From contig NZ_CP106951.1 of assembly GCF_030419005.1 (NCBI RefSeq), forward strand, positions 1,922,001 to 1,986,000: a DNA stretch of 64,000 nt, written 5' to 3'. The position numbers and the translations under genes are program-made. Shown here in pieces: positions 1 to 64,000 of this stretch. Under the pieces are notes generated by a model, which was not told the DNA's origin, ran no database searches, and saw only the letters and a list, made by a program, of their open reading frames with translations. Position 1 is the stretch's first letter. Each line of letters begins with the position of its first letter. This stretch comes from Eleftheria terrae (lineage in GTDB: Bacteria > Pseudomonadota > Gammaproteobacteria > Burkholderiales > Burkholderiaceae_C).

Positions 1-214
1 GTGGTTCCGCGCAGCAGCGGGGGCCACCGCGGTGACGCAAGCCATGTCAGGGCAAGCGCCGTCGTTAGCAAGGGTTGCTTCATGGGCACTCCGGGGCCAA
101 GGGCGTGCAGTCCTCGCTCCTTCAGGGTGCGCGCCGAGTGGCAGCCACTGCAGCCCCGCTGACCGCGACGCCGGTGAGCACGACAGCCCCGTCCGCCAGC
201 ACGGCTCGCGGCCT

Positions 215-380
215 TCAAGGCCGAGCCGATCGCTTAGCGCTGTCCCCGTTCACCCGCTCGAGCGCCTTGCGCACGCGCCTTGTGGCGTCGGGCTGGCCAC
301 GCTGCCCCAGCACGTCGGCGAAATGGCGCAGCTGCTCGGCGCTCAACCCGACGTTCAGGCTGATGCGGGCATAGCCACCG
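215..380 (-). pseudogene. C-terminal remnant, carboxymuconolactone-decarboxylase-like protein
   Basis: The minus-strand frame ending at a stop at 215-217 reads ISLNVGLSAEQLRHFADVL followed by a short basic helix. This resembles the C-terminal helical part of carboxymuconolactone decarboxylase/AhpD-fold proteins (pattern xSLNVGLTxxQLxxxxxVL). Nothing recognisable lies upstream of the GGYAR segment, because from about base 380 the DNA reads better as a different gene on the plus strand. Seen: the residues and the abrupt end. Inferred: a 5'-truncated gene remnant of about 50 residues. The family match is by memory of the pattern and could be chance. Confidence 0.3.
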
Positions 381-694
381 GGTTGGGCCTCGTTTCGGCC
401 TTTCCGTTGCCCCGTTTTGCGACCGCGGCGCTTGCGCAGGAGTATCGGCAACTGACGGTGGGGCGTGACGGTCTTCCCGACAGTCTCACGGCGTTCGAGG
501 GATTTTTTTACGGCTCAACCGTCATGAGCGCCCTGGTGATGAGTGGGGCTCAGACACGCGATGAACTGGTGGCTTGGCTGAACACCCACCCGCTGGATGT
601 CGGAGGGCTCGGGGTGATGTTCGATCAGCAGCGGGTGGGTTTCAGGCATCTGCAAGTGGTCTACAAGAGCAACAACGGGCCACTGCGGGCCTGA
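380..694 (+). pseudogene. C-terminal remnant, ABC transporter periplasmic substrate-binding protein
   Basis: About 104 residues ending at a TGA at 692-694 resemble the last third of a leucine/isoleucine/valine-type binding protein (Peripla_BP_6). A VSAFPLPRFATAALAQEY segment is followed by LTAFEGFFYGSTVMSALVMS and TRDELVAWLNTHPLDVGGLGV. These match the family pattern (A-x-EGY-x-A...LxxAG-x-T-R-x-x-L-x-x-AL...D-x-GG). The N-terminal two thirds and signal peptide are absent. The frame is open upstream of 380, but that part reads as unrelated sequence antisense to the neighbouring remnant. No start codon or ribosome site is apparent, so it is probably non-functional. The assignment is moderate and based on motif memory. 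Confidence 0.4.
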
Positions 695-850
695 CCCACC
701 GGGGAGCGTCCAAGCTGGCGGAGGAGTGCCGCCGCGCGGGCGTTGCTATGCTCCCGGGTAGGCGGCAGGGGTGTCGAATGGAGACCCCCCGACCGCTGGA
801 GAGCGACCTTTGGGAACGCCATGAAGGCAGCCCATTGAAACAAGACCAAG

Positions 851-1132
851 ATGTCCTCAACAAGAATTTGCGACGAGCTCCTGTTCATCATCAAGATGGA
901 ACTGGCAAGAGGCAATGAACTCGCTACCGGGCCGGAAGTGGCGAACTGGCCAAGGCAGGGTTCGGTATTCGCCAGCCTGAAGTCCGATCTCGCCATGAGC
1001 GGCTATTCCGTCCCCTCTGGTGTGCGCCATTCCATTTGCACCGACTTGCATTACGGTTGGCATGACGAGTGCCATTGCGAGATCCACGGCGACCTTCTGG
1101 TCGCCGGCACCACACATCCACCGGGAAGCTAG
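851..1132 (+). CDS. Small hypothetical protein (93 aa)
   Basis: The ATG at 851 opens a 93-codon frame. Its composition looks protein-like: an amphipathic start (ICDELLFIIKMELARG), PEVANWPRQGSVFASLKSDL, and a Cys/His/Trp-rich tail (CTDLHYGWHDECHCEIHGDLLVAG). I do not recognise a named family. The tail has three Cys and several His residues that could bind a metal. There is no strong Shine-Dalgarno sequence before the ATG. It stands alone in otherwise degraded DNA, so it could be a functional small gene, a remnant, or a chance frame. Codon third positions are mostly G or C, like real genes here. Confidence 0.35.
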   Translation: MSSTRICDELLFIIKMELARGNELATGPEVANWPRQGSVFASLKSDLAMSGYSVPSGVRHSICTDLHYGWHDECHCEIHGDLLVAGTTHPPGS

Positions 1133-2057
1133 CGACCCGGCAGTGAGGGCGGCCGGTCCAAGCTGTGTCGCCGCCCCGATCATCCACGGGCCCCGCGCTT
1201 CTGGCCATCTGCCCGGCTCCCATGGCGGGGTAACGCAGGTGTCCTACCCGTTACGGCCGGATGCACTCGCTAGGGCGCACAGCAGTGCCGATGGCGGGCT
1301 TGCATCTCGACGAACATCGGTCGCCGATGGCGACCTCGCCTGCAAGACGCCTGCGCCTGCAGCAGTCATGTCCACCGAGGTCGCGCTTGCTGGCGATGCG
1401 CTCAGGATTGGCAGCGGCCGGCGCCTTGCACGGATCAGCCGCGCAGCACGGCCCACCCGCCAACGCAGATGCCCCCGGCTCCGGTGCTGCCGCCACGGGA
1501 AGCACCGCGGACGAGGCAGGTTCGGCGCCAGCACGACCGCGCGGCCGGGAGCGTGAGACGGATCTTCCACCGCATCATCGCCAGTGAACCGCGGGCCCGT
1601 CATGGCCGTCGTCAGCCGGCCCTCCCTACAGAACAGAAGCAGCGCGCCTCACCGGCGCAGCAAGTCGTTCATGGCGATACCGCCATCACGCTTCATTCAG
1701 CCGGACCGACATTCGCACGTCGCCAGGCACCCATCTGGCGCAAGCCGCGCGAAGGCCTCGCCGCCTTCGTCCTTTGACGCCGCTGCTTTCATGCTTTTGT
1801 CTTCCTCGGGACTCAATACTGCGTACCAGATCGCTCACCGCATCGCCAGCCCCCAGCTCCCTGAACCAGCCCTGCAGCTGCTGTCGCCGGTCTTGCGCAA
1901 TGTCGTGGAGCATCGGAAGATGGCGCCGCTTCCGGGCGAAGAAGCGAAGCAGTCCCGCCTGCTCTGCAGCGATCGCTTCACAGGTGCACTGTCAAAACCT
2001 GCAGTTCATCGAGTCGCCCAGCTTGCCTCATCCACCTGCCACCACACGGTTCCCCTG
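1133..2057. other. Gene-poor region before the exporter
   Basis: About 0.9 kb with several short overlapping frames but no recognisable protein. The best-looking stretch is on the minus strand (about 1990 down to 1780). It reads as a helical, Arg/Gln-rich segment (around LLRFFARKRRHLPMLHDI and RQQLQGWFRELGAGDAVSDL) without a convincing start, family or ribosome site, and may be a gene remnant. I see no clear promoter for the exporter gene. Confidence 0.4.
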
Positions 2058-3332
2058 ATGCAAGACACCACGCACGCCCTTCCCACCGACGAGGCCACCG
2101 CCAACCCTCCGACGATCCTCAAGCATCCGGGCTTCCTGCGCTTGCTCCTGGGCAGCTCCTGCTCGCTGCTGGGCGACCAGTTCACCATGATCGCCACCTC
2201 GTGGCTGGTCTTCAAGCTCACCGGCAGCGGCCTCGCGCTCGGCACGGTGCTGGCCGTCGTCGGCCTGCCGCGCGTGGCCTTTCTGCTGATTGCCGGCGCG
2301 CTGGTCGATCGTCATTCGCCTCGCCACATCCTGCGTGCTGCGGCCTTCACCGGGTGTCTGCTGCTGGCGCTGCTCGGCACGCTGGTGATTACCGACAAGC
2401 TCACGCTGGCGGGACTCTACGTCTTCGCTTTCCTGATGGGCCTGGTCGGCACCTTCGCGATTCCTGCACGCATGGCCATGCTGCCCCGCATCGTGCAGCC
2501 GGAGCAGCTGCCCCAGGCCAACTCCATCATGATGGGCGTGAGCCAGATCTCGATCCTGGTGGGCCCGCTGCTCGCGGGCCTGCTGGTGAGCACCTCCGAG
2601 GGCCTGGGCGTGGCCTTTCTCGTCGATGCGCTGTGCTTCCTCATCGCCGCTGTGACGGTCCCGGCACTCACGGTCACGCCGGCGCAAGAACCGGAGAGCG
2701 AACAACGGCAGGGCAACCAGCATGTGGTGCGGTCCATCCTCGAAGGCATCCGCTGGCTGTGGTCGGACAAGCTGCTGCGCCTGTTGACGCTCTACTGGAG
2801 CATCGCGGTGTTCCTCGCCAGCGGCACCGTGCAGGTCGGTCTGCCGATCCTGGTGAAGGAACAGATGGCGCTGGACAGCACCGCTTTCGGTGCGCTGATA
2901 TCGGCGAACGGCTTCGGGCAGCTTCTGGGCATGCTGCTGTCCGGGCTGCGGCTGCAGAAGACCCTGTCGCTGGGCCTGGCCGTCTGCCTGATCGATTTCT
3001 TCGCCGGCCTGGCCATGCTCGGCATGGGCCTGAACCACTACCTGGTGGTTGGCGTCGCGCTGATGTTCACGCTCGGCGCTGGCGCCGGCTTCGTCGAAGT
3101 GCGCCTCTTCACATGGATCCAGCAGCGCATTCCCAGCGGGCTGCTGGGGCGCATCATCAGCATCATGACCCTGATCATGACCGCCGTGGCACCCGTGTCC
3201 GCCCTGCTGGCCGGCGTGTTCACGCAGTTTGTGTCGATCACCACGCTCTTCATGGTCGTCGGCCTGTGCCTCTCTGGCTTCTCTCTGCTGTCGATGTTCA
3301 GCCCCACGCTCAGGAGCGTGCGGGCCGAGTGA
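2058..3332 (+). CDS. MFS exporter, EntS-like (MFS_3 family)
   Basis: A 424-residue inner-membrane transporter with about 12 hydrophobic segments. Family: MFS_3 (enterobactin exporter EntS and macrolide-efflux-like proteins). Diagnostic stretches are the N-terminal helix FLRLLLGSSCSLLGDQFT, the loop-2 motif DRHSPRHILRA (MFS motif A region), and ARMAMLPRIVQPEQLPQANS followed by a glycine-rich helix. The start is placed at the ATG at 2058, because the upstream part of the frame (from 1584) is low-complexity and unlike a transporter N-terminus. No good Shine-Dalgarno sequence is visible. It lies 621 bp upstream of the NRPS genes in the same direction, so by context it probably exports the peptide or gives self-resistance. 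A GC-rich hairpin 13 nt after the stop suggests its transcript can end before the NRPS. Confidence 0.85.
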   Translation: MQDTTHALPTDEATANPPTILKHPGFLRLLLGSSCSLLGDQFTMIATSWLVFKLTGSGLALGTVLAVVGLPRVAFLLIAGALVDRHSPRHILRAAAFTGCLLLALLGTLVITDKLTLAGLYVFAFLMGLVGTFAIPARMAMLPRIVQPEQLPQANSIMMGVSQISILVGPLLAGLLVSTSEGLGVAFLVDALCFLIAAVTVPALTVTPAQEPESEQRQGNQHVVRSILEGIRWLWSDKLLRLLTLYWSIAVFLASGTVQVGLPILVKEQMALDSTAFGALISANGFGQLLGMLLSGLRLQKTLSLGLAVCLIDFFAGLAMLGMGLNHYLVVGVALMFTLGAGAGFVEVRLFTWIQQRIPSGLLGRIISIMTLIMTAVAPVSALLAGVFTQFVSITTLFMVVGLCLSGFSLLSMFSPTLRSVRAE

Positions 3333-3344
3333 GGCGAGGCGCAA

Positions 3345-3371
3345 GCGCGGGGCCGCGATGGGGCCCCGCGC
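3345..3371 (+). terminator. GC-rich hairpin after the exporter gene
   Basis: A perfect 10-bp inverted repeat (GCGCGGGGCC / GGCCCCGCGC) with a 7-nt loop starts 13 nt after the MFS stop codon. No T-run follows, so it is not a textbook intrinsic terminator. It could still be a pause, an RNA-stability structure, or a Rho-assisted end. Confidence 0.45.
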
Positions 3372-3953
3372 GCCGCGACAAGAGGACCTTGCGGGCGTGC
3401 CCGCGCGCTTGCCCGAGCGTACAGGCAGGGAAAGTTCTAGCAGGCGCTGCGGCCAGTCTCCGTGCGCCATGGGGCGGTGACCGCGCAATCCTGACAGGTT
3501 ACCGGCCCATCGCTTCTCCCTATCCTGCCGCTGGTTCGGGGCCTGTTGATATCGGCAGTCCTCATGCGCGGCCTCTCACGAGAACGGTGACGACCGGGCC
3601 ACAAGCCGGGTCCACCACGCCGCACGCACCTTGTCACCCAGCGCAAACAACGATGGACCACAACGCAGGAACCTCCGCCCGCGCCTGGCGCGCCCCAGCG
3701 CCGCTTGCAAGCCCGAGCACCGTCCATCCCCCTTCGTCCCCAGCGTTGCGCACCGTGCCGGCCTGAAGCCGTCATCAATGCGACATCGCGGCTCCATTCA
3801 ATGACCTGGCTCGCGCCGGTGTAGCACGCGGCCGGCCCTCGGCCTGACGGGCTCGCCGACATCGGCCCTGGCGCCGGGCATCTGGCCGTCTTTCCGGCGG
3901 GGCCGCGGCACCGCTCCTCAACATCGATCTCGGCATCCATCAAGGAAGAGCAA
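3372..3953. other. Intergenic region upstream of the NRPS genes
   Basis: This spacer between the exporter and the first NRPS gene carries no recognisable gene. It must hold the promoter of the biosynthetic operon unless that is driven from the exporter, but I find no convincing -35/-10 pair by eye. A ribosome-binding site (GGAAGAG, about 3943-3949) precedes the NRPS ATG at 3954. Confidence 0.5.
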
Positions 3954-6900
3954 ATGAGTCATGTAGATCGCCTGCCCTTGTCGGCACCGCAGCTGGAGAT
4001 GTGGTTCGCGCAGCAGCTCGATCCGGCGAACCCGCTGTATGACAGCTGCGGCTGGCTCGACATCCGCGGCGATCTCGACCTTGGCCGCTTCGAAGCCGCC
4101 ATCCGCCAGGTGCAGGAAGAAGCCGAAGCGCTGCGCTTGCGGCTCACGCAGGACGATGAAGGCCCGCACCAGCACATCGGCCCTCGGGCTGCCACACCGC
4201 TGCGCGTGACCGACCTGTCCGGCGAAGACCGACCCCTGCGGGCCGCCCAGGAAAGGATGCGCGACGACGCAGCCACCGTGTTCGACCTCCTGTCGGACCG
4301 GCTCTACACCTATGAACTGTTCAAGCTCGGGCCGGCGCACTTCGTCTGGTACCAGCGTTATCACCACGTCATCATCGACGGCCAGAGCCTGACGCTCATC
4401 GTCCGCCGGGTGGTGGACGTCTACAACGCCTTGTGCGCGGGACAGGCCGCGGAGGAATGCGGCTTCGGGCCGTTCGCCGACCTGCTCGCCGAGGACCGAC
4501 TCTACCGCAGCTCGGATCGCTACCAAGCCGACGCCGAGCATTGGCGCCAGTACCTGGCCCAGGCGCCGGAGGCTGGCCCGCTGAGCGGGCGGCAGGCACC
4601 TCACGCGCGGGCCTTTCGGCGCCAGACCTGCTTCATTCCGGAGGCACTCGCCACAGCGCTGCTGCAGGCGGAGCGGCGCACGGGCAGCCCATGGCCGCAG
4701 CTGCTCACGGCCGCCACCGCGGCCTATCTGCAGTCGATCGCCAACCGGCCGGACATGGTGTTCGACTTCCCCGTGGCCGCCCGCAGCCGGGCGACACGCC
4801 AGGCGCTCGGCATGCTGGCCAACACGCTGCCCTTGAAGCTGGCCTTCGCCCCCCATGCCAGCCTGGCGCAGCTCGCGCAGCAGGCCGGGCGGGAGATCCT
4901 CAAGGCACTCAAGCACCAGAACTTCCGTGGCAAGGACATCCGCGGCTTCCATGGTGGCAGCGGGCGGGTCGCGTCCTTCGGACCGCGCATCAACATCCTG
5001 CCCTTCGACTTCGCGTTCACGCTGGCTGGTGTGCCGGCGCGCTTGCACTCCCTCTCCAACGGGCCGGTGGATGATCTCGCGGTCACGGTGCAGGGACAAC
5101 TCGGCACGTCGGAGTGCGAGCTGCATCTGGACGCCAATGCGCAGACCTACAGCGAGGCCGAGGTGGCCTGGCACCTCAGGCGCTTGCTGCGCTTCATCGA
5201 GCAGGGCCTTGCCGATCCGTACCGCCCTCTGGCCCGGATCGATCTGCTGGACGCGGCGCAGCGCCGGCAATTGCTGCTCGACTGGCAGCCGGCTCCGCGG
5301 CCGCTGCCCGCCGCGACGCCCCTGGCCTTGTTCGACCAGCAGGTGGCCAGCCGGCCGCAGGCCATCGCTCTCACGGCTGCCGACCGATGCTTCACTTATG
5401 CGCAGCTCGATGAAGAGGCGAACCGACTCGCTCATGTCCTGAACGACCTGGGCATCGGTGCCGAGCAAGGCGTGGCCCTCTTCCTGCAACGCTCGCCCGA
5501 GCTCGTCATCGCCGAGCTGGCGGTGCTCAAGGCCGGCGGCTACTACCTGCCGCTGCACGAGCAGCACCCCGATGCCCGCCTGGTGCAGCTGCTGCGCGAC
5601 ACTGGCGCCCGCGTGCTGCTGGCCGATGCCAGCATCGACGGCCGCGGCTTCCTGCAGCTCGACGGCCACCGCGCTCAGCTGCTGCGCCTGGACCGCCCGC
5701 TGCCGCCGCTGCAGCGGCCCCCGGCCCGCCGGCCGGCCGCCGCCCATCCCGAGCAGCTGGCCTACGTGATGTACACCTCCGGCTCCACCGGCACCCCAAA
5801 GGGTGTCGCGGTGCGCCAGCGCGACATCGCCGAGTTCGCCCAGGACCGCCGCTTCCAGGCCGGCCACGATTGCGTGCTGCTGCAGGCGCCGCATGCCTTC
5901 GATGCCTCCACCTACGAGCTGTGGGTGCCCCTGCTCAACGGCGGGCGCATCGTCGTCGCGCCCCCCGGCCAGCTCGATGCCGCCGAGCTGCAGCGCTTGG
6001 TCGCACAGGCCGGCGTCACCAGCCTGTGGATGACCGCCGGGCTCTTCCATGAGCTGGCCGACTCGGCCCCGGCGCTGTTCGCGCCGCTGCGCCAGGTGTG
6101 GGCCGGTGGCGATGTGCTGTCGGCCAGCGCCATCCGCCGCCTGCAGGCGCTGCACCCCGCGCTGCAGGTCGTCAACGGCTACGGCCCGACCGAAACCACC
6201 ACCTTCGCGCTGAGCCATGCGGTGCCCCGGCTCGACGAGCAGGCCCACAGCGTGCCCATCGGCACGCCGCTGGACAACATGCAGGCCTATGTGCTGGACG
6301 GTGCGCTGCGGCCGCTGCCGCCGGGCGTGGCCGGCGAGCTGTACATCGCCGGCAGCGGCCTGGCGCGCGGCTACCTGCAGCGCCCCGGCCTGACGGCCGA
6401 GCGCTTCGTGGCCAACCCCTTCACGCCCGGCCAGCGCATGTACCGCTCCGGCGACCTGGCCCGCTGGCGCGAGGACGGCCAGCTCGACTACCTCGGCCGG
6501 GCCGACCAGCAGGTCAAGGTACGTGGCTTCCGCATCGAGCTCGGCGAGATCGAGGCGGCCCTGGCCGCGCTCGGCTTCCCCCACAACAGCGTCATCGCCC
6601 GCGAGGACCAGGCCGGCCACAAGCAGCTCGTCGCCTACCTCGTCACCACCGCCCCGCTGGACGCCCCGGCCCTGCGCCAGCAGCTTGCCGAGCGCCTGCC
6701 CGAGTACATGGTGCCGGCCGCCTTCGTCACGCTGCCTGCCCTGCCGCTCACCCCCAACGGCAAGCTCGACCGCAAGGCCCTGCCCGCCCCCGACTTCACC
6801 CCCGCCAGCACCCGCGCCCCGCGCACCGCGCAGGAGCAGCTGCTGTGCACCCTCTTCGCCGAGGTGCTCGGCCTGCCACAGGTCGGCATCGACGACAGCT

Positions 6901-7050
6901 TCTTCGCCCTCGGCGGCCACTCGCTGCTGGCCACCCGGCTGGTCAGCCGCATCCGCAGCACGCTGGGCGTGGAAGTCGCCATCCGCACGCTGTTCGAGTC
7001 GCCCACCGTCGAGGCGCTGGCCCGCCAGCTCGCCGCCGCCGGCCAGGCCC
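3954..7050 (+). other. NRPS module 1: starter C - A(Val-like) - T
   Basis: The opening C domain is unlike the other ten. It resembles the EntF C domain ([26 protein letters not shown]), a type found where a peptide starts with an acyl or aryl group. Catalytic HHVIIDG is intact at residues 137-143. A1 pocket residues read as D-A-Y-W-W-G-G-T-F-K by alignment to GrsA, a Val-type code. T1 has the GGHSLL form that precedes ordinary C domains. The acyl donor is not encoded in the window. Confidence 0.8.
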
Positions 7051-10000
7051 GCCCGCCGCTGCTGCCACAACCCCGCCCGGCCACGCTGCCGCTGTCCTTC
7101 GCGCAGCGCCGCCTGTGGTTCCTGCACCAGTTCGAAGGGCCCAGCGCCACCTACAACATCCCGCTCGCACTGCGCCTGGACGGCGAGCTCGATGTCGCCG
7201 CCCTGCGTGCCGCCCTGGGCGACCTGCTGGCCCGCCACGAGAGCCTGCGCACCCGCTTCCCCGACACCCATCCGCCCTGCCAGCAGGTGCTGCAGCAGGC
7301 CGAGCCGCACCTGCAGCTGATCGACAGCAGCGACGCCCGCCTGGCCGACGACCTGCGTCAGGCCGCCGCCCATGCCTTCGACCTGGCGCAGGACCTGCCG
7401 CTGCGCGCCACACTGCTGCGCCTGGCCCCGGCCCAACAGGTGCTGATGCTGGTGCTGCACCACATTGCCGGCGACGGCGCCTCGATGGGCCCGCTGGCGC
7501 GCGACCTGGCGCAGGCCTATACGGACCGCCTGCAAGGCCAGGCCCCGGCCTGGGCGCCGCTGCCGGTGCAGTACGCCGACTACACCTTGTGGCAACAGCA
7601 GCTGCTGGGTGAGGAGAGCGACCCTACGAGCCGGCTGTCGGCCCAGATCGCGTATTGGTCGGAAGCCCTGCGTGGCATTCCCGAGCAACTGCCCTTGCCG
7701 ACCGACCGGCCCCGCCCGCCGGTGTCCAGCCAGCGCGGGCAGCACCTGCGCTTCACGATCGATGCGGCGCTGCACCGGCAGTTGCTCGCGGTCGCCCACG
7801 CGCACCGGGTCACGCTGTTCATGGTGCTGCAGGCGGCACTCGCCACGCTGCTGACGCGGCTGGGCGCCGGCACCGACATCCCGCTGGGCAGCCCGATCGC
7901 CGGGCGCACCGACAGTGCGCTGGACGACCTGGTGGGCCTGTTCATCAACACCCTGGTGCTGCGCACCGACACCGCCGGCAACCCGGGCTTCGACACCTTG
8001 CTGGAGCGGGTGCGCCAGGCCGACCTGGCCGCCTACGAGCACCAGGACCTGCCCTTCGAGCACTTGGTCGAGCAGATCAACCCGGTGCGCTCGCTGTCGC
8101 ACCATCCGCTGTTCCAGGTCATGCTGATGTTGCAGAACGAGGGCAGCACTGCATTGTCCCTGCCCGGCCTGGCCTGCCGCGAAACGCACTTCGACTTCGC
8201 CATCGCGAAGTTCGACCTCAGCTTCGACTTCACCGAGCAGCGCCAGGCCGACGGCTCGCCCGCCGGCCTGCAGGGCCTGCTGGAATACGCCACCGATCTG
8301 TTCGACACCGCCACTGCACACAGCCTCGCCGCCCGCCTGCTGCGCCTGCTGCAAGCGGTGGCGGCCGACCCGACGCAAGCCATCGGCGACATCGACCTGC
8401 TCGACGCCGGCGAGCGGCAGCAACTGCTACTGCAGTGGAACGACACCGCCCGGGCACCGGCCTGCCCGCCGCTGCACACCGCCTTCGAGCAACAGGCCCG
8501 CCTCACGCCGCAGGCCATTGCCGCCACCTGCCACGGCAGCACCCTCAGCTACGCCGAGCTCGACCGCCGCGCCAACCGCGTCGCCCACACCCTCATCGCC
8601 CGCGGCATCGGCCCCGAGGACATCGTCGCCCTGGCCCTGCCCCGCTCGCTGGACCTGCTCGCCTGCCTGCTCGGCGTGCTCAAGGCCGGCGCCGCCTTCC
8701 TGCCCCTGGAGCCCGCCCACCTCGGCACCCGCCAGCGCGAGCTGCTCGCCGACGCCCGCCCCGTGCTGCTCATCGCCGAGCACCGCCTGGCCCACGAACT
8801 CGCCGCCCCCCTCCCCGCCCTGTGCCTGGACACCCCCGCCGCGCAACAGGCCCTCGCCTCGGCCCCCGACCACCCGCCGGGCGACGCCGAGCGCCGCCGA
8901 CCGCTGCTGCTGCAGCACCCGGCCTATGTCATCTACACCTCCGGCTCCACCGGCACCCCCAAGGGCGTGGTGCTGCCCCACGCCGGCCTGGCCAACCTGC
9001 TGGCCCACCACCTCGAGACCTTCTTCCCCTCGGTGCTGCACGGCAGCGCCGAGCCCCGTGCCCGCTTCGCCCTGACCGCGCCGTTCGCCTTCGACACCGC
9101 CCTGGAAGGCCTGTTGTGGATGGCCGCCGGCCACGAGCTGCACCTGCTGGACGATGCCACCCGCCGCGACGCCGAGCTGCTGCTCGACCACGTCCTGCGC
9201 CACCGCATCGACGTGCTCGACCTCACTCCCACCCACTTCGAGCAGCTCCACCCGCTGGGCCTGCTGCAGCCCGGGCGCGGCTGGCCCCGCGCCCTGGTGC
9301 TCGGCGGCGAGGCCCTGGGCGAGTCCCAGTGGCGTGCCCTGCTCGCCGCCCCGCACGTGCGCGCCTACAACTTCTACGGCCCCACCGAGTGCACCGTCGA
9401 TGCCTGCCATGCCGCCATCGACCCCCGCACCAGCCGCAACACCATCGGCTCGCCGCTGCGCAACACCCGGCTTTACGTGCTCGACGAGCGCCTGCACCCG
9501 GTGCCCCCGGGCGTGCCCGGCGAGCTCTACATCGCCGGCCCCGGCCTGGCCCGCGGCTACCTCGGCCGCCCGGCACTGAGCGCCGAGCGCTTCGTCGCCA
9601 ACCCCTTCTCCCCGGGCCAGCGCCTGTACCGCTGCGGCGACCTCGTCCGCTGGCGCGCCGACGGCCTGCTGGAGTACCTCGGCCGCGCCGACCAGCAGCT
9701 CAAGGTGCGCGGCTTCCGCATCGAGCCCGCCGAGGTCGAGGCCGCGCTGGCCCACTGCGGCCACCCGGGCTGCGCGGTCATCGGCCGCGAGGACCGGCCC
9801 GGCCACCTGCAGCTCGTCGCCTACCTGCCTGCGTCCGCGCCGCTGGACCGCAACGCCCTGCGCCAGCAGCTCGCCGAGCGCCTGCCCGAGTACATGGTGC
9901 CGGCCGCCTTCGTCACGCTGCCCGCCCTGCCGCTCACCCCCAACGGCAAGCTCGACCGCAAGGCCCTGCCCGCCCCCGACTTCACCCCCACCAGCACCCG

Positions 10001-13000
10001 CGCCCCGCGCACCGCGCAGGAGCAGCTGCTGTGCGCCCTCTTCGCCGAGGTGCTCGGCCTGCCACAGGTCGGCATCGACGACAGCTTCTTCGCCCTCGGC
10101 GGCGACAGCATCAGCTCCATCCAGCTCGTCAGCCGCGCCCGCCAGGCCGGCCTGCGCCTGAGCGCCCGCGACGTCTTCCAGCACCAGTGCGTGCACGCCC
10201 TGGCCGCCGTGGCCGTGCCGCTGCAGCCGACCGAGCACACGCCAGCCGTCGAGCCGGTCGGCCCGCTGCCGGCCACCCCCATCATCCAGGACCTGCTCGA
10301 GCAGGGCGGCCCGCTGCAGCACTTCCAGCAGTCGCTGCTGCTACAGGTGCCGCCCCTGCAGCACGAGCGCCTGCTGCGCGCGCTGCAGGCCCTGCTCGAC
10401 CACCACCACGCCCTGCGGCTGTGCCTGCAGCCCGGCCACCAGCTGGCGGTGCTGCCCGTCGGCAGCGTCCTGGCCGCCGACTGCCTGCACCACGTGCCGC
10501 TCGAGCGCCTGACCCCCGAGCTGCTGCGCCAGCACGCCCAGGCCGCCCAGGACCGCCTCGACCCGCTGGCCGCCCGGCTGCTGCAGGCCGTGTGGTTCGA
10601 CCTCGGCCCCGACTCCCGGCTGCTGCTGCTCATCCACCACCTGGCCGTCGACGGCGTCTCCTGGCGCATCCTCACCCAGGACCTGCAGGCCGCCTGGCTC
10701 GCCAGCGCCGACCCCCACCCCATCGCCCTGCCACCGGTGCCCACCTCCTGGCGCCAATGGGCGCTCGCCCTGCCCGCCGCCGCCGCCGCCCGCACCGAAC
10801 AGCTGCCCCTGTGGCAGGCCCAGCTGCAGGGCGAGGACCCGCCGCTGGCCAGCCTCCCGCTGGACCCCCGGCTCGACACCTTCTCCAGCCAGCTCAGCCT
10901 CAGCCAGCGCCTGGACAGCGCCACCACCCAGTGCCTGCTCACCCAGGCCCCCGAGCGCATCCACGGCCGCGTCAACGATGTCCTGCTGGCCGCCTTCGCG
11001 CTGGCCGTCATCGACTGGCGCCAGCGCCTGGGCCGCGGTGCGCTGCCCCGCCTGCGCTTCGACCTCGAGGGCCATGGCCGCGAGGACATCGTGCCCGGCG
11101 CCGACCTCTCGCGCACCGTCGGCTGGTTCACCAGCCTCTTCCCGGTCCAGCTCGAGCTGCCCGACGTCGATGTCGCCGAGGCCCTGCGCAGCGGCGGCCC
11201 CGCGCTGCAGCGCGCCCTCAAGCACACCAAGGAGCAGCTGCGCCGCCTGCCCGAGCAGGGCATCGGCTGGGGCTTGCTGCGCCACCTGCACGCCCCTTCC
11301 CGCGAGCAGCTGCGTGCCCTGCCTGCCCCGCAGATCGGCTTCAACTACCTCGGCCGCTTCGCCGTCGGCCAGCCCGCCCAGGACTGGAGCGTCGCCCCCG
11401 ACGAGGGCAGCTTCGGTGGCGGCAGCGATTCCCTGCAGCCCCTGGCCCATGTGCTCGAGCTCAACGCCCTCACCCAGGACGGCCCCCACGGCCCCGAGCT
11501 CGTCGCCCACTGGGGCTGGGCCGCCCGGCTGCTCGACCACGCCGCCGTCCACGACCTCGCCAACTCCTGGTTCGCCGCCCTGCGCCGCATCGCCCACGAC
11601 GCGGCCCAGGCCTCCGGCGCCGCCCTCACGCCTTCCGACGTGCCCCTGGCCGGCCTCGACCAGGCCACCATCGACGCCCTGCAATCGCAGCATCCCGGGC
11701 TGGTCGACATCCTGCCGCTGACGCCGCTGCAGCACGGCTTCCTGTTCCACGCGCTCTACGACGGGCAGGCCGCCGACGCCTATGTCACCCAGATGGTGTT
11801 CTCGCTCGACGGCCCGCTCGATGCGGGCGCGCTGCGGGCCGCCGCGGCGGCGCTGCTGCGGCGCCATCCGAACCTGGGGGCGGCCTTCGTCCAGCCCGCA
11901 GGGCAGGCCCCGCTGCAGCTGATCGCCGGCGAGGTGGCCCTGCCCTGGGAGGAGGTCGACCTGAGCGATGAGCCGGCCGAACGCCGCCAAGCGGCCTTCG
12001 AGGCGCTGCTGCGCCATGACCAGCGCCAGGGCTTCGAGCTGCACCGTGCACCGCTGCTGCGCTTCACGCTGGCCCGCCTGGATGCCGAATGCCATCGCCT
12101 GATCTTCACCAGCCACCACATCCTGCTGGACGGCTGGTCGACCCCGCTGCTGTTGCAGGAGCTGTTCACGCTGTACGGCGAGGGCAGCACGGCCACCACC
12201 CTGCCGCACGTGGCACCCTACCGCGACTACCTGGCCTGGCTCGCCTCGCGGGACCGGCCGGCCGCCCGGCTGGCCTGGCAGGCCGCCCTGGCCGGCGTGG
12301 AGGAGCCGACCCGGGTGGCGCCCCGCCGCGCGGCCAGCGTGCTGCCCGAGCTCCTGACCCTCCAGCTGCCGCGCGAGCAGTGCGAACCGCTGACGCAGCT
12401 GGCGCGCCGCCTCGGGCTGACCTTGAACACCTTGGTGCAGGCCGCCTGGGCCTTGCTGCTGGGCCAGCTGAGCCACCGCGACGACGTGGTGTTCGGTACC
12501 ACCGTGTCCGGCCGGCCTCCCGAGTTGCCAGGCGTCGAGCGCATGGTGGGCCTGTTCATCAACACCGTGCCGCTGCGCTTGCAGCTGCGCCCCGAGGAAC
12601 CGGTCCAGGCCCTGCTGGCCCGCCTGCAGCAGCAGCAGTCCGCATTGCTGGAGCACCAGCACCTGGGGCTGACCGAGATCCAGCAACTGGCCGGGCTGCC
12701 GGAGCTGTTCGACACCCTGGTGGTGTTCGAGAACTTCCCCCTCGGCAAGGAGACGCTGGGCGCCGCTGCAAGCGGCTTGCGCCTGGCCCTGCACAGCCAC
12801 CACGGTGGCGACTCCTCGCACTACCCGCTCGGCCTGGTGGCCGTGCCGGGCGAGGCGCTGACGCTGAAGTTCAGCTGGCGCCCCGACGTCTTCACGCCGG
12901 CCGCCGCCCAGGCCATTGCCACCGGCTACCTGCACATCCTGGGGGCCCTGGCCACCGACCCGGCACAACCGGTCGGCCGCCTGCCGCTGATCGGACCGGC

Positions 13001-16000
13001 CGAGCGCGAGCAGGTGCTCACCGGCTGGAACACCACCGCCCACGCCCTGCCCCCGGGCTGCCTGCCGGACCTGCTCGAGCGCCAGGCCGCCCTCACGCCG
13101 CATGCCATCGCGGTCAGCTTCGAGGGCGAGTCCCTCAGCTACGCCGAACTGCATCTGCGGGCCAACCGGCTGGCTCACCACCTGATCGCGCAAGGCATCG
13201 GCGCCGAGCAGACGGTGGGGGTCGCCTTGCCGCGCTCGCTCGATCTCATGGTGGCGCTCTGCGCCGTCACCAAGACCGGTGCCGCCTGGCTGCCGCTGGA
13301 CACCGACTACCCGGCCGAGCGCCTCGCCTACATGCTCGGTGATGCGGCACCCGCCTGCGTGCTGACTCGCGCCGACGTGGCGGCCCGCCTGCCCGGCGGC
13401 CATGCGCTGCTGGCGCTGGACGACCCCGCCCTGCAAGCGGCCCTGGCAAGCGGCCCGGCGCACGCGCCAAGCAATGCGCAGCGGGTGCGCCCGCTGGCCC
13501 CGCTGCATCCGGCCTACGTCATCTACACCTCCGGCTCCACCGGCCGCCCGAAGGGCGCCGTCAACACCCACGCCGGCCTGGTCAACCGGCTGGCCTGGAT
13601 GCAGGCCGAATACCAGCTGGACGGCAGCGACACGGTGCTGCAGAAGACGCCGTCGAGCTTCGACGTCTCGGTGTGGGAGTTCTTCTGGCCCTTGCTGCAG
13701 GGCGCACGCCTGGTGCTGGCCCGCCCCGACGGCCATCGCGACCCGGCCTACCTGGCCAGCCTGATCCAGCGTGAAGCGGTCACCACCGTCCACTTCGTGC
13801 CGTCGATGCTGGAGGCCTTCCTGGACGAGCCGGCCAGCACCGGCTGCACCGGCCTGCGCCGCATCCTCTGCAGCGGCGAAGCCCTGCCAGGTGCCCTGCG
13901 TGACCGGGTGCGTGCCCGGCTCGGGCGTCCCTTGCACAACCTCTACGGCCCGACCGAAGCAGCCATCGACGTCACCTCCTGGGCCTGCCGCGACGACGAG
14001 CGCGGCAGCACCGTGCCGATCGGCGCGCCGATCTGGAACACCCAGCTGTACGTGCTCGACCTGGCGTTGCGGCCGCTGCCGCCCGGCGTGGCCGGCGAGC
14101 TGTACATCGCCGGCGATGGCCTGGCGCGCGGCTACCTGCAGCGCCCCGGCCTGACGGCCGAGCGCTTCGTGGCCAACCCCTTCACGCCCGGCCAGCGCAT
14201 GTACCGCTCCGGCGACCTGGCCCGCTGGCGCGAGGACGGCCAGCTCGACTACCTCGGCCGGGCCGACCAGCAGGTCAAGGTACGTGGCTTCCGCATCGAG
14301 CTCGGCGAGATCGAGGCGGCCCTGGCCGCGCTCGGCTTCCCCCACAACAGCGTCATCGCCCGCGAGGACCAGGCCGGCCACAAGCAGCTCGTCGCCTACC
14401 TCGTCACCACCGCCCCGCTGGACGCCCCGGCCCTGCGCCAGCAGCTTGCCGAGCGCCTGCCCGAGTACATGGTGCCGGCCGCCTTCGTCACGCTGCCCGC
14501 CCTGCCGCTCACCCCCAACGGCAAGCTCGACCGCAAGGCCCTGCCCGCCCCCGACTTCACCCCCGCCAGCACCCGCGCCCCGCGCACCGCGCAGGAGCAG
14601 CTGCTGTGCACCCTCTTCGCCGAGGTGCTCGGCCTGCCACAGGTCGGCATCGACGACAGCTTCTTCGCCCTCGGCGGCCACTCGCTGCTGGCCACCCGGC
14701 TGGTCAGCCGCATCCGCAGCACGCTGGGCGTGGAAGTCGCCATCCGCACGCTGTTCGAGTCGCCCACCGTCGAGGCGCTGGCCCGCCAGCTCGCCGCCGC
14801 CGGCCAGGCCCGCCCGCCGCTGCTGCCACAACCCCGCCCGGCCACGCTGCCGCTGTCCTTCGCGCAGCGCCGCCTGTGGTTCCTGCACCAGTTCGAAGGG
14901 CCCAGCGCCACCTACAACATCCCGCTCGCACTGCGCCTGGACGGCGAGCTCGATGTCGCCGCCCTGCGTGCCGCCCTGGGCGACCTGCTGGCCCGCCACG
15001 AGAGCCTGCGCACCCGCTTCCCCGACACCCATCCGCCCTGCCAGCAGGTGCTGCAGCAGGCCGAGCCGCACCTGCAGCTGATCGACAGCAGCGACGCCCG
15101 CCTGGCCGACGACCTGCGTCAGGCCGCCGCCCATGCCTTCGACCTGACGCAGGACCTGCCGCTGCGCGCCACGCTGCTGCGCCTGGCCCCGGCCCAACAA
15201 GTGCTGATGCTGGTGCTGCACCACATTGCCGCAGACGGTGCCTCGCTCGCCCCACTGGCGCGCGACCTGGCCCAGGCCTACACCGCACGCTGCCACGGCC
15301 AGGCCCCGGCCTGGGCGCCGCTGCCGGTGCAGTACGCCGACTACACCCTGTGGCAACAGCAGCTGCTCGGCGACGAGGCCGACACCGGCAGCCGGCTGTC
15401 GACCCAGGTCGCCTACTGGCGAGAAGCGCTGCGCGGCATCCCTGAGCAGCTGGCGCTGCCGACCGACCGGCCCCGGCCACCGCTGCCCAGCCAGCGCGGG
15501 GCCGCCATCGCCCTCAGCGTGCCGGCTGGGTTGCACCAGCGCCTGGCCGCGCTCGCCCAGGAGCGGCAGGCCACGCTGTTCATGGTGCTGCAGGCCGCGC
15601 TGGCCGCGCTGCTGACCCGCCTGGGCGCCGGCTACGACATCGTGCTGGGCAGCCCGGTGGCGGGCCGCTCTGACAGTGCCTTGGACGAGCTGGTCGGCCT
15701 GTTCATCAACACCCTGGTGCTGCGCACCGACACCAGCGGCCACCCCGGCTTCGCCGAGCTGCTGGAGCGCGTGCGCCAGGCCGACCTGGCGGCTTACGAA
15801 CACCAGGACCTGCCCTTCGAGCAGCTGGTGGAAGTGCTCAACCCGGTGCGCTCCCTGTCGCACCATCCGCTGTTCCAGGTGCTGCTGGTGCTGCAGAACA
15901 CCGCAACGCCCCGCCTGGCCCTGCCGAAGCTGAGCGCGACCCCGCTGCCGCTGGACACCGCCGCGGCCAAGTTCGACCTCAGCTTCGACTTCAGCGAGCA

Positions 16001-19000
16001 GCGCCAGGCCGACGGCACGCCCTGCGGACTGCACTGCCGGCTGGAATATGCCTGCGACCTGTTCGACGCTGCCAGCGTTGAACAACTCGGCCGCCGCCTG
16101 CTGCAGCTGCTCGACGCCGTCGCGGCCGACCCGTCGCGACCGATCACCAGCATCGACCTGCTCGACGGCCGCGAACGCCGCCAGCTGCTGCTGGACTGGA
16201 ACGACACCGCCCGGCCGCTGCCACAGTGGCTGCTGCCAGCCGGCATCGAGCGGCAGGTGGCGCTCACGCCGCATGCGGTCGCCCTCGTCTGCAACGGCGA
16301 GACCCTCAGCTACGCCGAACTCGACCGCCGCGCCAACCGCCTCGCCCACCTGTTGATCGGCCGGGGCATCGGCCCCGAAGACCGGGTGGCGCTGGCCCTG
16401 CCGCGCTCGGCCGACCTGGTCGTCGCCCTGCTGGCGGTGCTCAAGGCGGGTGCGGCCTACCTGCCGCTGGACCTCGACTACCCGAGCGAGCGGCTGGCCT
16501 ACATGCTGGATGACGCCCGTCCCGCCCTGCTGCTGGCCCAGACCGGCAGCCTCGCCAGCCTGCCGCCCCATGACCCGGCCCTGCTGCTGGACGATCCGGC
16601 CGTGCAGGCGGCACTTGCCCGCGCCCGCGACACGGCGCCGCGCCCGCAGGACCGGGTGCGCCCGCTCAGCGATCGCCATCCGGCCTATGTGATCTACACC
16701 TCCGGTTCCACCGGCCGGCCCAAGGGCGTCACCATCGAGCACCGCGCGCTCGCCAACTTCCTGCAGGCCATGCGGCAGCAGCCGGGTCTGGACGCAAGCG
16801 GCATCGTGCTGGCACTGACGCCGGTCTCCTTCGACATCGCGGGGCTCGAGCTGTACCTGCCCCTGCTGTGCGGCGCGCAGCTGCACCTGCTGCAACGCGA
16901 GCTGGCCATGGACGGCCCGCGCCTGAGCCAGTACATCGCGCAGGCCCGGCCGACCTTGATCCAGGCCACGCCGGCCAGCTGGCAGATGCTGCGCAGCTGC
17001 GGCTGGCAAGCCGAGCCTGGCATGCGCCTGCTGTGCGGCGGCGAGGCCTTGCCACCCGAGCTGGCCGCCGAGCTGGGCGGCGCCGGCGAGCTGTGGAACA
17101 TGTACGGCCCGACCGAGACCACCATCTGGTCGAGCCTCGCGCGTGTCGCCCCCGGCAAGGCCATCACCATCGGCCAGCCGATCGACAACACCCGGCTCTA
17201 TGTGCTCGACGCGGCCCTGCAGCCGGTGCCCGTCGGTGTGGCCGGCGAGTTGTACATCGCCGGCGACGGCCTGGCGCGCGGCTACCTGGGGCGGCCCGGC
17301 CTGACGGCCGAGCGCTTCGTGGCCAACCCGCACGAGTCCGGGCAGCGGATGTACCGCACCGGCGACCTGGCGTGCTGGCGGGCCGACGGCCAGCTCGAAT
17401 GCCTTGGCCGGGTCGACCAGCAGGTCAAGATCCGCGGCTTCCGCATCGAGCTGGGCGAGATCGAGGCCGCGCTGGCCCGCCTGGGCCACCCCCACAACGT
17501 GGTGGTGGTCCGCGAGGACCAGCCGGGCCAGGCCCGGCTGGTGGCCTACCTGACCATGCCGGCCGAGGCCCTGGACAGCGCCGCGCTGCGCCGGCAGCTC
17601 GGCCGCTCGCTGCCCGACTACATGCTGCCGGCCGCCTTCGTGGCATTGCAGGCGCTGCCGCTGACCCCCAATGGCAAGGTCGACCGCCGTGCCCTGCCGG
17701 CCCCGGACCTCGCCCAGGACGCCGGCGGCTACCGGGCCCCGGCCACCGCGCAACAAGCGGCACTGTGCGCGCTGTTCGCCGAGGTGCTGGGCCTGGAGCG
17801 TGTCGGCATCGACGATCACTTCTTCGAGCTCGGCGGCCATTCGCTGCTGGCCACCCGGCTGGTCAGCCGCGTGCGCGCGGAGCTGGACGTGGAGCTGTCC
17901 ATCCGTGCCCTGTTCGAGCACCCGACGGTGGACAGCCTGGCGCGCCAGCTGCCGCAGGCGCAGGCGGCCCGCCCGCCACTGCAACCGCGGCCACGGCCGC
18001 AGCAGCTGCCGCTGTCGCACACCCAGCGGCGGCTGTGGTTCATCCAGCAGTTCGAGGAGCAAGGCAGCACCTACAACATCCCGATGCCGCTGCGCCTGTC
18101 CGGCACGCTGGACGCTGGCGCGCTGCATGCGGCCCTGGGCGACGTGGTGGCCCGCCATGAAAGCCTGCGCACGGTGTTCCTCGAAGCCGACGGCCAGCCG
18201 ATCCAGCAAGTGCTGCCGGCCGATACGGCGCAGCCGCCGCTCGACACGGTCGAGCTGGACGAGGCCGCCCTGCCCGGCGCGCTGCTCGACGCCGCGCGCC
18301 ACCGCTTCGACCTGAGCAGCGAGATCCCGCTGCGGGCCCGTCTGTTTCGCCTGGCGCCGCAGGAGCATGTGCTGCTGGTGCTGGTGCACCACATCGCCGC
18401 GGATGGCGGCTCGATGGCGCCGCTGGCACGCGACCTCGGGCAGGCCTATGCCGCCCGGCTGCAGGGCCGGGCGCCGGCCTGGGCACCCCTGCCGCTGCAA
18501 TACGCCGACTACACGCTGTGGCAGCAACAGCTGCTTGGCGACGAGGACGATCCCACCAGCCTGATCGCGCGGCAGTTCGGCTATTGGCAGCAGGCGCTGC
18601 AGGGCCTGCCGGAGCGCCTGGACCTGCCCTGCGACCGGCCGCGCCCGGCCGTCGCCAGCTACCGCGGCCGCCAGGTGCCGCTGCGCATCGAGCCGGCCCT
18701 GCATGCCCGGCTGCTGAAGCTGGCACACCGCCAGCAGGCCAGCCTGTTCATGGTGCTGCAGGCCGGGCTGGCCGCCCTGCTGACCCGCCTCGGCGCGGGC
18801 ACCGACATCCCGCTCGGCACCGCCATCGCCGGGCGGACCGACCAGGGCCTGGACGAGCTGGTCGGCTTCTTCGCCAACACGCTGGTGCTGCGCACCGACA
18901 CCTCCGGCAACCCGAGCTTCGAGGCCCTGCTGCAGCAGGTGCGCGACACCGCGCTGGCCGCCTATGGCCACCAGGACGCGCCCTTCGAGCGGCTGGTGGA

Positions 19001-22000
19001 GCGGCTCAACCCGGTGCGCTCCACCGCCCACCATGCGCTGTTCCAGGTCGGCCTGGCGCTGCAGAACGTGCCGCGGCCCGAGCTGGAGCTGCCCGGCCTG
19101 CGCCTGTCGGTGGAGCCGGCCGACTTCCAGAGCGCGAAGTTCGACCTGTTCTTCAATCTCGGCGAAAGCGACAGCGCCGACGGCAGCCCGCAGGGCCTGG
19201 ACGGCAACATCGAATACGCCACCGACCTGTTCGACGAACACACTGTGTGCACCCTGGCCGGCCGCCTGGTGCGCCTGCTCGAAGCGGTGGCAGCCGAGCC
19301 GCAGCAACGCATCGGCCGCATCGACCTGCTGGAGAGCGAGGAACGCCACCGCCTGCTGAGCGCGTGGAACGACACGGCCCGGCCGCTCGCGCCGGCCACC
19401 GTGCCGGAGCTGTTCGTACAGCAGGTGCAGCAGCATCCGCAGCAGCCCGCCGCCGTCTTCGGCGACACCCACCTGAGCTACGCCCAGCTCAATGCGCGCG
19501 CCAACCGGCTGGCCCACGCCCTGCAGGCGCAGGGCATCGGCGCCGAGGACTGCGTCGCGCTGGCGCTGCCGCGCTCGCTGGAGATGGTGGTGGCCGTGCT
19601 GGGCATCCTGAAGGCCGGCGCCGCCTACCTGCCGCTGGACCCCGACTATCCCGCCGAGCGCCTGGCCTACATGCTGGAGGACGCCCGCCCGGTGCGGCTG
19701 ATCAGCCACCGCGACGTCGAAGCCCGGCTGCCGGCCCACCGCGTGCCGGCCCTGCTGCTGGACCAGCCGGACACGGTGCAGCTGCTGGCCGCACAGGCCA
19801 CCGACAACCCGGCCCGCCCACCGCTGCCGGCGCATCCGGCCTACGTGATCTACACCTCCGGCTCGACCGGCCGGCCCAAGGGCGTGGTGGTCACGCACAC
19901 CGGCGTGCCCAGCCTGCTGGCCAGCCAGGTCGAGCGCCTGGGCCTGCGGCCCGGGGCCCGGGTGCTGCAGTTCGCCTCGCTGAGCTTTGACGCGGCATTC
20001 TGGGAGCTGTGCATGGCGCTGCTCTCGGGCGCCACCCTGGTGGTGGCCGACGCGCCGCAGTTGCTGCCTGGCGAGGCGCTGGCCGAACTGATGCAGCGAC
20101 AGCAGGTCACGCATGCCACCTTGCCGCCGACCGCGCTGTCGGTGATGCCGGCCGACGCGTTGCCCGCATGCAGCCACCTGGTGGTGGCCGGCGAGGCCTG
20201 TGCACCGCACCTGGTGGGCGCCTGGTCGCCCGGCCGCGCCATGATCAACGCCTACGGCCCGACCGAGGCGACGGTGTGTGCCTCGATGAGCGCGCCGCTG
20301 GCCGGCGAGGCCGTGCCGCCGATGGGGCGGGCCATCCTCAACAGCCAGCTCTATGTGCTGGACGATGGACTGCAGCCCGCGCCGGTCGGCGTTGCCGGCG
20401 AGCTCTACATTGCCGGCCTCGGGCTCGCGCGCGGCTACCTGCGGCGGCCGGCCCTGACGGCCGAGCGCTTCGTCGCCCACCCCTTCGTGCCGGGCGAGCG
20501 CCTGTATCGCTCGGGCGACCTGGCCCGCTGGCGCCCGGACGGCCAGCTCGAATACCTGGGCCGTGCCGACCACCAGGTCAAGCTGCGCGGCTTCCGCATC
20601 GAGCTCGGCGAGATCGAGACCGTGCTGCTGCGCCATCCGGCCGTGGCGCAGGCGGCCGTGCTGGCGCGCGAGGACCAGCCCGGCCACAAGCAGCTGGTCG
20701 GCTATGTCGTGCTGGAACGCGACGCCACGCCCGTCCGCGACGAGCACCAGGAAGCGCGCCAGATCGGCGAATGGAAGACCATCTACGAAAACCTCTACGG
20801 CGAACACCGGGCCAGCGAGTTCGGCGAGAACTTCCATGGCTGGAGCAGCAGCTACGACGGCCAGCCCATCGCCTTGCACGAGATGCGCGAATGGCGCGCG
20901 GCGACCGTGCAGCGCATCCTCGAGCTGCGGCCGAGGCGGGTGCTGGAAATCGGCGTCGGCAGCGGCCTGATCCTGTCGCAGGTGGCGCCGCACTGCGAAG
21001 CGTACTGGGGCACCGACCTGTCGGCCGCCACCATCGAGACCCTGCGCGCCGAGGTCGACCGTCAGCCGCAGCTGGCCGCCCGCGTGGTGCTGCGGGCCCA
21101 GCCCGCGCATGAGATGGAGGGGCTGCCGTGCGGTGAGTTCGACGTGGTCGTGATCAACTCCGTGGTGCAGTACTTCCCGAACGCCGAGTACCTGCAGGGC
21201 GTGATCCGCCACGCGCTGGAGCGGCTGGTGCCCGGCGGTGCGCTGTACCTCGGCGACATCCGCAACCTGCACTTGTTGCGCAGCTTCGCCACCGCCATCC
21301 AGCTGCACCAGGCCGACGACAGCACCGACGCAGCGACGCTGCAGCGACGCATCGAGCAGACCTTGCTGGCCGAGAAGGAGCTGCTGGTGGCGCCCGAGTT
21401 CTTCGCGCAGCTGCCGCACACCCTGCCCGGGATCGCGGCCGTCGACATCCAGACCAAGCGCAGCCGGCATGCCAACGAGCTGACCCGCCACCGCTACGAA
21501 GTGGTGCTCCGCAAGGGCCCCCTGCAAACCCGCTCGGCGGCCGCGCTGCCCACGCTGGCCTGGGGCACCGAGGTGCACGACCGCCACGAGCTGCTGGCCC
21601 GTCTGGAGCAGCGCCAGCCGGCCAGCCTGCGGCTGAGCGGCGTGCCCAACCTGCACCTGCAGCCCGAGATCGAGGCCATGCAGGCATTGCGCCGCGGTGA
21701 ACCGGTGGCCGCCGTGCGGGCGCGCCTGCTGGCCGGCCCGGCGGCAGCGGCCGAGGACTTCCACGCCCTGGGCGAGCGGCTCGGCCTGCGGGTGGCCACC
21801 ACCTGGTCGGCCGCCGGCGAGCACCGGCTCGACGTGCTGTTCCTGCGCATGGACGAGGCCGATGGGACGGTCCTCAGCGACCTGTACCTGCCAGGCCGCA
21901 TGCAGGCGGACCTGTCCGCCCTGGCGAACAACCCGTCCAGCTTCGACCAGTTCAGCGACATCCGCCGCTGGGTGGCGACCCAGCTGCCCGACCACATGCA

Positions 22001-25000
22001 GCCGGTGCTGGTGCTGCTGCCGGCCATGCCGCTGTCGCCCACCGGCAAGATCGACCGCAAGGCGCTGCCGGCGCCGGATTTCACCCCGGCCAGCCAGCGC
22101 GCCGCCCGCAACCCGCAGGAAGCGGCCCTGGCCGCCCTGTTCGCCGAAGTGCTGGGCCTGCCGCGCGTGGGCATCGACGACAGCTTCTTCGACCTCGGCG
22201 GCGACAGCATCATCTCCATCCAGCTGGTGAGCCGGGCCCGCCAGGCCGGCCTGCTGATCACCCCGCGCGACGTCTTCCAGCACCAGAGCGTGGCGGCGCT
22301 CGCCGCGGTGGCGCGGCCGCTGGCCGCCGCGGCCGCCGAGCTGGCCGACGTGGCCACCGGCGAGCTGCCGCTCACGCCCATCATGCGCTGGCTGGTGGAC
22401 CGCGGCACCCCCTTCGGGCGCTTCAGCCAGTCGGTGTTGCTGCATGTGCCGGCCGGCTTGCAGCAAGACGCCCTGCACACGGCCTTGCAGGCCCTGCTCG
22501 ACCGCCACCCTGCCCTGCGGCTGCGCCTGGCACAGGCCGACGACGGCCAATGGCACATGACGGTGCCGGAGACCGGCTCGGCCACGGCGGGCGAGGCGCT
22601 GCGGCGCATCGACATCGCCGGGCTGGACGCGCAGGCGCTGCAGCAGCGGCTCGACGAGGCCGCCGCCGCCGCGGAAGAGCGCCTCGATCCGTCCCAGGGC
22701 CGGCTGCTGCAGGCCGTCTGGTTCGATCGCGGCGGGCAGGCCGGCCGTCTGCTGCTGACCATCCACCACCTGGCGGTCGATGGCGTGTCGTGGCGCATCC
22801 TGCTGCCCGAACTGCAGGCCGCCTGGCAGGCGGCGCGCGACGGCACCGCGCCGTCTTTCGCGCCCGCCACCCATTCACTGCGCAGCTGGGCCTTGCACCT
22901 GGCGAGCCCGCGGGGCCTGGCCACCCGCCGCAGCGAGCTGCCGCTGTGGACGGCCCTGCTCGGCATGCCAGACCCGCTGCTGTCGGCGCGGCCGCTCGAT
23001 CCGGCCCGCGACACCCAGGCGACCGCGCAACGCCTGAGCGTGCGCCTGCCGGCCGCCGCCACCGCGGCCCTGCTGACGCAGGTGCCGGCTCGCTTCCACG
23101 GGCGCGTCAACGACGTGCTGCTGGCCGCTTTCGCGCTGGCCGTGGCCGACTGGCGTCAGCGGCGCACCGGCGTGCATGCGGAGCAGGTGCTGATCGACCT
23201 CGAAGGACACGGCCGCGAGACCGAAGGCACCGGGCTGGACCTGTCGCGCACGGTGGGCTGGTTCACCAGCCTCTTTCCGGTGCGGCTGGATGTCTCGGCC
23301 ATCGACCTCGGCGCGGCGCTGGACGGCGGGCTGCCGCTGGCAGCGCTGGTCAAGCGGGTCAAGGAGCAGCTGCGTGCGCTGCCCGACAACGGGCTGGGCT
23401 GGGGCGTGCTGCGCCACCTCGATCCCGAAGCCCGCACGCTGCTGGCCAGTGCACCGGCGCCGCAGATCGGCTTCAACTACCTGGGCCGCTTCGGCGCCGG
23501 GCAGGCGCAAGACTGGGGCCCGGCGCCGGAGGAACTGGCCGCCCACGGCGACCCACGCATGTCGCTGGCACATGCCATCGAGCTCAATGCGGTGACGCTG
23601 GACGGCGATGCCGGCGCCGAGTTCGTCGCCCACTGGAGCTGGGCGGGCGAGCTGTTCTCGCACGAGCAGGTCGAGGACCTGGCCCACACCTACCAGCGCG
23701 CCTTGCAGGCCCTGGCGCGACTGCTGGACCAGCCGCGTGCCGGCGGACTGACGCCGTCGGACCTGCCGCTCGTGACACTCGCGCAGGCCCAGATCGAGCA
23801 GATCGAGGCAGGCGGCGAGGTGGCCGAGATCCTGCCGCTGTCGCCGCTGCAGAAGGGCCTGCTCTTCCACGCCCTCTACCAGCCCGAGGGGCCGGACCCC
23901 TATGTCGTGCAGGTGGCATTCGACCTGCAGGGCCCGCTCGACCTGCCGCGCCTGCGCAATGCCGCCCAGGCCGTGCTGCAGCGCCACCCCCAGCTGGGCG
24001 CGCGCTTCCTGCACGAGCCGCTGGCCGAGCCGGTGCAGGTCCTGCCGCGCCAGGTGCCACTGCGCTGGCAGCTGCACGACCTGCAGGCACTGGATGCGGC
24101 GGCCCGCGAACGCGAGGGCCGGCGCATCGCGGACGAAGACCGCCTGCGCCGCTTCGACCTGGCCGATGCACCGCTGTTGCGCTTCACGCTGGTGCGCCTG
24201 GCGCAAGACCGCCACCGGCTGCTGCTGACCAATCACCACCTGCTGCTCGACGGCTGGTCACTGCCGGTGCTGGTGCAGGAATTGTTCGCGCTGTACGGCG
24301 CCGGCGCGCAGCCGGCCGCCCTGCCGCGGCCGACACCCTACCGCGACTACCTGGCCTGGCTGCAGGCCCGCGACCTGGCGGTGGCCGAGCGCAGCTGGAC
24401 CACCGCCCTGGCCGGGCTGGAGTCGCCCACGCTGTTGCTGCCGGCCCGTGCGGCGGCCTCGGGGCTGCAGGAATCGCTCGCGTGGGAACTGCCCGAAGCC
24501 TTGAGCAGCGACCTCGGCCAGTTGGCACGGCGCCACGGGCTGACGCTGAACACCCTGCTGCAGGGCGCCTGGGGCCTGCTGCTCGGCCAGCTCACCGGCC
24601 GCAGCGACGTGGTCTTCGGCACCACCGTCTCCGGCCGGCCGGCCGAGCTGCCAGAGGTCGGGCGCATGGTGGGCCTGTTCATCAACACGGTGCCGCTGCG
24701 GCTGCAGTGGCACCCGGCCGATGCGGTCATCGACGTGCTGGTGCAGCTGCAGCAGCGGCAGGCGGCCTTGATGGACCACCAGCACCTGGACCTGTCGGGC
24801 ATCCAGCAGGCCATCGGCATGGGCCAGCTGTTCGACACGCTCTATGTGTTCGAGAACTACCCCATCGACCACAGCGGCCTCGAGACCGCGCTGGGCGAGC
24901 TGCGCATCGCCGGCTTCCACAGCAGCGATGCCACGCACTACCCGCTGAGCCTGCTGGCCGCGCCGGGCGCGCGCCTGTCGCTGCGCTTCAACCACGATCC

Positions 25001-28000
25001 GGCGCTGATCCCACCAGCCACGGCGGCGGCGCTGTCGCAGCGCCTGACCCGTTTGCTGCAGGCAATGGTCGCCCATCCGCAGCAGCGCTGCGGCGCGCTG
25101 CCCTTGCTCGACGATGCCGGCCGCGCCCAGGTGCTGGTGCAATGGAACGACACCCGGCGGCCCCTGCCGGCGCTCACCGTGCCACAGTGGTTCGAAGCCC
25201 AGGCGGCCCGCACACCGGCTGCAACGGCCCTGGTGTTCGAAGGCCAGGCCCTCGACTATGCCGAGCTGAACCGGCGGGCCAATCGCCTGGCCCACCTGCT
25301 GATCGCCCGCGGCATCGGCCCCGAAGACCGGGTGGCACTGGCGCTGCCACGTTCGCCGGAGATGGTGGTGGCCTGGCTGGCCATCCTGAAGGCGGGCGCC
25401 GCCTATCTGCCACTCGACGCGGACTATCCGGCCGATCGCCTGGCCTACATGCTGGGCGATGCCAGCCCGCGCCTGACCGTCACCGAGGGCCGCACGCTGG
25501 CGCGGCTGCCGCAGGGCACCGCGGCCCTGCGCCTGGACGATGCGGCGACGCTGGCGGCACTGCAAGCGGCCCCCGGCCACGACCCGCAGGACGGTGACCG
25601 CACTGCGCCGCTGTTGCCCCAGCACCCGGCCTATGTGATCTACACCTCCGGCTCCACCGGCCGGCCCAAGGGCGTGACGCTGACGCATGCCGGCATCCCC
25701 AGCCTGGTGTGGAGCCAGGTCGAGCGCTTCGCCCTGGGCCCGGCCAGCCGGGTGCTGCAGTTCGCCTCGCTGAGCTTCGATGCGGCCAGCATGGAGATGC
25801 TGATGTGCTTCGCCGCCGGCGCCACGCTGGTGGTCCCGCCGCCGGGCGTGCTGCTGGGCGAGGCGCTGGCAGATGTCATCCACCGGCTTGGCGTCACGCA
25901 CGCGCTGATTCCGCCGAGCGCACTGAGCAGCCTCGAGCCGCACCAGGTCGACACCCTGCAGACCCTGGTGGTCGGTGGCGAGGCCTGCCCGGCGCAGCTG
26001 GTGGCGGCCTGGTCCGCCGGGCGGCGCATGGTGAATGCGTATGGACCGACGGAGTCGACCATCTGTGCCGCGATGAGCGGCACCCTCTCGGGCGACACGC
26101 CGCCGCCGCTCGGCCGCCCGGTGGCCAACACGCAGCTGTATGTGCTCGATGCGGCCCTGCGGCCGCTGCCGCCGGGCGTGGCCGGCGAGCTGTACATCGC
26201 CGGCGATGGCCTGGCGCGCGGCTACCTGCAGCGCCCCGGCCTGACGGCCGAGCGCTTCGTGGCCAACCCCTTCACGCCCGGCCAGCGCATGTACCGCTCC
26301 GGCGACCTGGCCCGCTGGCGCGAGGACGGCCAGCTCGACTACCTCGGCCGGGCCGACCAGCAGGTCAAGGTACGTGGCTTCCGCATCGAGCTCGGCGAGA
26401 TCGAGGCGGCCCTGGCCGCACTCGGCTTCCCCCACAACAGCGTCATCGCCCGCGAGGACCAGGCCGGCCACAGGCAGCTCGTCGCCTACCTCGTCACCAC
26501 CGCCCCGCTGGACGCCCCGGCCCTGCGCCAGCAGCTTGCCGAGCGCCTGCCCGAGTACATGGTGCCGGCCGCCTTCGTCACGCTGCCTGCCCTGCCGCTC
26601 ACCCCCAACGGCAAGCTCGACCGCAAGGCCCTGCCCGCCCCCGACTTCACCCCCGCCAGCACCCGCGCACCGCGCACCGCGCAGGAGCAGCTGCTGTGCA
26701 CCCTCTTCGCCGAGGTGCTCGGCCTGCCACAGGTCGGCATCGACGACAGCTTCTTCGCCCTCGGCGGCCACTCGCTGCTGGCCACCCGGCTGGTCAGCCG
26801 CATCCGCAGCACGCTGGGCGTGGAAGTCGCCATCCGCACGCTGTTCGAGTCGCCCACCGTCGAGGCGCTGGCCCGCCAGCTCGCCGCCGCCGGCCAGGCC
26901 CGCCCGCCGCTGCTGCCACAACCCCGCCCGGCCACGCTGCCGCTGTCCTTCGCGCAGCGCCGCCTGTGGTTCCTGCACCAGTTCGAAGGGCCCAGCGCCA
27001 CCTACAACATCCCGCTCGCACTGCGCCTGGACGGCGAGCTCGATGTCGCCGCCCTGCGTGCCGCCCTGGGCGACCTGCTGGCCCGCCACGAGAGCCTGCG
27101 CACCCGCTTCCCCGACACCCATCCGCCCTGCCAGCAGGTGCTGCAGCAGGCCGAGCCGCCGCTGGTCGTGCGTGACGTCGAGCCGGCCGGTGTGGCGCAG
27201 CTGCTCAACCAGGCGGCGGCCGAGCCGCTCGACCTGGGCCGCGAGCTGCCGTGGCGCGTGACGCTGCTGCGCCTGTCACCGCAGGAGCACGTGCTGCTGG
27301 TGCTGCTGCACCACATTGCCGGCGACGGCGCCTCGATGGGCCCGCTGGCGCGCGACCTGGCGCAGGCCTATACGGCCCGCCTGCAGGGCCAGGCCCCGGC
27401 CTGGGCGCCGTTGCCGGTGCAGTACGCCGACTACACCCTGTGGCAACAGCAGCTGCTGGGTGACGAGGGCGACCCGCAGAGCCGCCTGGCCACCCAGCTC
27501 GCGTACTGGCGGCAGGCCTTGCACGGCCTGCCGGAGCAGCTGGACCTGCCGACCGACCGGCCCCGCCCGGCGGCCTCCAGCTACCGGGGGCAGCACCTGC
27601 GCTTCGAGCTGCCGGCGGCGCTGCATGCACAGCTGCTCGCGCTGGCGCAGGCCCGCGGCGCCACCCTGTTCATGGTGCTGCAGGCGGCACTCGCCACGCT
27701 GCTGACCCGGCTGGGCGCCGGCACCGACATTCCCATCGGCAGCCCGATCGCCGGGCGCACCGACAGTGCGCTGGACGACCTGGTGGGCCTGTTCATCAAC
27801 ACCCTGGTGCTGCGCACCGACACCGCCGGCAACCCGGGCTTCGACACCTTGCTGGAACGGGTGCGCCAAGCCGACCTGGCCGCCTACGAGCACCAGGACC
27901 TGCCGTTCGAGCACCTGGTCGAGCAGATCAACCCGGTGCGCTCGCTGTCGCACCATCCGTTGTTCCAGGTCATGCTGGCGCTGCAGAACGCGAGCGCCGA

Positions 28001-31000
28001 CGAGCTGGTGTTGCCCGGCCTGCGGTGCAGCGAGGCCCGCTTCGAGCTGCCGGTGGCGAAGTTCGATCTCAGCTTCGACTTCGCCGAGCAACGTCAGGCC
28101 GACGGCTCGCCCGCCGGCCTGCAGGGGCAGCTCGAATACGCCTGCGACCTGTTCGATGCGGCCAGCGCCGAGCGCCTGACGCAGCGCCTGCTGCGCCTGC
28201 TGCAAGCGGTGGCGGCCGACCCGACGCAAGCCATCGGCGACATCGACCTGCTCGACGCCGGCGAGCGGCAGCAACTGCTACTGCAGTGGAACGACACCGC
28301 CCGGGCACCGGCCTGCCCGCCGCTGCACACCGCCTTCGAGCAACAGGCCCGCCTCACGCCGCAGGCCATTGCCGCCACCTGCCACGGCAGCACCCTCAGC
28401 TACGCCGAGCTCGACCGCCGCGCCAACCGCGTCGCCCACACCCTCATCGCCCGCGGCATCGGCCCCGAGGACATCGTCGCCCTGGCCCTGCCCCGCTCGC
28501 TGGACCTGCTCGCCTGCCTGCTCGGCGTGCTCAAGGCCGGCGCCGCCTTCCTGCCCCTGGAGCCCGCCCACCTCGGCACCCGCCAGCGCGAGCTGCTCGC
28601 CGACGCCCGCCCCGTGCTGCTCATCGCCGAGCACCGCCTGGCCCACGAACTCGCCGCCCCCCTCCCCGCCCTGTGCCTGGACACCCCCGCCGCGCAACAG
28701 GCCCTCGCCTCGGCCCCCGACCACCCGCCGGGCGACGCCGAGCGCCGCCGACCGCTGCTGCTGCAGCACCCGGCCTATGTCATCTACACCTCCGGCTCCA
28801 CCGGCACCCCCAAGGGCGTGGTGCTGCCCCACGCCGGCCTGGCCAACCTGCTGGCCCACCACCTCGAGACCTTCTTCCCCTCGGTGCTGCACGGCAGCGC
28901 CGAGCCCCGTGCCCGCTTCGCCCTGACCGCGCCGTTCGCCTTCGACACCGCCCTGGAAGGCCTGTTGTGGATGGCCGCCGGCCACGAGCTGCACCTGCTG
29001 GACGATGCCACCCGCCGCGACGCCGAGCTGCTGCTCGACCACGTCCTGCGCCACCGCATCGACGTGCTCGACCTCACTCCCACCCACTTCGAGCAGCTCC
29101 ACCCGCTGGGCCTGCTGCAGCCCGGGCGCGGCTGGCCCCGCGCCCTGGTGCTCGGCGGCGAGGCCCTGGGCGAGTCCCAGTGGCGTGCCCTGCTCGCCGC
29201 CCCGCACGTGCGCGCCTACAACTTCTACGGCCCCACCGAGTGCACCGTCGATGCCTGCCATGCCGCCATCGACCCCCGCACCAGCCGCAACACCATCGGC
29301 TCGCCGCTGCGCAACACCCGGCTTTACGTGCTCGACGAGCGCCTGCACCCGGTGCCCCCGGGCGTGCCCGGCGAGCTCTACATCGCCGGCCCCGGCCTGG
29401 CCCGCGGCTACCTCGGCCGCCCGGCACTGAGCGCCGAGCGCTTCGTCGCCAACCCCTTCTCCCCGGGCCAGCGCCTGTACCGCTGCGGCGACCTCGTCCG
29501 CTGGCGCGCCGACGGCCTGCTGGAGTACCTCGGCCGCGCCGACCAGCAGCTCAAGGTGCGCGGCTTCCGCATCGAGCCCGCCGAGGTCGAGGCCGCGCTG
29601 GCCCACTGCGGCCACCCGGGCTGCGCGGTCATCGGCCGCGAGGACCGGCCCGGCCACCTGCAGCTCGTCGCCTACCTGCCTGCGTCCGCGCCGCTGGACC
29701 GCAACGCCCTGCGCCAGCAGCTCGCCGAGCGCCTGCCCGAGTACATGGTGCCGGCCGCCTTCGTCACGCTGCCCGCCCTGCCGCTCACCCCCAACGGCAA
29801 GCTCGACCGCAAGGCCCTGCCCGCCCCCGACTTCACCCCCGCCAGCACCCGCGCCCCGCGCACCGCGCAGGAGCAGCTGCTGTGCGCCCTCTTCGCCGAG
29901 GTGCTCGGCCTGCCACAGGTCGGCATCGACGACAGCTTCTTCGCCCTCGGCGGCGACAGCATCAGCTCCATCCAGCTCGTCAGCCGCGCCCGCCAGGCCG
30001 GCCTGCGCCTGAGCGCCCGCGACGTCTTCCAGCACCAGTGCGTGCACGCCCTGGCCGCCGTGGCCCAGCCCGTCGAGGACCACTCCCAGGCGCCAGCCGT
30101 CGAGCCGGTCGGCCCGCTGCCGGCCACCCCCATCATCCAGGACCTGCTCGAGCAGGGCGGCCCGCTGCAGCACTTCCAGCAGTCGCTGCTGCTGCAGGTG
30201 CCGCCCCTGCAGCACGAGCGCCTGCTGCGCGCGCTGCAGGCCCTGCTCGACCACCACCACGCCCTGCGGCTGTGCCTGCAGCCCGGCCACCAGCTGGCGG
30301 TGCTGCCCGTCGGCAGCGTCCTGGCCGCCGACTGCCTGCACCACGTGCCGCTCGAGCGCCTGACCCCCGAGCTGCTGCGCCAGCACGCCCAGGCCGCCCA
30401 GGACCGCCTCGACCCGCTGGCCGCCCGGCTGCTGCAGGCCGTGTGGTTCGACCTCGGCCCCGACTCCCGGCTGCTGCTGCTCATCCACCACCTGGCCGTC
30501 GACGGCGTCTCCTGGCGCATCCTCACCCAGGACCTGCAGGCCGCCTGGCTCGCCAGCGCCGACCCCCACCCCATCGCCCTGCCACCGGTGCCCACCTCCT
30601 GGCGCCAATGGGCGCTCGCCCTGCCCCAGGCCGCCGCCGCCCGCACCGAACAGCTGCCCCTGTGGCAGGCCCAGCTGCAGGGCGAGGACCCGCCGCTGGC
30701 CAGCCTCCCGCTGGACCCCCGGCTCGACACCTTCTCCAGCCAGCTCAGCCTCAGCCAGCGCCTGGACAGCGCCACCACCCAGTGCCTGCTCACCCAGGCC
30801 CCCGAGCGCATCCACGGCCGCGTCAACGATGTCCTGCTGGCCGCCTTCGCGCTGGCCGTCGTCGACTGGCGCCAGCGCCTGGGCCGCGGTGCGCTGCCCC
30901 GCCTGCGCTTCGACCTCGAGGGCCATGGCCGCGAGGACATCGTGCCCGGCGCCGACCTCTCGCGCACCGTCGGCTGGTTCACCAGCCTCTTCCCGGTCCA

Positions 31001-31562
31001 GCTCGAGCTGCCCGACGTCGATGTCGCCGAGGCCCTGCGCAGCGGCGGCCCCGCGCTGCAGCGCGCCCTCAAGCACACCAAGGAGCAGCTGCGCCGCCTG
31101 CCCGAGCAGGGCATCGGCTGGGGCTTGCTGCGCCACCTGCACGCCCCTTCCCGCGAGCAGCTGCGTGCCCTGCCTGCCCCGCAGATCGGCTTCAACTACC
31201 TCGGCCGCTTCGCCGTCGGCCAGCCCGCCCAGGACTGGAGCGTCGCCCCCGACGAGGGCAGCTTCGGTGGCGGCAGCGATCCCCTGCAGCCCCTGGCCCA
31301 TGTGCTCGAGCTCAACGCCCTCACCCAGGACGGCCCCCACGGCCCCGAGCTCGTCGCCCACTGGGGCTGGGCCGCCCGGCTGCTCGACCACGCCGCCGTC
31401 CACGACCTCGCCAACTCCTGGTTCGCCGCCCTGCGCCGCATCGCCCACGACGCAGCCCAGGCCTCCGGCGCCGCCCTCACGCCTTCCGACGTGCCCCTGG
31501 TCTCGCTGGACCAGGGCGACATCGAACTTCTGGAATCGATCTATGCGCAACTCCCAGATTGA
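3954..31562 (+). CDS. Non-ribosomal peptide synthetase, modules 1-7 (9202 aa)
   Basis: A giant seven-module NRPS that assembles the first seven residues of a peptide on phosphopantetheine carriers in the cytoplasm. Domain order (approximate residues): Cs 1-440, A1 455-930, T1 Ser990; C2 1045-1490, A2, T2 Ser2052, E2 2090-2570; C3 2583-3020, A3, T3 Ser3577; C4, A4, T4 Ser4630; C5, A5 carrying an N-methyltransferase (about 5600-5810), T5 Ser6085, E5; C6, A6, T6 Ser7607; C7, A7, T7 Ser8669, E7 to the end. All condensation motifs are intact (HHxxxDG near residues 137, 1169, 2721, 3756, 4812, 6761, 7786; E domains near 2228, 6271, 8845). Every A domain has YTSGSTGxPKG. There is no TE, so the chain passes to the next protein. 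The start is the ATG at 3954, preceded by GGAAGAG. The 3' end overlaps the second NRPS gene by 20 nt, indicating translational coupling. Confidence 0.97.
5281..6917 (+). repeat. 1.64-kb direct repeat, copy a (whole A1 domain)
   Basis: Pairs with 36071-37707 (offset 30,790 bp). It begins at the C-A linker ([11 protein letters not shown]) and ends at the two Gly codons of the carrier motif GGHS/GGDS. A short patch near 5343-5395 differs, coding [13 protein letters not shown] in one copy and [13 protein letters not shown] in the other. Confidence 0.88.
6306..11649 (+). repeat. 5.34-kb direct repeat, copy a (A1 end to E2)
   Basis: Pairs with 26157-31500 at a constant offset of 19,851 bp. It runs from the ...CTGCGGCCGCTGCCG stretch in A1 to the end of E2. 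Identity is near-complete except in the centre of the C domain (about 7310-8340) and a 36-bp patch in the T-E linker near 10216. Both divergent parts keep equal length. Confidence 0.9.
7065..11700 (+). other. NRPS module 2: C - A(basic residue) - T - E
   Basis: The LCL-type C domain has HHIAGDG. A2 pocket residues read D-T-E-D-V-G-F-V-D-K; two acidic residues at positions 239 and 278 suggest a cationic side chain (Arg, Lys or Orn). The carrier has the GGDSISS form typical before epimerases. The E domain has [19 protein letters not shown] and [11 protein letters not shown], so the residue should become D. It is nearly identical to module 7. Confidence 0.8.
11700..14800 (+). other. NRPS module 3: C(DCL) - A(Ser) - T
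   Basis: The C domain begins [17 protein letters not shown], the form that accepts a D-residue from an upstream E domain, with HHILLDG intact. The A3 pocket reads D-V-W-H-L-S-L-I-D-K, the standard Ser code and the clearest assignment in the cluster. A Ser side chain is a possible later cyclisation point, but nothing here shows that it is used. Confidence 0.87.
14091..15230 (+). repeat. 1.14-kb cassette, third copy (A3 end, T3, start of C4)
   Basis: Nearly identical to 6330-7469 (offset 7,761 bp), with only scattered single-base differences, and to the first part of the 26157 repeat. It spans the C-terminal A subdomain, the GGHSLL carrier and the N-terminal part of an LCL domain. Confidence 0.88.
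14815..17950 (+). other. NRPS module 4: C(LCL) - A(Gly) - T
   Basis: The C domain has HHIAADG. The A4 pocket reads D-I-L-Q-L-G-M-I-W-K, differing at one place from the common Gly code D-I-L-Q-L-G-L-I-W-K. The carrier has [13 protein letters not shown] (Ser4630) and no epimerase follows, as expected for achiral Gly. Confidence 0.82.
17975..23820 (+). other. NRPS module 5: C - A(Phe) with N-methyltransferase - T - E
   Basis: The A5 pocket reads D-A-W-T-V-A-A-V-C-K, a standard Phe code. Between core motifs A8 ([13 protein letters not shown]) and A10 ([13 protein letters not shown]) lies an inserted domain of about 400 residues. It carries a SAM-binding [16 protein letters not shown] near residue 5665, plus [12 protein letters not shown], typical of embedded N-methyltransferases. 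A GGDSIIS carrier and a complete E domain follow. Predicted product: N-methyl-D-Phe. Confidence 0.85.
20730..21560 (+). other. Embedded N-methyltransferase domain
   Basis: The methyltransferase inserted in A5 starts around [19 protein letters not shown]. It contains the glycine-rich SAM loop EIGVGSG and the acidic TDLS loop, and ends near [11 protein letters not shown]. It would transfer a methyl from S-adenosylmethionine to the amino group of the tethered Phe before condensation. It is the only methyltransferase in the assembly line. Confidence 0.85.
23821..26895 (+). other. NRPS module 6: C(DCL) - A(hydrophobic, uncertain) - T
   Basis: The C domain starts [17 protein letters not shown] and has HHLLLDG. 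The A6 pocket reads D-A-M-L-V-G-A-I-C-K, which I cannot match to a residue with confidence. The lining is hydrophobic and shares L278-V299-G301-A322 with some Trp/aromatic codes, so a bulky hydrophobic or aromatic residue is my best guess. The carrier is of the GGHSLL type (Ser7607). Confidence 0.75.
26157..31500 (+). repeat. 5.34-kb direct repeat, copy b (A6 end to E7)
   Basis: Second copy of the repeat at 6306-11649. It starts in the C-terminal part of A6 and ends at the last codons of the E7 domain, after which the sequence diverges into the protein's C-terminal tail. Confidence 0.9.
26905..31559 (+). other. NRPS module 7: C - A(basic residue) - T - E
   Basis: Its A-T-E part is almost identical at DNA level to module 2 and it has the same pocket (D-T-E-D-V-G-F-V-D-K), so the same cationic residue should be added and epimerised twice in the peptide. 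The central part of its C domain differs from C2. After the E domain the protein ends with a short helix-like tail ([13 protein letters not shown]) that may dock to the next NRPS. Confidence 0.8.
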
Positions 31563-34500
31563 AGACCTGCTTCCGCTGACGCCGCTGCAGCACGGCTTCC
31601 TGTTCCACGCGCTCTACGACGAGCAGGCGCCCGACGCCTATGTGGTGCAGATGGTCTTCACGCTCGACGGCCTGCTCGACGCCGACCGCCTGCGCCGCGC
31701 TGCCGACGCGGTGCTGCAACGGCACGCCAGCCTGCGGGCCGCCTTCGTGCACCACCGTCTGAAGGAGCCGGTGCAGGTCATCCAGCGCACCGTCACCCTG
31801 CCATGGCAGGTGGTGGACCTGAGCGGCCAGCCGGCCAGCGAGGCCCAGGCGGCGCTCGACGCGCTGGTGCGCGAGGACCAGCAGCGGCGCTTCGAGCTGG
31901 CCCAGGCACCGCTGCTGCGCTTCACGCTGGTGAAGACCGACGCGCGGCGTCATCACCTGCTCTTCACCAGCCACCACATCCTGCTCGACGGCTGGTCCTC
32001 GCCACTGCTGCTGCAGGAGCTGATGACGCTCTACCGCAACGACGTGCAGCCGGCCGCCTTGCCGCGGGTCACGCCCTACCGCGACTACCTGCGCTGGCTC
32101 GCCTCGCGCGACAAGGCCGCCGCGCGCAGTGCCTGGCGCGCAGCGTTGCAGGGCCTCGACGAGCCCACCCGGGTGGCTCCGTCCAGCACCGAGGTGGCCG
32201 TGCCCGCCGTGCTGCGCCGGCGCCTCGACGAGGCGCTCTCCAGCCGGCTGGCGCTGCTGGCACGCCGCTTCGGCGTGACGCTCAACACCCTGTCGCAAGC
32301 CGCCTGGGCCCTGCTGCTGAGCCGGCTGACCGGCCGCGACGACGTGGTGTTCGGCACCACCGTGTCCGGGCGGCCGCCGGAGCTGCCCGGCATCGAGCAG
32401 ATGGTGGGCCTGTTCATCAACACGCTGCCGCTGCGGTTGCGCCTGCGCGCGGGCGAAACCGTGCAGTCGCTGCTCGAGCGCCTGCAGGCCCAGCAGTCGC
32501 ACCTGCTCGACCACCAGCACCTGGGCCTCGCCGAGATCCAGCAGCTCAGCGGCCACCAGGAGCTGTTCGACACCTTGATGGTGTTCGAGAACTTCCCGGT
32601 CAGCGAAGCGACCGCGCCTGCCGCGGGCCACCCTGGCGACGAACTGCAGGTGAGCCTGCGCAGCCATCACGGGGGCGACACCTCGCACTATCCGCTCGGC
32701 CTCGCCCTGTCGCCGGGGCAGCAGCTGGCGTTGAAGATCAGCTGGCGCCCGGATGTGTTCGACACGGCCCATGTCGAGCGCATCGCCGACAGCTACATCC
32801 GCATCCTGCAGGCCTTTGCCCGCGACCCGGCGCAGCCGGTCGGCCGCATCGGGCTGCTCGACGAGGCCGGCCGCCACCAGCGGCTGCAGGCGTCGAGCGG
32901 CGACCGCCACCCGCTGCCCGCCACGACGCTGCCCGCGCTGTTCGAGCAACAGGTGGCACGCCACCCCGAGGCCACCGCGCTGATATGCGGCCGCGAGCGG
33001 CTCAACTTCCGCGAGTTGAACGAGCGTGCCAACCGGCTGGCCCACCTGCTGATCGCGCGCGGCATCGGCCCCGAGCAGCGGGTGGCGCTCGCCCTGCCCG
33101 GCGGCATCGAGCTGCCGATCGCCCTGCTGGCCGTCCTCAAGAGCGGCGCGGCCTATCTGCCGCTGGACCCCGAGTACCCCGTGCAACGACTGGCGCACAT
33201 GCTGCAGGATGCCCAGCCTGCCTGCGTGCTGAGCCTGGCCGGCGTGCTGCCCCGGCTGCCGGCCGGCCAGCCGGTGCTGCTGCTGGACGACGCCGGCACG
33301 CTGCGCTGCCTGTTGGGCAGCCGGGCCGACAACCCGGGTGATGCGGACCGGCGGGCGCCGCTGTCACCGATGCACCCGGCCTACGTCATCTACACCTCCG
33401 GCTCCACCGGTCGCCCGAAGGGGGTGGTGGTGATGCAATCCTCGGTGCTGAACTACCTGTCCTGCACCAACGCGCGCCACCTCGGCGAGCGGGGCCGCGG
33501 CTCGCCGCTGGTGCAGTCGCCGGCTTTCGACGGTGCAGGCACCACGCTGTTCGGCCCCTTGTGGAGCGGCCAGGCGCTGACCCTGCTGCCCGAGGGGCGC
33601 GAGATCGAATGGCTGGCATCGGGACCACCCGAAGGCGGGCCCTACCGCCTGCTGAAGTTCACGCCGGCCCACCTGAGCCTGCTCAGCGCCGCCCTGCAGG
33701 ACAGCGGCCGCGACTGCCCGGCCGAGGCCCTGATGGTCGGCGGCGAGGCGTTGTCCGGCGCCGACCTGGCGTTCTGGCGCAAGCGCTTTCCGGACGTGCG
33801 CATCACCAACCAGTACGGCCCTTCGGAAGCCACCATCGGCTGCTGCACCTTCGAGCTGCCGCCCGGGCCGGTCGACCCGTCCGCCGTGCCGATCGGCCGG
33901 CCGCTCTGGAACACCCGCCTGCAGGTGCTGGACCCGGCCCTGCAGCCGGTGCCCGCTGGCGTGGCCGGCGAGCTGTACATCGCCGGTGCCGGCCTGGCGC
34001 GCGGCTATCTCGGCCGCCCGGGCCTGACCGCCGAGCGCTTTGTGGCCGACCCCTTCGCGCCCGGCCAGCGCATGTACCGCTCGGGCGACCTGGTGCGCTG
34101 GCGCGAGGACGGCCAGCTGGAATTCCTCGGCCGGGTCGACCAGCAGGTGAAGATCCGCGGCTTTCGCATCGAGCCGGGCGAAGTCGAGGCCGTGCTGGCC
34201 GAGGCCGGCCACCCGCACAGCGCCGTCATCGCTCGGGAAGACCAGCCGGGGCAGAAGCAGCTGGTGGCCTACCTGGTGGCGGCCGCCGGGACGGTGGATA
34301 CCGCCTCGCTGCGCCGGCAGCTCGGCGAGCGCCTGCCCGACTACATGGTGCCGGCCGCCTTCGTGGTGCTCGACGCGCTGCCGCTGACCCCCAACGGCAA
34401 GCTCGACCGCCAGGCACTGCCGGCGCCCGACTTCCAGGCCACCGGCCGGCGCGGGCCGCGCAATGCACGCGAAGACCTCCTGTGCACCCTGTTCGCCGAG

Positions 34501-34690
34501 GTGCTGGGCCTGCCGCGTGTCGGCATCACCGACAGCTTCTTCGAGCTGGGCGGCCATTCCCTGCTCGCCACCCGCCTGGTCAGCCGCATCCGCAGCACCT
34601 TGCACACCGACATTGCGATTCGCACCCTGTTCGAAGCGCCAAGCGTCGAGGCGCTCGCCCGCCGCCTGTCGGCCGCCGCCGAAGCGCGGC
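31543..34690 (+). other. NRPS module 8: C(DCL) - A(Asx-like) - T
   Basis: The C domain begins [17 protein letters not shown] at the very N-terminus, fitting a D-residue donated by E7 of the upstream protein. The A8 pocket reads D-G-T-K-M-G-Q-I-G-K. The D-x-T-K start with Lys278 and final I-G is shared with Asp/Asn codes (D-L-T-K-...-G-K), so an acidic or amide residue is likely, but Gly236 and Gln322 make it a variant. Confidence 0.72.
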
Positions 34691-37600
34691 CCGCGCTGGT
34701 GCCGCAGGTTCGGCCGCAGCCGCTGCCGCTGTCCTTCGCGCAGCGCCGCTTGTGGTTCCTGCACCGCTTCGAAGGGCCCGGCGCGACCTACAACATCCCG
34801 CTGGCGCTGCGGCTGCAAGGCCTGCTCGACCTCACCGCCCTGCACACCGCGCTGGGCGACGTGGTGCAACGCCATGAAAGCCTGCGCACCGTCTTCCCGG
34901 CCACCGAACGGCCCTGCCAGGTGGTGCTCGACGCGGCCGAGCCCCGCCTGAGCGTGCGCGACGCCACCGACGGCGCGCTGCCCCAGCTGCTGTCGGCAGC
35001 CGCCGCCCACGCCTTCGACCTCGCCAGCGAAACGCCGCTGCGGGCCACCCTGTTCCGCCTGGGCGAGCAAGAGCATGTGCTGTTGCTGCTGATGCACCAC
35101 ATCGCCAGTGACGGCGCCTCGCTCGCGCCGCTGGCACGCGACCTGGGGCAGGCCTATGCCGCCCGGGTGCAGGGACAGCCGCCGGTCTGGGCGCCACTGC
35201 CGGTGCAGTACGCCGACTACGCGCTCTGGCAGCAGCGCCTGCTCGGCCAGGCGGCGGACAGTGACAGCCTGATGGCCCGGCAGCTGGCGCACTGGCGCGC
35301 CGCCCTGGACGGCCTGCCGGAACGACTGCCGCTGCCCACCGACCACCCGCCACCGGCGGTGGCCACCTACCGGGGCCGCTCGCTGCAGTTCGCGCTCGAC
35401 GCCGACTTGCATGCCCGGCTGCTGGCCTTGTCGCGCCAGCAGGGGGTCACGCTGTTCATGGTGCTGCAGGCGGCGCTGGCCGCCACGCTGACGCGGCTGG
35501 GCACGGGATGCGACATCCCCATCGGCAGCCCGATCGCCGGGCGCACCGAGCCGGAGCTGGACGGTCTGGTCGGCTTCTTCGTCAACACCCTGGTGCTGCG
35601 CACCGACACTTCCGGCCGCCCGAGCTTCGAGACGCTGCTGGCGCGTGTGCGCAGCACCGACCTGGCCGCCTTCGAACACCAGGACCTGCCGTTCGAGCAG
35701 CTCGTCGACGCGCTGCGCCCCGAGCGCTCGCTGTCGCACCAGCCGCTGTTCCAGGTGATGCTGGCGCTGCAGAACACCAGCAGCGCCGAGCTGCAGTTGC
35801 CCGGCCTGGCTTGCACCGGCGTGCCGATCGAGGTGGGCAGCGCCAAGTTCGACCTGAGCTTCCACTTCGCCGAACAGAGCCGGGAAGACGGCACGCCCGC
35901 CGGCCTGATGGGCCTGCTGGAGTACGCCACCGACCTGTTCGAGGCGCCCACCGCACAGGCCCTGGCCGCGCGCCTGCAACGCCTGCTCCAGGCCGTCGTG
36001 GCCGACCCCAAGCGGCCCATCGACGACATCGATCTGCTGGACCCGGCCGAGCGCCGGCGCCTGCTGGTCGACTGGCAGCCGGCTCCGCGGCCGCTGCCCG
36101 CCGCGACGCCCCTGGCCTTGTTCGATCAGCAGGTGGCCCGGCAACCGGACGCGGTGGCCCTGGTGTCCGACGACTGCTGCTTCACCTATGCGCAGCTCGA
36201 TGAAGAGGCGAACCGACTCGCTCATGTCCTGAACGACCTGGGCATCGGTGCCGAGCAAGGCGTGGCCCTCTTCCTGCAACGCTCGCCCGAGCTCGTCATC
36301 GCCGAGCTGGCGGTGCTCAAGGCCGGCGGCTACTACCTGCCGCTGCACGAGCAGCACCCCGATGCCCGCCTGGTGCAGCTGCTGCGCGACACTGGCGCCC
36401 GCGTGCTGCTGGCCGATGCCAGCATCGACGGCCGCGGCTTCCTGCAGCTCGACGGCCACCGCGCTCAGCTGCTGCGCCTGGACCGCCCGCTGCCGCCGCT
36501 GCAGCGGCCCCCGGCCCGCCGGCCGGCCGCCGCCCATCCTGAGCAGCTGGCCTACGTGATGTACACCTCCGGCTCCACCGGCACCCCAAAGGGTGTCGCG
36601 GTGCGCCAGCGCGACATCGCCGAGTTCGCCCAGGACCGCCGCTTCCAGGCCGGCCACGATTGCGTGCTGCTGCAGGCGCCGCATGCCTTCGATGCCTCCA
36701 CCTACGAGCTGTGGGTGCCCCTGCTCAACGGCGGGCGCATCGTCGTCGCGCCCCCCGGCCAGCTCGATGCCGCCGAGCTGCAGCGCTTGGTCGCACAGGC
36801 CGGCGTCACCAGCCTGTGGATGACCGCCGGGCTCTTCCATGAGCTGGCCGACTCGGCCCCGGCGCTGTTCGCGCCGCTGCGCCAGGTGTGGGCCGGTGGC
36901 GATGTGCTGTCGGCCAGCGCCATCCGCCGCCTGCAGGCGCTGCACCCCGCGCTGCAGGTCGTCAACGGCTACGGCCCGACCGAAACCACCACCTTCGCGC
37001 TGAGCCATGCGGTGCCCCGGCTCGACGAGCAGGCCCACAGCGTGCCCATCGGCACGCCGCTGGACAACATGCAGGCCTATGTGCTGGACGGTGCGCTGCG
37101 GCCGCTGCCGCCGGGCGTGGCCGGCGAGCTGTACATCGCCGGCAGCGGCCTGGCGCGCGGCTACCTGCAGCGCCCCGGCCTGACGGCCGAGCGCTTCGTG
37201 GCCAACCCCTTCACGCCCGGCCAGCGCATGTACCGCTCCGGCGACCTGGCCCGCTGGCGCGAGGACGGCCAGCTCGACTACCTCGGCCGGGCCGACCAGC
37301 AGGTCAAGGTACGTGGCTTCCGCATCGAGCTCGGCGAGATCGAGGCGGCCCTGGCCGCGCTCGGCTTCCCCCACAACAGCGTCATCGCCCGCGAGGACCA
37401 GGCCGGCCACAAGCAGCTCGTCGCCTACCTCGTCACCACCGCCCCGCTGGACGCCCCGGCCCTGCGCCAGCAGCTTGCCGAGCGCCTGCCCGAGTACATG
37501 GTGCCGGCCGCCTTCGTCACGCTGCCTGCCCTGCCGCTCACCCCCAACGGCAAGCTCGACCGCAAGGCCCTGCCCGCCCCCGACTTCACCCCCGCCAGCA

Positions 37601-40600
37601 CCCGCGCCCCGCGCACCGCGCAGGAGCAGCTGCTGTGCACCCTCTTCGCCGAGGTGCTCGGCCTGCCACAGGTCGGCATCGACGACAGCTTCTTCGCCCT
37701 CGGCGGCGACAGCATCAGCTCCATCCAGCTCGTCAGCCGCGCCCGCCAGGCCGGCCTGCGCCTGAGCGCCCGCGACGTCTTCCAGCACCAGTGCGTGCAC
37801 GCCCTGGCCAGCGTCGCGCTGCCCGTCGAGGACAGCCCCGCCGCGCCCAGCGTCGCCCCGCTCGGCGAGCTGCCCGCCACCCCCATCGTGCAGTGGTTCT
37901 TCGAGCGCGGCGGCCCGCTCGATCACTTCAGCCAGTCCGTGCTGCTGCAAGTCCCCGCCCTGCACCCCGAGCCCCTGCGCCTGGCCCTGCAGGCCCTGCT
38001 CGACCACCACGACGCGCTGCGCCTGCGCCTGCTGCCCGGCCAGCGCCTGCGCATCGAGCCCCCCGCCAGCGTGCCCGCCGCCGACTGCCTGCACTGGGTG
38101 TCCCTGCAGGGTCTGTCCCCCGCCGAGCGCGAGCGCTGCCTGCAAGCCCAGGCCGCCGCCGCCCAGCAGCGCCTGGACCCCGCCGCCGCCCGCCTGCTGC
38201 AGGCCGTCTGCTTCGATGACGGCGCCCACTCCCGCCTCTTCCTCGTCATCCACCACCTCGCCGTCGACGGCATCTCCTGGCGCATCCTGCTGCCCGACCT
38301 GCAGGCCGCCTGGCTCGCCGCCTCCACCGGCCGCCCCGTCACCCTGCCTCCGGTGCGCACCTCCCTGCGCCAGTGGGCCCTGGCCCTGCCCCAGGCCGCC
38401 GAGCGCCGTGCCGCCGAGCTGCCCCTGTGGCAGGCCATGCTCGACGGCGACGACCCCAAGCTGGCCCACCGCCGGCTCGACCCCGCCCGCGACACCGTCG
38501 CCTCCCAGCGCTCCCTGGCCCTGCGCCTGCCGCCAGAATTCACCCAGCCCCTGCTGACCCGCGCCCCGCAGTGCTTCCACGGCCGCATCAACGACGTCCT
38601 GCTCACCGCCTTCGCCCTCGCGCTGCTCGACTGGCGCCAGCGCCTGGGCCGCGGCAGCACCCCGCGCATCCGCTTCGACCTCGAGGGCCACGGCCGCGAG
38701 GCCCTCCTCGACGGCGCCGACCTCTCCCGCACCGTCGGCTGGTTCACCAGCCAGTTCCCGCTGCAGCTCGACCTCTCGGGCATCGACCTGGCCCAGGCCC
38801 TGCACGGTGGCGCACCCCTGCTGGCCGCCCTCAAGCAGGTCAAGGAGCAGCTGCGCCGCCTGCCCGACCACGGTGTCGGCTGGGGCCTGCTGCGCTACCT
38901 GCACGGCCCCTCCCGCCAGGCCCTGCAGGCCCGCCCCGCCCCGCAGATCGGCTTCAACTACCTCGGCCGCTTCGCCGTCGGCCAGCCCCAGGACTGGAGC
39001 CTCGCCGCCGAGGCCGCCTCGCTCGGCACGCCGGGCGATGCCGCCCAGCCCCTGGCCCACCTGCTCGACCTCAACGCCACCACCGAGGACGGCCCCGACG
39101 GCCCCGCCCTGTGCGCCGCCTGGAGCTGGGCCGGCGAGCTGCTGCCCGAGTCCGCCGTGCAGGCCCTGGCCGAGTCCTGGTTCGCCGTGCTGCGCCACAT
39201 CGCCCAGCTGGCCGAGCACACCCCCGCCCCCGTCTTCACCCCCTCGGACCTGCCCCTGGTGCGCCTGCGGCAGCACGAGATCGAGGCCATCGAGGCCACC
39301 CAACCCCCCCTGCTCGACATCCTGCCGCTGGCGCCGCTGCAGCAGGGCTTCCTCTTCCACGCCCTCTATGACCAGCACGCCCCCGACGCCTATGTCGTGC
39401 AGCTGGTCTTCACCTTCGACGGCCCGCTCGACCACGACGCCCTGCGCAGCGCCGCACAGGCCCTGCTGCAGCGCCATGCCAACCTGCGTGCCGCCTTCCT
39501 CCACCATGGCCTCAGCCAGCCCGTGCAGGTCATCCCCCGCCACCTCGAGCTGCCTTGGCGCAGCTTCGCGCTGTCCGGCAGCCCGGCAGAGCGCGAGGCC
39601 GCCTGGCAGGCCTGGCTGCAGGCCGACCGGCAGCAGCGCTTCGAGCTGTCGCAGGCCCCGCTGCTGCGCTTCACGCTGGTGGCCGACGGCCCGCAGCGCC
39701 ACCACCTGGTGTTCACCAACCATCACATCCTGCTCGACGGCTGGTCGCTCCCGGTGCTGTTCCAGGAGCTGTTCCAGCTCTACCGCCAGGGTGCCGACGC
39801 CGGGTCGCTGCCCCGCGTCACACCTTATCGGGACTATCTCGGCTGGGTGGCCGGCCGCGACAGTGAGGCCGCGCAGGCTGCCTGGCGCAGCGCCCTCGCC
39901 GGACTGGACGGGCCGACCCGGGTGGCCGCAGCCAACAGCGCCGACGGCACCCCGCCCCAGGTGCTGGTGCAGCACCTGGACGACACCCTGACCGCGCAGC
40001 TGGGCCAGCAGGCACGCCGCCTCGGCGTCACGCTCAGCACCTTGACGCAGGCCGCCTGGGGCGTGCTGCTCGGGCGGCTGACGCGGCGCGACGACGTGGT
40101 GTTCGGCATCACCGTGTCCGGCCGGCCGCCCGAGCTGCCCGGCGTGGAGCACATGGTCGGGCTGTTCATCAACAGCGTGCCGCTGCGCGTGCAGCTGCAC
40201 CGCGACGAGCCGGTGCAGCGCCTGCTGGCACGCATGCAGCAGCAGCAGACCGCGCTGCTGGAGCACCAGCACCTGGGCCTGGCCGAGATCCAGCGGCTGG
40301 CCGGCATCCCCGACCTGTTCGACACCCTGACCGTGTTCGAGAACTACCCGGTGGACGAGGCCGCACTGCAGGAAGAAGGCCAGGCCGTGCGCATCGTCGG
40401 CTGCAGCCAGCAGGGCGGCGACCGCTCGCACTACCCGCTGGGCCTCGCCGTGGTGCCCGGCCCGACACTGAAACTCAGCCTCAGCTGGCGGCCCGACTGC
40501 TTCACGCCGGCGCAGGCCGAGCGCATCGCCGACGGCTACCGCCGCATCCTGCAGGCGATGGCCGCCGACACCGGCCAGGCGGTCGGCCGCATCGGCCTGC

Positions 40601-43600
40601 TCGACGCCGGCGAGGAGCGACCCCAGCCGGATCGCAGCGAGCCGCCCCTAGCTGCGGCTGCAGGCCTCACGCTGCCCGCTCTGTTCGAGCAGCAGGCCGC
40701 CGCAACGCCGGCGGCACTGGCGCTGCGCTTCGAGGACCAGGCCCTCAGCTATGCAGAGCTCGATCGGCAAGCCAACCGGCTGGCACACATCCTGATCGCA
40801 CAGGGCATTGGCGCGCAGGACGTGGTGGCCCTGGCGATCCCGCGGTCGCCGCAGATGCTGGTCGCCCTGCTCGGCACGCTCAAGGCCGGTGCTGCCTACC
40901 TGCCGCTCGACGCCGAGCAGCCGGCCGAGCGCCTGTGCGGCATGCTGGAGGACGCCCAGCCCGCCCTGCTGCTCACCGTCGAGGCGCTGGCGCAGCGCCT
41001 GCCGGACCGGGTGGCGGTGTTCGCCATCGACACGCCGCATGCACAAGCCAGCATGCAGGAAGCCCCGTCGCATGCGCCGGTCGACAGCGAGCGGGCGCGG
41101 CCGCTGCTGCCAACCCACCCCGCCTACCTCATCTACACCTCCGGCTCCACCGGCAAGCCCAAGGGGGTGGTGGTGGAGCACCGCCAGATCGTCGCCTCGA
41201 CCCGCGCGCGCCAGGCCTTCTACCCGGCGCTGGACAGCGTGTTGCTGCTGCCTGCCCTGGCTTTCGACGCCTCGCTGGCGCCGATCTTCGGCGCACTCAC
41301 CACCGGTGCCACCCTGGTGCTGCCGCCCCCCGGCCTGGAGCACGATGCGCTGGCACTGGCCGAGTTGGTCGAGCGGCGGCAGGTGCAGGGCTGGGTCAGC
41401 GTGCCCGCCTTGTATGCGGCCGTCCTCGAACATGCGGCGGATCATCGATTGTCCAGCCTGCGCTGCGTGGTGCTGGGCGGCGAATCGGCGCCCGCCGCGC
41501 TGCTGCAGCGGCACGCGGCGTCCGGCCCGCGGGAGGCGGTGCTCTACAACGAATACGGCCCGACCGAGGCCACCGTGTGGAGCGCAGCGGCCCGGCTGGC
41601 CCTGGATGGCAGCGACACCGCTGCCACCATTGGCCGGCCGATCGCCGGGGTGCAGCTGTACGTGCTGGACGACAGCCTGCATCCGCTGCCGCCGGGCGTG
41701 GCCGGCGAGCTGTACATCGCAGGCGACGGCCTGGCGCGCGGCTACCTGCAGCGCCCCGGCCTGACGGCCGAGCGCTTCGTGGCCAACCCCTTCACGCCCG
41801 GCCAGCGCATGTACCGCTCCGGCGACCTGGCCCGCTGGCGCGAGGACGGCCAGCTCGACTACCTCGGCCGGGCCGACCAGCAGGTCAAGGTACGTGGCTT
41901 CCGCATCGAGCTCGGCGAGATCGAGGCGGCCCTGGCCGCGCTCGGCTTCCCCCACAACAGCGTCATCGCCCGCGAGGACCAGGCCGGCCACAAGCAGCTC
42001 GTCGCCTACCTCGTCACCACCGCCTCGCTGGACGCCCCGGCCCTGCGCCAGCAGCTCGCCGAGCGCCTGCCCGAGTACATGGTGCCGGCCGCCTTCGTCA
42101 CGCTGCCCGCCCTGCCGCTCACCCCCAACGGCAAGCTCGACCGCAAGGCCCTGCCCGCCCCCGACTTCACCCCCACCAGCACCCGCGCCCCGCGCACCGC
42201 GCAGGAGCAGCTGCTGTGCACCCTCTTCGCCGAGGTGCTCGGCCTGCCACAGGTCGGCATCGACGACAGCTTCTTCGCCCTCGGCGGCGACAGCATCAGC
42301 TCCATCCAGCTCGTCAGCCGCGCCCGCCAGGCCGGCCTGCGCCTGAGCGCCCGCGACGTCTTCCAGCACCAGTGCGTGCACGCCCTGGCCGCCGTGGCCC
42401 AGCCCGTCGAGGACAGCCCCGCCGCGCCCAGCGTCGCCCCGCTCGGCGAGCTGCCCGCCACCCCCATCGTGCAGTGGTTCTTCGAGCGCGGCGGCCCGCT
42501 CGATCACTTCAGCCAGTCCGTGCTGCTGCAAGTCCCCGCCCTGCACCCCGAGCCCCTGCGCCTGGCCCTGCAGGCCCTGCTCGACCACCACGACGCGCTG
42601 CGCCTGCGCCTGCTGCCCGGCCAGCGCCTGCGCATCGAGCCCCCCGCCAGCGTGCCCGCCGCCGACTGCCTGCACTGGGTGTCCCTGCAGGGCCTGCCCC
42701 CCGCCGAGCGCGAGCGCTGCCTGCAAGCCCAGGCCGCCGCCGCCCAGCAGCGCCTGGACCCCGCCGCCGCCCGCCTGCTGCAGGCCGTCTGCTTCGATGA
42801 CGGCGCCCACTCCCGCCTCTTCCTCGTCATCCACCACCTCGCCGTCGACGGCATCTCCTGGCGCATCCTGCTGCCCGACCTGCAGGCCGCCTGGCTCGCC
42901 GCCTCCACCGGCCGCCCCGTCACCCTGCCTCCGGTGCGCACCTCCCTGCGCCAGTGGGCCCTGGCCCTGCCCCAGGCCGCCGAGCGCCGCGCCGCCGAGC
43001 TGCCCCTGTGGCAGGCCATGCTCGACGGCGACGACCCCGAGCTGGCCCACCGCCGGCTCGACCCCGCCCGCGACACCGTCGCCTCCCAGCGCTCCCTGGC
43101 CCTGCGCCTGCCGCCGGAATTCACCCAGCCCCTGCTGACCCGCGCCCCGCAGTGCTTCCACGGCCGCATCAACGACGTCCTGCTCACCGCCTTCGCCCTC
43201 GCGCTGCTCGACTGGCGCCAGCGCCTGGGCCGCGGCAGCACCCCGCGCATCCGCTTCGACCTCGAGGGCCACGGCCGCGAGGCCCTCCTCGACGGCGCCG
43301 ACCTCTCCCGCACCGTCGGCTGGTTCACCAGCCAGTTCCCGCTGCAGCTCGACCTCTCGGGCATCGACCTGGCCCAGGCCCTGCACGGCGGCGCACCCCT
43401 GCTGGCCGCCCTCAAGCAGGTCAAGGAGCAGCTGCGCCGCCTGCCCGACCACGGTGTCGGCTGGGGCCTGCTGCGCTACCTGCACGGCCCCTCCCGCCAG
43501 GCCCTGCAGGCCCGCCCCGCCCCGCAGATCGGCTTCAACTACCTCGGCCGCTTCGCCGTCGGCCAGCCCCAGGACTGGAGCCTCGCCGCCGAGGCCGCCT

Positions 43601-46600
43601 CGCTCGGCACGCCGGGCGATGCCGCCCAGCCCCTGGCCCACCTGCTCGACCTCAACGCCACCACCGAGGACGGCCCCGACGGCCCCGCCCTGTGCGCCGC
43701 CTGGAGCTGGGCTGGCGAGCTGCTGCCCGAGTCCGCCGTGCAGGCCCTGGCCGAGTCCTGGTTCGCCGTGCTGCGCCGCATCGCCCAGCTCGCCGAGCAC
43801 ACCCCCGCCCCCGTCTTCACCCCCTCGGACCTGCCACTGGTGCGCCTGCGGCAGCACGAGATCGAGGCCATCGAGGCCACCCAACCCCCCCTGCTCGACA
43901 TCCTGCCGCTGGCGCCGCTGCAGCAGGGCTTCCTCTTCCACGCCCTCTATGACCAGCACGCCCCCGACGCCTATGTCGTGCAGCTGGTCTTCACCTTCGA
44001 CGGCCCGCTCGACCACGACGCCCTGCGCAGCGCCGCACAGGCCCTGCTGCAGCGCCATGCCAACCTGCGTGCCGCCTTCCTCCACCACGGCCTCAGCCAG
44101 CCCGTGCAGGTCATCCCCCGCCACCTCGAGCTGCCCTGGCGCAGCCTCACGCTCGAAGCCGGCGCGCTCGAGCCCTTCCTGCAGGCCGACCGCGAGCAGC
44201 GCTTCGAGCTGTCGCACGCGCCGCTGCTGCGCTTCACGCTGGTTCGCACCGCGCCGCAACGCCACCACCTGGTGTTCACGACACACCACATCCTGCTGGA
44301 CGGCTGGTCCTCGCCCATCCTGCTGCGCGAGCTGTTCTCGCTCTACCGCAGCCGGGGGTCGGACGCCGGCCTGCCCCGTGTGACGCCCTACCGCGACTAC
44401 CTCGGCTGGCTCGCCGCCCGCGACGCCAGCGCCGCCCGTGAAGCCTGGCGGCAGGCCCTGGCGGGCCTGCAGGAGCCCACGCGGCTGGTGCCGCCCTCCA
44501 CCGCCCGGGCCTTGCCGGACACGCTGGCCACCACCCTGCCGGCGGCCCTCGGCGAGAGCCTGAGCCAGCTGGCACGCCAGCACCGGCTGACCCTCAACGT
44601 GGTGATCCAGGCCGCCTGGGCGGTGCTGCTCGGGCGGCTGACGCGGCGCGACGACGTGGTGTTCGGCATCACCGTCTCGGGCCGCCCGCCCGAGCTGGCA
44701 GGCATCGAGCAGATGGTGGGCCTGTTCATCAACACCGTGCCGCTGCGGCTGCAGCTGCGGCCGGCCGAATCGGCGCGCGACCTGCTGGCGCGGCTGCAGG
44801 AGCAGCAGTCGGCCTTGATGGAGCATCAGCAGCTCAGCCTGGCCGAGATCCAGCGGCTGGCCGGGCTGGGCGAGTTGTTCGACACCCTGGTGGTGTTCGA
44901 GAACTACCCGGTGCAGCCCGGCGACACGGGCGCCGACGGCGCGCCGCTGGCGGTCCGCCTGCACAGCAACCACGGCGCCGACACCTCGCACTACGCGCTG
45001 GGCCTGACGGTGATCCCCGGCACGCCCCTGCGGCTGGACTTCAGCTACCGGCCCGACTGCTTCGGGCGCACCGAGGTGCGGGCCCTGGCCGACCGCCTGG
45101 GCCGCATCCTCGAAGCGTTTGCGCTGCGGCCCCAGCAACCGGTCGGCCGCATCGACCTGCTGCGCCTCGCGGAGCGCGAGCGGCTGCTGCTGAGCTGGAA
45201 CGACACGCTGCAGCCGCTCGCGCCCGCCACCGTGACCTCGATGTTCGAAGCCCAGGTGGCCCGCACGCCGCACGCGATCGCGCTGCGCTTCGAAGGCGGC
45301 ACCCTGAGCTACGCGGCGCTCGACCGCCGGGCCAACCGGCTGGCGCATCGCCTGCAGGCGCTGGGCGTCGGCCCGGACACCATCGTCGGCCTGTGCATCG
45401 AGCGCTCGGTGGACATGGTGGTGGGCCTGATCGGCATCCTGAAAGCCGGTGGCGCCTACCTGCCGCTGGACCCGGCCTACCCGGCGCAGCGCCTGGCCTA
45501 CATGCTGGAGGATGCCACCCCGCCGGTGATCGTGACCCATCCCGGCTGCGCCGGCGTGCTGCCGGCATCACCCGCCCGGCAGGTGATGGTCGACGACGGT
45601 GAACAGGCCGACCACGACACACCGCGGGGCCGGCCCTTGCCCGCCCACCTGGCCTATGTGCTCTACACCTCCGGCTCGACCGGCCGGCCCAAGGCGGTGA
45701 TGGGCACCCATGGCCTGGTCGCCAGCCGGCTGCAATGGGACGTGGCACCGCATGGCGTCAACGACCAGGCCACCGAGCTGTACGCGCACAAGACGACGAT
45801 GAACTTCATCGACGCCCTGTGGGAGCTGTTCATGCCGCTCACCCGCGGCCAGCAGGTGCTGGTGGTGCCGCAGGCCGCAGCGCAGGACCCGGCCCGCCTG
45901 GTCGAGCTGCTCGGCACGGCCGGCGCGACCCGCATCGTGCTGGTGCCCTCGCTGCTGCGGGCCATGCTCGACAGCGGGCCCGAGCTGCAGCGGCGCCTGC
46001 ACCGGCTCACCTACTGGTCATGCAGCGGCGAAGCGCTGGGCAGCGAGCTGGCCACCCTGTTCCGGCAGAAGCTGCCGAACTCACGGCTGCTCAACATCTA
46101 CGGCACCTCCGAGTTCTGGGACGCCACCTGCCACGAGGTCGGCGACGACTGTGGCGGCCGCCACGGCGTGCCGCTCGGCCGCCTGATCTCCAACATGCAG
46201 GCGTATGTGCTCGACCCCTGCCTCAAGCCGGTGCCGCCCGGCGTCACCGGCGAGCTGTACATCGCCGGCAGCGGCCTGGCGCGCGGCTACCTGCGGCGCC
46301 CGGGCCTGACCGCCGGCCGCTTCGTCGCCAACCCCTTCCATCGCGGCACCCGCATGTACCGCACCGGCGACCTCGCCAGCTGGCGTGCGGACGGCACGCT
46401 GGAGTACCTGGGCCGCGCCGACCACCAGGTGAAGATCCGCGGCCTGCGCATCGAGCCCGGCGAGATCGAGGCGGCATTGAGCGCCGAGCCCGGCGTGGCG
46501 CAAGCCTGCGTGGTGGCGCGCGAAGACCGGCCCGGCCAGGCACGCCTGGTCGCCTACCTGGTGGCCGAGCCCGGGCACCCGGTGGCGGTCGACAGCCTGC

Positions 46601-47769
46601 GCCCGTCGCTGGCGGCACGCCTGCCGGCCCACATGGTGCCGTCGGCCTTCGCCGTGCTGCCGCAGATGCCGCTGCTGCCCAACGGCAAGATCGACCGCAA
46701 GGCCCTGCCGGCCGTCGAGCCGGCGGCACGCACGGCCCGTGCCCCCCGTAGCCGGCAGGAAGAGGTGCTGTGCGCCTTGTTCGCCGAGGCGCTGGCGCTG
46801 CCGGAGGTCGGCGTGGACGACGACTTCTTCGAGCTGGGCGGCCATTCCCTGCTGGCACCGCGGCTGATCAGCCGCATCCATGAGCGGCTGGGTGCGGAGC
46901 TGTCGATCCGCACGCTGTTCGAGGCGCCCACGGTGGCGGCGCTCGCCGAGCGCATCGGGCATCCGGTCGAGGCGGCCGCCTCGTTCGAGCCCTTGCTGCC
47001 GCTTCGGCCGCGCGGCGCGCTGGCGCCCTTGTTCTGCATCCATCCGGCCGGCGGCCTGGCCTGGTGGTATGGCGGCCTGGCCGGGCATGTCCATGCCGAG
47101 CGGCCGCTGTACGGGCTGCAGGGACGGGGCGTGCAGGCCGGGGCAGCGCTGGCGGGCAGCATCGAAGAGGTGGCGGACGACTGCCTGCAGCAGATACGCG
47201 CCGTGCAGCCCCGCGGCCCCTACCACCTGCTCGGCTGGTCCTTCGGCGGGCTGGTGGCCTTCGAGGTGGCCACGCGGCTGCAGCGCAGTGGCGAGGCCGT
47301 CGGCCTGCTGGCCCTGCTCGACAGCTACCTGCTGACGGCCGACCCGCAGCGGGTGCAGCACAACGACAAGCCGGCGCACCGGGTGCTGGCCGACTTCCTC
47401 GCGTTTGCCGGCTGCGACCTGTCCGGCGTGGATGTGGCGACGCTCGACTTCGAACAGGCCGCCGCGCTGCTGCGGCGCAGCGCCTTTGCCGGCCTCGATG
47501 CCGGCCAGCTCGAGCGCTTCATCAGCTCGATGCGCAACGACGTGGGCCTGATGAGCCGCTTTGTCCCGGGCGCGGCCTTCGACGGCGACCTGGTCTACTT
47601 CACCGCGCTGAAGGACAAGCCGCCTGGCGCGCCGCAGGCCAGCGACTTCCAGCCGCATGTACACGGCCGCATCCTCAACCACGATCTTCCGTGCTCGCAC
47701 GATGAGATCGCCCATCCCCAGTTCCTGGCCCGGATCGGCTCGATCCTGTCCGGGCGATACGGAGTCTAG
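31543..47769 (+). CDS. Non-ribosomal peptide synthetase, modules 8-11 with thioesterase (5408 aa)
   Basis: A four-module terminating NRPS. Domains (residues): C8 1-440 (HHILLDG at 144), A8, T8 Ser1006; C9 (HHIASDG 1185), A9, T9 Ser2057, E9 (HH 2237); C10 (2727), A10, T10 Ser3584, E10 (HH 3764); C11 (4248), A11, T11 Ser5102; type I thioesterase about 5150-5400. The thioesterase has nucleophile Ser5233 in GWSFGG, Asp5260 in LLDSY and His5386 in CSHDEI, so the catalytic triad is complete; it releases the peptide by hydrolysis or cyclisation. The start is the ATG at 31543, which gives [16 protein letters not shown] directly before the first C motif, with TGGA 8 nt upstream. It lies inside the last codons of the previous gene. 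The frame is open further upstream (from 30829), but that part is only a shadow of the E7 coding sequence. Confidence 0.96.
34691..39310 (+). other. NRPS module 9: C(LCL) - A(Val-like) - T - E
   Basis: The A9 pocket is the same as A1 (D-A-Y-W-W-G-G-T-F-K). DNA from the C-A linker to the carrier GG motif is nearly identical to module 1. The carrier then switches to GGDSISS and an E domain, so this Val-like residue is predicted to be D while the first is L. Confidence 0.8.
36071..37707 (+). repeat. 1.64-kb direct repeat, copy b (whole A9 domain)
   Basis: Copy of the A1 coding block inside module 9. Downstream of the shared GG codons the carrier changes from the His to the Asp form. Confidence 0.88.
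37102..39565 (+). repeat. 2.46-kb direct repeat, copy a (A9 end, T9, E9, start of C10)
   Basis: Pairs with 41683-44146 (offset 4,581 bp), with few base differences. The right boundary lies in the N-terminal part of the DCL domain, where the codons for LELPWRS are shared and the sequences then diverge. Confidence 0.9.
39311..43890 (+). other. NRPS module 10: C(DCL) - A(unknown) - T - E
   Basis: The C domain starts [18 protein letters not shown]. The A10 pocket reads D-A-A-V-V-G-E-V-W-K around the unusual core [12 protein letters not shown]. The last three positions (E-V-W) recall His-type codes, but I have no firm match. The E domain is nearly identical to E9. Confidence 0.72.
41683..44146 (+). 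repeat. 2.46-kb direct repeat, copy b (A10 end, T10, E10, start of C11)
   Basis: Second copy of the 37102-39565 repeat. The A10 pocket region lies outside it, so the two modules keep different substrates while sharing the C-terminal A subdomain, T, E and the start of the next C domain. Confidence 0.9.
43891..47766 (+). other. NRPS module 11: C(DCL) - A(beta-amino acid-like) - T - TE
   Basis: A11 reads [10 protein letters not shown] where other A domains read FDxSxWE, so position 235 is Ile, not Asp, and Asp moves to 236 (residues 4755-4761). The rest reads about W239, V278, S299, S301, I322, then a shifted D near 330/331 in [14 protein letters not shown]. This resembles the beta-alanine code V-D-W-V-I-S-L-A-D-K. 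The ATP/AMP motifs ([17 protein letters not shown]) are intact. The carrier GGHSLLAPR and a single thioesterase follow. Confidence 0.78.
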
Positions 47770-47771
47770 CC

Positions 47772-49043
47772 ATGACCGTCCCATCCGACCCCGTCGTGCA
47801 CAAGCAGCTGCCGCTACAGGGCAGGCCCTGGAGCGAGCTGGAGCAGGCGATGACGGAGATGCGCGACCGCGACGCCGATTGGCGCCGCGGCCGCACCCCG
47901 CTGCACGTCTATTTCGCTGGCGACGAAGTGCTCGACGTCGCGCGCCGCGCCTATGCGATGTTCATGAGCGAGAACGCGCTGGCGCCGGCCGCCTTTCCCA
48001 GCCTGGGGCGCATGGAGCAGGAGGTGGTCGGCATGGCGCTGGCGCTGCTCGGCGGCGGTGAGCGGGCCTGCGGCACCCTCACCTCCGGCGGCACCGAAAG
48101 CATCATCCTCGCGGTGCGCAGTGCCTGGCAGGCCTTCCGCCGTGGCCGAGGCACCCCGCCAGGCCGGCCGCACCTGCTGCTGCCCGACAGTGCCCACCCG
48201 GCCTACGACAAGGCGGCCGACCTGATGGGCCTGGCCATCGTGCGCGTGCCGCTCGGCGACGACTACCGCGCCTGCCTGCACGAGCTGCGGCGGCAGCTGC
48301 GCCCGGACACCGTGATGATGGTGGCCTCGGCGCCCTGCCTGCCTTTTGGCACCATCGACCCGGTCGAGGCGATCGGCGAGCTGGCGCTCGAGCATGGCGT
48401 GTGGCTGCATGTCGACGCCTGCATCGGCGGCTTCCTGGCACCCTTCGTCGCGCGCTTCAAGCCCGACCTGCCGCGCTTCGACCTCGCCGTGCCGGGCGTG
48501 CGATCGCTGTCGGCCGACCTGCACAAGTTCGGCTACGCCGCCAAGGGAGCATCACTGGTGCTCTATGCCGATGCCGAGGACCAGCAGGGCCAGCACTTCG
48601 CCTTCGGCAACTGGCCCAAGGGGCTCTACCGCACCGAGACGCTGACCGGCACCCGGCCCGGCGGCGCGGTCGCCGCTGCCTGGGCCGTGATGCACCATCT
48701 CGGCGAAGCCGGCTACCTGGCCGTGGCACGGCGCGTGATGGACACCCGCGACCGGTATGTGCGGGGCCTGCAGGCCTTGCCCGGCGTGCGCGTGCTGGGC
48801 CAGCCACCGCTGAGCGTGCTGGCCTATACGGCCGACCGCTTGGACGTGCATGCCCTGGGCGACGGGCTGGAGGCACGCGGCTGGTATGTCAGCCGCCTGT
48901 CGGCGCCGCCCGCACTGCACATGACGGTGACGCCCGCGCATGCCCAGGCCGTCGAGGCCTACCTGCAGGACGTGCAGGCGCTGCTGGAGCAGCCCGGCCC
49001 GCCCCTGTCGCGCGGCGCACCGCGCCGCGTGGTGACGTACTGA
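47772..49043 (+). CDS. PLP-dependent decarboxylase/lyase (SPL/MfnA-like group)
   Basis: A 423-residue soluble fold-type I PLP enzyme. The PLP lysine is K252 in [17 protein letters not shown], which closely follows the sphingosine-1-phosphate-lyase motif (DxHKYGxAPKG). [10 protein letters not shown] holds the PLP-ring Asp, and [10 protein letters not shown] binds the phosphate. Family members are retro-aldol lyases (sphingosine phosphate lyase) or amino-acid decarboxylases (MfnA Asp/Tyr decarboxylase). The ATG at 47772 lies 2 nt after the NRPS stop, with GGAG at 47760-47763 inside the NRPS end, so it is cotranslated. By context it should make or modify a monomer. Decarboxylation of Asp to beta-alanine for module 11 is an attractive inference, because A11 lacks the alpha-amino anchor. 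A threonine-aldolase-like or other lyase role is not excluded. Confidence 0.82.
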
Positions 49044-49197
49044 GGTCGATCCGCCACACCGACGAGTGAACCATGCACACCCACCCCAGGCACACCGCGA
49101 GGGCGCCGCCCGGCCGGCAGCCCTGGTCCCACCTTCCCTACCCTCGGGATGCCCGCCAACGGGCACCCACCGACACCATCCTTCATGGAGCGCAATG

Positions 49198-49416
49198 ATG
49201 AGCAATCCCTTCGACGACGAGAACGGCACCTTCCTGGTCCTGGTGAATGACGAGAACCAGCATTCGATCTGGCCCGAGTTTGCCGAGGTGCCCGCCGGCT
49301 GGCGCGTGGTCCACGGCCCCGGCGCCCGCCAGGCCTGCCTGGAGTACGTCGAGCAGCACTGGACCGACATGCGGCCTGCCAGCCTGGTGCGGGAGCAGCA
49401 GCAGGCCACGCACTGA
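49198..49416 (+). CDS. MbtH-like protein
   Basis: A 72-residue MbtH-family chaperone that binds NRPS adenylation domains and supports their folding and activity. The full signature is present: [34 protein letters not shown], and a C-terminal helix ending [14 protein letters not shown]. Two adjacent ATGs (49195 and 49198) are possible. The second is preferred because GGAG at 49187-49190 then has a 7-nt spacing. It lies 154 bp after the decarboxylase gene in the same direction and closes the NRPS gene set. Confidence 0.95.
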
Positions 49417-49882
49417 GGCAGGCCCCTGCCGCTGGGATGCGCGTGAATGGGCGTTGCCGGTGGCGGGGGTGGACTGCGGCGCGCATGGTGGGCGAGCGAC
49501 GGGTGCAGCACACGTCGCCCGGCCCGCTGTGCCGTGATGCGAAGCGGCGACGTCGCCCTCCTGGCGGGGCCACCGCCGCTGCCGCAGGGAAAGCCAATTG
49601 ACCTCAGGCAGACCCAAGCAACGCTGACCGGCACGAGGTGCCGCCCCGCTCGACCTCGATCGCCCAGTCGATAGTGCGTGTTGCACCTGCGAACAATAGA
49701 ACCCCGCGTGCTTCACGACGACTTGCGCAACGTTGTCATCCTTCTGCTTCGGGACAGTGGAGGTGGTCACGAACCTAACGGTTCAATCGCCATGACGTTC
49801 TATCGCGACACCCGTCACTGCGAAGAGCGGTGCAATGCCTCCCAAGAATCTATCGAAGCCGCCGCTGTTTCAATACCGAGGG
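49417..49882. other. Intergenic region after the NRPS cluster
   Basis: No gene recognised. From about 49680 onward the sequence is visibly less G+C-rich than the rest of the window, and this patch continues to about 50340. I see no convincing terminator after the MbtH-like gene. Confidence 0.5.
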
Positions 49883-50134
49883 CTAGACCGCCTCGTGTCG
49901 CACAAATCCAACCCCACAGCGCTGACAGTAATAGCCACTCACGAACTGCCTTGCCGCTCCAGCGCCTACCGCCTCAGAGACCAGCTCGTCTGCTGCCAGC
50001 TGATCGCTGCGTAGAGGACCGGCATATTCCGGGTCCGGACTCCGACTGCCTACGAGAAGCATTTTCGGAATGACGTGCTCCGCCTCCTTGCATTTGGGAC
50101 AGCGAGGAACGACGCCAGCGTCGGGTGAATACAT
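49883..50134 (-). CDS. Small zinc-ribbon hypothetical protein (83 aa)
   Basis: Starting at the ATG at 50134 (MYSPDAGVVPRCPKC), the frame encodes two Cys pairs about 60 residues apart: CPKC near the N-terminus and YYCQRCGVGF near the C-terminus. This is the spacing of a small zinc ribbon with a helical insert. No family name is recognised. The codons are less G+C-biased than in neighbours, matching the local composition dip, so it may be acquired DNA. There is no clear Shine-Dalgarno sequence, and the frame is also open upstream (to 50239), so the start is uncertain. It could be a remnant of a larger protein. Confidence 0.45.
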   Translation of the reverse strand: MYSPDAGVVPRCPKCKEAEHVIPKMLLVGSRSPDPEYAGPLRSDQLAADELVSEAVGAGAARQFVSGYYCQRCGVGFVRHEAV

Positions 50135-50450
50135 GTTTAACTTGCTGAACGAGCAAAGCAATCGATCTCGCGCGCACAACTGAGCCGCCACGTGCACGCC
50201 CATTCTCCGTCGACAATAGACCGGTCTGTCGCCATCCATGCGCGACGCGCATTACGCATACAACCGCGTTCTTCGTTCCATTCATAGACCTGCTGGGCCT
50301 TGCAGCACGAGGTCCCACCATGACATCCCCTCTTTCGCTTGAAAGTTGCGTCGCGTTGTCCATGAAAATCGGGCTGGCGCCGTGCGTGCTGCCGAAGCGC
50401 CGCGGCGGCGCCCTCATCCCGCATGCATGCGGCCCTTCCGGCCCCGATCC
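50135..50450. other. Intergenic, lower-G+C patch
   Basis: About 315 bp between the zinc-ribbon ORF start and the 3' end of the amylase gene. Short frames only; nothing recognised. Confidence 0.5.
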
Positions 50451-53132
50451 TCAGGGCAGGGCGATCACGGCGGTGTCGTCCATCACCAGCGGCGCCGTCC
50501 TGCCGTCCGCCCCGCCGAACTCGTACTCCCTGGCCTGCGGATGCATCATCCGGTAGCCGCCGTCATAGTCCCAGGTCGTCACATAGACCTTCACCCCGGA
50601 CAGGCTCTGCAGCTTGCCCAGCGCGCTGTCGGAGAGCACAAAGCTGATGGTGTGACTCGCCTTGTCCACCGAGAGCACAGCGGCCGGCCCGGCCGGCGTG
50701 CCTTCCGCGCTGGCGCTGGCCCCCACCGAGGTGAAAAAGGCATTGGACCAGCCGTGCGCCCGCAGGCGGTAGTGCCAGGCCATGCCACCCGGCAGGCTGG
50801 CGTTCTGCTGCGGCATCAGCTGCAGGCCGCCGGCACGCCCCGGCACCTCCACGAAGACGGTGAAGGCCACATGATCGAACCCGTTCTGTGGATTCCAGGA
50901 CGTGGTGACCTTGTTGACCTGCACGTCCAGCTTCAGGGCACCGCGAGCGCCGGAGACCGTGACCTTGCGGATGTCGAGCTGGTGGTTCTCGCCCCAGGTG
51001 TCGTTGGTCGGATAGCGGTAGGCGCCGGTGGGGCCGGTGTCGTCGCCGGCCGGGTCGGCCACCTCGACCAGGCGCTGCCAGTGGCGCACCACCCGGAACC
51101 CGCGGCTCGCCGACACGGCGCCGGTGGCCTCGTCCCAAGCCACCACCGCATGCCGCACCTGCGGGTCCATCATGGCCCCCGTGTCCACCGTGGCAGACCA
51201 GCTGCCGTCAGCCGAGGGCGTCACCGTCTGCGCATGGGCCACGTCTGCGTCCACCACCAGCTTGAACGAACCGCCCGCGCCCGCACGGCCCGACACGGTG
51301 AAGTCCCCGTTCTGCACCTCGTCCTGCAAGGCGGCGAGCTCGATGGTGCGGCTGCCGCCGGGCGGCACCGCCGTGTCGTCGCTCGCAATCCACACCCGCG
51401 CCGCGCGCGGCGGCAGCTGGAGGGTGACCGCACCGTCTGGCCCTGCCACCAGGTCCTGTCCCCCGCCACCGGCCGAGAACACGCTCCTGAGCACGCGCCC
51501 CGGCGCCAGGCCGGTGGCCATGTTGTCGAGCAGCGCTTCGCTGTCGGCCGTGTTGAAGACCACGTAGGCACTCACCCCCTCGTGGCTCATGCGGTAGGCC
51601 AGCACGCCGGGGCCGGCCGCGTTGTCCTTCAGGATGGCCGGCACGCCGCGCGAGAACACCTTGTGGTCCTTGCGCAGCTTCGCGGCCGTTGCGATGTACT
51701 GGTACAGCGGCGCGCCGGTGTCGAAGCGGTCGCGCCCGCCCGACTTGTACCCGGCACGGAACATCGCTGCGCGCTGCTCGGTGTAGCCCTGCTCGGTGCC
51801 GTAGTAGATCACCGGGATGCCGGGCAGGGTCATCATCATCAACAGGCCCTGCTGCAGTCCCGCCACATTGCCGTCCTGCAGGAAGCGGTTGACGTCGTGG
51901 TTGTCGAGGAAGGTCGGCATCAGGTGGGGCCGCTTGTGCAGCTCCATCGTGCGCCGGATGCGATAGGCCAGCTCGGCCGTCGGCCGGCCGCGTGCGAAGA
52001 CATCGCCCGCCGTGCCGTACAGGGTGAAGTGGATCATGCCCGGCAGGATGTCCTCCTGGGTGGCCGGGTCGGTCATGTAGCTGTCGATCCTGCGCTGCGA
52101 CGCGTCGGCATAGGGCCGGTCGGTGGCAAACCCCTCGCCGAAGGCGAAGAAGTCCTTGCGCCCGGTGGACTGGGCCACCTTCACCATGCCGGGGTCGGCC
52201 GACCCGGCGTTGTGCATGAAGTCCTTGAAGAAGTCCGGCTCCACGTAGAAGACCGTGTCCATGCGGAAGGCGTCCACCCCCACCTCCTTGATCCAGTACC
52301 CATAGCTGCGTCGCAGTGCGTCGCGCACCGCCGGGTTCCCGGTGTTGAGGTCATCGAGGTCGGACAGCTGGTGCGTGTAGAGCTGGGCCGGATCTTCGTA
52401 GTCGGTGATCGACGGGGTCCAGTGGTAGATGGCCGCATCGCGGAAGCTCGCATCGTGCGGATCGATCTGGTGGAAAGGCGCCTGGGTCGGCGCCGCCACC
52501 GGCACCGAGGCGGGGTTGAGCCGCAGGCCCTGCGCCGGATCGCCCTCGGTCCAGCCGGTGCCGTAGCTGAAGAAGTTCCCCATGTGGTTCACCACCACGT
52601 CCTGCACCAGGTACATGCCGCTGCGGTGCAGCTGATCCGACAGGGCCTTGTAGTCGTCCAGCGTACCCAGGTGCTTGTCGACCTCCATGAAGTTCTGCGC
52701 CCAGTAGCCGTGGTAGCCGCCGTACTGCACCTGCGGGTCCCACCACTGGTTGGCCACCGGCGGCGTGATCCAGACAGCGGTCGCTCCGAGCCCCTGGATG
52801 TAGTCGATCTTCTGCGCCAGGCCCTTGAGGTCGCCGCCGTTGAACTTGGCATTGTCGGCCGGGTCGTACTCGCCGGCCCCCTGGTCGTTGTTGGCCGGGT
52901 CGCCGTCGTTGAAGCGGTCGGTCATGACGAAGTAGATGATCTGGTCGCGCCAGTCGGGCGATGCCACATGCAGCTTCAGCGCGGCGGGGTGGTCGCCCCC
53001 GCCCCCGCCCCCACCCACCCCACCGCTGCCGGTGTCGCCCCCATCGTCGCCGGCCCCGCCGCCACAGGCGGCAAGCAGCGCGGCCAGGGCCAGCGCGGTC
53101 CAGCGCATCGTTCCCGAGAGTCCTGCCTTCAC
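50451..53132 (-). CDS. Secreted GH13 alpha-amylase lipoprotein with C-terminal glucodextranase-like module
   Basis: An 893-residue starch-type alpha-glucan hydrolase. The start is a GTG at 53132, six nt after AAAGGAG. The upstream part of the frame lacks a ribosome site and is not protein-like. The N-terminus is a lipoprotein signal (ALALAALLAAC, lipid Cys23) followed by a Gly-rich linker, so the enzyme should be exported and membrane-anchored. GH13 regions are all visible: DVVVNHMG, DAFRMDTV with nucleophile D292, AFGEGF with acid/base E333, and FLDNHDVNRF with D413. A beta-domain follows, then a linker and a C-terminal module rich in beta strands (DPAGDDTGPTGAYRYPTND, DIRKVTVSG). That module resembles the glucodextranase C-terminal binding module. 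Regulation may be tied to the GH5 gene upstream on the same strand; a terminator-like hairpin precedes it. Confidence 0.92.
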   Translation of the reverse strand: MKAGLSGTMRWTALALAALLAACGGGAGDDGGDTGSGGVGGGGGGGDHPAALKLHVASPDWRDQIIYFVMTDRFNDGDPANNDQGAGEYDPADNAKFNGGDLKGLAQKIDYIQGLGATAVWITPPVANQWWDPQVQYGGYHGYWAQNFMEVDKHLGTLDDYKALSDQLHRSGMYLVQDVVVNHMGNFFSYGTGWTEGDPAQGLRLNPASVPVAAPTQAPFHQIDPHDASFRDAAIYHWTPSITDYEDPAQLYTHQLSDLDDLNTGNPAVRDALRRSYGYWIKEVGVDAFRMDTVFYVEPDFFKDFMHNAGSADPGMVKVAQSTGRKDFFAFGEGFATDRPYADASQRRIDSYMTDPATQEDILPGMIHFTLYGTAGDVFARGRPTAELAYRIRRTMELHKRPHLMPTFLDNHDVNRFLQDGNVAGLQQGLLMMMTLPGIPVIYYGTEQGYTEQRAAMFRAGYKSGGRDRFDTGAPLYQYIATAAKLRKDHKVFSRGVPAILKDNAAGPGVLAYRMSHEGVSAYVVFNTADSEALLDNMATGLAPGRVLRSVFSAGGGGQDLVAGPDGAVTLQLPPRAARVWIASDDTAVPPGGSRTIELAALQDEVQNGDFTVSGRAGAGGSFKLVVDADVAHAQTVTPSADGSWSATVDTGAMMDPQVRHAVVAWDEATGAVSASRGFRVVRHWQRLVEVADPAGDDTGPTGAYRYPTNDTWGENHQLDIRKVTVSGARGALKLDVQVNKVTTSWNPQNGFDHVAFTVFVEVPGRAGGLQLMPQQNASLPGGMAWHYRLRAHGWSNAFFTSVGASASAEGTPAGPAAVLSVDKASHTISFVLSDSALGKLQSLSGVKVYVTTWDYDGGYRMMHPQAREYEFGGADGRTAPLVMDDTAVIALP

Positions 53133-53140
53133 GTTGGTCT

Positions 53141-53179
53141 CCTTTGTAGTTTCAGTGCTGTTGTGCCGCTGAAATGCAA
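53141..53179 (-). promoter_or_regulatory. Leader of the amylase gene with inverted repeat
   Basis: Between the hairpin and the ribosome site the minus strand carries TTTCAG-N13-CTGAAA, a six-base inverted repeat ending just before AAAGGAG. It could be an operator or a small RNA hairpin near the ribosome site; no regulator is identified. No strong -10/-35 pair is seen in this short leader. Confidence 0.25.
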
Positions 53180-53209
53180 AACGCCGCGCTCGGTCACGAG
53201 CGCGGCGTT
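53180..53209 (-). terminator. Intrinsic-terminator-like hairpin between GH5 and GH13
   Basis: A perfect 13-bp inverted repeat (AACGCCGCGCTCG / CGAGCGCGGCGTT) with a 4-nt loop. Read on the minus strand it is followed by TTTGCATTTC, a short T-rich tail. It lies about 390 bp after the GH5 stop and about 48 bp before the amylase start, so it may end the GH5 transcript or attenuate read-through into the amylase gene. Confidence 0.6.
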
Positions 53210-53596
53210 CTGGTGCAGCCAGCGGCGAGCATGGCAGAAGCCGGTGAGGAGGACAAGCGGGGCGGGCCCTGGGTCGCCTGCCGCTGGGGCCTGGTTTCCG
53301 GCGCCTGTCGCGCCATACCGCCGCCAAGGCGCACTGTGCCTGCCGGCACCAGGCCGGTCGCGGCGAGGTCAGGGCCGTGCAGGCAGGCCCGATCGGCCAA
53401 CGCCGGGCCACTGCATCGGCGCCGACACGGGCAACGCTTTCTCGCGCTGCCGGGGGTCTCGATGGGCGCCCCGGCGGCCGCTTCAACCGGTCGGCAACCG
53501 CTTCTTGCGACGCGCCCGGTGGGCAATGCCGGCCCACCCCGGGATCGGCCACGGTCCATTCCGGCTGAGCGAGCGGCGTCGTGCCTTTCCGTCAAC
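53210..53596. other. Intergenic region between the two glycoside hydrolases
   Basis: About 390 bp with no recognisable gene. Frames on the plus strand are antisense continuations without protein-like content. Confidence 0.5.
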
Positions 53597-55702
53597 TCAT
53601 TGCACGCCCTGGAACCGCCAGCGCGCGTTGTCCGCGCCGCAGTCTCCCTGCTGCACCGGCGCGCCGTCCAGCATGGAGGCATCGGCCACCTGCACGCATT
53701 TGCCGCTGTGGACCGCGCGGATGTAGAAGTGGCCGCTCCCCTGGTCTTCCAGCCGGAACTGCTGGTTGGCGCCGCCCGTGCAGCTCCATTGCTGCAGGCT
53801 CGCGCCAGTGGCCAGGCTGACGTCGCTCACGTCCAGGCACCTGCCACTGTGCACCGACCGCAGCTGCCACACGCCGTTGCCGGCGGTGCTTGCGGTCCAC
53901 GCCTGATTGGGGCCGCCCGCATAGCTCCATTGCTGCACCAGGGCGCCGTCGCTGAGCGACACGTCGCGCACGTCCAGGCTGCGCCCGCTGTGCTTGGCAA
54001 TCACCGCGTAGCGCTGGCCGGAAATGGGCTGGCCGGTGCCGCCGCCAGTGCTGTCCTCGAAACGAAGCCAGTCGATGTTGGCCACACCGTTGCCACCCCG
54101 CGCCACCAGGTACAGGTTGTGCACGCCCGAAACGCGCTGAATCGCCGTCACCACCTCGGCGAACTGGGTCCAGCCCCCGGTGCTCGGGACCGTGATGGTC
54201 GCCAGCTGCTGCCCGCTCAGGCCGTCCAGCCGCACCTCGAGCGTCTTGCCGGCATAGGCAGCATCCACGGCAAGGCGCAAGGTGAGCCGGTCCATGCCCG
54301 CGCCGAAGTCCACGTCGACATAACGCAGCCAATCGCCTGCATCGAGGCTGCCGACGCCGGTGCTGTCGAAACTCGCGCCGCGCTGGGCGTAGAAGTGCTC
54401 TGCCTCCAGTGTCCGGCCGGCAGGCCAGTGGCCTTCGAAGGGCAGGTTGCGGACCAGGCTGTTGGCACCGGTGAGCGCGGCCTTGAACACCGAGTGCAGC
54501 ATCGTGTTGGGCGTCATGTGCTGCTCGACATCCCAGCTGCGCCACTTCGACTCGATGCTCGCATAACTGTCACTCGTCACATCGGGCGTCGCACCGCGGG
54601 CGTCACGGTGGTTGTACAGCGCCCAGTTGCCGATGTTGGTGCCCTTGTAGGTCCAGCTCGTCCAGTGCCAGCCAGCATCGTTGTAGCGCCGCAGCGCGTA
54701 CTCCCAGCTGCTTTGCAGGTTGAAGAGCGTGAACTCGCCCACATAGTGCGGCACGTTGTACGAGAGGAACTGGCGCTCCTGGTTGATCTTGGACTCGACG
54801 AAATCCACCTGCGACTGGTAGTTGGAGTCATTGCCCCAGTGGTAGTAGTGGAAGGAATAGATGACGTTGACCCAGCCGTAGTCGCTCGGCCGCGTGATGG
54901 CGGTCCAGTCCCAGATCCCCTCCATGATCACGATGTGCTGCGGGTCCACCGCCCGGATCTCGCGGTAGATGCGGTCGTACATGTCGAGCACCGGCCGCGT
55001 CGCGGCGCCCGGATAGCTCAGTGACGGCTCGTTGAGGATGTCGTACCCGGCCACGGTGGACTCATTGCGAAACCGCCTGGCCAGCTCGCGCCAGAAAGCC
55101 AGGGTCTGCTCCTGGTATCGGGGGTTGTTCCAGAGCTCGCCCGAGCCGCCGATCTTGCCGCTGTGGTCGGCGCCGTTCTGGGAGCCGGGCGCACCGTGCA
55201 GGTCGAGGATCACATACATGCGGTACTTCTTCGCCATGTTCACCACCCACTCGATGCGCCGGAAGTCGATGCGGCCCGACGCGTCGCGCTTCCAGCTCCC
55301 GTCCTCGTTCATGTGGTTGAGGTAGTAGATCGGCAGGCGCACCGCGCTCATGCCCAGGTTCGACAGGATGCGGAAGTCCTTCTCCTGCAGATAGGTGTCC
55401 TGGTATGCGTTGATCAGCGAGTCGCGCCCGCTGTCGCCAAACCGTTGCGCGAGAACGCGCCGCATGTTGTAGTCGTCGCGGGTCCCCGCCAACGGCGACA
55501 TCCACGGCTCGTGGACCTGCCATCCCCCCAGGTTCACGCCACGCAGGTACACGATGTCGCCGGTGCCGTTCTGGTTCCGGACGTTGCGCCCGTCAACCTT
55601 GAGGAAGTTGCTGTGGGCGGCAGCCACGGCCGGCAGGGCCAATGCCACCATCGACAGCATCCGGGCAGCACGCGCAAGGCCGGGTCGGGGACGATAGGTC
55701 AC
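53597..55702 (-). CDS. Secreted GH5 glucanase (beta-1,3-glucanase-like) with CBM6 and ricin-type domains
   Basis: A 701-residue secreted enzyme. The start is a GTG at 55702, preceded by AGGAG at a 6-nt spacing. The N-terminus is a Sec signal peptide ([15 protein letters not shown]). The GH5 catalytic domain (about 30-420) has YLRGVNLGGWQVHEPWMSP and LDLHGAPGSQNG, features of exo-beta-1,3-glucanase-type GH5 enzymes. Acid/base is E225 in LNEP and nucleophile is E323 in YVGEF. A CBM6-like module (about 430-555, LEAEHFYAQRG...NIDWLRFE) and a three-repeat ricin-type beta-trefoil/CBM13 (about 563-701, repeated QQW/NQ motifs) follow. Likely substrate is beta-glucan such as laminarin or fungal wall glucan, inferred from subfamily-like motifs; other beta-glucans are possible. 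A LacI-type palindrome lies 47 bp upstream. Confidence 0.9.
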   Translation of the reverse strand: MTYRPRPGLARAARMLSMVALALPAVAAAHSNFLKVDGRNVRNQNGTGDIVYLRGVNLGGWQVHEPWMSPLAGTRDDYNMRRVLAQRFGDSGRDSLINAYQDTYLQEKDFRILSNLGMSAVRLPIYYLNHMNEDGSWKRDASGRIDFRRIEWVVNMAKKYRMYVILDLHGAPGSQNGADHSGKIGGSGELWNNPRYQEQTLAFWRELARRFRNESTVAGYDILNEPSLSYPGAATRPVLDMYDRIYREIRAVDPQHIVIMEGIWDWTAITRPSDYGWVNVIYSFHYYHWGNDSNYQSQVDFVESKINQERQFLSYNVPHYVGEFTLFNLQSSWEYALRRYNDAGWHWTSWTYKGTNIGNWALYNHRDARGATPDVTSDSYASIESKWRSWDVEQHMTPNTMLHSVFKAALTGANSLVRNLPFEGHWPAGRTLEAEHFYAQRGASFDSTGVGSLDAGDWLRYVDVDFGAGMDRLTLRLAVDAAYAGKTLEVRLDGLSGQQLATITVPSTGGWTQFAEVVTAIQRVSGVHNLYLVARGGNGVANIDWLRFEDSTGGGTGQPISGQRYAVIAKHSGRSLDVRDVSLSDGALVQQWSYAGGPNQAWTASTAGNGVWQLRSVHSGRCLDVSDVSLATGASLQQWSCTGGANQQFRLEDQGSGHFYIRAVHSGKCVQVADASMLDGAPVQQGDCGADNARWRFQGVQ

Positions 55703-55748
55703 GGTTGTCTCCTGGTTGGGTGAAGCGGTTGGCGCTCACGCGGGCGCC

Positions 55749-55766
55749 AATGGAATCGATTCCATT
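55749..55766 (-). promoter_or_regulatory. LacI-family operator upstream of the GH5 gene
   Basis: AATGGAATCGATTCCATT is a perfect 18-bp palindrome and fits the LacI-family consensus TGxAAxCGxTTxCA at every fixed position. It lies 47 bp upstream of the GH5 start codon, where a repressor would block transcription. A weak TTGATT element on the minus strand at 55796-55801 could be a -35 box, but I see no good -10. The regulator gene is not in the window. Confidence 0.65.
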
Positions 55767-56063
55767 TCGTTTCATTTTCTTCGCACGGCGCCTGTAATCA
55801 AGCCGCCCATACAAGGCCTTACCTGACTTACTGGACAGATCGGCCGCTCGCTGCTGGATGCGGAGGATGGACCGCTGTGGTCCATGCGCGCAGAGGGGAG
55901 CACCACCGCCGCCCCGGGCCGCTCGCCTGCGGTTCGCCAACCGGCAAGGGCAACCTGGCCGCAAGAGCGCGACGGGCGGTCCTCGGCAAGTCCGACCTGA
56001 AGGCCGATGTGGAGCAGCACAGGCACCGGCCGACACGCCAGCGCCGCCCGCTGCGGGCGCCCG
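55767..56063. other. Intergenic region upstream of the GH5 gene
   Basis: About 300 bp between the operator and the 3' end of the VOC gene; no gene recognised. It should contain the GH5 promoter. Confidence 0.45.
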
Positions 56064-56444
56064 CTATGCGCACCGGTTGATCACCGCTTCAATGCGGTAG
56101 CCGTCCGGGTCGAGGACAAAGGCCGCGTAGTAATGAGGCCCGTAGTCGGCCCGCAGGCCCGGCTGCCCGTTGTCGGTGCCACCGTGCAGCACGGCTGCCC
56201 GATGAAAAGCATCGACCGCGTCGCGCGATGGCGCGGAGAACGCCAGATGGAAGCCCTCGCCCGGGGCGCGCGCACCGGCGCCGCGGCGCTTGATGGCAAA
56301 CAGGTCCTCGCGGTCGCACAGGCCGTAGCCCACCGCCGTGTCGTCGGCCCACACCTGGACATACCCCAGCGCAGACAGCACCGCATCGTAGAACCGTGAA
56401 GAGCGCGCCAGGTCCGTGACACCGAACGACAAGTGATGGAGCAT
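56064..56444 (-). CDS. VOC family protein (glyoxalase/dioxygenase fold)
   Basis: A 126-residue protein of the vicinal-oxygen-chelate superfamily. It starts MLHHLSFGVTDLARSSRFYDAVLSALGY and ends VLDPDGYRIEAVIN, the typical single-unit lactoylglutathione-lyase-like pattern. The N-terminal His and C-terminal Glu are potential metal ligands. Length fits the family. The start at 56444 is chosen because the family always begins at this segment; the open frame upstream is not protein-like. The specific reaction cannot be told from sequence. It is separated from the GH5 gene by about 360 bp and is probably not co-regulated. Confidence 0.85.
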   Translation of the reverse strand: MLHHLSFGVTDLARSSRFYDAVLSALGYVQVWADDTAVGYGLCDREDLFAIKRRGAGARAPGEGFHLAFSAPSRDAVDAFHRAAVLHGGTDNGQPGLRADYGPHYYAAFVLDPDGYRIEAVINRCA

Positions 56445-56686
56445 GGGAACATCGTTGACAGATGGCGGAAGCAAAGCGTACACCGCCGCCCCGGAAATTG
56501 CACTTCTGCAGCACCTCCCGCGAGCACGATGCCGCCGGCCGGGCCCGGCGGCCCTGGCCGGGGCGTTGTCCCTCCCTGTCCCGGCCTGTCCCTTCCAATG
56601 GGGACAGCCAGCAGCCCGCTTCTCGATGACACTGGCGACCGCCCGCGCCGGCGGGCCCGTGAACAACAACCAGTCAAGAGAGTCGC

Positions 56687-57214
56687 ATGATCGCTAGGGC
56701 AAACGTCACCTCCAACCTGCTGTGGGCCGAACGTGCACTGAAGCACGTGAAGACCAAGATGACCACCGGGGCGATGAACAAGTTCGGCGACGTGTTCCGC
56801 AGTGCGGGGTACTCGGTCGCCTGCGTCATCGGCCAGCGGGCGGCTTTCATGGGCTGGGCCATGAGCGATGATCCGAAGATGCTGGAGATGATCCTTGGCC
56901 TGGCGGCGGTGGCCGAGAAGACCGGTTGCGGCAACTGCGGTGAACAGGCCTGCCTGGCCTTCGCCTACCTCTACCTCCAGCGTGATCCGCTCGGCGCGCA
57001 GAAATGCGGCTCCATCGAGTTGATGGAGTTCAGCAACGGCGACCACGGCTATGTGGTGATCGGCCGCCCGAAAGACAGCGACGTCAAGGTACCGGCCAGC
57101 TGGGGCCCGGAGGCGGTGGTCTGCGATCCGTGGAAGGGGCACGTCTATCTGCCCATCGAGATGGTCGGCCATTGGCCCGGCATGGTCCCGGCGCTGATGT
57201 ATCGCGCGGGCTAA
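56687..57214 (+). CDS. Putative papain-like Cys-His-Asp protein (175 aa)
   Basis: I do not recognise a named family, but three blocks suggest a papain/transglutaminase-like fold. They are GCGNCGEQACLAFAYLY with candidate nucleophile C84 at a helix start, NGDHGYVVIGRP with H120 on a strand, and AVVCDPWKGHVYLP with D147. This Cys-His-Asp order with a following Pro-Trp is seen in small bacterial effector or toxin proteases and deamidases. There is no signal peptide or membrane segment. The N-terminal 60 residues are helical. It is preceded by AAGAGAG before the ATG. No obvious immunity or secretion gene sits beside it. The function is unknown; the catalytic assignment is inferred from motif spacing only. 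Confidence 0.6.
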   Translation: MIARANVTSNLLWAERALKHVKTKMTTGAMNKFGDVFRSAGYSVACVIGQRAAFMGWAMSDDPKMLEMILGLAAVAEKTGCGNCGEQACLAFAYLYLQRDPLGAQKCGSIELMEFSNGDHGYVVIGRPKDSDVKVPASWGPEAVVCDPWKGHVYLPIEMVGHWPGMVPALMYRAG

Positions 57215-57552
57215 GCCAGCCGCCCAAGCTCCAGGCCAGGCAAGGAGCGCGATTCCACGCTCGCCGCAAGATCGGCTGTCCAGGGCCAACCCTGCCATGC
57301 TGCGCAGCCGCCGCGGCACCTGGCCGTCCAGCGCAGCGGCAGTTTCCGGCAACGAAGCCAACGGGCGCGGTTGAGCGTCCCCCAAAGAACACCGCGCCGG
57401 CAACGGGCAGGCGCATGGCACGCACCGTGCAGCGAGGCGCCACCGCGGCTGGGCCCGCTCGGGTCATTGGCCCGCGGCACGCGCAGCCTTCGGGCTGGAC
57501 CGCCCAGCGCGGCGCCGCTGCGGCCCTGGCACCGGACCGCAGCGGCACCAGC
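57215..57552. other. Intergenic region between convergent genes
   Basis: 338 bp between the ends of the papain-like gene (plus) and the SDR (minus). No gene, and no clear bidirectional terminator seen. Confidence 0.5.
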
Positions 57553-58305
57553 TCACTCGGCGGTGTAGCCGCCGTCCACCGAAAAGACCCCACCGGTGGA
57601 AAACGAGCTCTGGTCGGACAGAAGGAAGGCGACCATCCGGGCCACTTCCTCCCGGTCCGCGAGACGCTTCATCGGGTGCCGGCGCCGGAGGTCGGCCAGC
57701 GCCTCCTCGGGCATCTCGCGCATCCGCGGCGTATCCACATACCCGGGCGCCACCGCATTGATGCGGATGCCCTGGTCCGCGAATTCGAGCGCCACGGCGC
57801 GCGTCAGGCCGATCACCGCATGCTTGGCTGCCGTGTAGGGCGCCAGCCCCGCCACGCCGACCACGCCGCATCCGGAGGACAGGTTCACGATCGAGCCGCC
57901 GCCGCTTCGCAGCAGGGCGGGAATCTCGTACTTCAGGCCGTAGAACGTGCCATGGACATCCGTTGCGATGACGTCCGTGAAATCCTCGATCTCGTAGTCG
58001 GGTGCCATGGCGATCGGCCCGGTGATGCCGGCATTGTTGACCGCCATGTGCAGCGCGCCGAAGCGGTCCAGCACCCTGGCCACCAGGGCCTCCACCGAGC
58101 GATGGTCTCGCACATCGACCCGGCAGCCGAACGCGCGCCGGCCTTCCGGATCCAGTTGCCGGGCCAACTCGGCCGCCCGTTCTCCGTCCCGGCTCGCCAG
58201 CACGACCCGTGCGCCCCGCGCAGCGAGATCGAATGCGATGGCTTCGCCAATGCCGGCGGTCGCCCCTGTCACGAGCACCACCTTGCCTTCAAACGCTGTA
58301 TCCAT
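57553..58305 (-). CDS. SDR-family oxidoreductase
   Basis: A 250-residue classical short-chain dehydrogenase/reductase. The NAD(P)-binding TGATAGIG sits at residues 13-20, NNAG follows the fourth strand, and the catalytic Ser lies in NLSSG with YTAAK as the Tyr/Lys pair. NAVAPGYVDTP and a C-terminal SVDGGYTAE complete the fold. Arg in ASRD after strand 2 suggests NADP(H) preference. The substrate is unknown. The start at 58305 has GAGGAG at a suitable distance. The frame stays open upstream to 58707 but loses protein character. It is convergent with the papain-like gene and divergent from the TetR gene, so it may be a target of that regulator, although its start is more than 600 bp from the operators. 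Confidence 0.9.
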   Translation of the reverse strand: MDTAFEGKVVLVTGATAGIGEAIAFDLAARGARVVLASRDGERAAELARQLDPEGRRAFGCRVDVRDHRSVEALVARVLDRFGALHMAVNNAGITGPIAMAPDYEIEDFTDVIATDVHGTFYGLKYEIPALLRSGGGSIVNLSSGCGVVGVAGLAPYTAAKHAVIGLTRAVALEFADQGIRINAVAPGYVDTPRMREMPEEALADLRRRHPMKRLADREEVARMVAFLLSDQSSFSTGGVFSVDGGYTAE

Positions 58306-58909
58306 GCCTGGCTCCTCGTCGTTCCAATCTGAACCGCTCCAGGATGACCGCCGCCGATGACAGCGCATGTCAGGAGTGACGGCCGAGGGCCGGGAACCTG
58401 GCCGGCCCCGACCTCGGTTGAGGAGCACGGCCCATGCCATCAGCGACGTGCTGGATGCGCCGGTCCCCGACAGTCCAGCGGATGCCCCATTGAACGGCAG
58501 CGCCATCCCAAGTGCGGCGGCGATCGGTTGTCGCGTCCGCGTTCGAGGCAGGCTGGTCCACGCCACCGCGCTGCTGCCGCGAGGCAGTGGCACCACCTCC
58601 AGCCACATCACTCCAGGGGCAACCCAGAGGCGACCACGCGAGACATCAGACCGCGAGCGAAGGCGCTGTTGCAAAGCAGCTCGCTCGGGGAGGCGCTCCA
58701 TCGACATGCCAGGCAGGGCTGCCGCTGGTTCTTCCTGCGCCTGTTCGAGGGTGAGGCGCGCCGTGAGATGCGGCGGCTCCGCAGCAGGTCATCGTCCGCA
58801 CGCCGTTCGCGCGGTCAACGATAGAGGTAGGTCGCGCCAGCCATGCCATCCCTTCATCCGGCGCCAAGCCGGTTCCGGTGCGGCCGCCTGTGCGCCGGCT
58901 TCTGCCGGT
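58306..58909. other. Intergenic region between SDR and TetR promoter
   Basis: About 600 bp with several open frames in both strands but no recognisable protein, ribosome site or repeat. Confidence 0.45.
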
Positions 58910-58939
58910 TTGACATGATTAGGACGTATGTCCTAACAT
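58910..58939 (+). promoter_or_regulatory. Sigma70-type promoter for the TetR operon
   Basis: TTGACA at 58910-58915, an 18-bp spacer and TAACAT at 58934-58939 give a good promoter on the plus strand, with the first TetR palindrome lying between the boxes and touching the -10. It leaves a leader of about 150 nt before the TetR ATG. Confidence 0.65.
58919..58936 (+). promoter_or_regulatory. TetR-type operator 1
   Basis: TTAGGACGTATGTCCTAA: half-sites TAGGAC and GTCCTA separated by 4 nt, perfect over 7-bp arms. It is located in the promoter spacer, so binding would block RNA polymerase. Most likely recognised by the TetR protein encoded downstream. Confidence 0.7.
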
Positions 58940-58944
58940 GACCG

Positions 58945-58962
58945 ATAGGACGCCTGTCCTAT
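58945..58962 (+). promoter_or_regulatory. TetR-type operator 2
   Basis: ATAGGACGCCTGTCCTAT has the same TAGGAC-N4-GTCCTA half-sites, 26 bp (about 2.5 helical turns) from operator 1. The identical half-sites with different spacers argue for a real protein-binding pair. Confidence 0.7.
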
Positions 58963-59097
58963 GCGAACTGTTGTCCACGGGACGCGCCTCTGGTCGGTCT
59001 CTGTTGCAGTGCGCCGAGGCAGCTGTATCGCTGGGCGCACCAGCTCGACGGAGTTCGAGCTTCTGTGGTTCACATCGTCCCTTGCACTCTGCCGAAC

Positions 59098-59682
59098 ATG
59101 AATTCGAAGTCCACACGCGATGAGATCGTGGCCGCGGCCGACAAGCTGTTCCACCAGAACGGCTATGCCAACACCTCCTTTGCTGCGATTGCAGAGGCCG
59201 TTCAGATCTCGCGTGGCAACTTCTACTACCACTTCAGGACGAAGGACGAGATCCTGGATGCCGTCATCGGCCTGCGACTGGGCCACACGCAGGAGATGCT
59301 CGCAAGGTGGGAGAGCGAGGGCAAGACGCCCGCGGATCGAATCGACCGGTTCATCCAGATGCTGGTCGACCACCGCGCGGGCATCCAGGCACATGGCTGC
59401 CCGGTGGGCACCCTGTGTACCGAACTGGCCAAGCTGGACCATGCTTCCCAGAAAGACGCGAACCGGTTGTTCACCCTCTTCCGCAGCTGGCTGCGCAGGC
59501 AGTTCGAGCTGCTGGGCCGCAAGTCCGATGCCGACCGACTGGCCATGCACCTGCTCGCGCTGAGCCAGGGGGTGGCCACCTTGGCCCATGCTTTCCATGA
59601 CGAGAAATTCATCCGCCAGGAAGTCCAGCACATGCGCGCATGGCTTGCCGCCTGCCTGGATGAGACGGCGCCGCCGGGCTGA
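59098..59682 (+). CDS. TetR/AcrR-family transcriptional regulator
   Basis: A 194-residue repressor. The N-terminal HTH (about 8-55) reads RDEIVAAADKLFHQNGYANTSFAAIAEAVQISRGNFYYHFRTKDE, a classic TetR domain. The C-terminal ligand domain contains AHGCPVGTLCTELAKLDH, with two Cys that also occur in redox- or electrophile-sensing relatives such as NemR. The start is the ATG at 59098, immediately before the HTH. Two palindromes and a promoter lie about 135-190 bp upstream, so autoregulation is likely. A YciI-like gene starts 57 bp downstream and the glycosylase gene follows, probably in the same transcript. The inducer is unknown; electrophile sensing is only suggested by the Cys pair. Confidence 0.92.
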   Translation: MNSKSTRDEIVAAADKLFHQNGYANTSFAAIAEAVQISRGNFYYHFRTKDEILDAVIGLRLGHTQEMLARWESEGKTPADRIDRFIQMLVDHRAGIQAHGCPVGTLCTELAKLDHASQKDANRLFTLFRSWLRRQFELLGRKSDADRLAMHLLALSQGVATLAHAFHDEKFIRQEVQHMRAWLAACLDETAPPG

Positions 59683-59738
59683 GGTCCCCACCCGGTCTGC
59701 GCTCCCATCACCAGCCACCCACTGAAGAGGAAGACACT

Positions 59739-60023
59739 GTGTTTCTGGTACTGCTCAAGTTTTCGGCCAACCGCGGCCAGGCCGGCGCGCTGATGGACGG
59801 CCACCGACAATGGCTGCAGCGCGGCTTCGACGACGGCCTCTTCCTCTTGAGTGGCAGCCTCGACGCCCAGGCCGGCGGAGCCGTTCTGGCGCACGGCGTC
59901 TCGCTCGAACAGCTGCAGCGCCGGGTGGCCGAAGACCCGTTCGTCGCCGAGGACGTGGTGCAGGCGGAGATCGTCGGAATCACACCCGCCAAGGCCGACG
60001 CCCGCCTGGCCTTCATCTCGTGA
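59739..60023 (+). CDS. YciI-like protein
   Basis: A 94-residue protein of the YciI/YCII fold (ferredoxin-like, relatives of muconolactone isomerase). It starts FLVLLKFSANRGQAGALMDGHRQWLQRGFDDGLFLLSG, keeping the conserved His in GHxxW and the later Gly-Ser. The start codon is GTG at 59739 with AGAGGAAG upstream. It is 56 bp after the TetR stop and 25 bp before the glycosylase gene, so the three genes likely form one unit. Members are often small enzymes or stress-linked proteins of unknown substrate. Confidence 0.82.
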   Translation: MFLVLLKFSANRGQAGALMDGHRQWLQRGFDDGLFLLSGSLDAQAGGAVLAHGVSLEQLQRRVAEDPFVAEDVVQAEIVGITPAKADARLAFIS

Positions 60024-60048
60024 CCGGCCCGACTCACCACGACAGGAC

Positions 60049-60660
60049 ATGAACACCACCCTATTGGGGCCGGACGGCCATCCCCGGTGCCGTTGGTGCG
60101 CCGCGGCGCCCGAGTTCCTCCACTATCACGACAGCGAATGGGGCTTTCCCGTGGACGACGATTTTCGTCTCTTCGAGAAGCTGTGCCTGGAGGGCTTTCA
60201 GTCGGGCCTGAGCTGGCGAACCATCCTCGCCAAGCGCGACAACTTCCGGTCGGCCTTTCACCGCTTCGATTTCAACCGGATCGCTCGCTACTCCGAAAAA
60301 GACATCGAACGGCTGCTGGCCGACCCGGGCATCGTGCGCCATCGCGGCAAGATCGAAGCCGTGATCAACAACGCGCGGCGGGCACGCGAACTGGTGCAGG
60401 ACCATGGCTCGCTCGCGGCTTTCTTCTGGAGCTTCGAACCCGAGGAAGACGGCTTGGCGACGCCACAGACAGTCTCCCAATCGGCTCATTCGGTGGCTCT
60501 GTCGAAAGCGCTCAAGAAGCAAGGCTGGCAGTTCGTGGGGCCCACCACCGTGTATGCCTTCATGCAGGCCATGGGCCTCATCAACGACCATGCCGACGGC
60601 TGCGTCGTCAGGGTGCGGGCCGCGGCCGCGCGCCAGGCCTTCCGGCGGCCGGGACGTTGA
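60049..60660 (+). CDS. tag: DNA-3-methyladenine glycosylase I
   Basis: A 203-residue base-excision repair enzyme that removes 3-methyladenine from alkylated DNA. It matches TagI along its length: an N-terminal CRWC (zinc Cys), YHDSEWGFPVDDDFRLFEKLCLEGFQSGLSW, ILAKRDNFRSAFHRFD, the NNARRA helix, and C-terminal VGPTTVYAFMQAMGLINDHADGC with the final zinc His and Cys. The start at the ATG at 60049 follows a GACAGGAC ribosome site. Linkage to a TetR with a Cys-rich sensor motif suggests that alkylating or electrophilic stress may induce the operon, which is an inference. Confidence 0.93.
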   Translation: MNTTLLGPDGHPRCRWCAAAPEFLHYHDSEWGFPVDDDFRLFEKLCLEGFQSGLSWRTILAKRDNFRSAFHRFDFNRIARYSEKDIERLLADPGIVRHRGKIEAVINNARRARELVQDHGSLAAFFWSFEPEEDGLATPQTVSQSAHSVALSKALKKQGWQFVGPTTVYAFMQAMGLINDHADGCVVRVRAAAARQAFRRPGR

Positions 60661-60757
60661 CATCGCCACGGGCCCGTGGAGTCCCACCAGCGGCCGGCAA
60701 CGGTGCCGGGCCGCGCTCGCTACACTGGGCGGCAGGCTCCGCTCCTCCCCATCCCCG

Positions 60758-61798
60758 ATGTTCCAGCTACGGCAACTGAAGACCTTTCTTGCGGCGGCGG
60801 AGAGCCTCAGCTTCACCCGGGCCGCCGAGCGGGTGCACCTGTCCCAACCCAGCGTCACCGAACAGATCCGCGCCCTCGAGGAGAGCCTGGGCCAGGCCTT
60901 GTTCATCAGGCGGCACCATGCCCTGACACTCACCGAGGCGGGCCACCGCCTGGCCGAGCGGGCGCGCGAGCTGCTGGCGCTGGCGGACGAGACCTTCCGC
61001 GCGGTCCAGGACGGCACCGGCGGCGAAGCGGGCCGCCTGGCAGTGGCTGCCCCGGAGAGCCTGTGCGCCAGCCTGCTGGCTCCCCTGGTCGCCCGCCATG
61101 CCAGCCAGCACCCCGGGGTCCGGCTCAGCGTGCAGGCAATGAATTCGTCCGACACGGCGCAGGCGGTGAGCAGCGGCACGGTGGATCTGGGTGTGGTGCA
61201 TGGCTGGCCGCCGCAGGACAGCCGCCTGCAGGCCGAGGTCATCGGCCGCGACGAGCCGGTCGTCGTGATGCCCCTCGGCCATCCGCTGGCCGCCGCGGGG
61301 TCGGTGACGCTGGACGCGCTCGCCCGCCATCCCCTGCTTGTCACCCCTTCGGCTTGCAGGTACCGGCAGTACATCGAGGCGCTGCTGCAGACGGCCTCCG
61401 CCGCCCCGGCCATCGCCTGCACGGCCGACAGCGTGCGGGCCCTGGTCGCGATGGTCGGCTCGGGACTCGGCGTGTCCGTGCTGCCACGGCTCGCCTTTCG
61501 GGCGGCCGCCACGCTGGCTCCCGTCGAGAGCCGTCCACTGTGGCCGGGCGGCGAGGGCCTGCCGGTGTGCCTGCTGACCCGGGCCGGCGAAGAGCCGGGG
61601 CGGCGCAGGCAGGTGGCCAGCTTCATTGCGCTGGCGCGGCAACAGGCCGCCTGCTCAGACCAGCCGGTGTCCACCGTCCACGTGCAGGACCGTGCCGGTG
61701 GTGTAGCCGTTGCTGGCCAGGAAGACGATGGCCTGCGCAATGTCCTCGGCCCGGCCGACCCGGCCCACCGGCAGCCGCGCGGCCATCGAGGCCAGTAG
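60758..61798 (+). CDS. LysR-family transcriptional regulator
   Basis: A 346-residue LTTR. The HTH (1-60) reads MFQLRQLKTFLAAAESLSFTRAAERVHLSQPSVTEQIRALEESLG. The substrate-binding domain has VAAPESLCASLLAPLV, DLGVVHG and GLGVSVLPRL. A typical LysR protein would end near VASFIALARQQA (about residue 298). The remaining 47 residues (SDQPVSTVHVQDRAG...) are low-complexity and are antisense to the C-terminus of the convergent SDR gene. The extension probably reflects lack of an early stop rather than a functional domain, or a sequence error. The target is likely the SDR next door or a distant operon; no divergent partner is present. Confidence 0.88.
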   Translation: MFQLRQLKTFLAAAESLSFTRAAERVHLSQPSVTEQIRALEESLGQALFIRRHHALTLTEAGHRLAERARELLALADETFRAVQDGTGGEAGRLAVAAPESLCASLLAPLVARHASQHPGVRLSVQAMNSSDTAQAVSSGTVDLGVVHGWPPQDSRLQAEVIGRDEPVVVMPLGHPLAAAGSVTLDALARHPLLVTPSACRYRQYIEALLQTASAAPAIACTADSVRALVAMVGSGLGVSVLPRLAFRAAATLAPVESRPLWPGGEGLPVCLLTRAGEEPGRRRQVASFIALARQQAACSDQPVSTVHVQDRAGGVAVAGQEDDGLRNVLGPADPAHRQPRGHRGQ

Positions 61799-62389
61799 CG
61801 GTTCCGCCTCGTCGCCGGCCACGTCGCCCCATATCGGCGTGCGCACCCAGCCGGGTGACACCGCATTGACGCGCAGCGGTGCCAGCTCCACCGCCAGCGC
61901 GCGCACCACGCCTTCCAGGGCCGCATTGATGGCGGCAACGGCCACGCCCTTGGGTCGCGGCCGGTAGGCCGCGATGCCGGAGGTGAGGGTGATCGAGCCG
62001 TGGGCCGGCAGGCGTCCCGCCGCGTGCTTGGCAAGGAGGATGGGTGCCACCACCTTGGAGCGGATGGCACGGTCCAGCGCCTCTTCCTGCAGTTGCGGCA
62101 ACAGCTCATATGAGCCGCGGATGTCGGCCGCCGTGCAGACCAGGTGGTCGAGCGGCCCGGCCTCGCGGAAGAGGCGTCGCACCTCGTCCTCCAACGTCAC
62201 GTCGGCCTGATGCAGCCGGACGGCGCCGAACCGGCCCAGGCGGGCCCGGGCCGACTCGAGCTTGTCCATCGAACGGCCGATGATCACGACTTCGCATCGC
62301 CGTCGCAGCAGCTGTTCGCTCACCGCGAGCCCCATGCCGGAGCTGCCGCCGACCACAAACGCGCGTTGTCCTTGCAGTGTGTCTTCCAT
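61655..62389 (-). CDS. SDR-family protein with atypical active site
   Basis: A 244-residue SDR. It has the NAD(P)-binding VVGGSSGMG (residues 12-20), GRS after strand 2 (NADP-like), NAVSPGWVRTP and the C-terminal HVDGGHRLV. The usual YxxxK is not at its place: where other SDRs read YSASKAALEG, this reads VAAINAALEG, so Tyr and Lys are replaced. A Tyr and Lys occur slightly earlier (AAYRPRPK) but with the wrong spacing. It belongs to a divergent SDR subgroup whose reaction I cannot name. Its 3' end overlaps the LysR 3' end by 144 nt in convergent orientation. The start at 62389 matches the family N-terminus. Confidence 0.85.
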   Translation of the reverse strand: MEDTLQGQRAFVVGGSSGMGLAVSEQLLRRRCEVVIIGRSMDKLESARARLGRFGAVRLHQADVTLEDEVRRLFREAGPLDHLVCTAADIRGSYELLPQLQEEALDRAIRSKVVAPILLAKHAAGRLPAHGSITLTSGIAAYRPRPKGVAVAAINAALEGVVRALAVELAPLRVNAVSPGWVRTPIWGDVAGDEAEPLLASMAARLPVGRVGRAEDIAQAIVFLASNGYTTGTVLHVDGGHRLV

Positions 62390-62687
62390 GTCTTGAACCT
62401 GGGCTGTCGTGTCAGGAGCGCCATGGTTGCGAATCCGCCATCAGCCCACCAGCAGGATGTTCCGATGACAGCATCGGCGTTTCCGATGACACCCCACGCC
62501 TGCGGCCGCGGCCCGGCCAGCCACGGAGGACCGCACGCCATGCTGGCGATGCCGCGAGCTGCAAGCCGGCGCAGCCTTCACGGGCACCCTCGGACGCCGC
62601 CACATGCGCAGCTCCACGGTCAGCCGCAGCAGGTCCGCGCTGGGATGCCAGGCACGGGGATCCACTTCCGCACTTGAGGCTTATCAA
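62390..62687. other. Divergent intergenic region
   Basis: About 300 bp between the SDR start (minus) and the PHA-synthase promoter (plus). Small frames only; no motif recognised. Confidence 0.45.
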
Positions 62688-62715
62688 TTGACGCAAGGAC
62701 CTGCGTCGCTAGAGT
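62688..62715 (+). promoter_or_regulatory. Sigma70-type promoter upstream of the PHA-synthase-like gene
   Basis: TTGACG at 62688-62693 with a 16-bp spacer and TAGAGT at 62710-62715. Transcription would begin near 62722, which supports the ATG at 62760 as the gene start rather than the GTG at 62714 inside the -10 box. Confidence 0.5.
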
Positions 62716-62759
62716 GCCTGCATCAAAAGCACAACGGGTTGCAAGGCTCGCTAACCCTC

Positions 62760-64000
62760 ATGAGCCTTTCGACGCCCCCCGCCCTCTCGGCGGCCGACAG
62801 CCTGGCCCCCCGTTGCGTGCGGCACTCGCACGCTCCACATCCTCGCTGTCGCTTGCCTCGGCCTGGCTTGCGTATGCCGACTGGGCCTTGCATCTTGCGG
62901 TGTCGCCGGGCAAGCGCATCGACCTGGCCGTGCTCGCGCTGAAGCAGGGCCAGCAACTCTGGCGCACGGCCGTCGAGCGCAGCCTTCCACGGCCCGCCGC
63001 CTCGCAGCCGGCGCCAGCGGCCCCGCCCGACCGGCGCTTCGCCGCACCGCCCTGGCAGCAGTGGCCGTTCAAGCCGCTGCAGGACGCCTTCCTGATGAGC
63101 GAGCAGTGGTGGAACGCGGCCACCCACGACGTCTGGGGCGTCGAGAAGCACCACGAGAACCTGGTGGCCTTCGCGGCCCGGCAATGGCTGGACATGCTCT
63201 CGCCCGGCAATGGGTGGGCCACCAATCCGGTCGTCATCCAGCGCACCCTCCAGGAGGGGGCGCCAATCTGGTGCGCGGTGCGTCCTACCTGCTGGACGAC
63301 CTGAACCGCTTCGCGGCGCACGAGCCGTCCGCGCCGCCCGCGCCCTTGCGGGTTGGCGTGGACCTGGCCGTCACGCCCGGCAAGGTCGTGCTGAGGAACC
63401 GGCTGATCGAGTTGATCCAGTACACGCCGACCACCGGGTCGGTGTATCGCGAGCCGGTCCTCATCGTGCCGGCCTGGATCATGACGTACTACATCCTCGA
63501 CCTCTCGCCGCACAACTCGCTGGTTCGCTACCTGGTCGGCCAGGGCACACCGTGCTCTGCATCTCCTGGAAGAACCCTCGCAGCGAAGATCGCGAGCTGG
63601 GGATGGACGACTACCTGCAGCTGGGCCTGCGGGCGGCACTCGAGGCAGTGAACAGCATCGTCCCGGAGTGCAAGGTCCACGCCACCGGCTACTGCCTCGG
63701 CGGCACGCTGCTGGCGGCGGCAGCGGCGGCCATGGGCAGCGACGGCGACGACCGGCTCGCCAGCCTCACGCTGTTCGCCGCCCAGACCGATTTCACCGAG
63801 CCGGGCGAGCTGGGCCTGTTCATCGACGAAAGCCAGGTCAGCCTGCTCGAGGCACAGATGGCCGAGACCGGCTACCTCACCGCCGCCCAGATGGCCGGCG
63901 CCTTCCAGATGTTGTGCTCCTATGACCTGCTGTGGTCGCGCATGGTGAACGAATACCTGCTGGGAGAACGCCAGAACGCCAACGACCTGATGGCCTGGAA
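62760..64000 (+). pseudogene. phaC: Poly-beta-hydroxyalkanoate synthase-like gene, frameshifted and cut by window end
   Basis: PHA synthase polymerises hydroxyacyl-CoA into storage polyester granules. Class I/III-type sequence is visible in three frames: [17 protein letters not shown] and [19 protein letters not shown]; then [50 protein letters not shown] and [11 protein letters not shown]; then [37 protein letters not shown] (lipase-like box with the catalytic Cys) and SLTLFAAQTDFTEPGELG. The frame changes at three places: near 62813 (C run), 63256 (G run) and 63546 (GGGC). Each is explained by one missing base in or beside a homopolymer. Restoring them gives one continuous protein from the ATG at 62760. 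Either the assembly has errors or the gene is freshly inactivated. The C-terminal part lies beyond the window. Confidence 0.85.

What the first reader, a model, noticed from the sequence alone, without database searches (positions are those of the whole stretch)
2058..49416. Eleven-module NRPS system with a readable, unusual predicted peptide
Two NRPS proteins carry 11 complete C-A-T modules, five E domains, one N-methyltransferase and one TE. An exporter, a PLP enzyme and an MbtH-like protein are in line with them. Pocket residues read by eye give (acyl?)-Val, D-basic, Ser, Gly, D-N-Me-Phe, hydrophobic, D-basic, Asx, D-Val, D-X, beta-amino acid. C-domain types (start motif PLTPLQ-like after each [14 protein letters not shown] elsewhere) agree with the E-domain positions throughout. 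I do not recognise a known compound with this order. Burkholderiales lipopeptides (for example glidopeptin-type products from Schlegelella) should be compared first.
Basis: partly seen in the sequence, partly recalled or inferred. Interest (0 to 1): 0.85.

Follow-up and report, generated by a model that had tools for sequence, protein, structure and literature searches.

The report
Menaquinone-antibiotic gene cluster outside Lysobacter
This is an assembly line of two giant enzymes that very probably makes a close cousin of the known Gram-positive-killing lipopeptide WBP-29479A1, found in a Caldimonas-like bacterium and differing most clearly at one amino-acid position.

Summary
In detail: two NRPS genes (3954-31562, 31543-47769) carry 11 C-A-T modules, five E domains, one methyltransferase and one TE, with an MFS exporter, a PLP decarboxylase-like enzyme and an MbtH protein in line. 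The statement that no known compound has this order does not hold. Domain order and the substrate type at 10 of 11 positions agree with the wbp cluster of Lysobacter antibioticus; [quoted passage not shown] Among the 120 NRPS2 relatives listed, the L. antibioticus protein has the highest identity (62%), and NRPS2-PLP-MbtH order is shared. The clearest difference is module 8: Glu-type in the Lysobacter and Xanthomonas lines compared, Asn/Asp-type here (tree support 100/100). I predict an Asx8 WBP-29479A1 that binds menaquinone and lyses Gram-positive bacteria. The host is Caldimonas-like and has no hit over cut-off for the two menaquinone-pathway families tested. A known kind of system with a probable new congener. 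Product, residue 8 (Asn or Asp), residue 11 and activity are not shown.

The parts
2058..3332 (+). MFS exporter (424 aa); an ABC exporter stands in the corresponding place in L. antibioticus 13-6
   Evidence: PF07690 E 7e-33; NCBIfam best TIGR00900 and EntS, both below cut-off; ABC transporter at L044:4315-6222
3954..31562 (+). NRPS1, modules 1-7: C1-A1-T1, C2-A2-T2-E2, C3-A3-T3, C4-A4-T4, C5-A5-MT-T5-E5, C6-A6-T6, C7-A7-T7-E7
3969..5276 (+). C1, probable lipid-loading starter condensation domain
   Evidence: first domain of the protein; very long branch among the C domains (place unsure); 51% identical to C1 of the L. antibioticus protein
5331..6377 (+). A1, Val (DAYWWGGTF)
8484..9563 (+). 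A2, Arg, followed by E2 (D-Arg); DTEDVGFVD
   Evidence: fits the Arg residue pattern quoted in PMC12283262 except at 236 and 322
13074..14138 (+). A3, Ser (DVWHLSLID)
16248..17288 (+). A4, Gly (DILQLGMIW)
   Evidence: the same code is quoted for Gly domains in PMC12283262
19416..20441 (+). A5, Phe (DAWTVAAVC)
20442..22364 (+). end of A5, N-methyltransferase and T5 of module 5 (N-Me-Phe)
   Evidence: PF08242/PF08241/PF13649 above cut-off, then PF00550
22368..23738 (+). E5 epimerase, giving D-N-Me-Phe
   Evidence: TIGR01720 over its cut-off
25191..26228 (+). A6, Leu-like (DAMLVGAIC)
   Evidence: counterpart in L. antibioticus DAMLIGAVC, where the product has Leu
28335..29414 (+). A7, Arg, followed by E7 (D-Arg); core near-identical to A2
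31543..47769 (+). NRPS2, modules 8-11: C8-A8-T8, C9-A9-T9-E9, C10-A10-T10-E10, C11-A11-T11-TE
32941..34011 (+). A8, Asn/Asp-type (DGTKMGQIG); the position that differs most clearly from the Lysobacter compounds (Glu)
36121..37167 (+). A9, Val, followed by E9 (D-Val)
40684..41748 (+). A10, Trp-like (DAAVVGEVW), followed by E10 (D-Trp)
   Evidence: counterparts DAAIVGEIW (P0044), DAAIIGEVW (LesB, P0004), DAGLVGEVW (P0005, taken to be WAP-type), at the place where the printed products have Trp
45244..46293 (+). A11, beta- or omega-amino acid type (IDWVSSID, no Asp235, shortened loop)
   Evidence: a loop one residue shorter is named as a beta-amino-acid feature in PMC11253843
46294..47766 (+). end of A11, T11 and thioesterase (ring closure inferred)
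   Evidence: PF00550, PF00975 E 4e-30
47772..49043 (+). PLP decarboxylase / S1P-lyase-like enzyme; inferred supplier of residue 11
   Evidence: PF00282; MfnA model 236 bits, below its cut-off of 299; best solved relatives are S1P lyases; neighbour of a NFIDxLWE A domain in L001 and L003
49195..49416 (+). MbtH-like protein, helper of A domains
   Evidence: PF03621 E 2e-31

Best explanation
The cluster makes a WBP-29479A1-type menaquinone-binding cyclic lipodepsipeptide: acyl-Val-D-Arg-Ser-Gly-D-NMePhe-Leu-D-Arg-Asx-D-Val-D-Trp-(beta- or omega-amino acid), with Asn or Asp in place of Glu at position 8. C1 loads a hydroxy fatty acid, the 11 modules build the chain, and the TE closes the ring, most likely onto the fatty-acid hydroxyl because Val1 has none. 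The PLP enzyme makes the last building block and the MFS protein exports the product. Outside, the peptide would bind menaquinone in Gram-positive membranes and lyse them; the producer would be spared because it lacks menaquinone. Shown here: domain order, codes, orthology, synteny, no over-cut-off hit of two menaquinone-pathway families. Inferred: substrates, ring, PLP role, export, target, immunity.
For: The domain string equals that printed for wbpA-B, including the MT-E in module 5 and E after 2, 5, 7, 9, 10. In L. antibioticus 13-6 the 10 A domains seen each match their positional counterpart best, A1/A9 and A2/A7 being interchangeable. With P0044 standing in for modules 8-11, codes at the 10 positions other than 8 differ at 0 to 2 of the places read. 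P0044 is 62% identical to NRPS2 over 98% of the query, the highest identity of the 120 rows listed apart from the query itself. NRPS2-PLP-MbtH order is the same in L001. [quoted passage not shown] G000 has no MqnA-family hit and no MenD hit over cut-off. The reported WBP-29479A1 ion, m/z 743 for [M+2H]2+, fits the reported residues closed on a C9 hydroxy acid, computed 743.43; beta-alanine with a C10 acid would give the same value.
Against: Module 8 is not the Glu type of the six Lysobacter/Xanthomonas counterparts in the tree. By bit score P0044 is not the top hit: other NRPSs, several with more modules, stand above it. The exporter is MFS, not ABC. No product is known. Codes were read by alignment, not by a trained predictor; Lys517 was assumed, not read, and position 239 of A2/A7 was a gap and Glu. 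Apart from the codes named in PMC12283262, code-to-substrate links are recalled or carried over from the orthologues. Sang et al. 2019, the primary paper, was not held, so the structure is taken from two reviews. Only MenD and MqnA-type families were tested for menaquinone.
Confidence: 0.8

Rival explanations
1. The product is WBP-29479A1 itself: A8 still activates Glu despite its code, or a mixture is made.
For: The other positions agree in type. PMC12283262 says that Asp, Asn, Glu and Gln domains overlap in their codes.
Against: The A8 core lies with the DxTK domains with support 100/100, while the six Glu8 domains form their own group (99/97) next to Ser domains; core identity is 0.51-0.53 to DxTK domains and 0.40 to the four Glu8 domains printed.
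Confidence: 0.1
2. A structurally related lipopeptide with another target, because position 8 lacks the Glu found in the three Lysobacter compounds.
For: Glu8 is listed among six residues shared by lysocin E, WAP-8294A2 and WBP-29479A1.
Against: In the WAP-8294A2 alanine scan residues 4, 5, 6, 7, 10 and 11 were essential, 8 is not named; the screen that gave MBA1-6 required only Gly-X-Leu-X-X-X-Trp; in two Dyella proteins the first module, two before a Trp-like one, is also DxTK-type (P0027, P0070).
Confidence: 0.07
3. A glidopeptin-type Burkholderiales lipopeptide.
For: Host lineage is Caldimonas-like.
Against: [quoted passage not shown]
Confidence: 0.01
4. The line is as described but silent or non-functional in this strain (can be true beside the main reading).
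For: The wbp cluster was called cryptic or silent in its host; near-identical internal repeats show recombination.
Against: Both NRPS frames are open over 9202 and 5408 codons with the expected domains and core motifs.
Confidence: 0.1

Closest known systems
WBP-29479A1 cluster (wbpA-B), Lysobacter antibioticus
   Same: 11 modules in two NRPS, same domain string, same substrate type by code at 10 of 11 positions, NRPS2-PLP-MbtH order
   Different: module 8 Asn/Asp-type instead of Glu-type; MFS instead of ABC exporter upstream; about 60% protein identity; different host order
Xanthomonas medicagonis NRPS2 (P0072) with PLP enzyme (P0127)
   Same: four modules with Val-type, Trp-type and IDWV-type domains; both proteins listed with a longest contig of 5415250 bases, so probably one genome
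   Different: module 8 Glu-type; 57% identity; product not known from the calls made
Lysocin E (LesB, P0004) and WAP-8294A2
   Same: Ser-Gly-NMePhe-Leu core, D-Trp10, menaquinone target
   Different: 12 modules; lysocin has Thr1, Gln9, Ile11, Thr12; WAP has Ser1, Asn2, Orn7, Asn9, Orn11, N-Me-Val12
MBA1-MBA8 (soil libraries, Paracoccus, Dyella, Pseudomonas)
   Same: motif Gly-X-Leu-X-X-X-Trp; a Dyella mobilis protein (P0027; the species is the stated source of MBA6) also opens with a DxTK-type module two before a Trp-like one
   Different: module content otherwise different in the Dyella proteins read; the compounds were made as synthetic predictions
Glidopeptin / malleipeptin
   Same: Burkholderiales lipopeptides
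   Different: 12 modules, another sequence

Membership tests
Menaquinone-binding lipodepsipeptide clusters | Predicted motif Gly-X-Leu-X-X-X-Trp | tested here: met
   A4 Gly, A6 Leu-like, A10 Trp-like at the right spacing; motif from PMC12447380. The Leu and Trp calls lean on the Lysobacter counterparts
Menaquinone-binding lipodepsipeptide clusters | Lipid-initiating first C domain | tested here: inconclusive
   C1 opens the protein and has a very long branch, but no reference starter C domains were in the tree
Menaquinone-binding lipodepsipeptide clusters | Product binds menaquinone and not ubiquinone | not testable with these tools
   needs the peptide
WBP-29479A1 cluster | 11 modules, 7+4, with MT-E in module 5 and E in 2, 5, 7, 9, 10, TE at end | tested here: met
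WBP-29479A1 cluster | Substrate types at positions 1-7 and 9-11 | tested here: met
   10 of 10 modules compared have codes differing at 0 to 2 of the places read
WBP-29479A1 cluster | Glu at position 8 | tested here: not met
   DGTKMGQIG against DVWHVGSIG in P0044 and P0072; tree. Filed as a relative, not as the WBP-29479A1 cluster
WBP-29479A1 cluster | PLP enzyme and MbtH behind NRPS2 | tested here: met
   same order in L001; that this holds in the ATCC 29479 producer was not checked
Lysocin / WAP-8294A clusters | 12 modules | tested here: not met
   11 modules here; 12 in printed lysocin and WAP lists
Glidopeptin cluster | 12 modules with printed glidopeptin order | tested here: not met

The most novel reading that the evidence does not exclude
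A Burkholderiales-made menaquinone-binding antibiotic whose module-8 substrate core is of an Asn/Asp type inside an otherwise WBP-like line: a natural test of whether the Glu shared by the three Lysobacter compounds is needed for target binding. Which of the two types came first is not known.
Probability: 0.6. Interest if true: 0.5.

Novelty: new member of a known kind. Interest (0 to 1): 0.42.

Why it matters
Menaquinone binders are a small antibiotic class; the review read (PMC12447380) names Lysobacter, Dyella, Paracoccus, Pseudomonas and soil DNA as sources. A natural variant from a Caldimonas-like host would add a producer order and change one of six residues that the three Lysobacter compounds share. 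It also ties an uncharacterised PLP enzyme to an unusual last building block, which can be tested directly.

Tried and rejected
Glidopeptin: wrong module number and order. Donor of A8 within the same genome: the best other match is only 51% (A4 of this same cluster), so no recent local donor was found. Plasmid searches: the 20 rows listed of 124 and of 145 records show NRPS matches of about 71-76% identity covering at most 45% and 23% of the query; some unlisted records have higher-identity places, which I did not look at. Relatives of the PLP enzyme: 17 of 399 family genomes at E 1e-60, G000 included, the others at most 51% identical; within the genus 9 of 9 genomes have a match at E 0.001 but only G000 has more than a weak one (next best genome E 4e-8). 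The C11-A11-T-TE block hit 5 of 399 family genomes at E 1e-200, G000 included, the four others at 41-43%. In both family searches only the best few candidates of each genome were scored. Other beta-amino-acid papers gave no matching code in the passages seen. The global alignment of NRPS1 with its Lysobacter counterpart left modules 5-6 unaligned (6189 of 9202 residues aligned); for those I use the A-domain identities. Structure prediction was not used. My confidence in the main reading was lowered from 0.88 to 0.8 on checking, because the drop of identity at A8 is less singular than I first wrote (A10 against P0072 is about as low).

Literature limits: PMC12447380 was read in its outline, section 4 part 2 and sections 7 and 8; PMC9581180, PMC13163355, PMC11451712, PMC12243021, PMC12305651, PMC7756342, PMC12283262, PMC11253843 and PMC13126170 in found passages only; Sang et al. 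2019 not held; the Brady and Li MBA papers were seen only through the review. That I met no Burkholderiales menaquinone binder in print rests on the listings, which show 20 of 47, 20 of 42, 10 of 4310, 15 of 375, 15 of 21 and 1 of 1 papers.
Full report
What is there. Two overlapping NRPS genes (3954-31562 and 31543-47769) carry 11 C-A-T modules, five E domains, one methyltransferase and one thioesterase. They lie between an MFS exporter (2058-3332) and a PLP enzyme and MbtH protein (47772-49043, 49195-49416). A tree of the 16 C and E domains groups the five C domains that follow an E (100/99), which supports the D/L assignment; C1 is a very long branch of unsure place, compatible with a starter domain but not proof of one.

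Which peptide. Pocket codes read by alignment (nine positions, Lys517 assumed) are: 1 DAYWWGGTF (Val), 2 and 7 DTEDVGFVD (Arg), 3 DVWHLSLID (Ser), 4 DILQLGMIW (Gly), 5 DAWTVAAVC (Phe), 6 DAMLVGAIC (Leu-like), 8 DGTKMGQIG (Asn/Asp-type), 9 DAYWWGGTF (Val), 10 DAAVVGEVW (Trp-like), 11 IDWVSSID (no Asp235). PMC12283262 quotes the Gly code itself, the Ser code with Val for Ile at 330, and an Arg residue pattern that fits codes 2/7 except at positions 236 and 322. Other assignments are carried over from the Lysobacter counterparts or recalled.

What it matches. [quoted passage not shown] A second review describes it as an 11-residue depsipeptide closed on the lipid hydroxyl, active on Gram-positive bacteria, and antagonised by menaquinone but not ubiquinone. 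I checked the match with sequence. In L. antibioticus 13-6 the A domains of modules 1-7 and 9-11 were found in the same order with closely similar codes, each nearest to its positional counterpart. Module 8 was not found in the 13-6 pieces fetched (contig ends) and was taken from another L. antibioticus protein, P0044, which is 62% identical to NRPS2 over 98% of the query. That is the highest identity of the 120 rows listed apart from the query itself, though many NRPSs stand above it by bit score. Behind NRPS2 both have PLP enzyme then MbtH. Upstream, L. antibioticus has an ABC exporter where the window has an MFS protein.

Where it differs. Module 8 of L. antibioticus, X. medicagonis, LesB (lysocin) and the WAP-type proteins has DVWHVGSIG or DVWHIGSIG; the window has DGTKMGQIG. 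In a tree of A cores the window's A8 falls with eight DxTK domains (100/100) and the six Glu8 domains form their own group (99/97) near Ser domains. Along NRPS2, identity to P0044 is 0.30-0.48 in seven of the eight 50-residue windows from 401 to 800 (the other 0.68), against 0.65 for T8+C9 and 0.65 for A9. C8 is 0.63 to P0072; its 0.50 to P0044 reflects about 100 unaligned first residues. The drop alone is weak evidence: whole-domain A8 is 0.51 to both, but A10 is 0.59 to P0044 and 0.52 to P0072. The tree carries the claim. Which type is older was not determined. DGTK codes stand at positions 2 and 9 of the WAP-type line of Root690, where WAP-8294A2 has Asn; in two Dyella proteins a DxTK module stands two before a Trp-like one. 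Asn against Asp cannot be settled: PMC12283262 says both can share a code.

Residue 11 and the PLP enzyme. A11 lacks Asp235, has Asp one place later, and is one residue short in the loop after the A5 motif. PMC11253843 names a loop one residue shorter as a feature of beta-amino-acid domains, although those it describes keep Asp235, so the case is partial. The same code stands in L. antibioticus (IDWVSSID) and, with small changes, in X. medicagonis and Caballeronia glathei. Among the 43 loci around PLP relatives, within the DNA held, 2 hold A domains scoring over 400 bits, and both include a NFIDxLWE domain (five others hold only weak hits of 94-118 bits, 36 none over 60). The PLP enzyme is close to S1P lyases by sequence and matches the MfnA decarboxylase model below its cut-off; the LHKxG motif, which I take from recall as the PLP lysine site, is kept. 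I infer that it supplies residue 11, reported as aminobutyric acid in WBP-29479A1. Against this, Lysobacter Root690 has the enzyme with no NRPS A domain in its 21 kb locus.

How it would work. By analogy with the family, the peptide binds menaquinone in membranes and lyses menaquinone-using Gram-positive cells. The own genome has four MenD-family hits, all below cut-off (best 58 of 244 bits), and no MqnA-family hit (the MenD cut-off was passed in 7 and the MqnA cut-off in 4 of 14 controls). This fits self-protection by lack of target; MenA and other steps were not tested.

Host and spread. The nearest named rpoB proteins are Caldimonas at 93-94%. Among 9 genus genomes only this one has more than a weak match to the PLP enzyme. 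Among 399 family genomes, no other reported match exceeds 51% identity for the PLP enzyme or 43% for the C11-TE block. For the PLP enzyme the best named relatives are Lysobacter and Xanthomonas proteins (67-69%; one of 68% is named only uncultured bacterium), and for NRPS2 the rows of 54% identity or more that bear an organism name are Lysobacter, Dyella and Xanthomonas, and one labelled Pseudomonas. Horizontal transfer is likely but was not tested with a tree.

Verdict. A real, complete-looking cluster of a known antibiotic kind in a host lineage not named as a source in the reviews read, with a probable new congener. Ordinary in kind, useful as a natural variant.

Noticed in passing
5238-6917 vs 36028-37707; 8350-10200 vs 28201-30051: Near-identical DNA between modules 1 and 9 (98.3% over 1680 bases) and modules 2 and 7 (1 mismatch in 1850), pointing to recent gene conversion within the cluster.
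   Followed up: partly
own genome, contigs C3 and C4: 91 C/E-domain hits in the genome, with a frame of 11173 aa on C4 whose last A-domain hit ends at 736818 of 737245 bases: a very NRPS-rich strain.
   Followed up: no
L051 (Caballeronia glathei DSM 50014): A PLP relative (59%) stands just before an NRPS whose first A domain reads IDWVASID, followed by Gln-like, Asp/Asn-like and a fourth module: a different product with the same unusual type of building block.
   Followed up: partly
L002 (Lysobacter sp. Root690): PLP enzyme (64%) with no NRPS A domain in 21 kb, although a 12-module WAP-type line lies elsewhere on the same contig: possible remnant of a lost wbp cluster.
   Followed up: partly
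plasmid record NZ_CP067127.1 (Paracoccus alcaliphilus), 126676-128580: NRPS match of 73% over 21% of the query in a 306-kb plasmid; the species is the stated source of MBA4, so that cluster may lie on a plasmid.
   Followed up: no
50451-55702: Carbohydrate enzymes on the minus strand: alpha-amylase with glucodextranase C-terminal module, and GH5 with CBM6 and ricin-type lectin.
   Followed up: no
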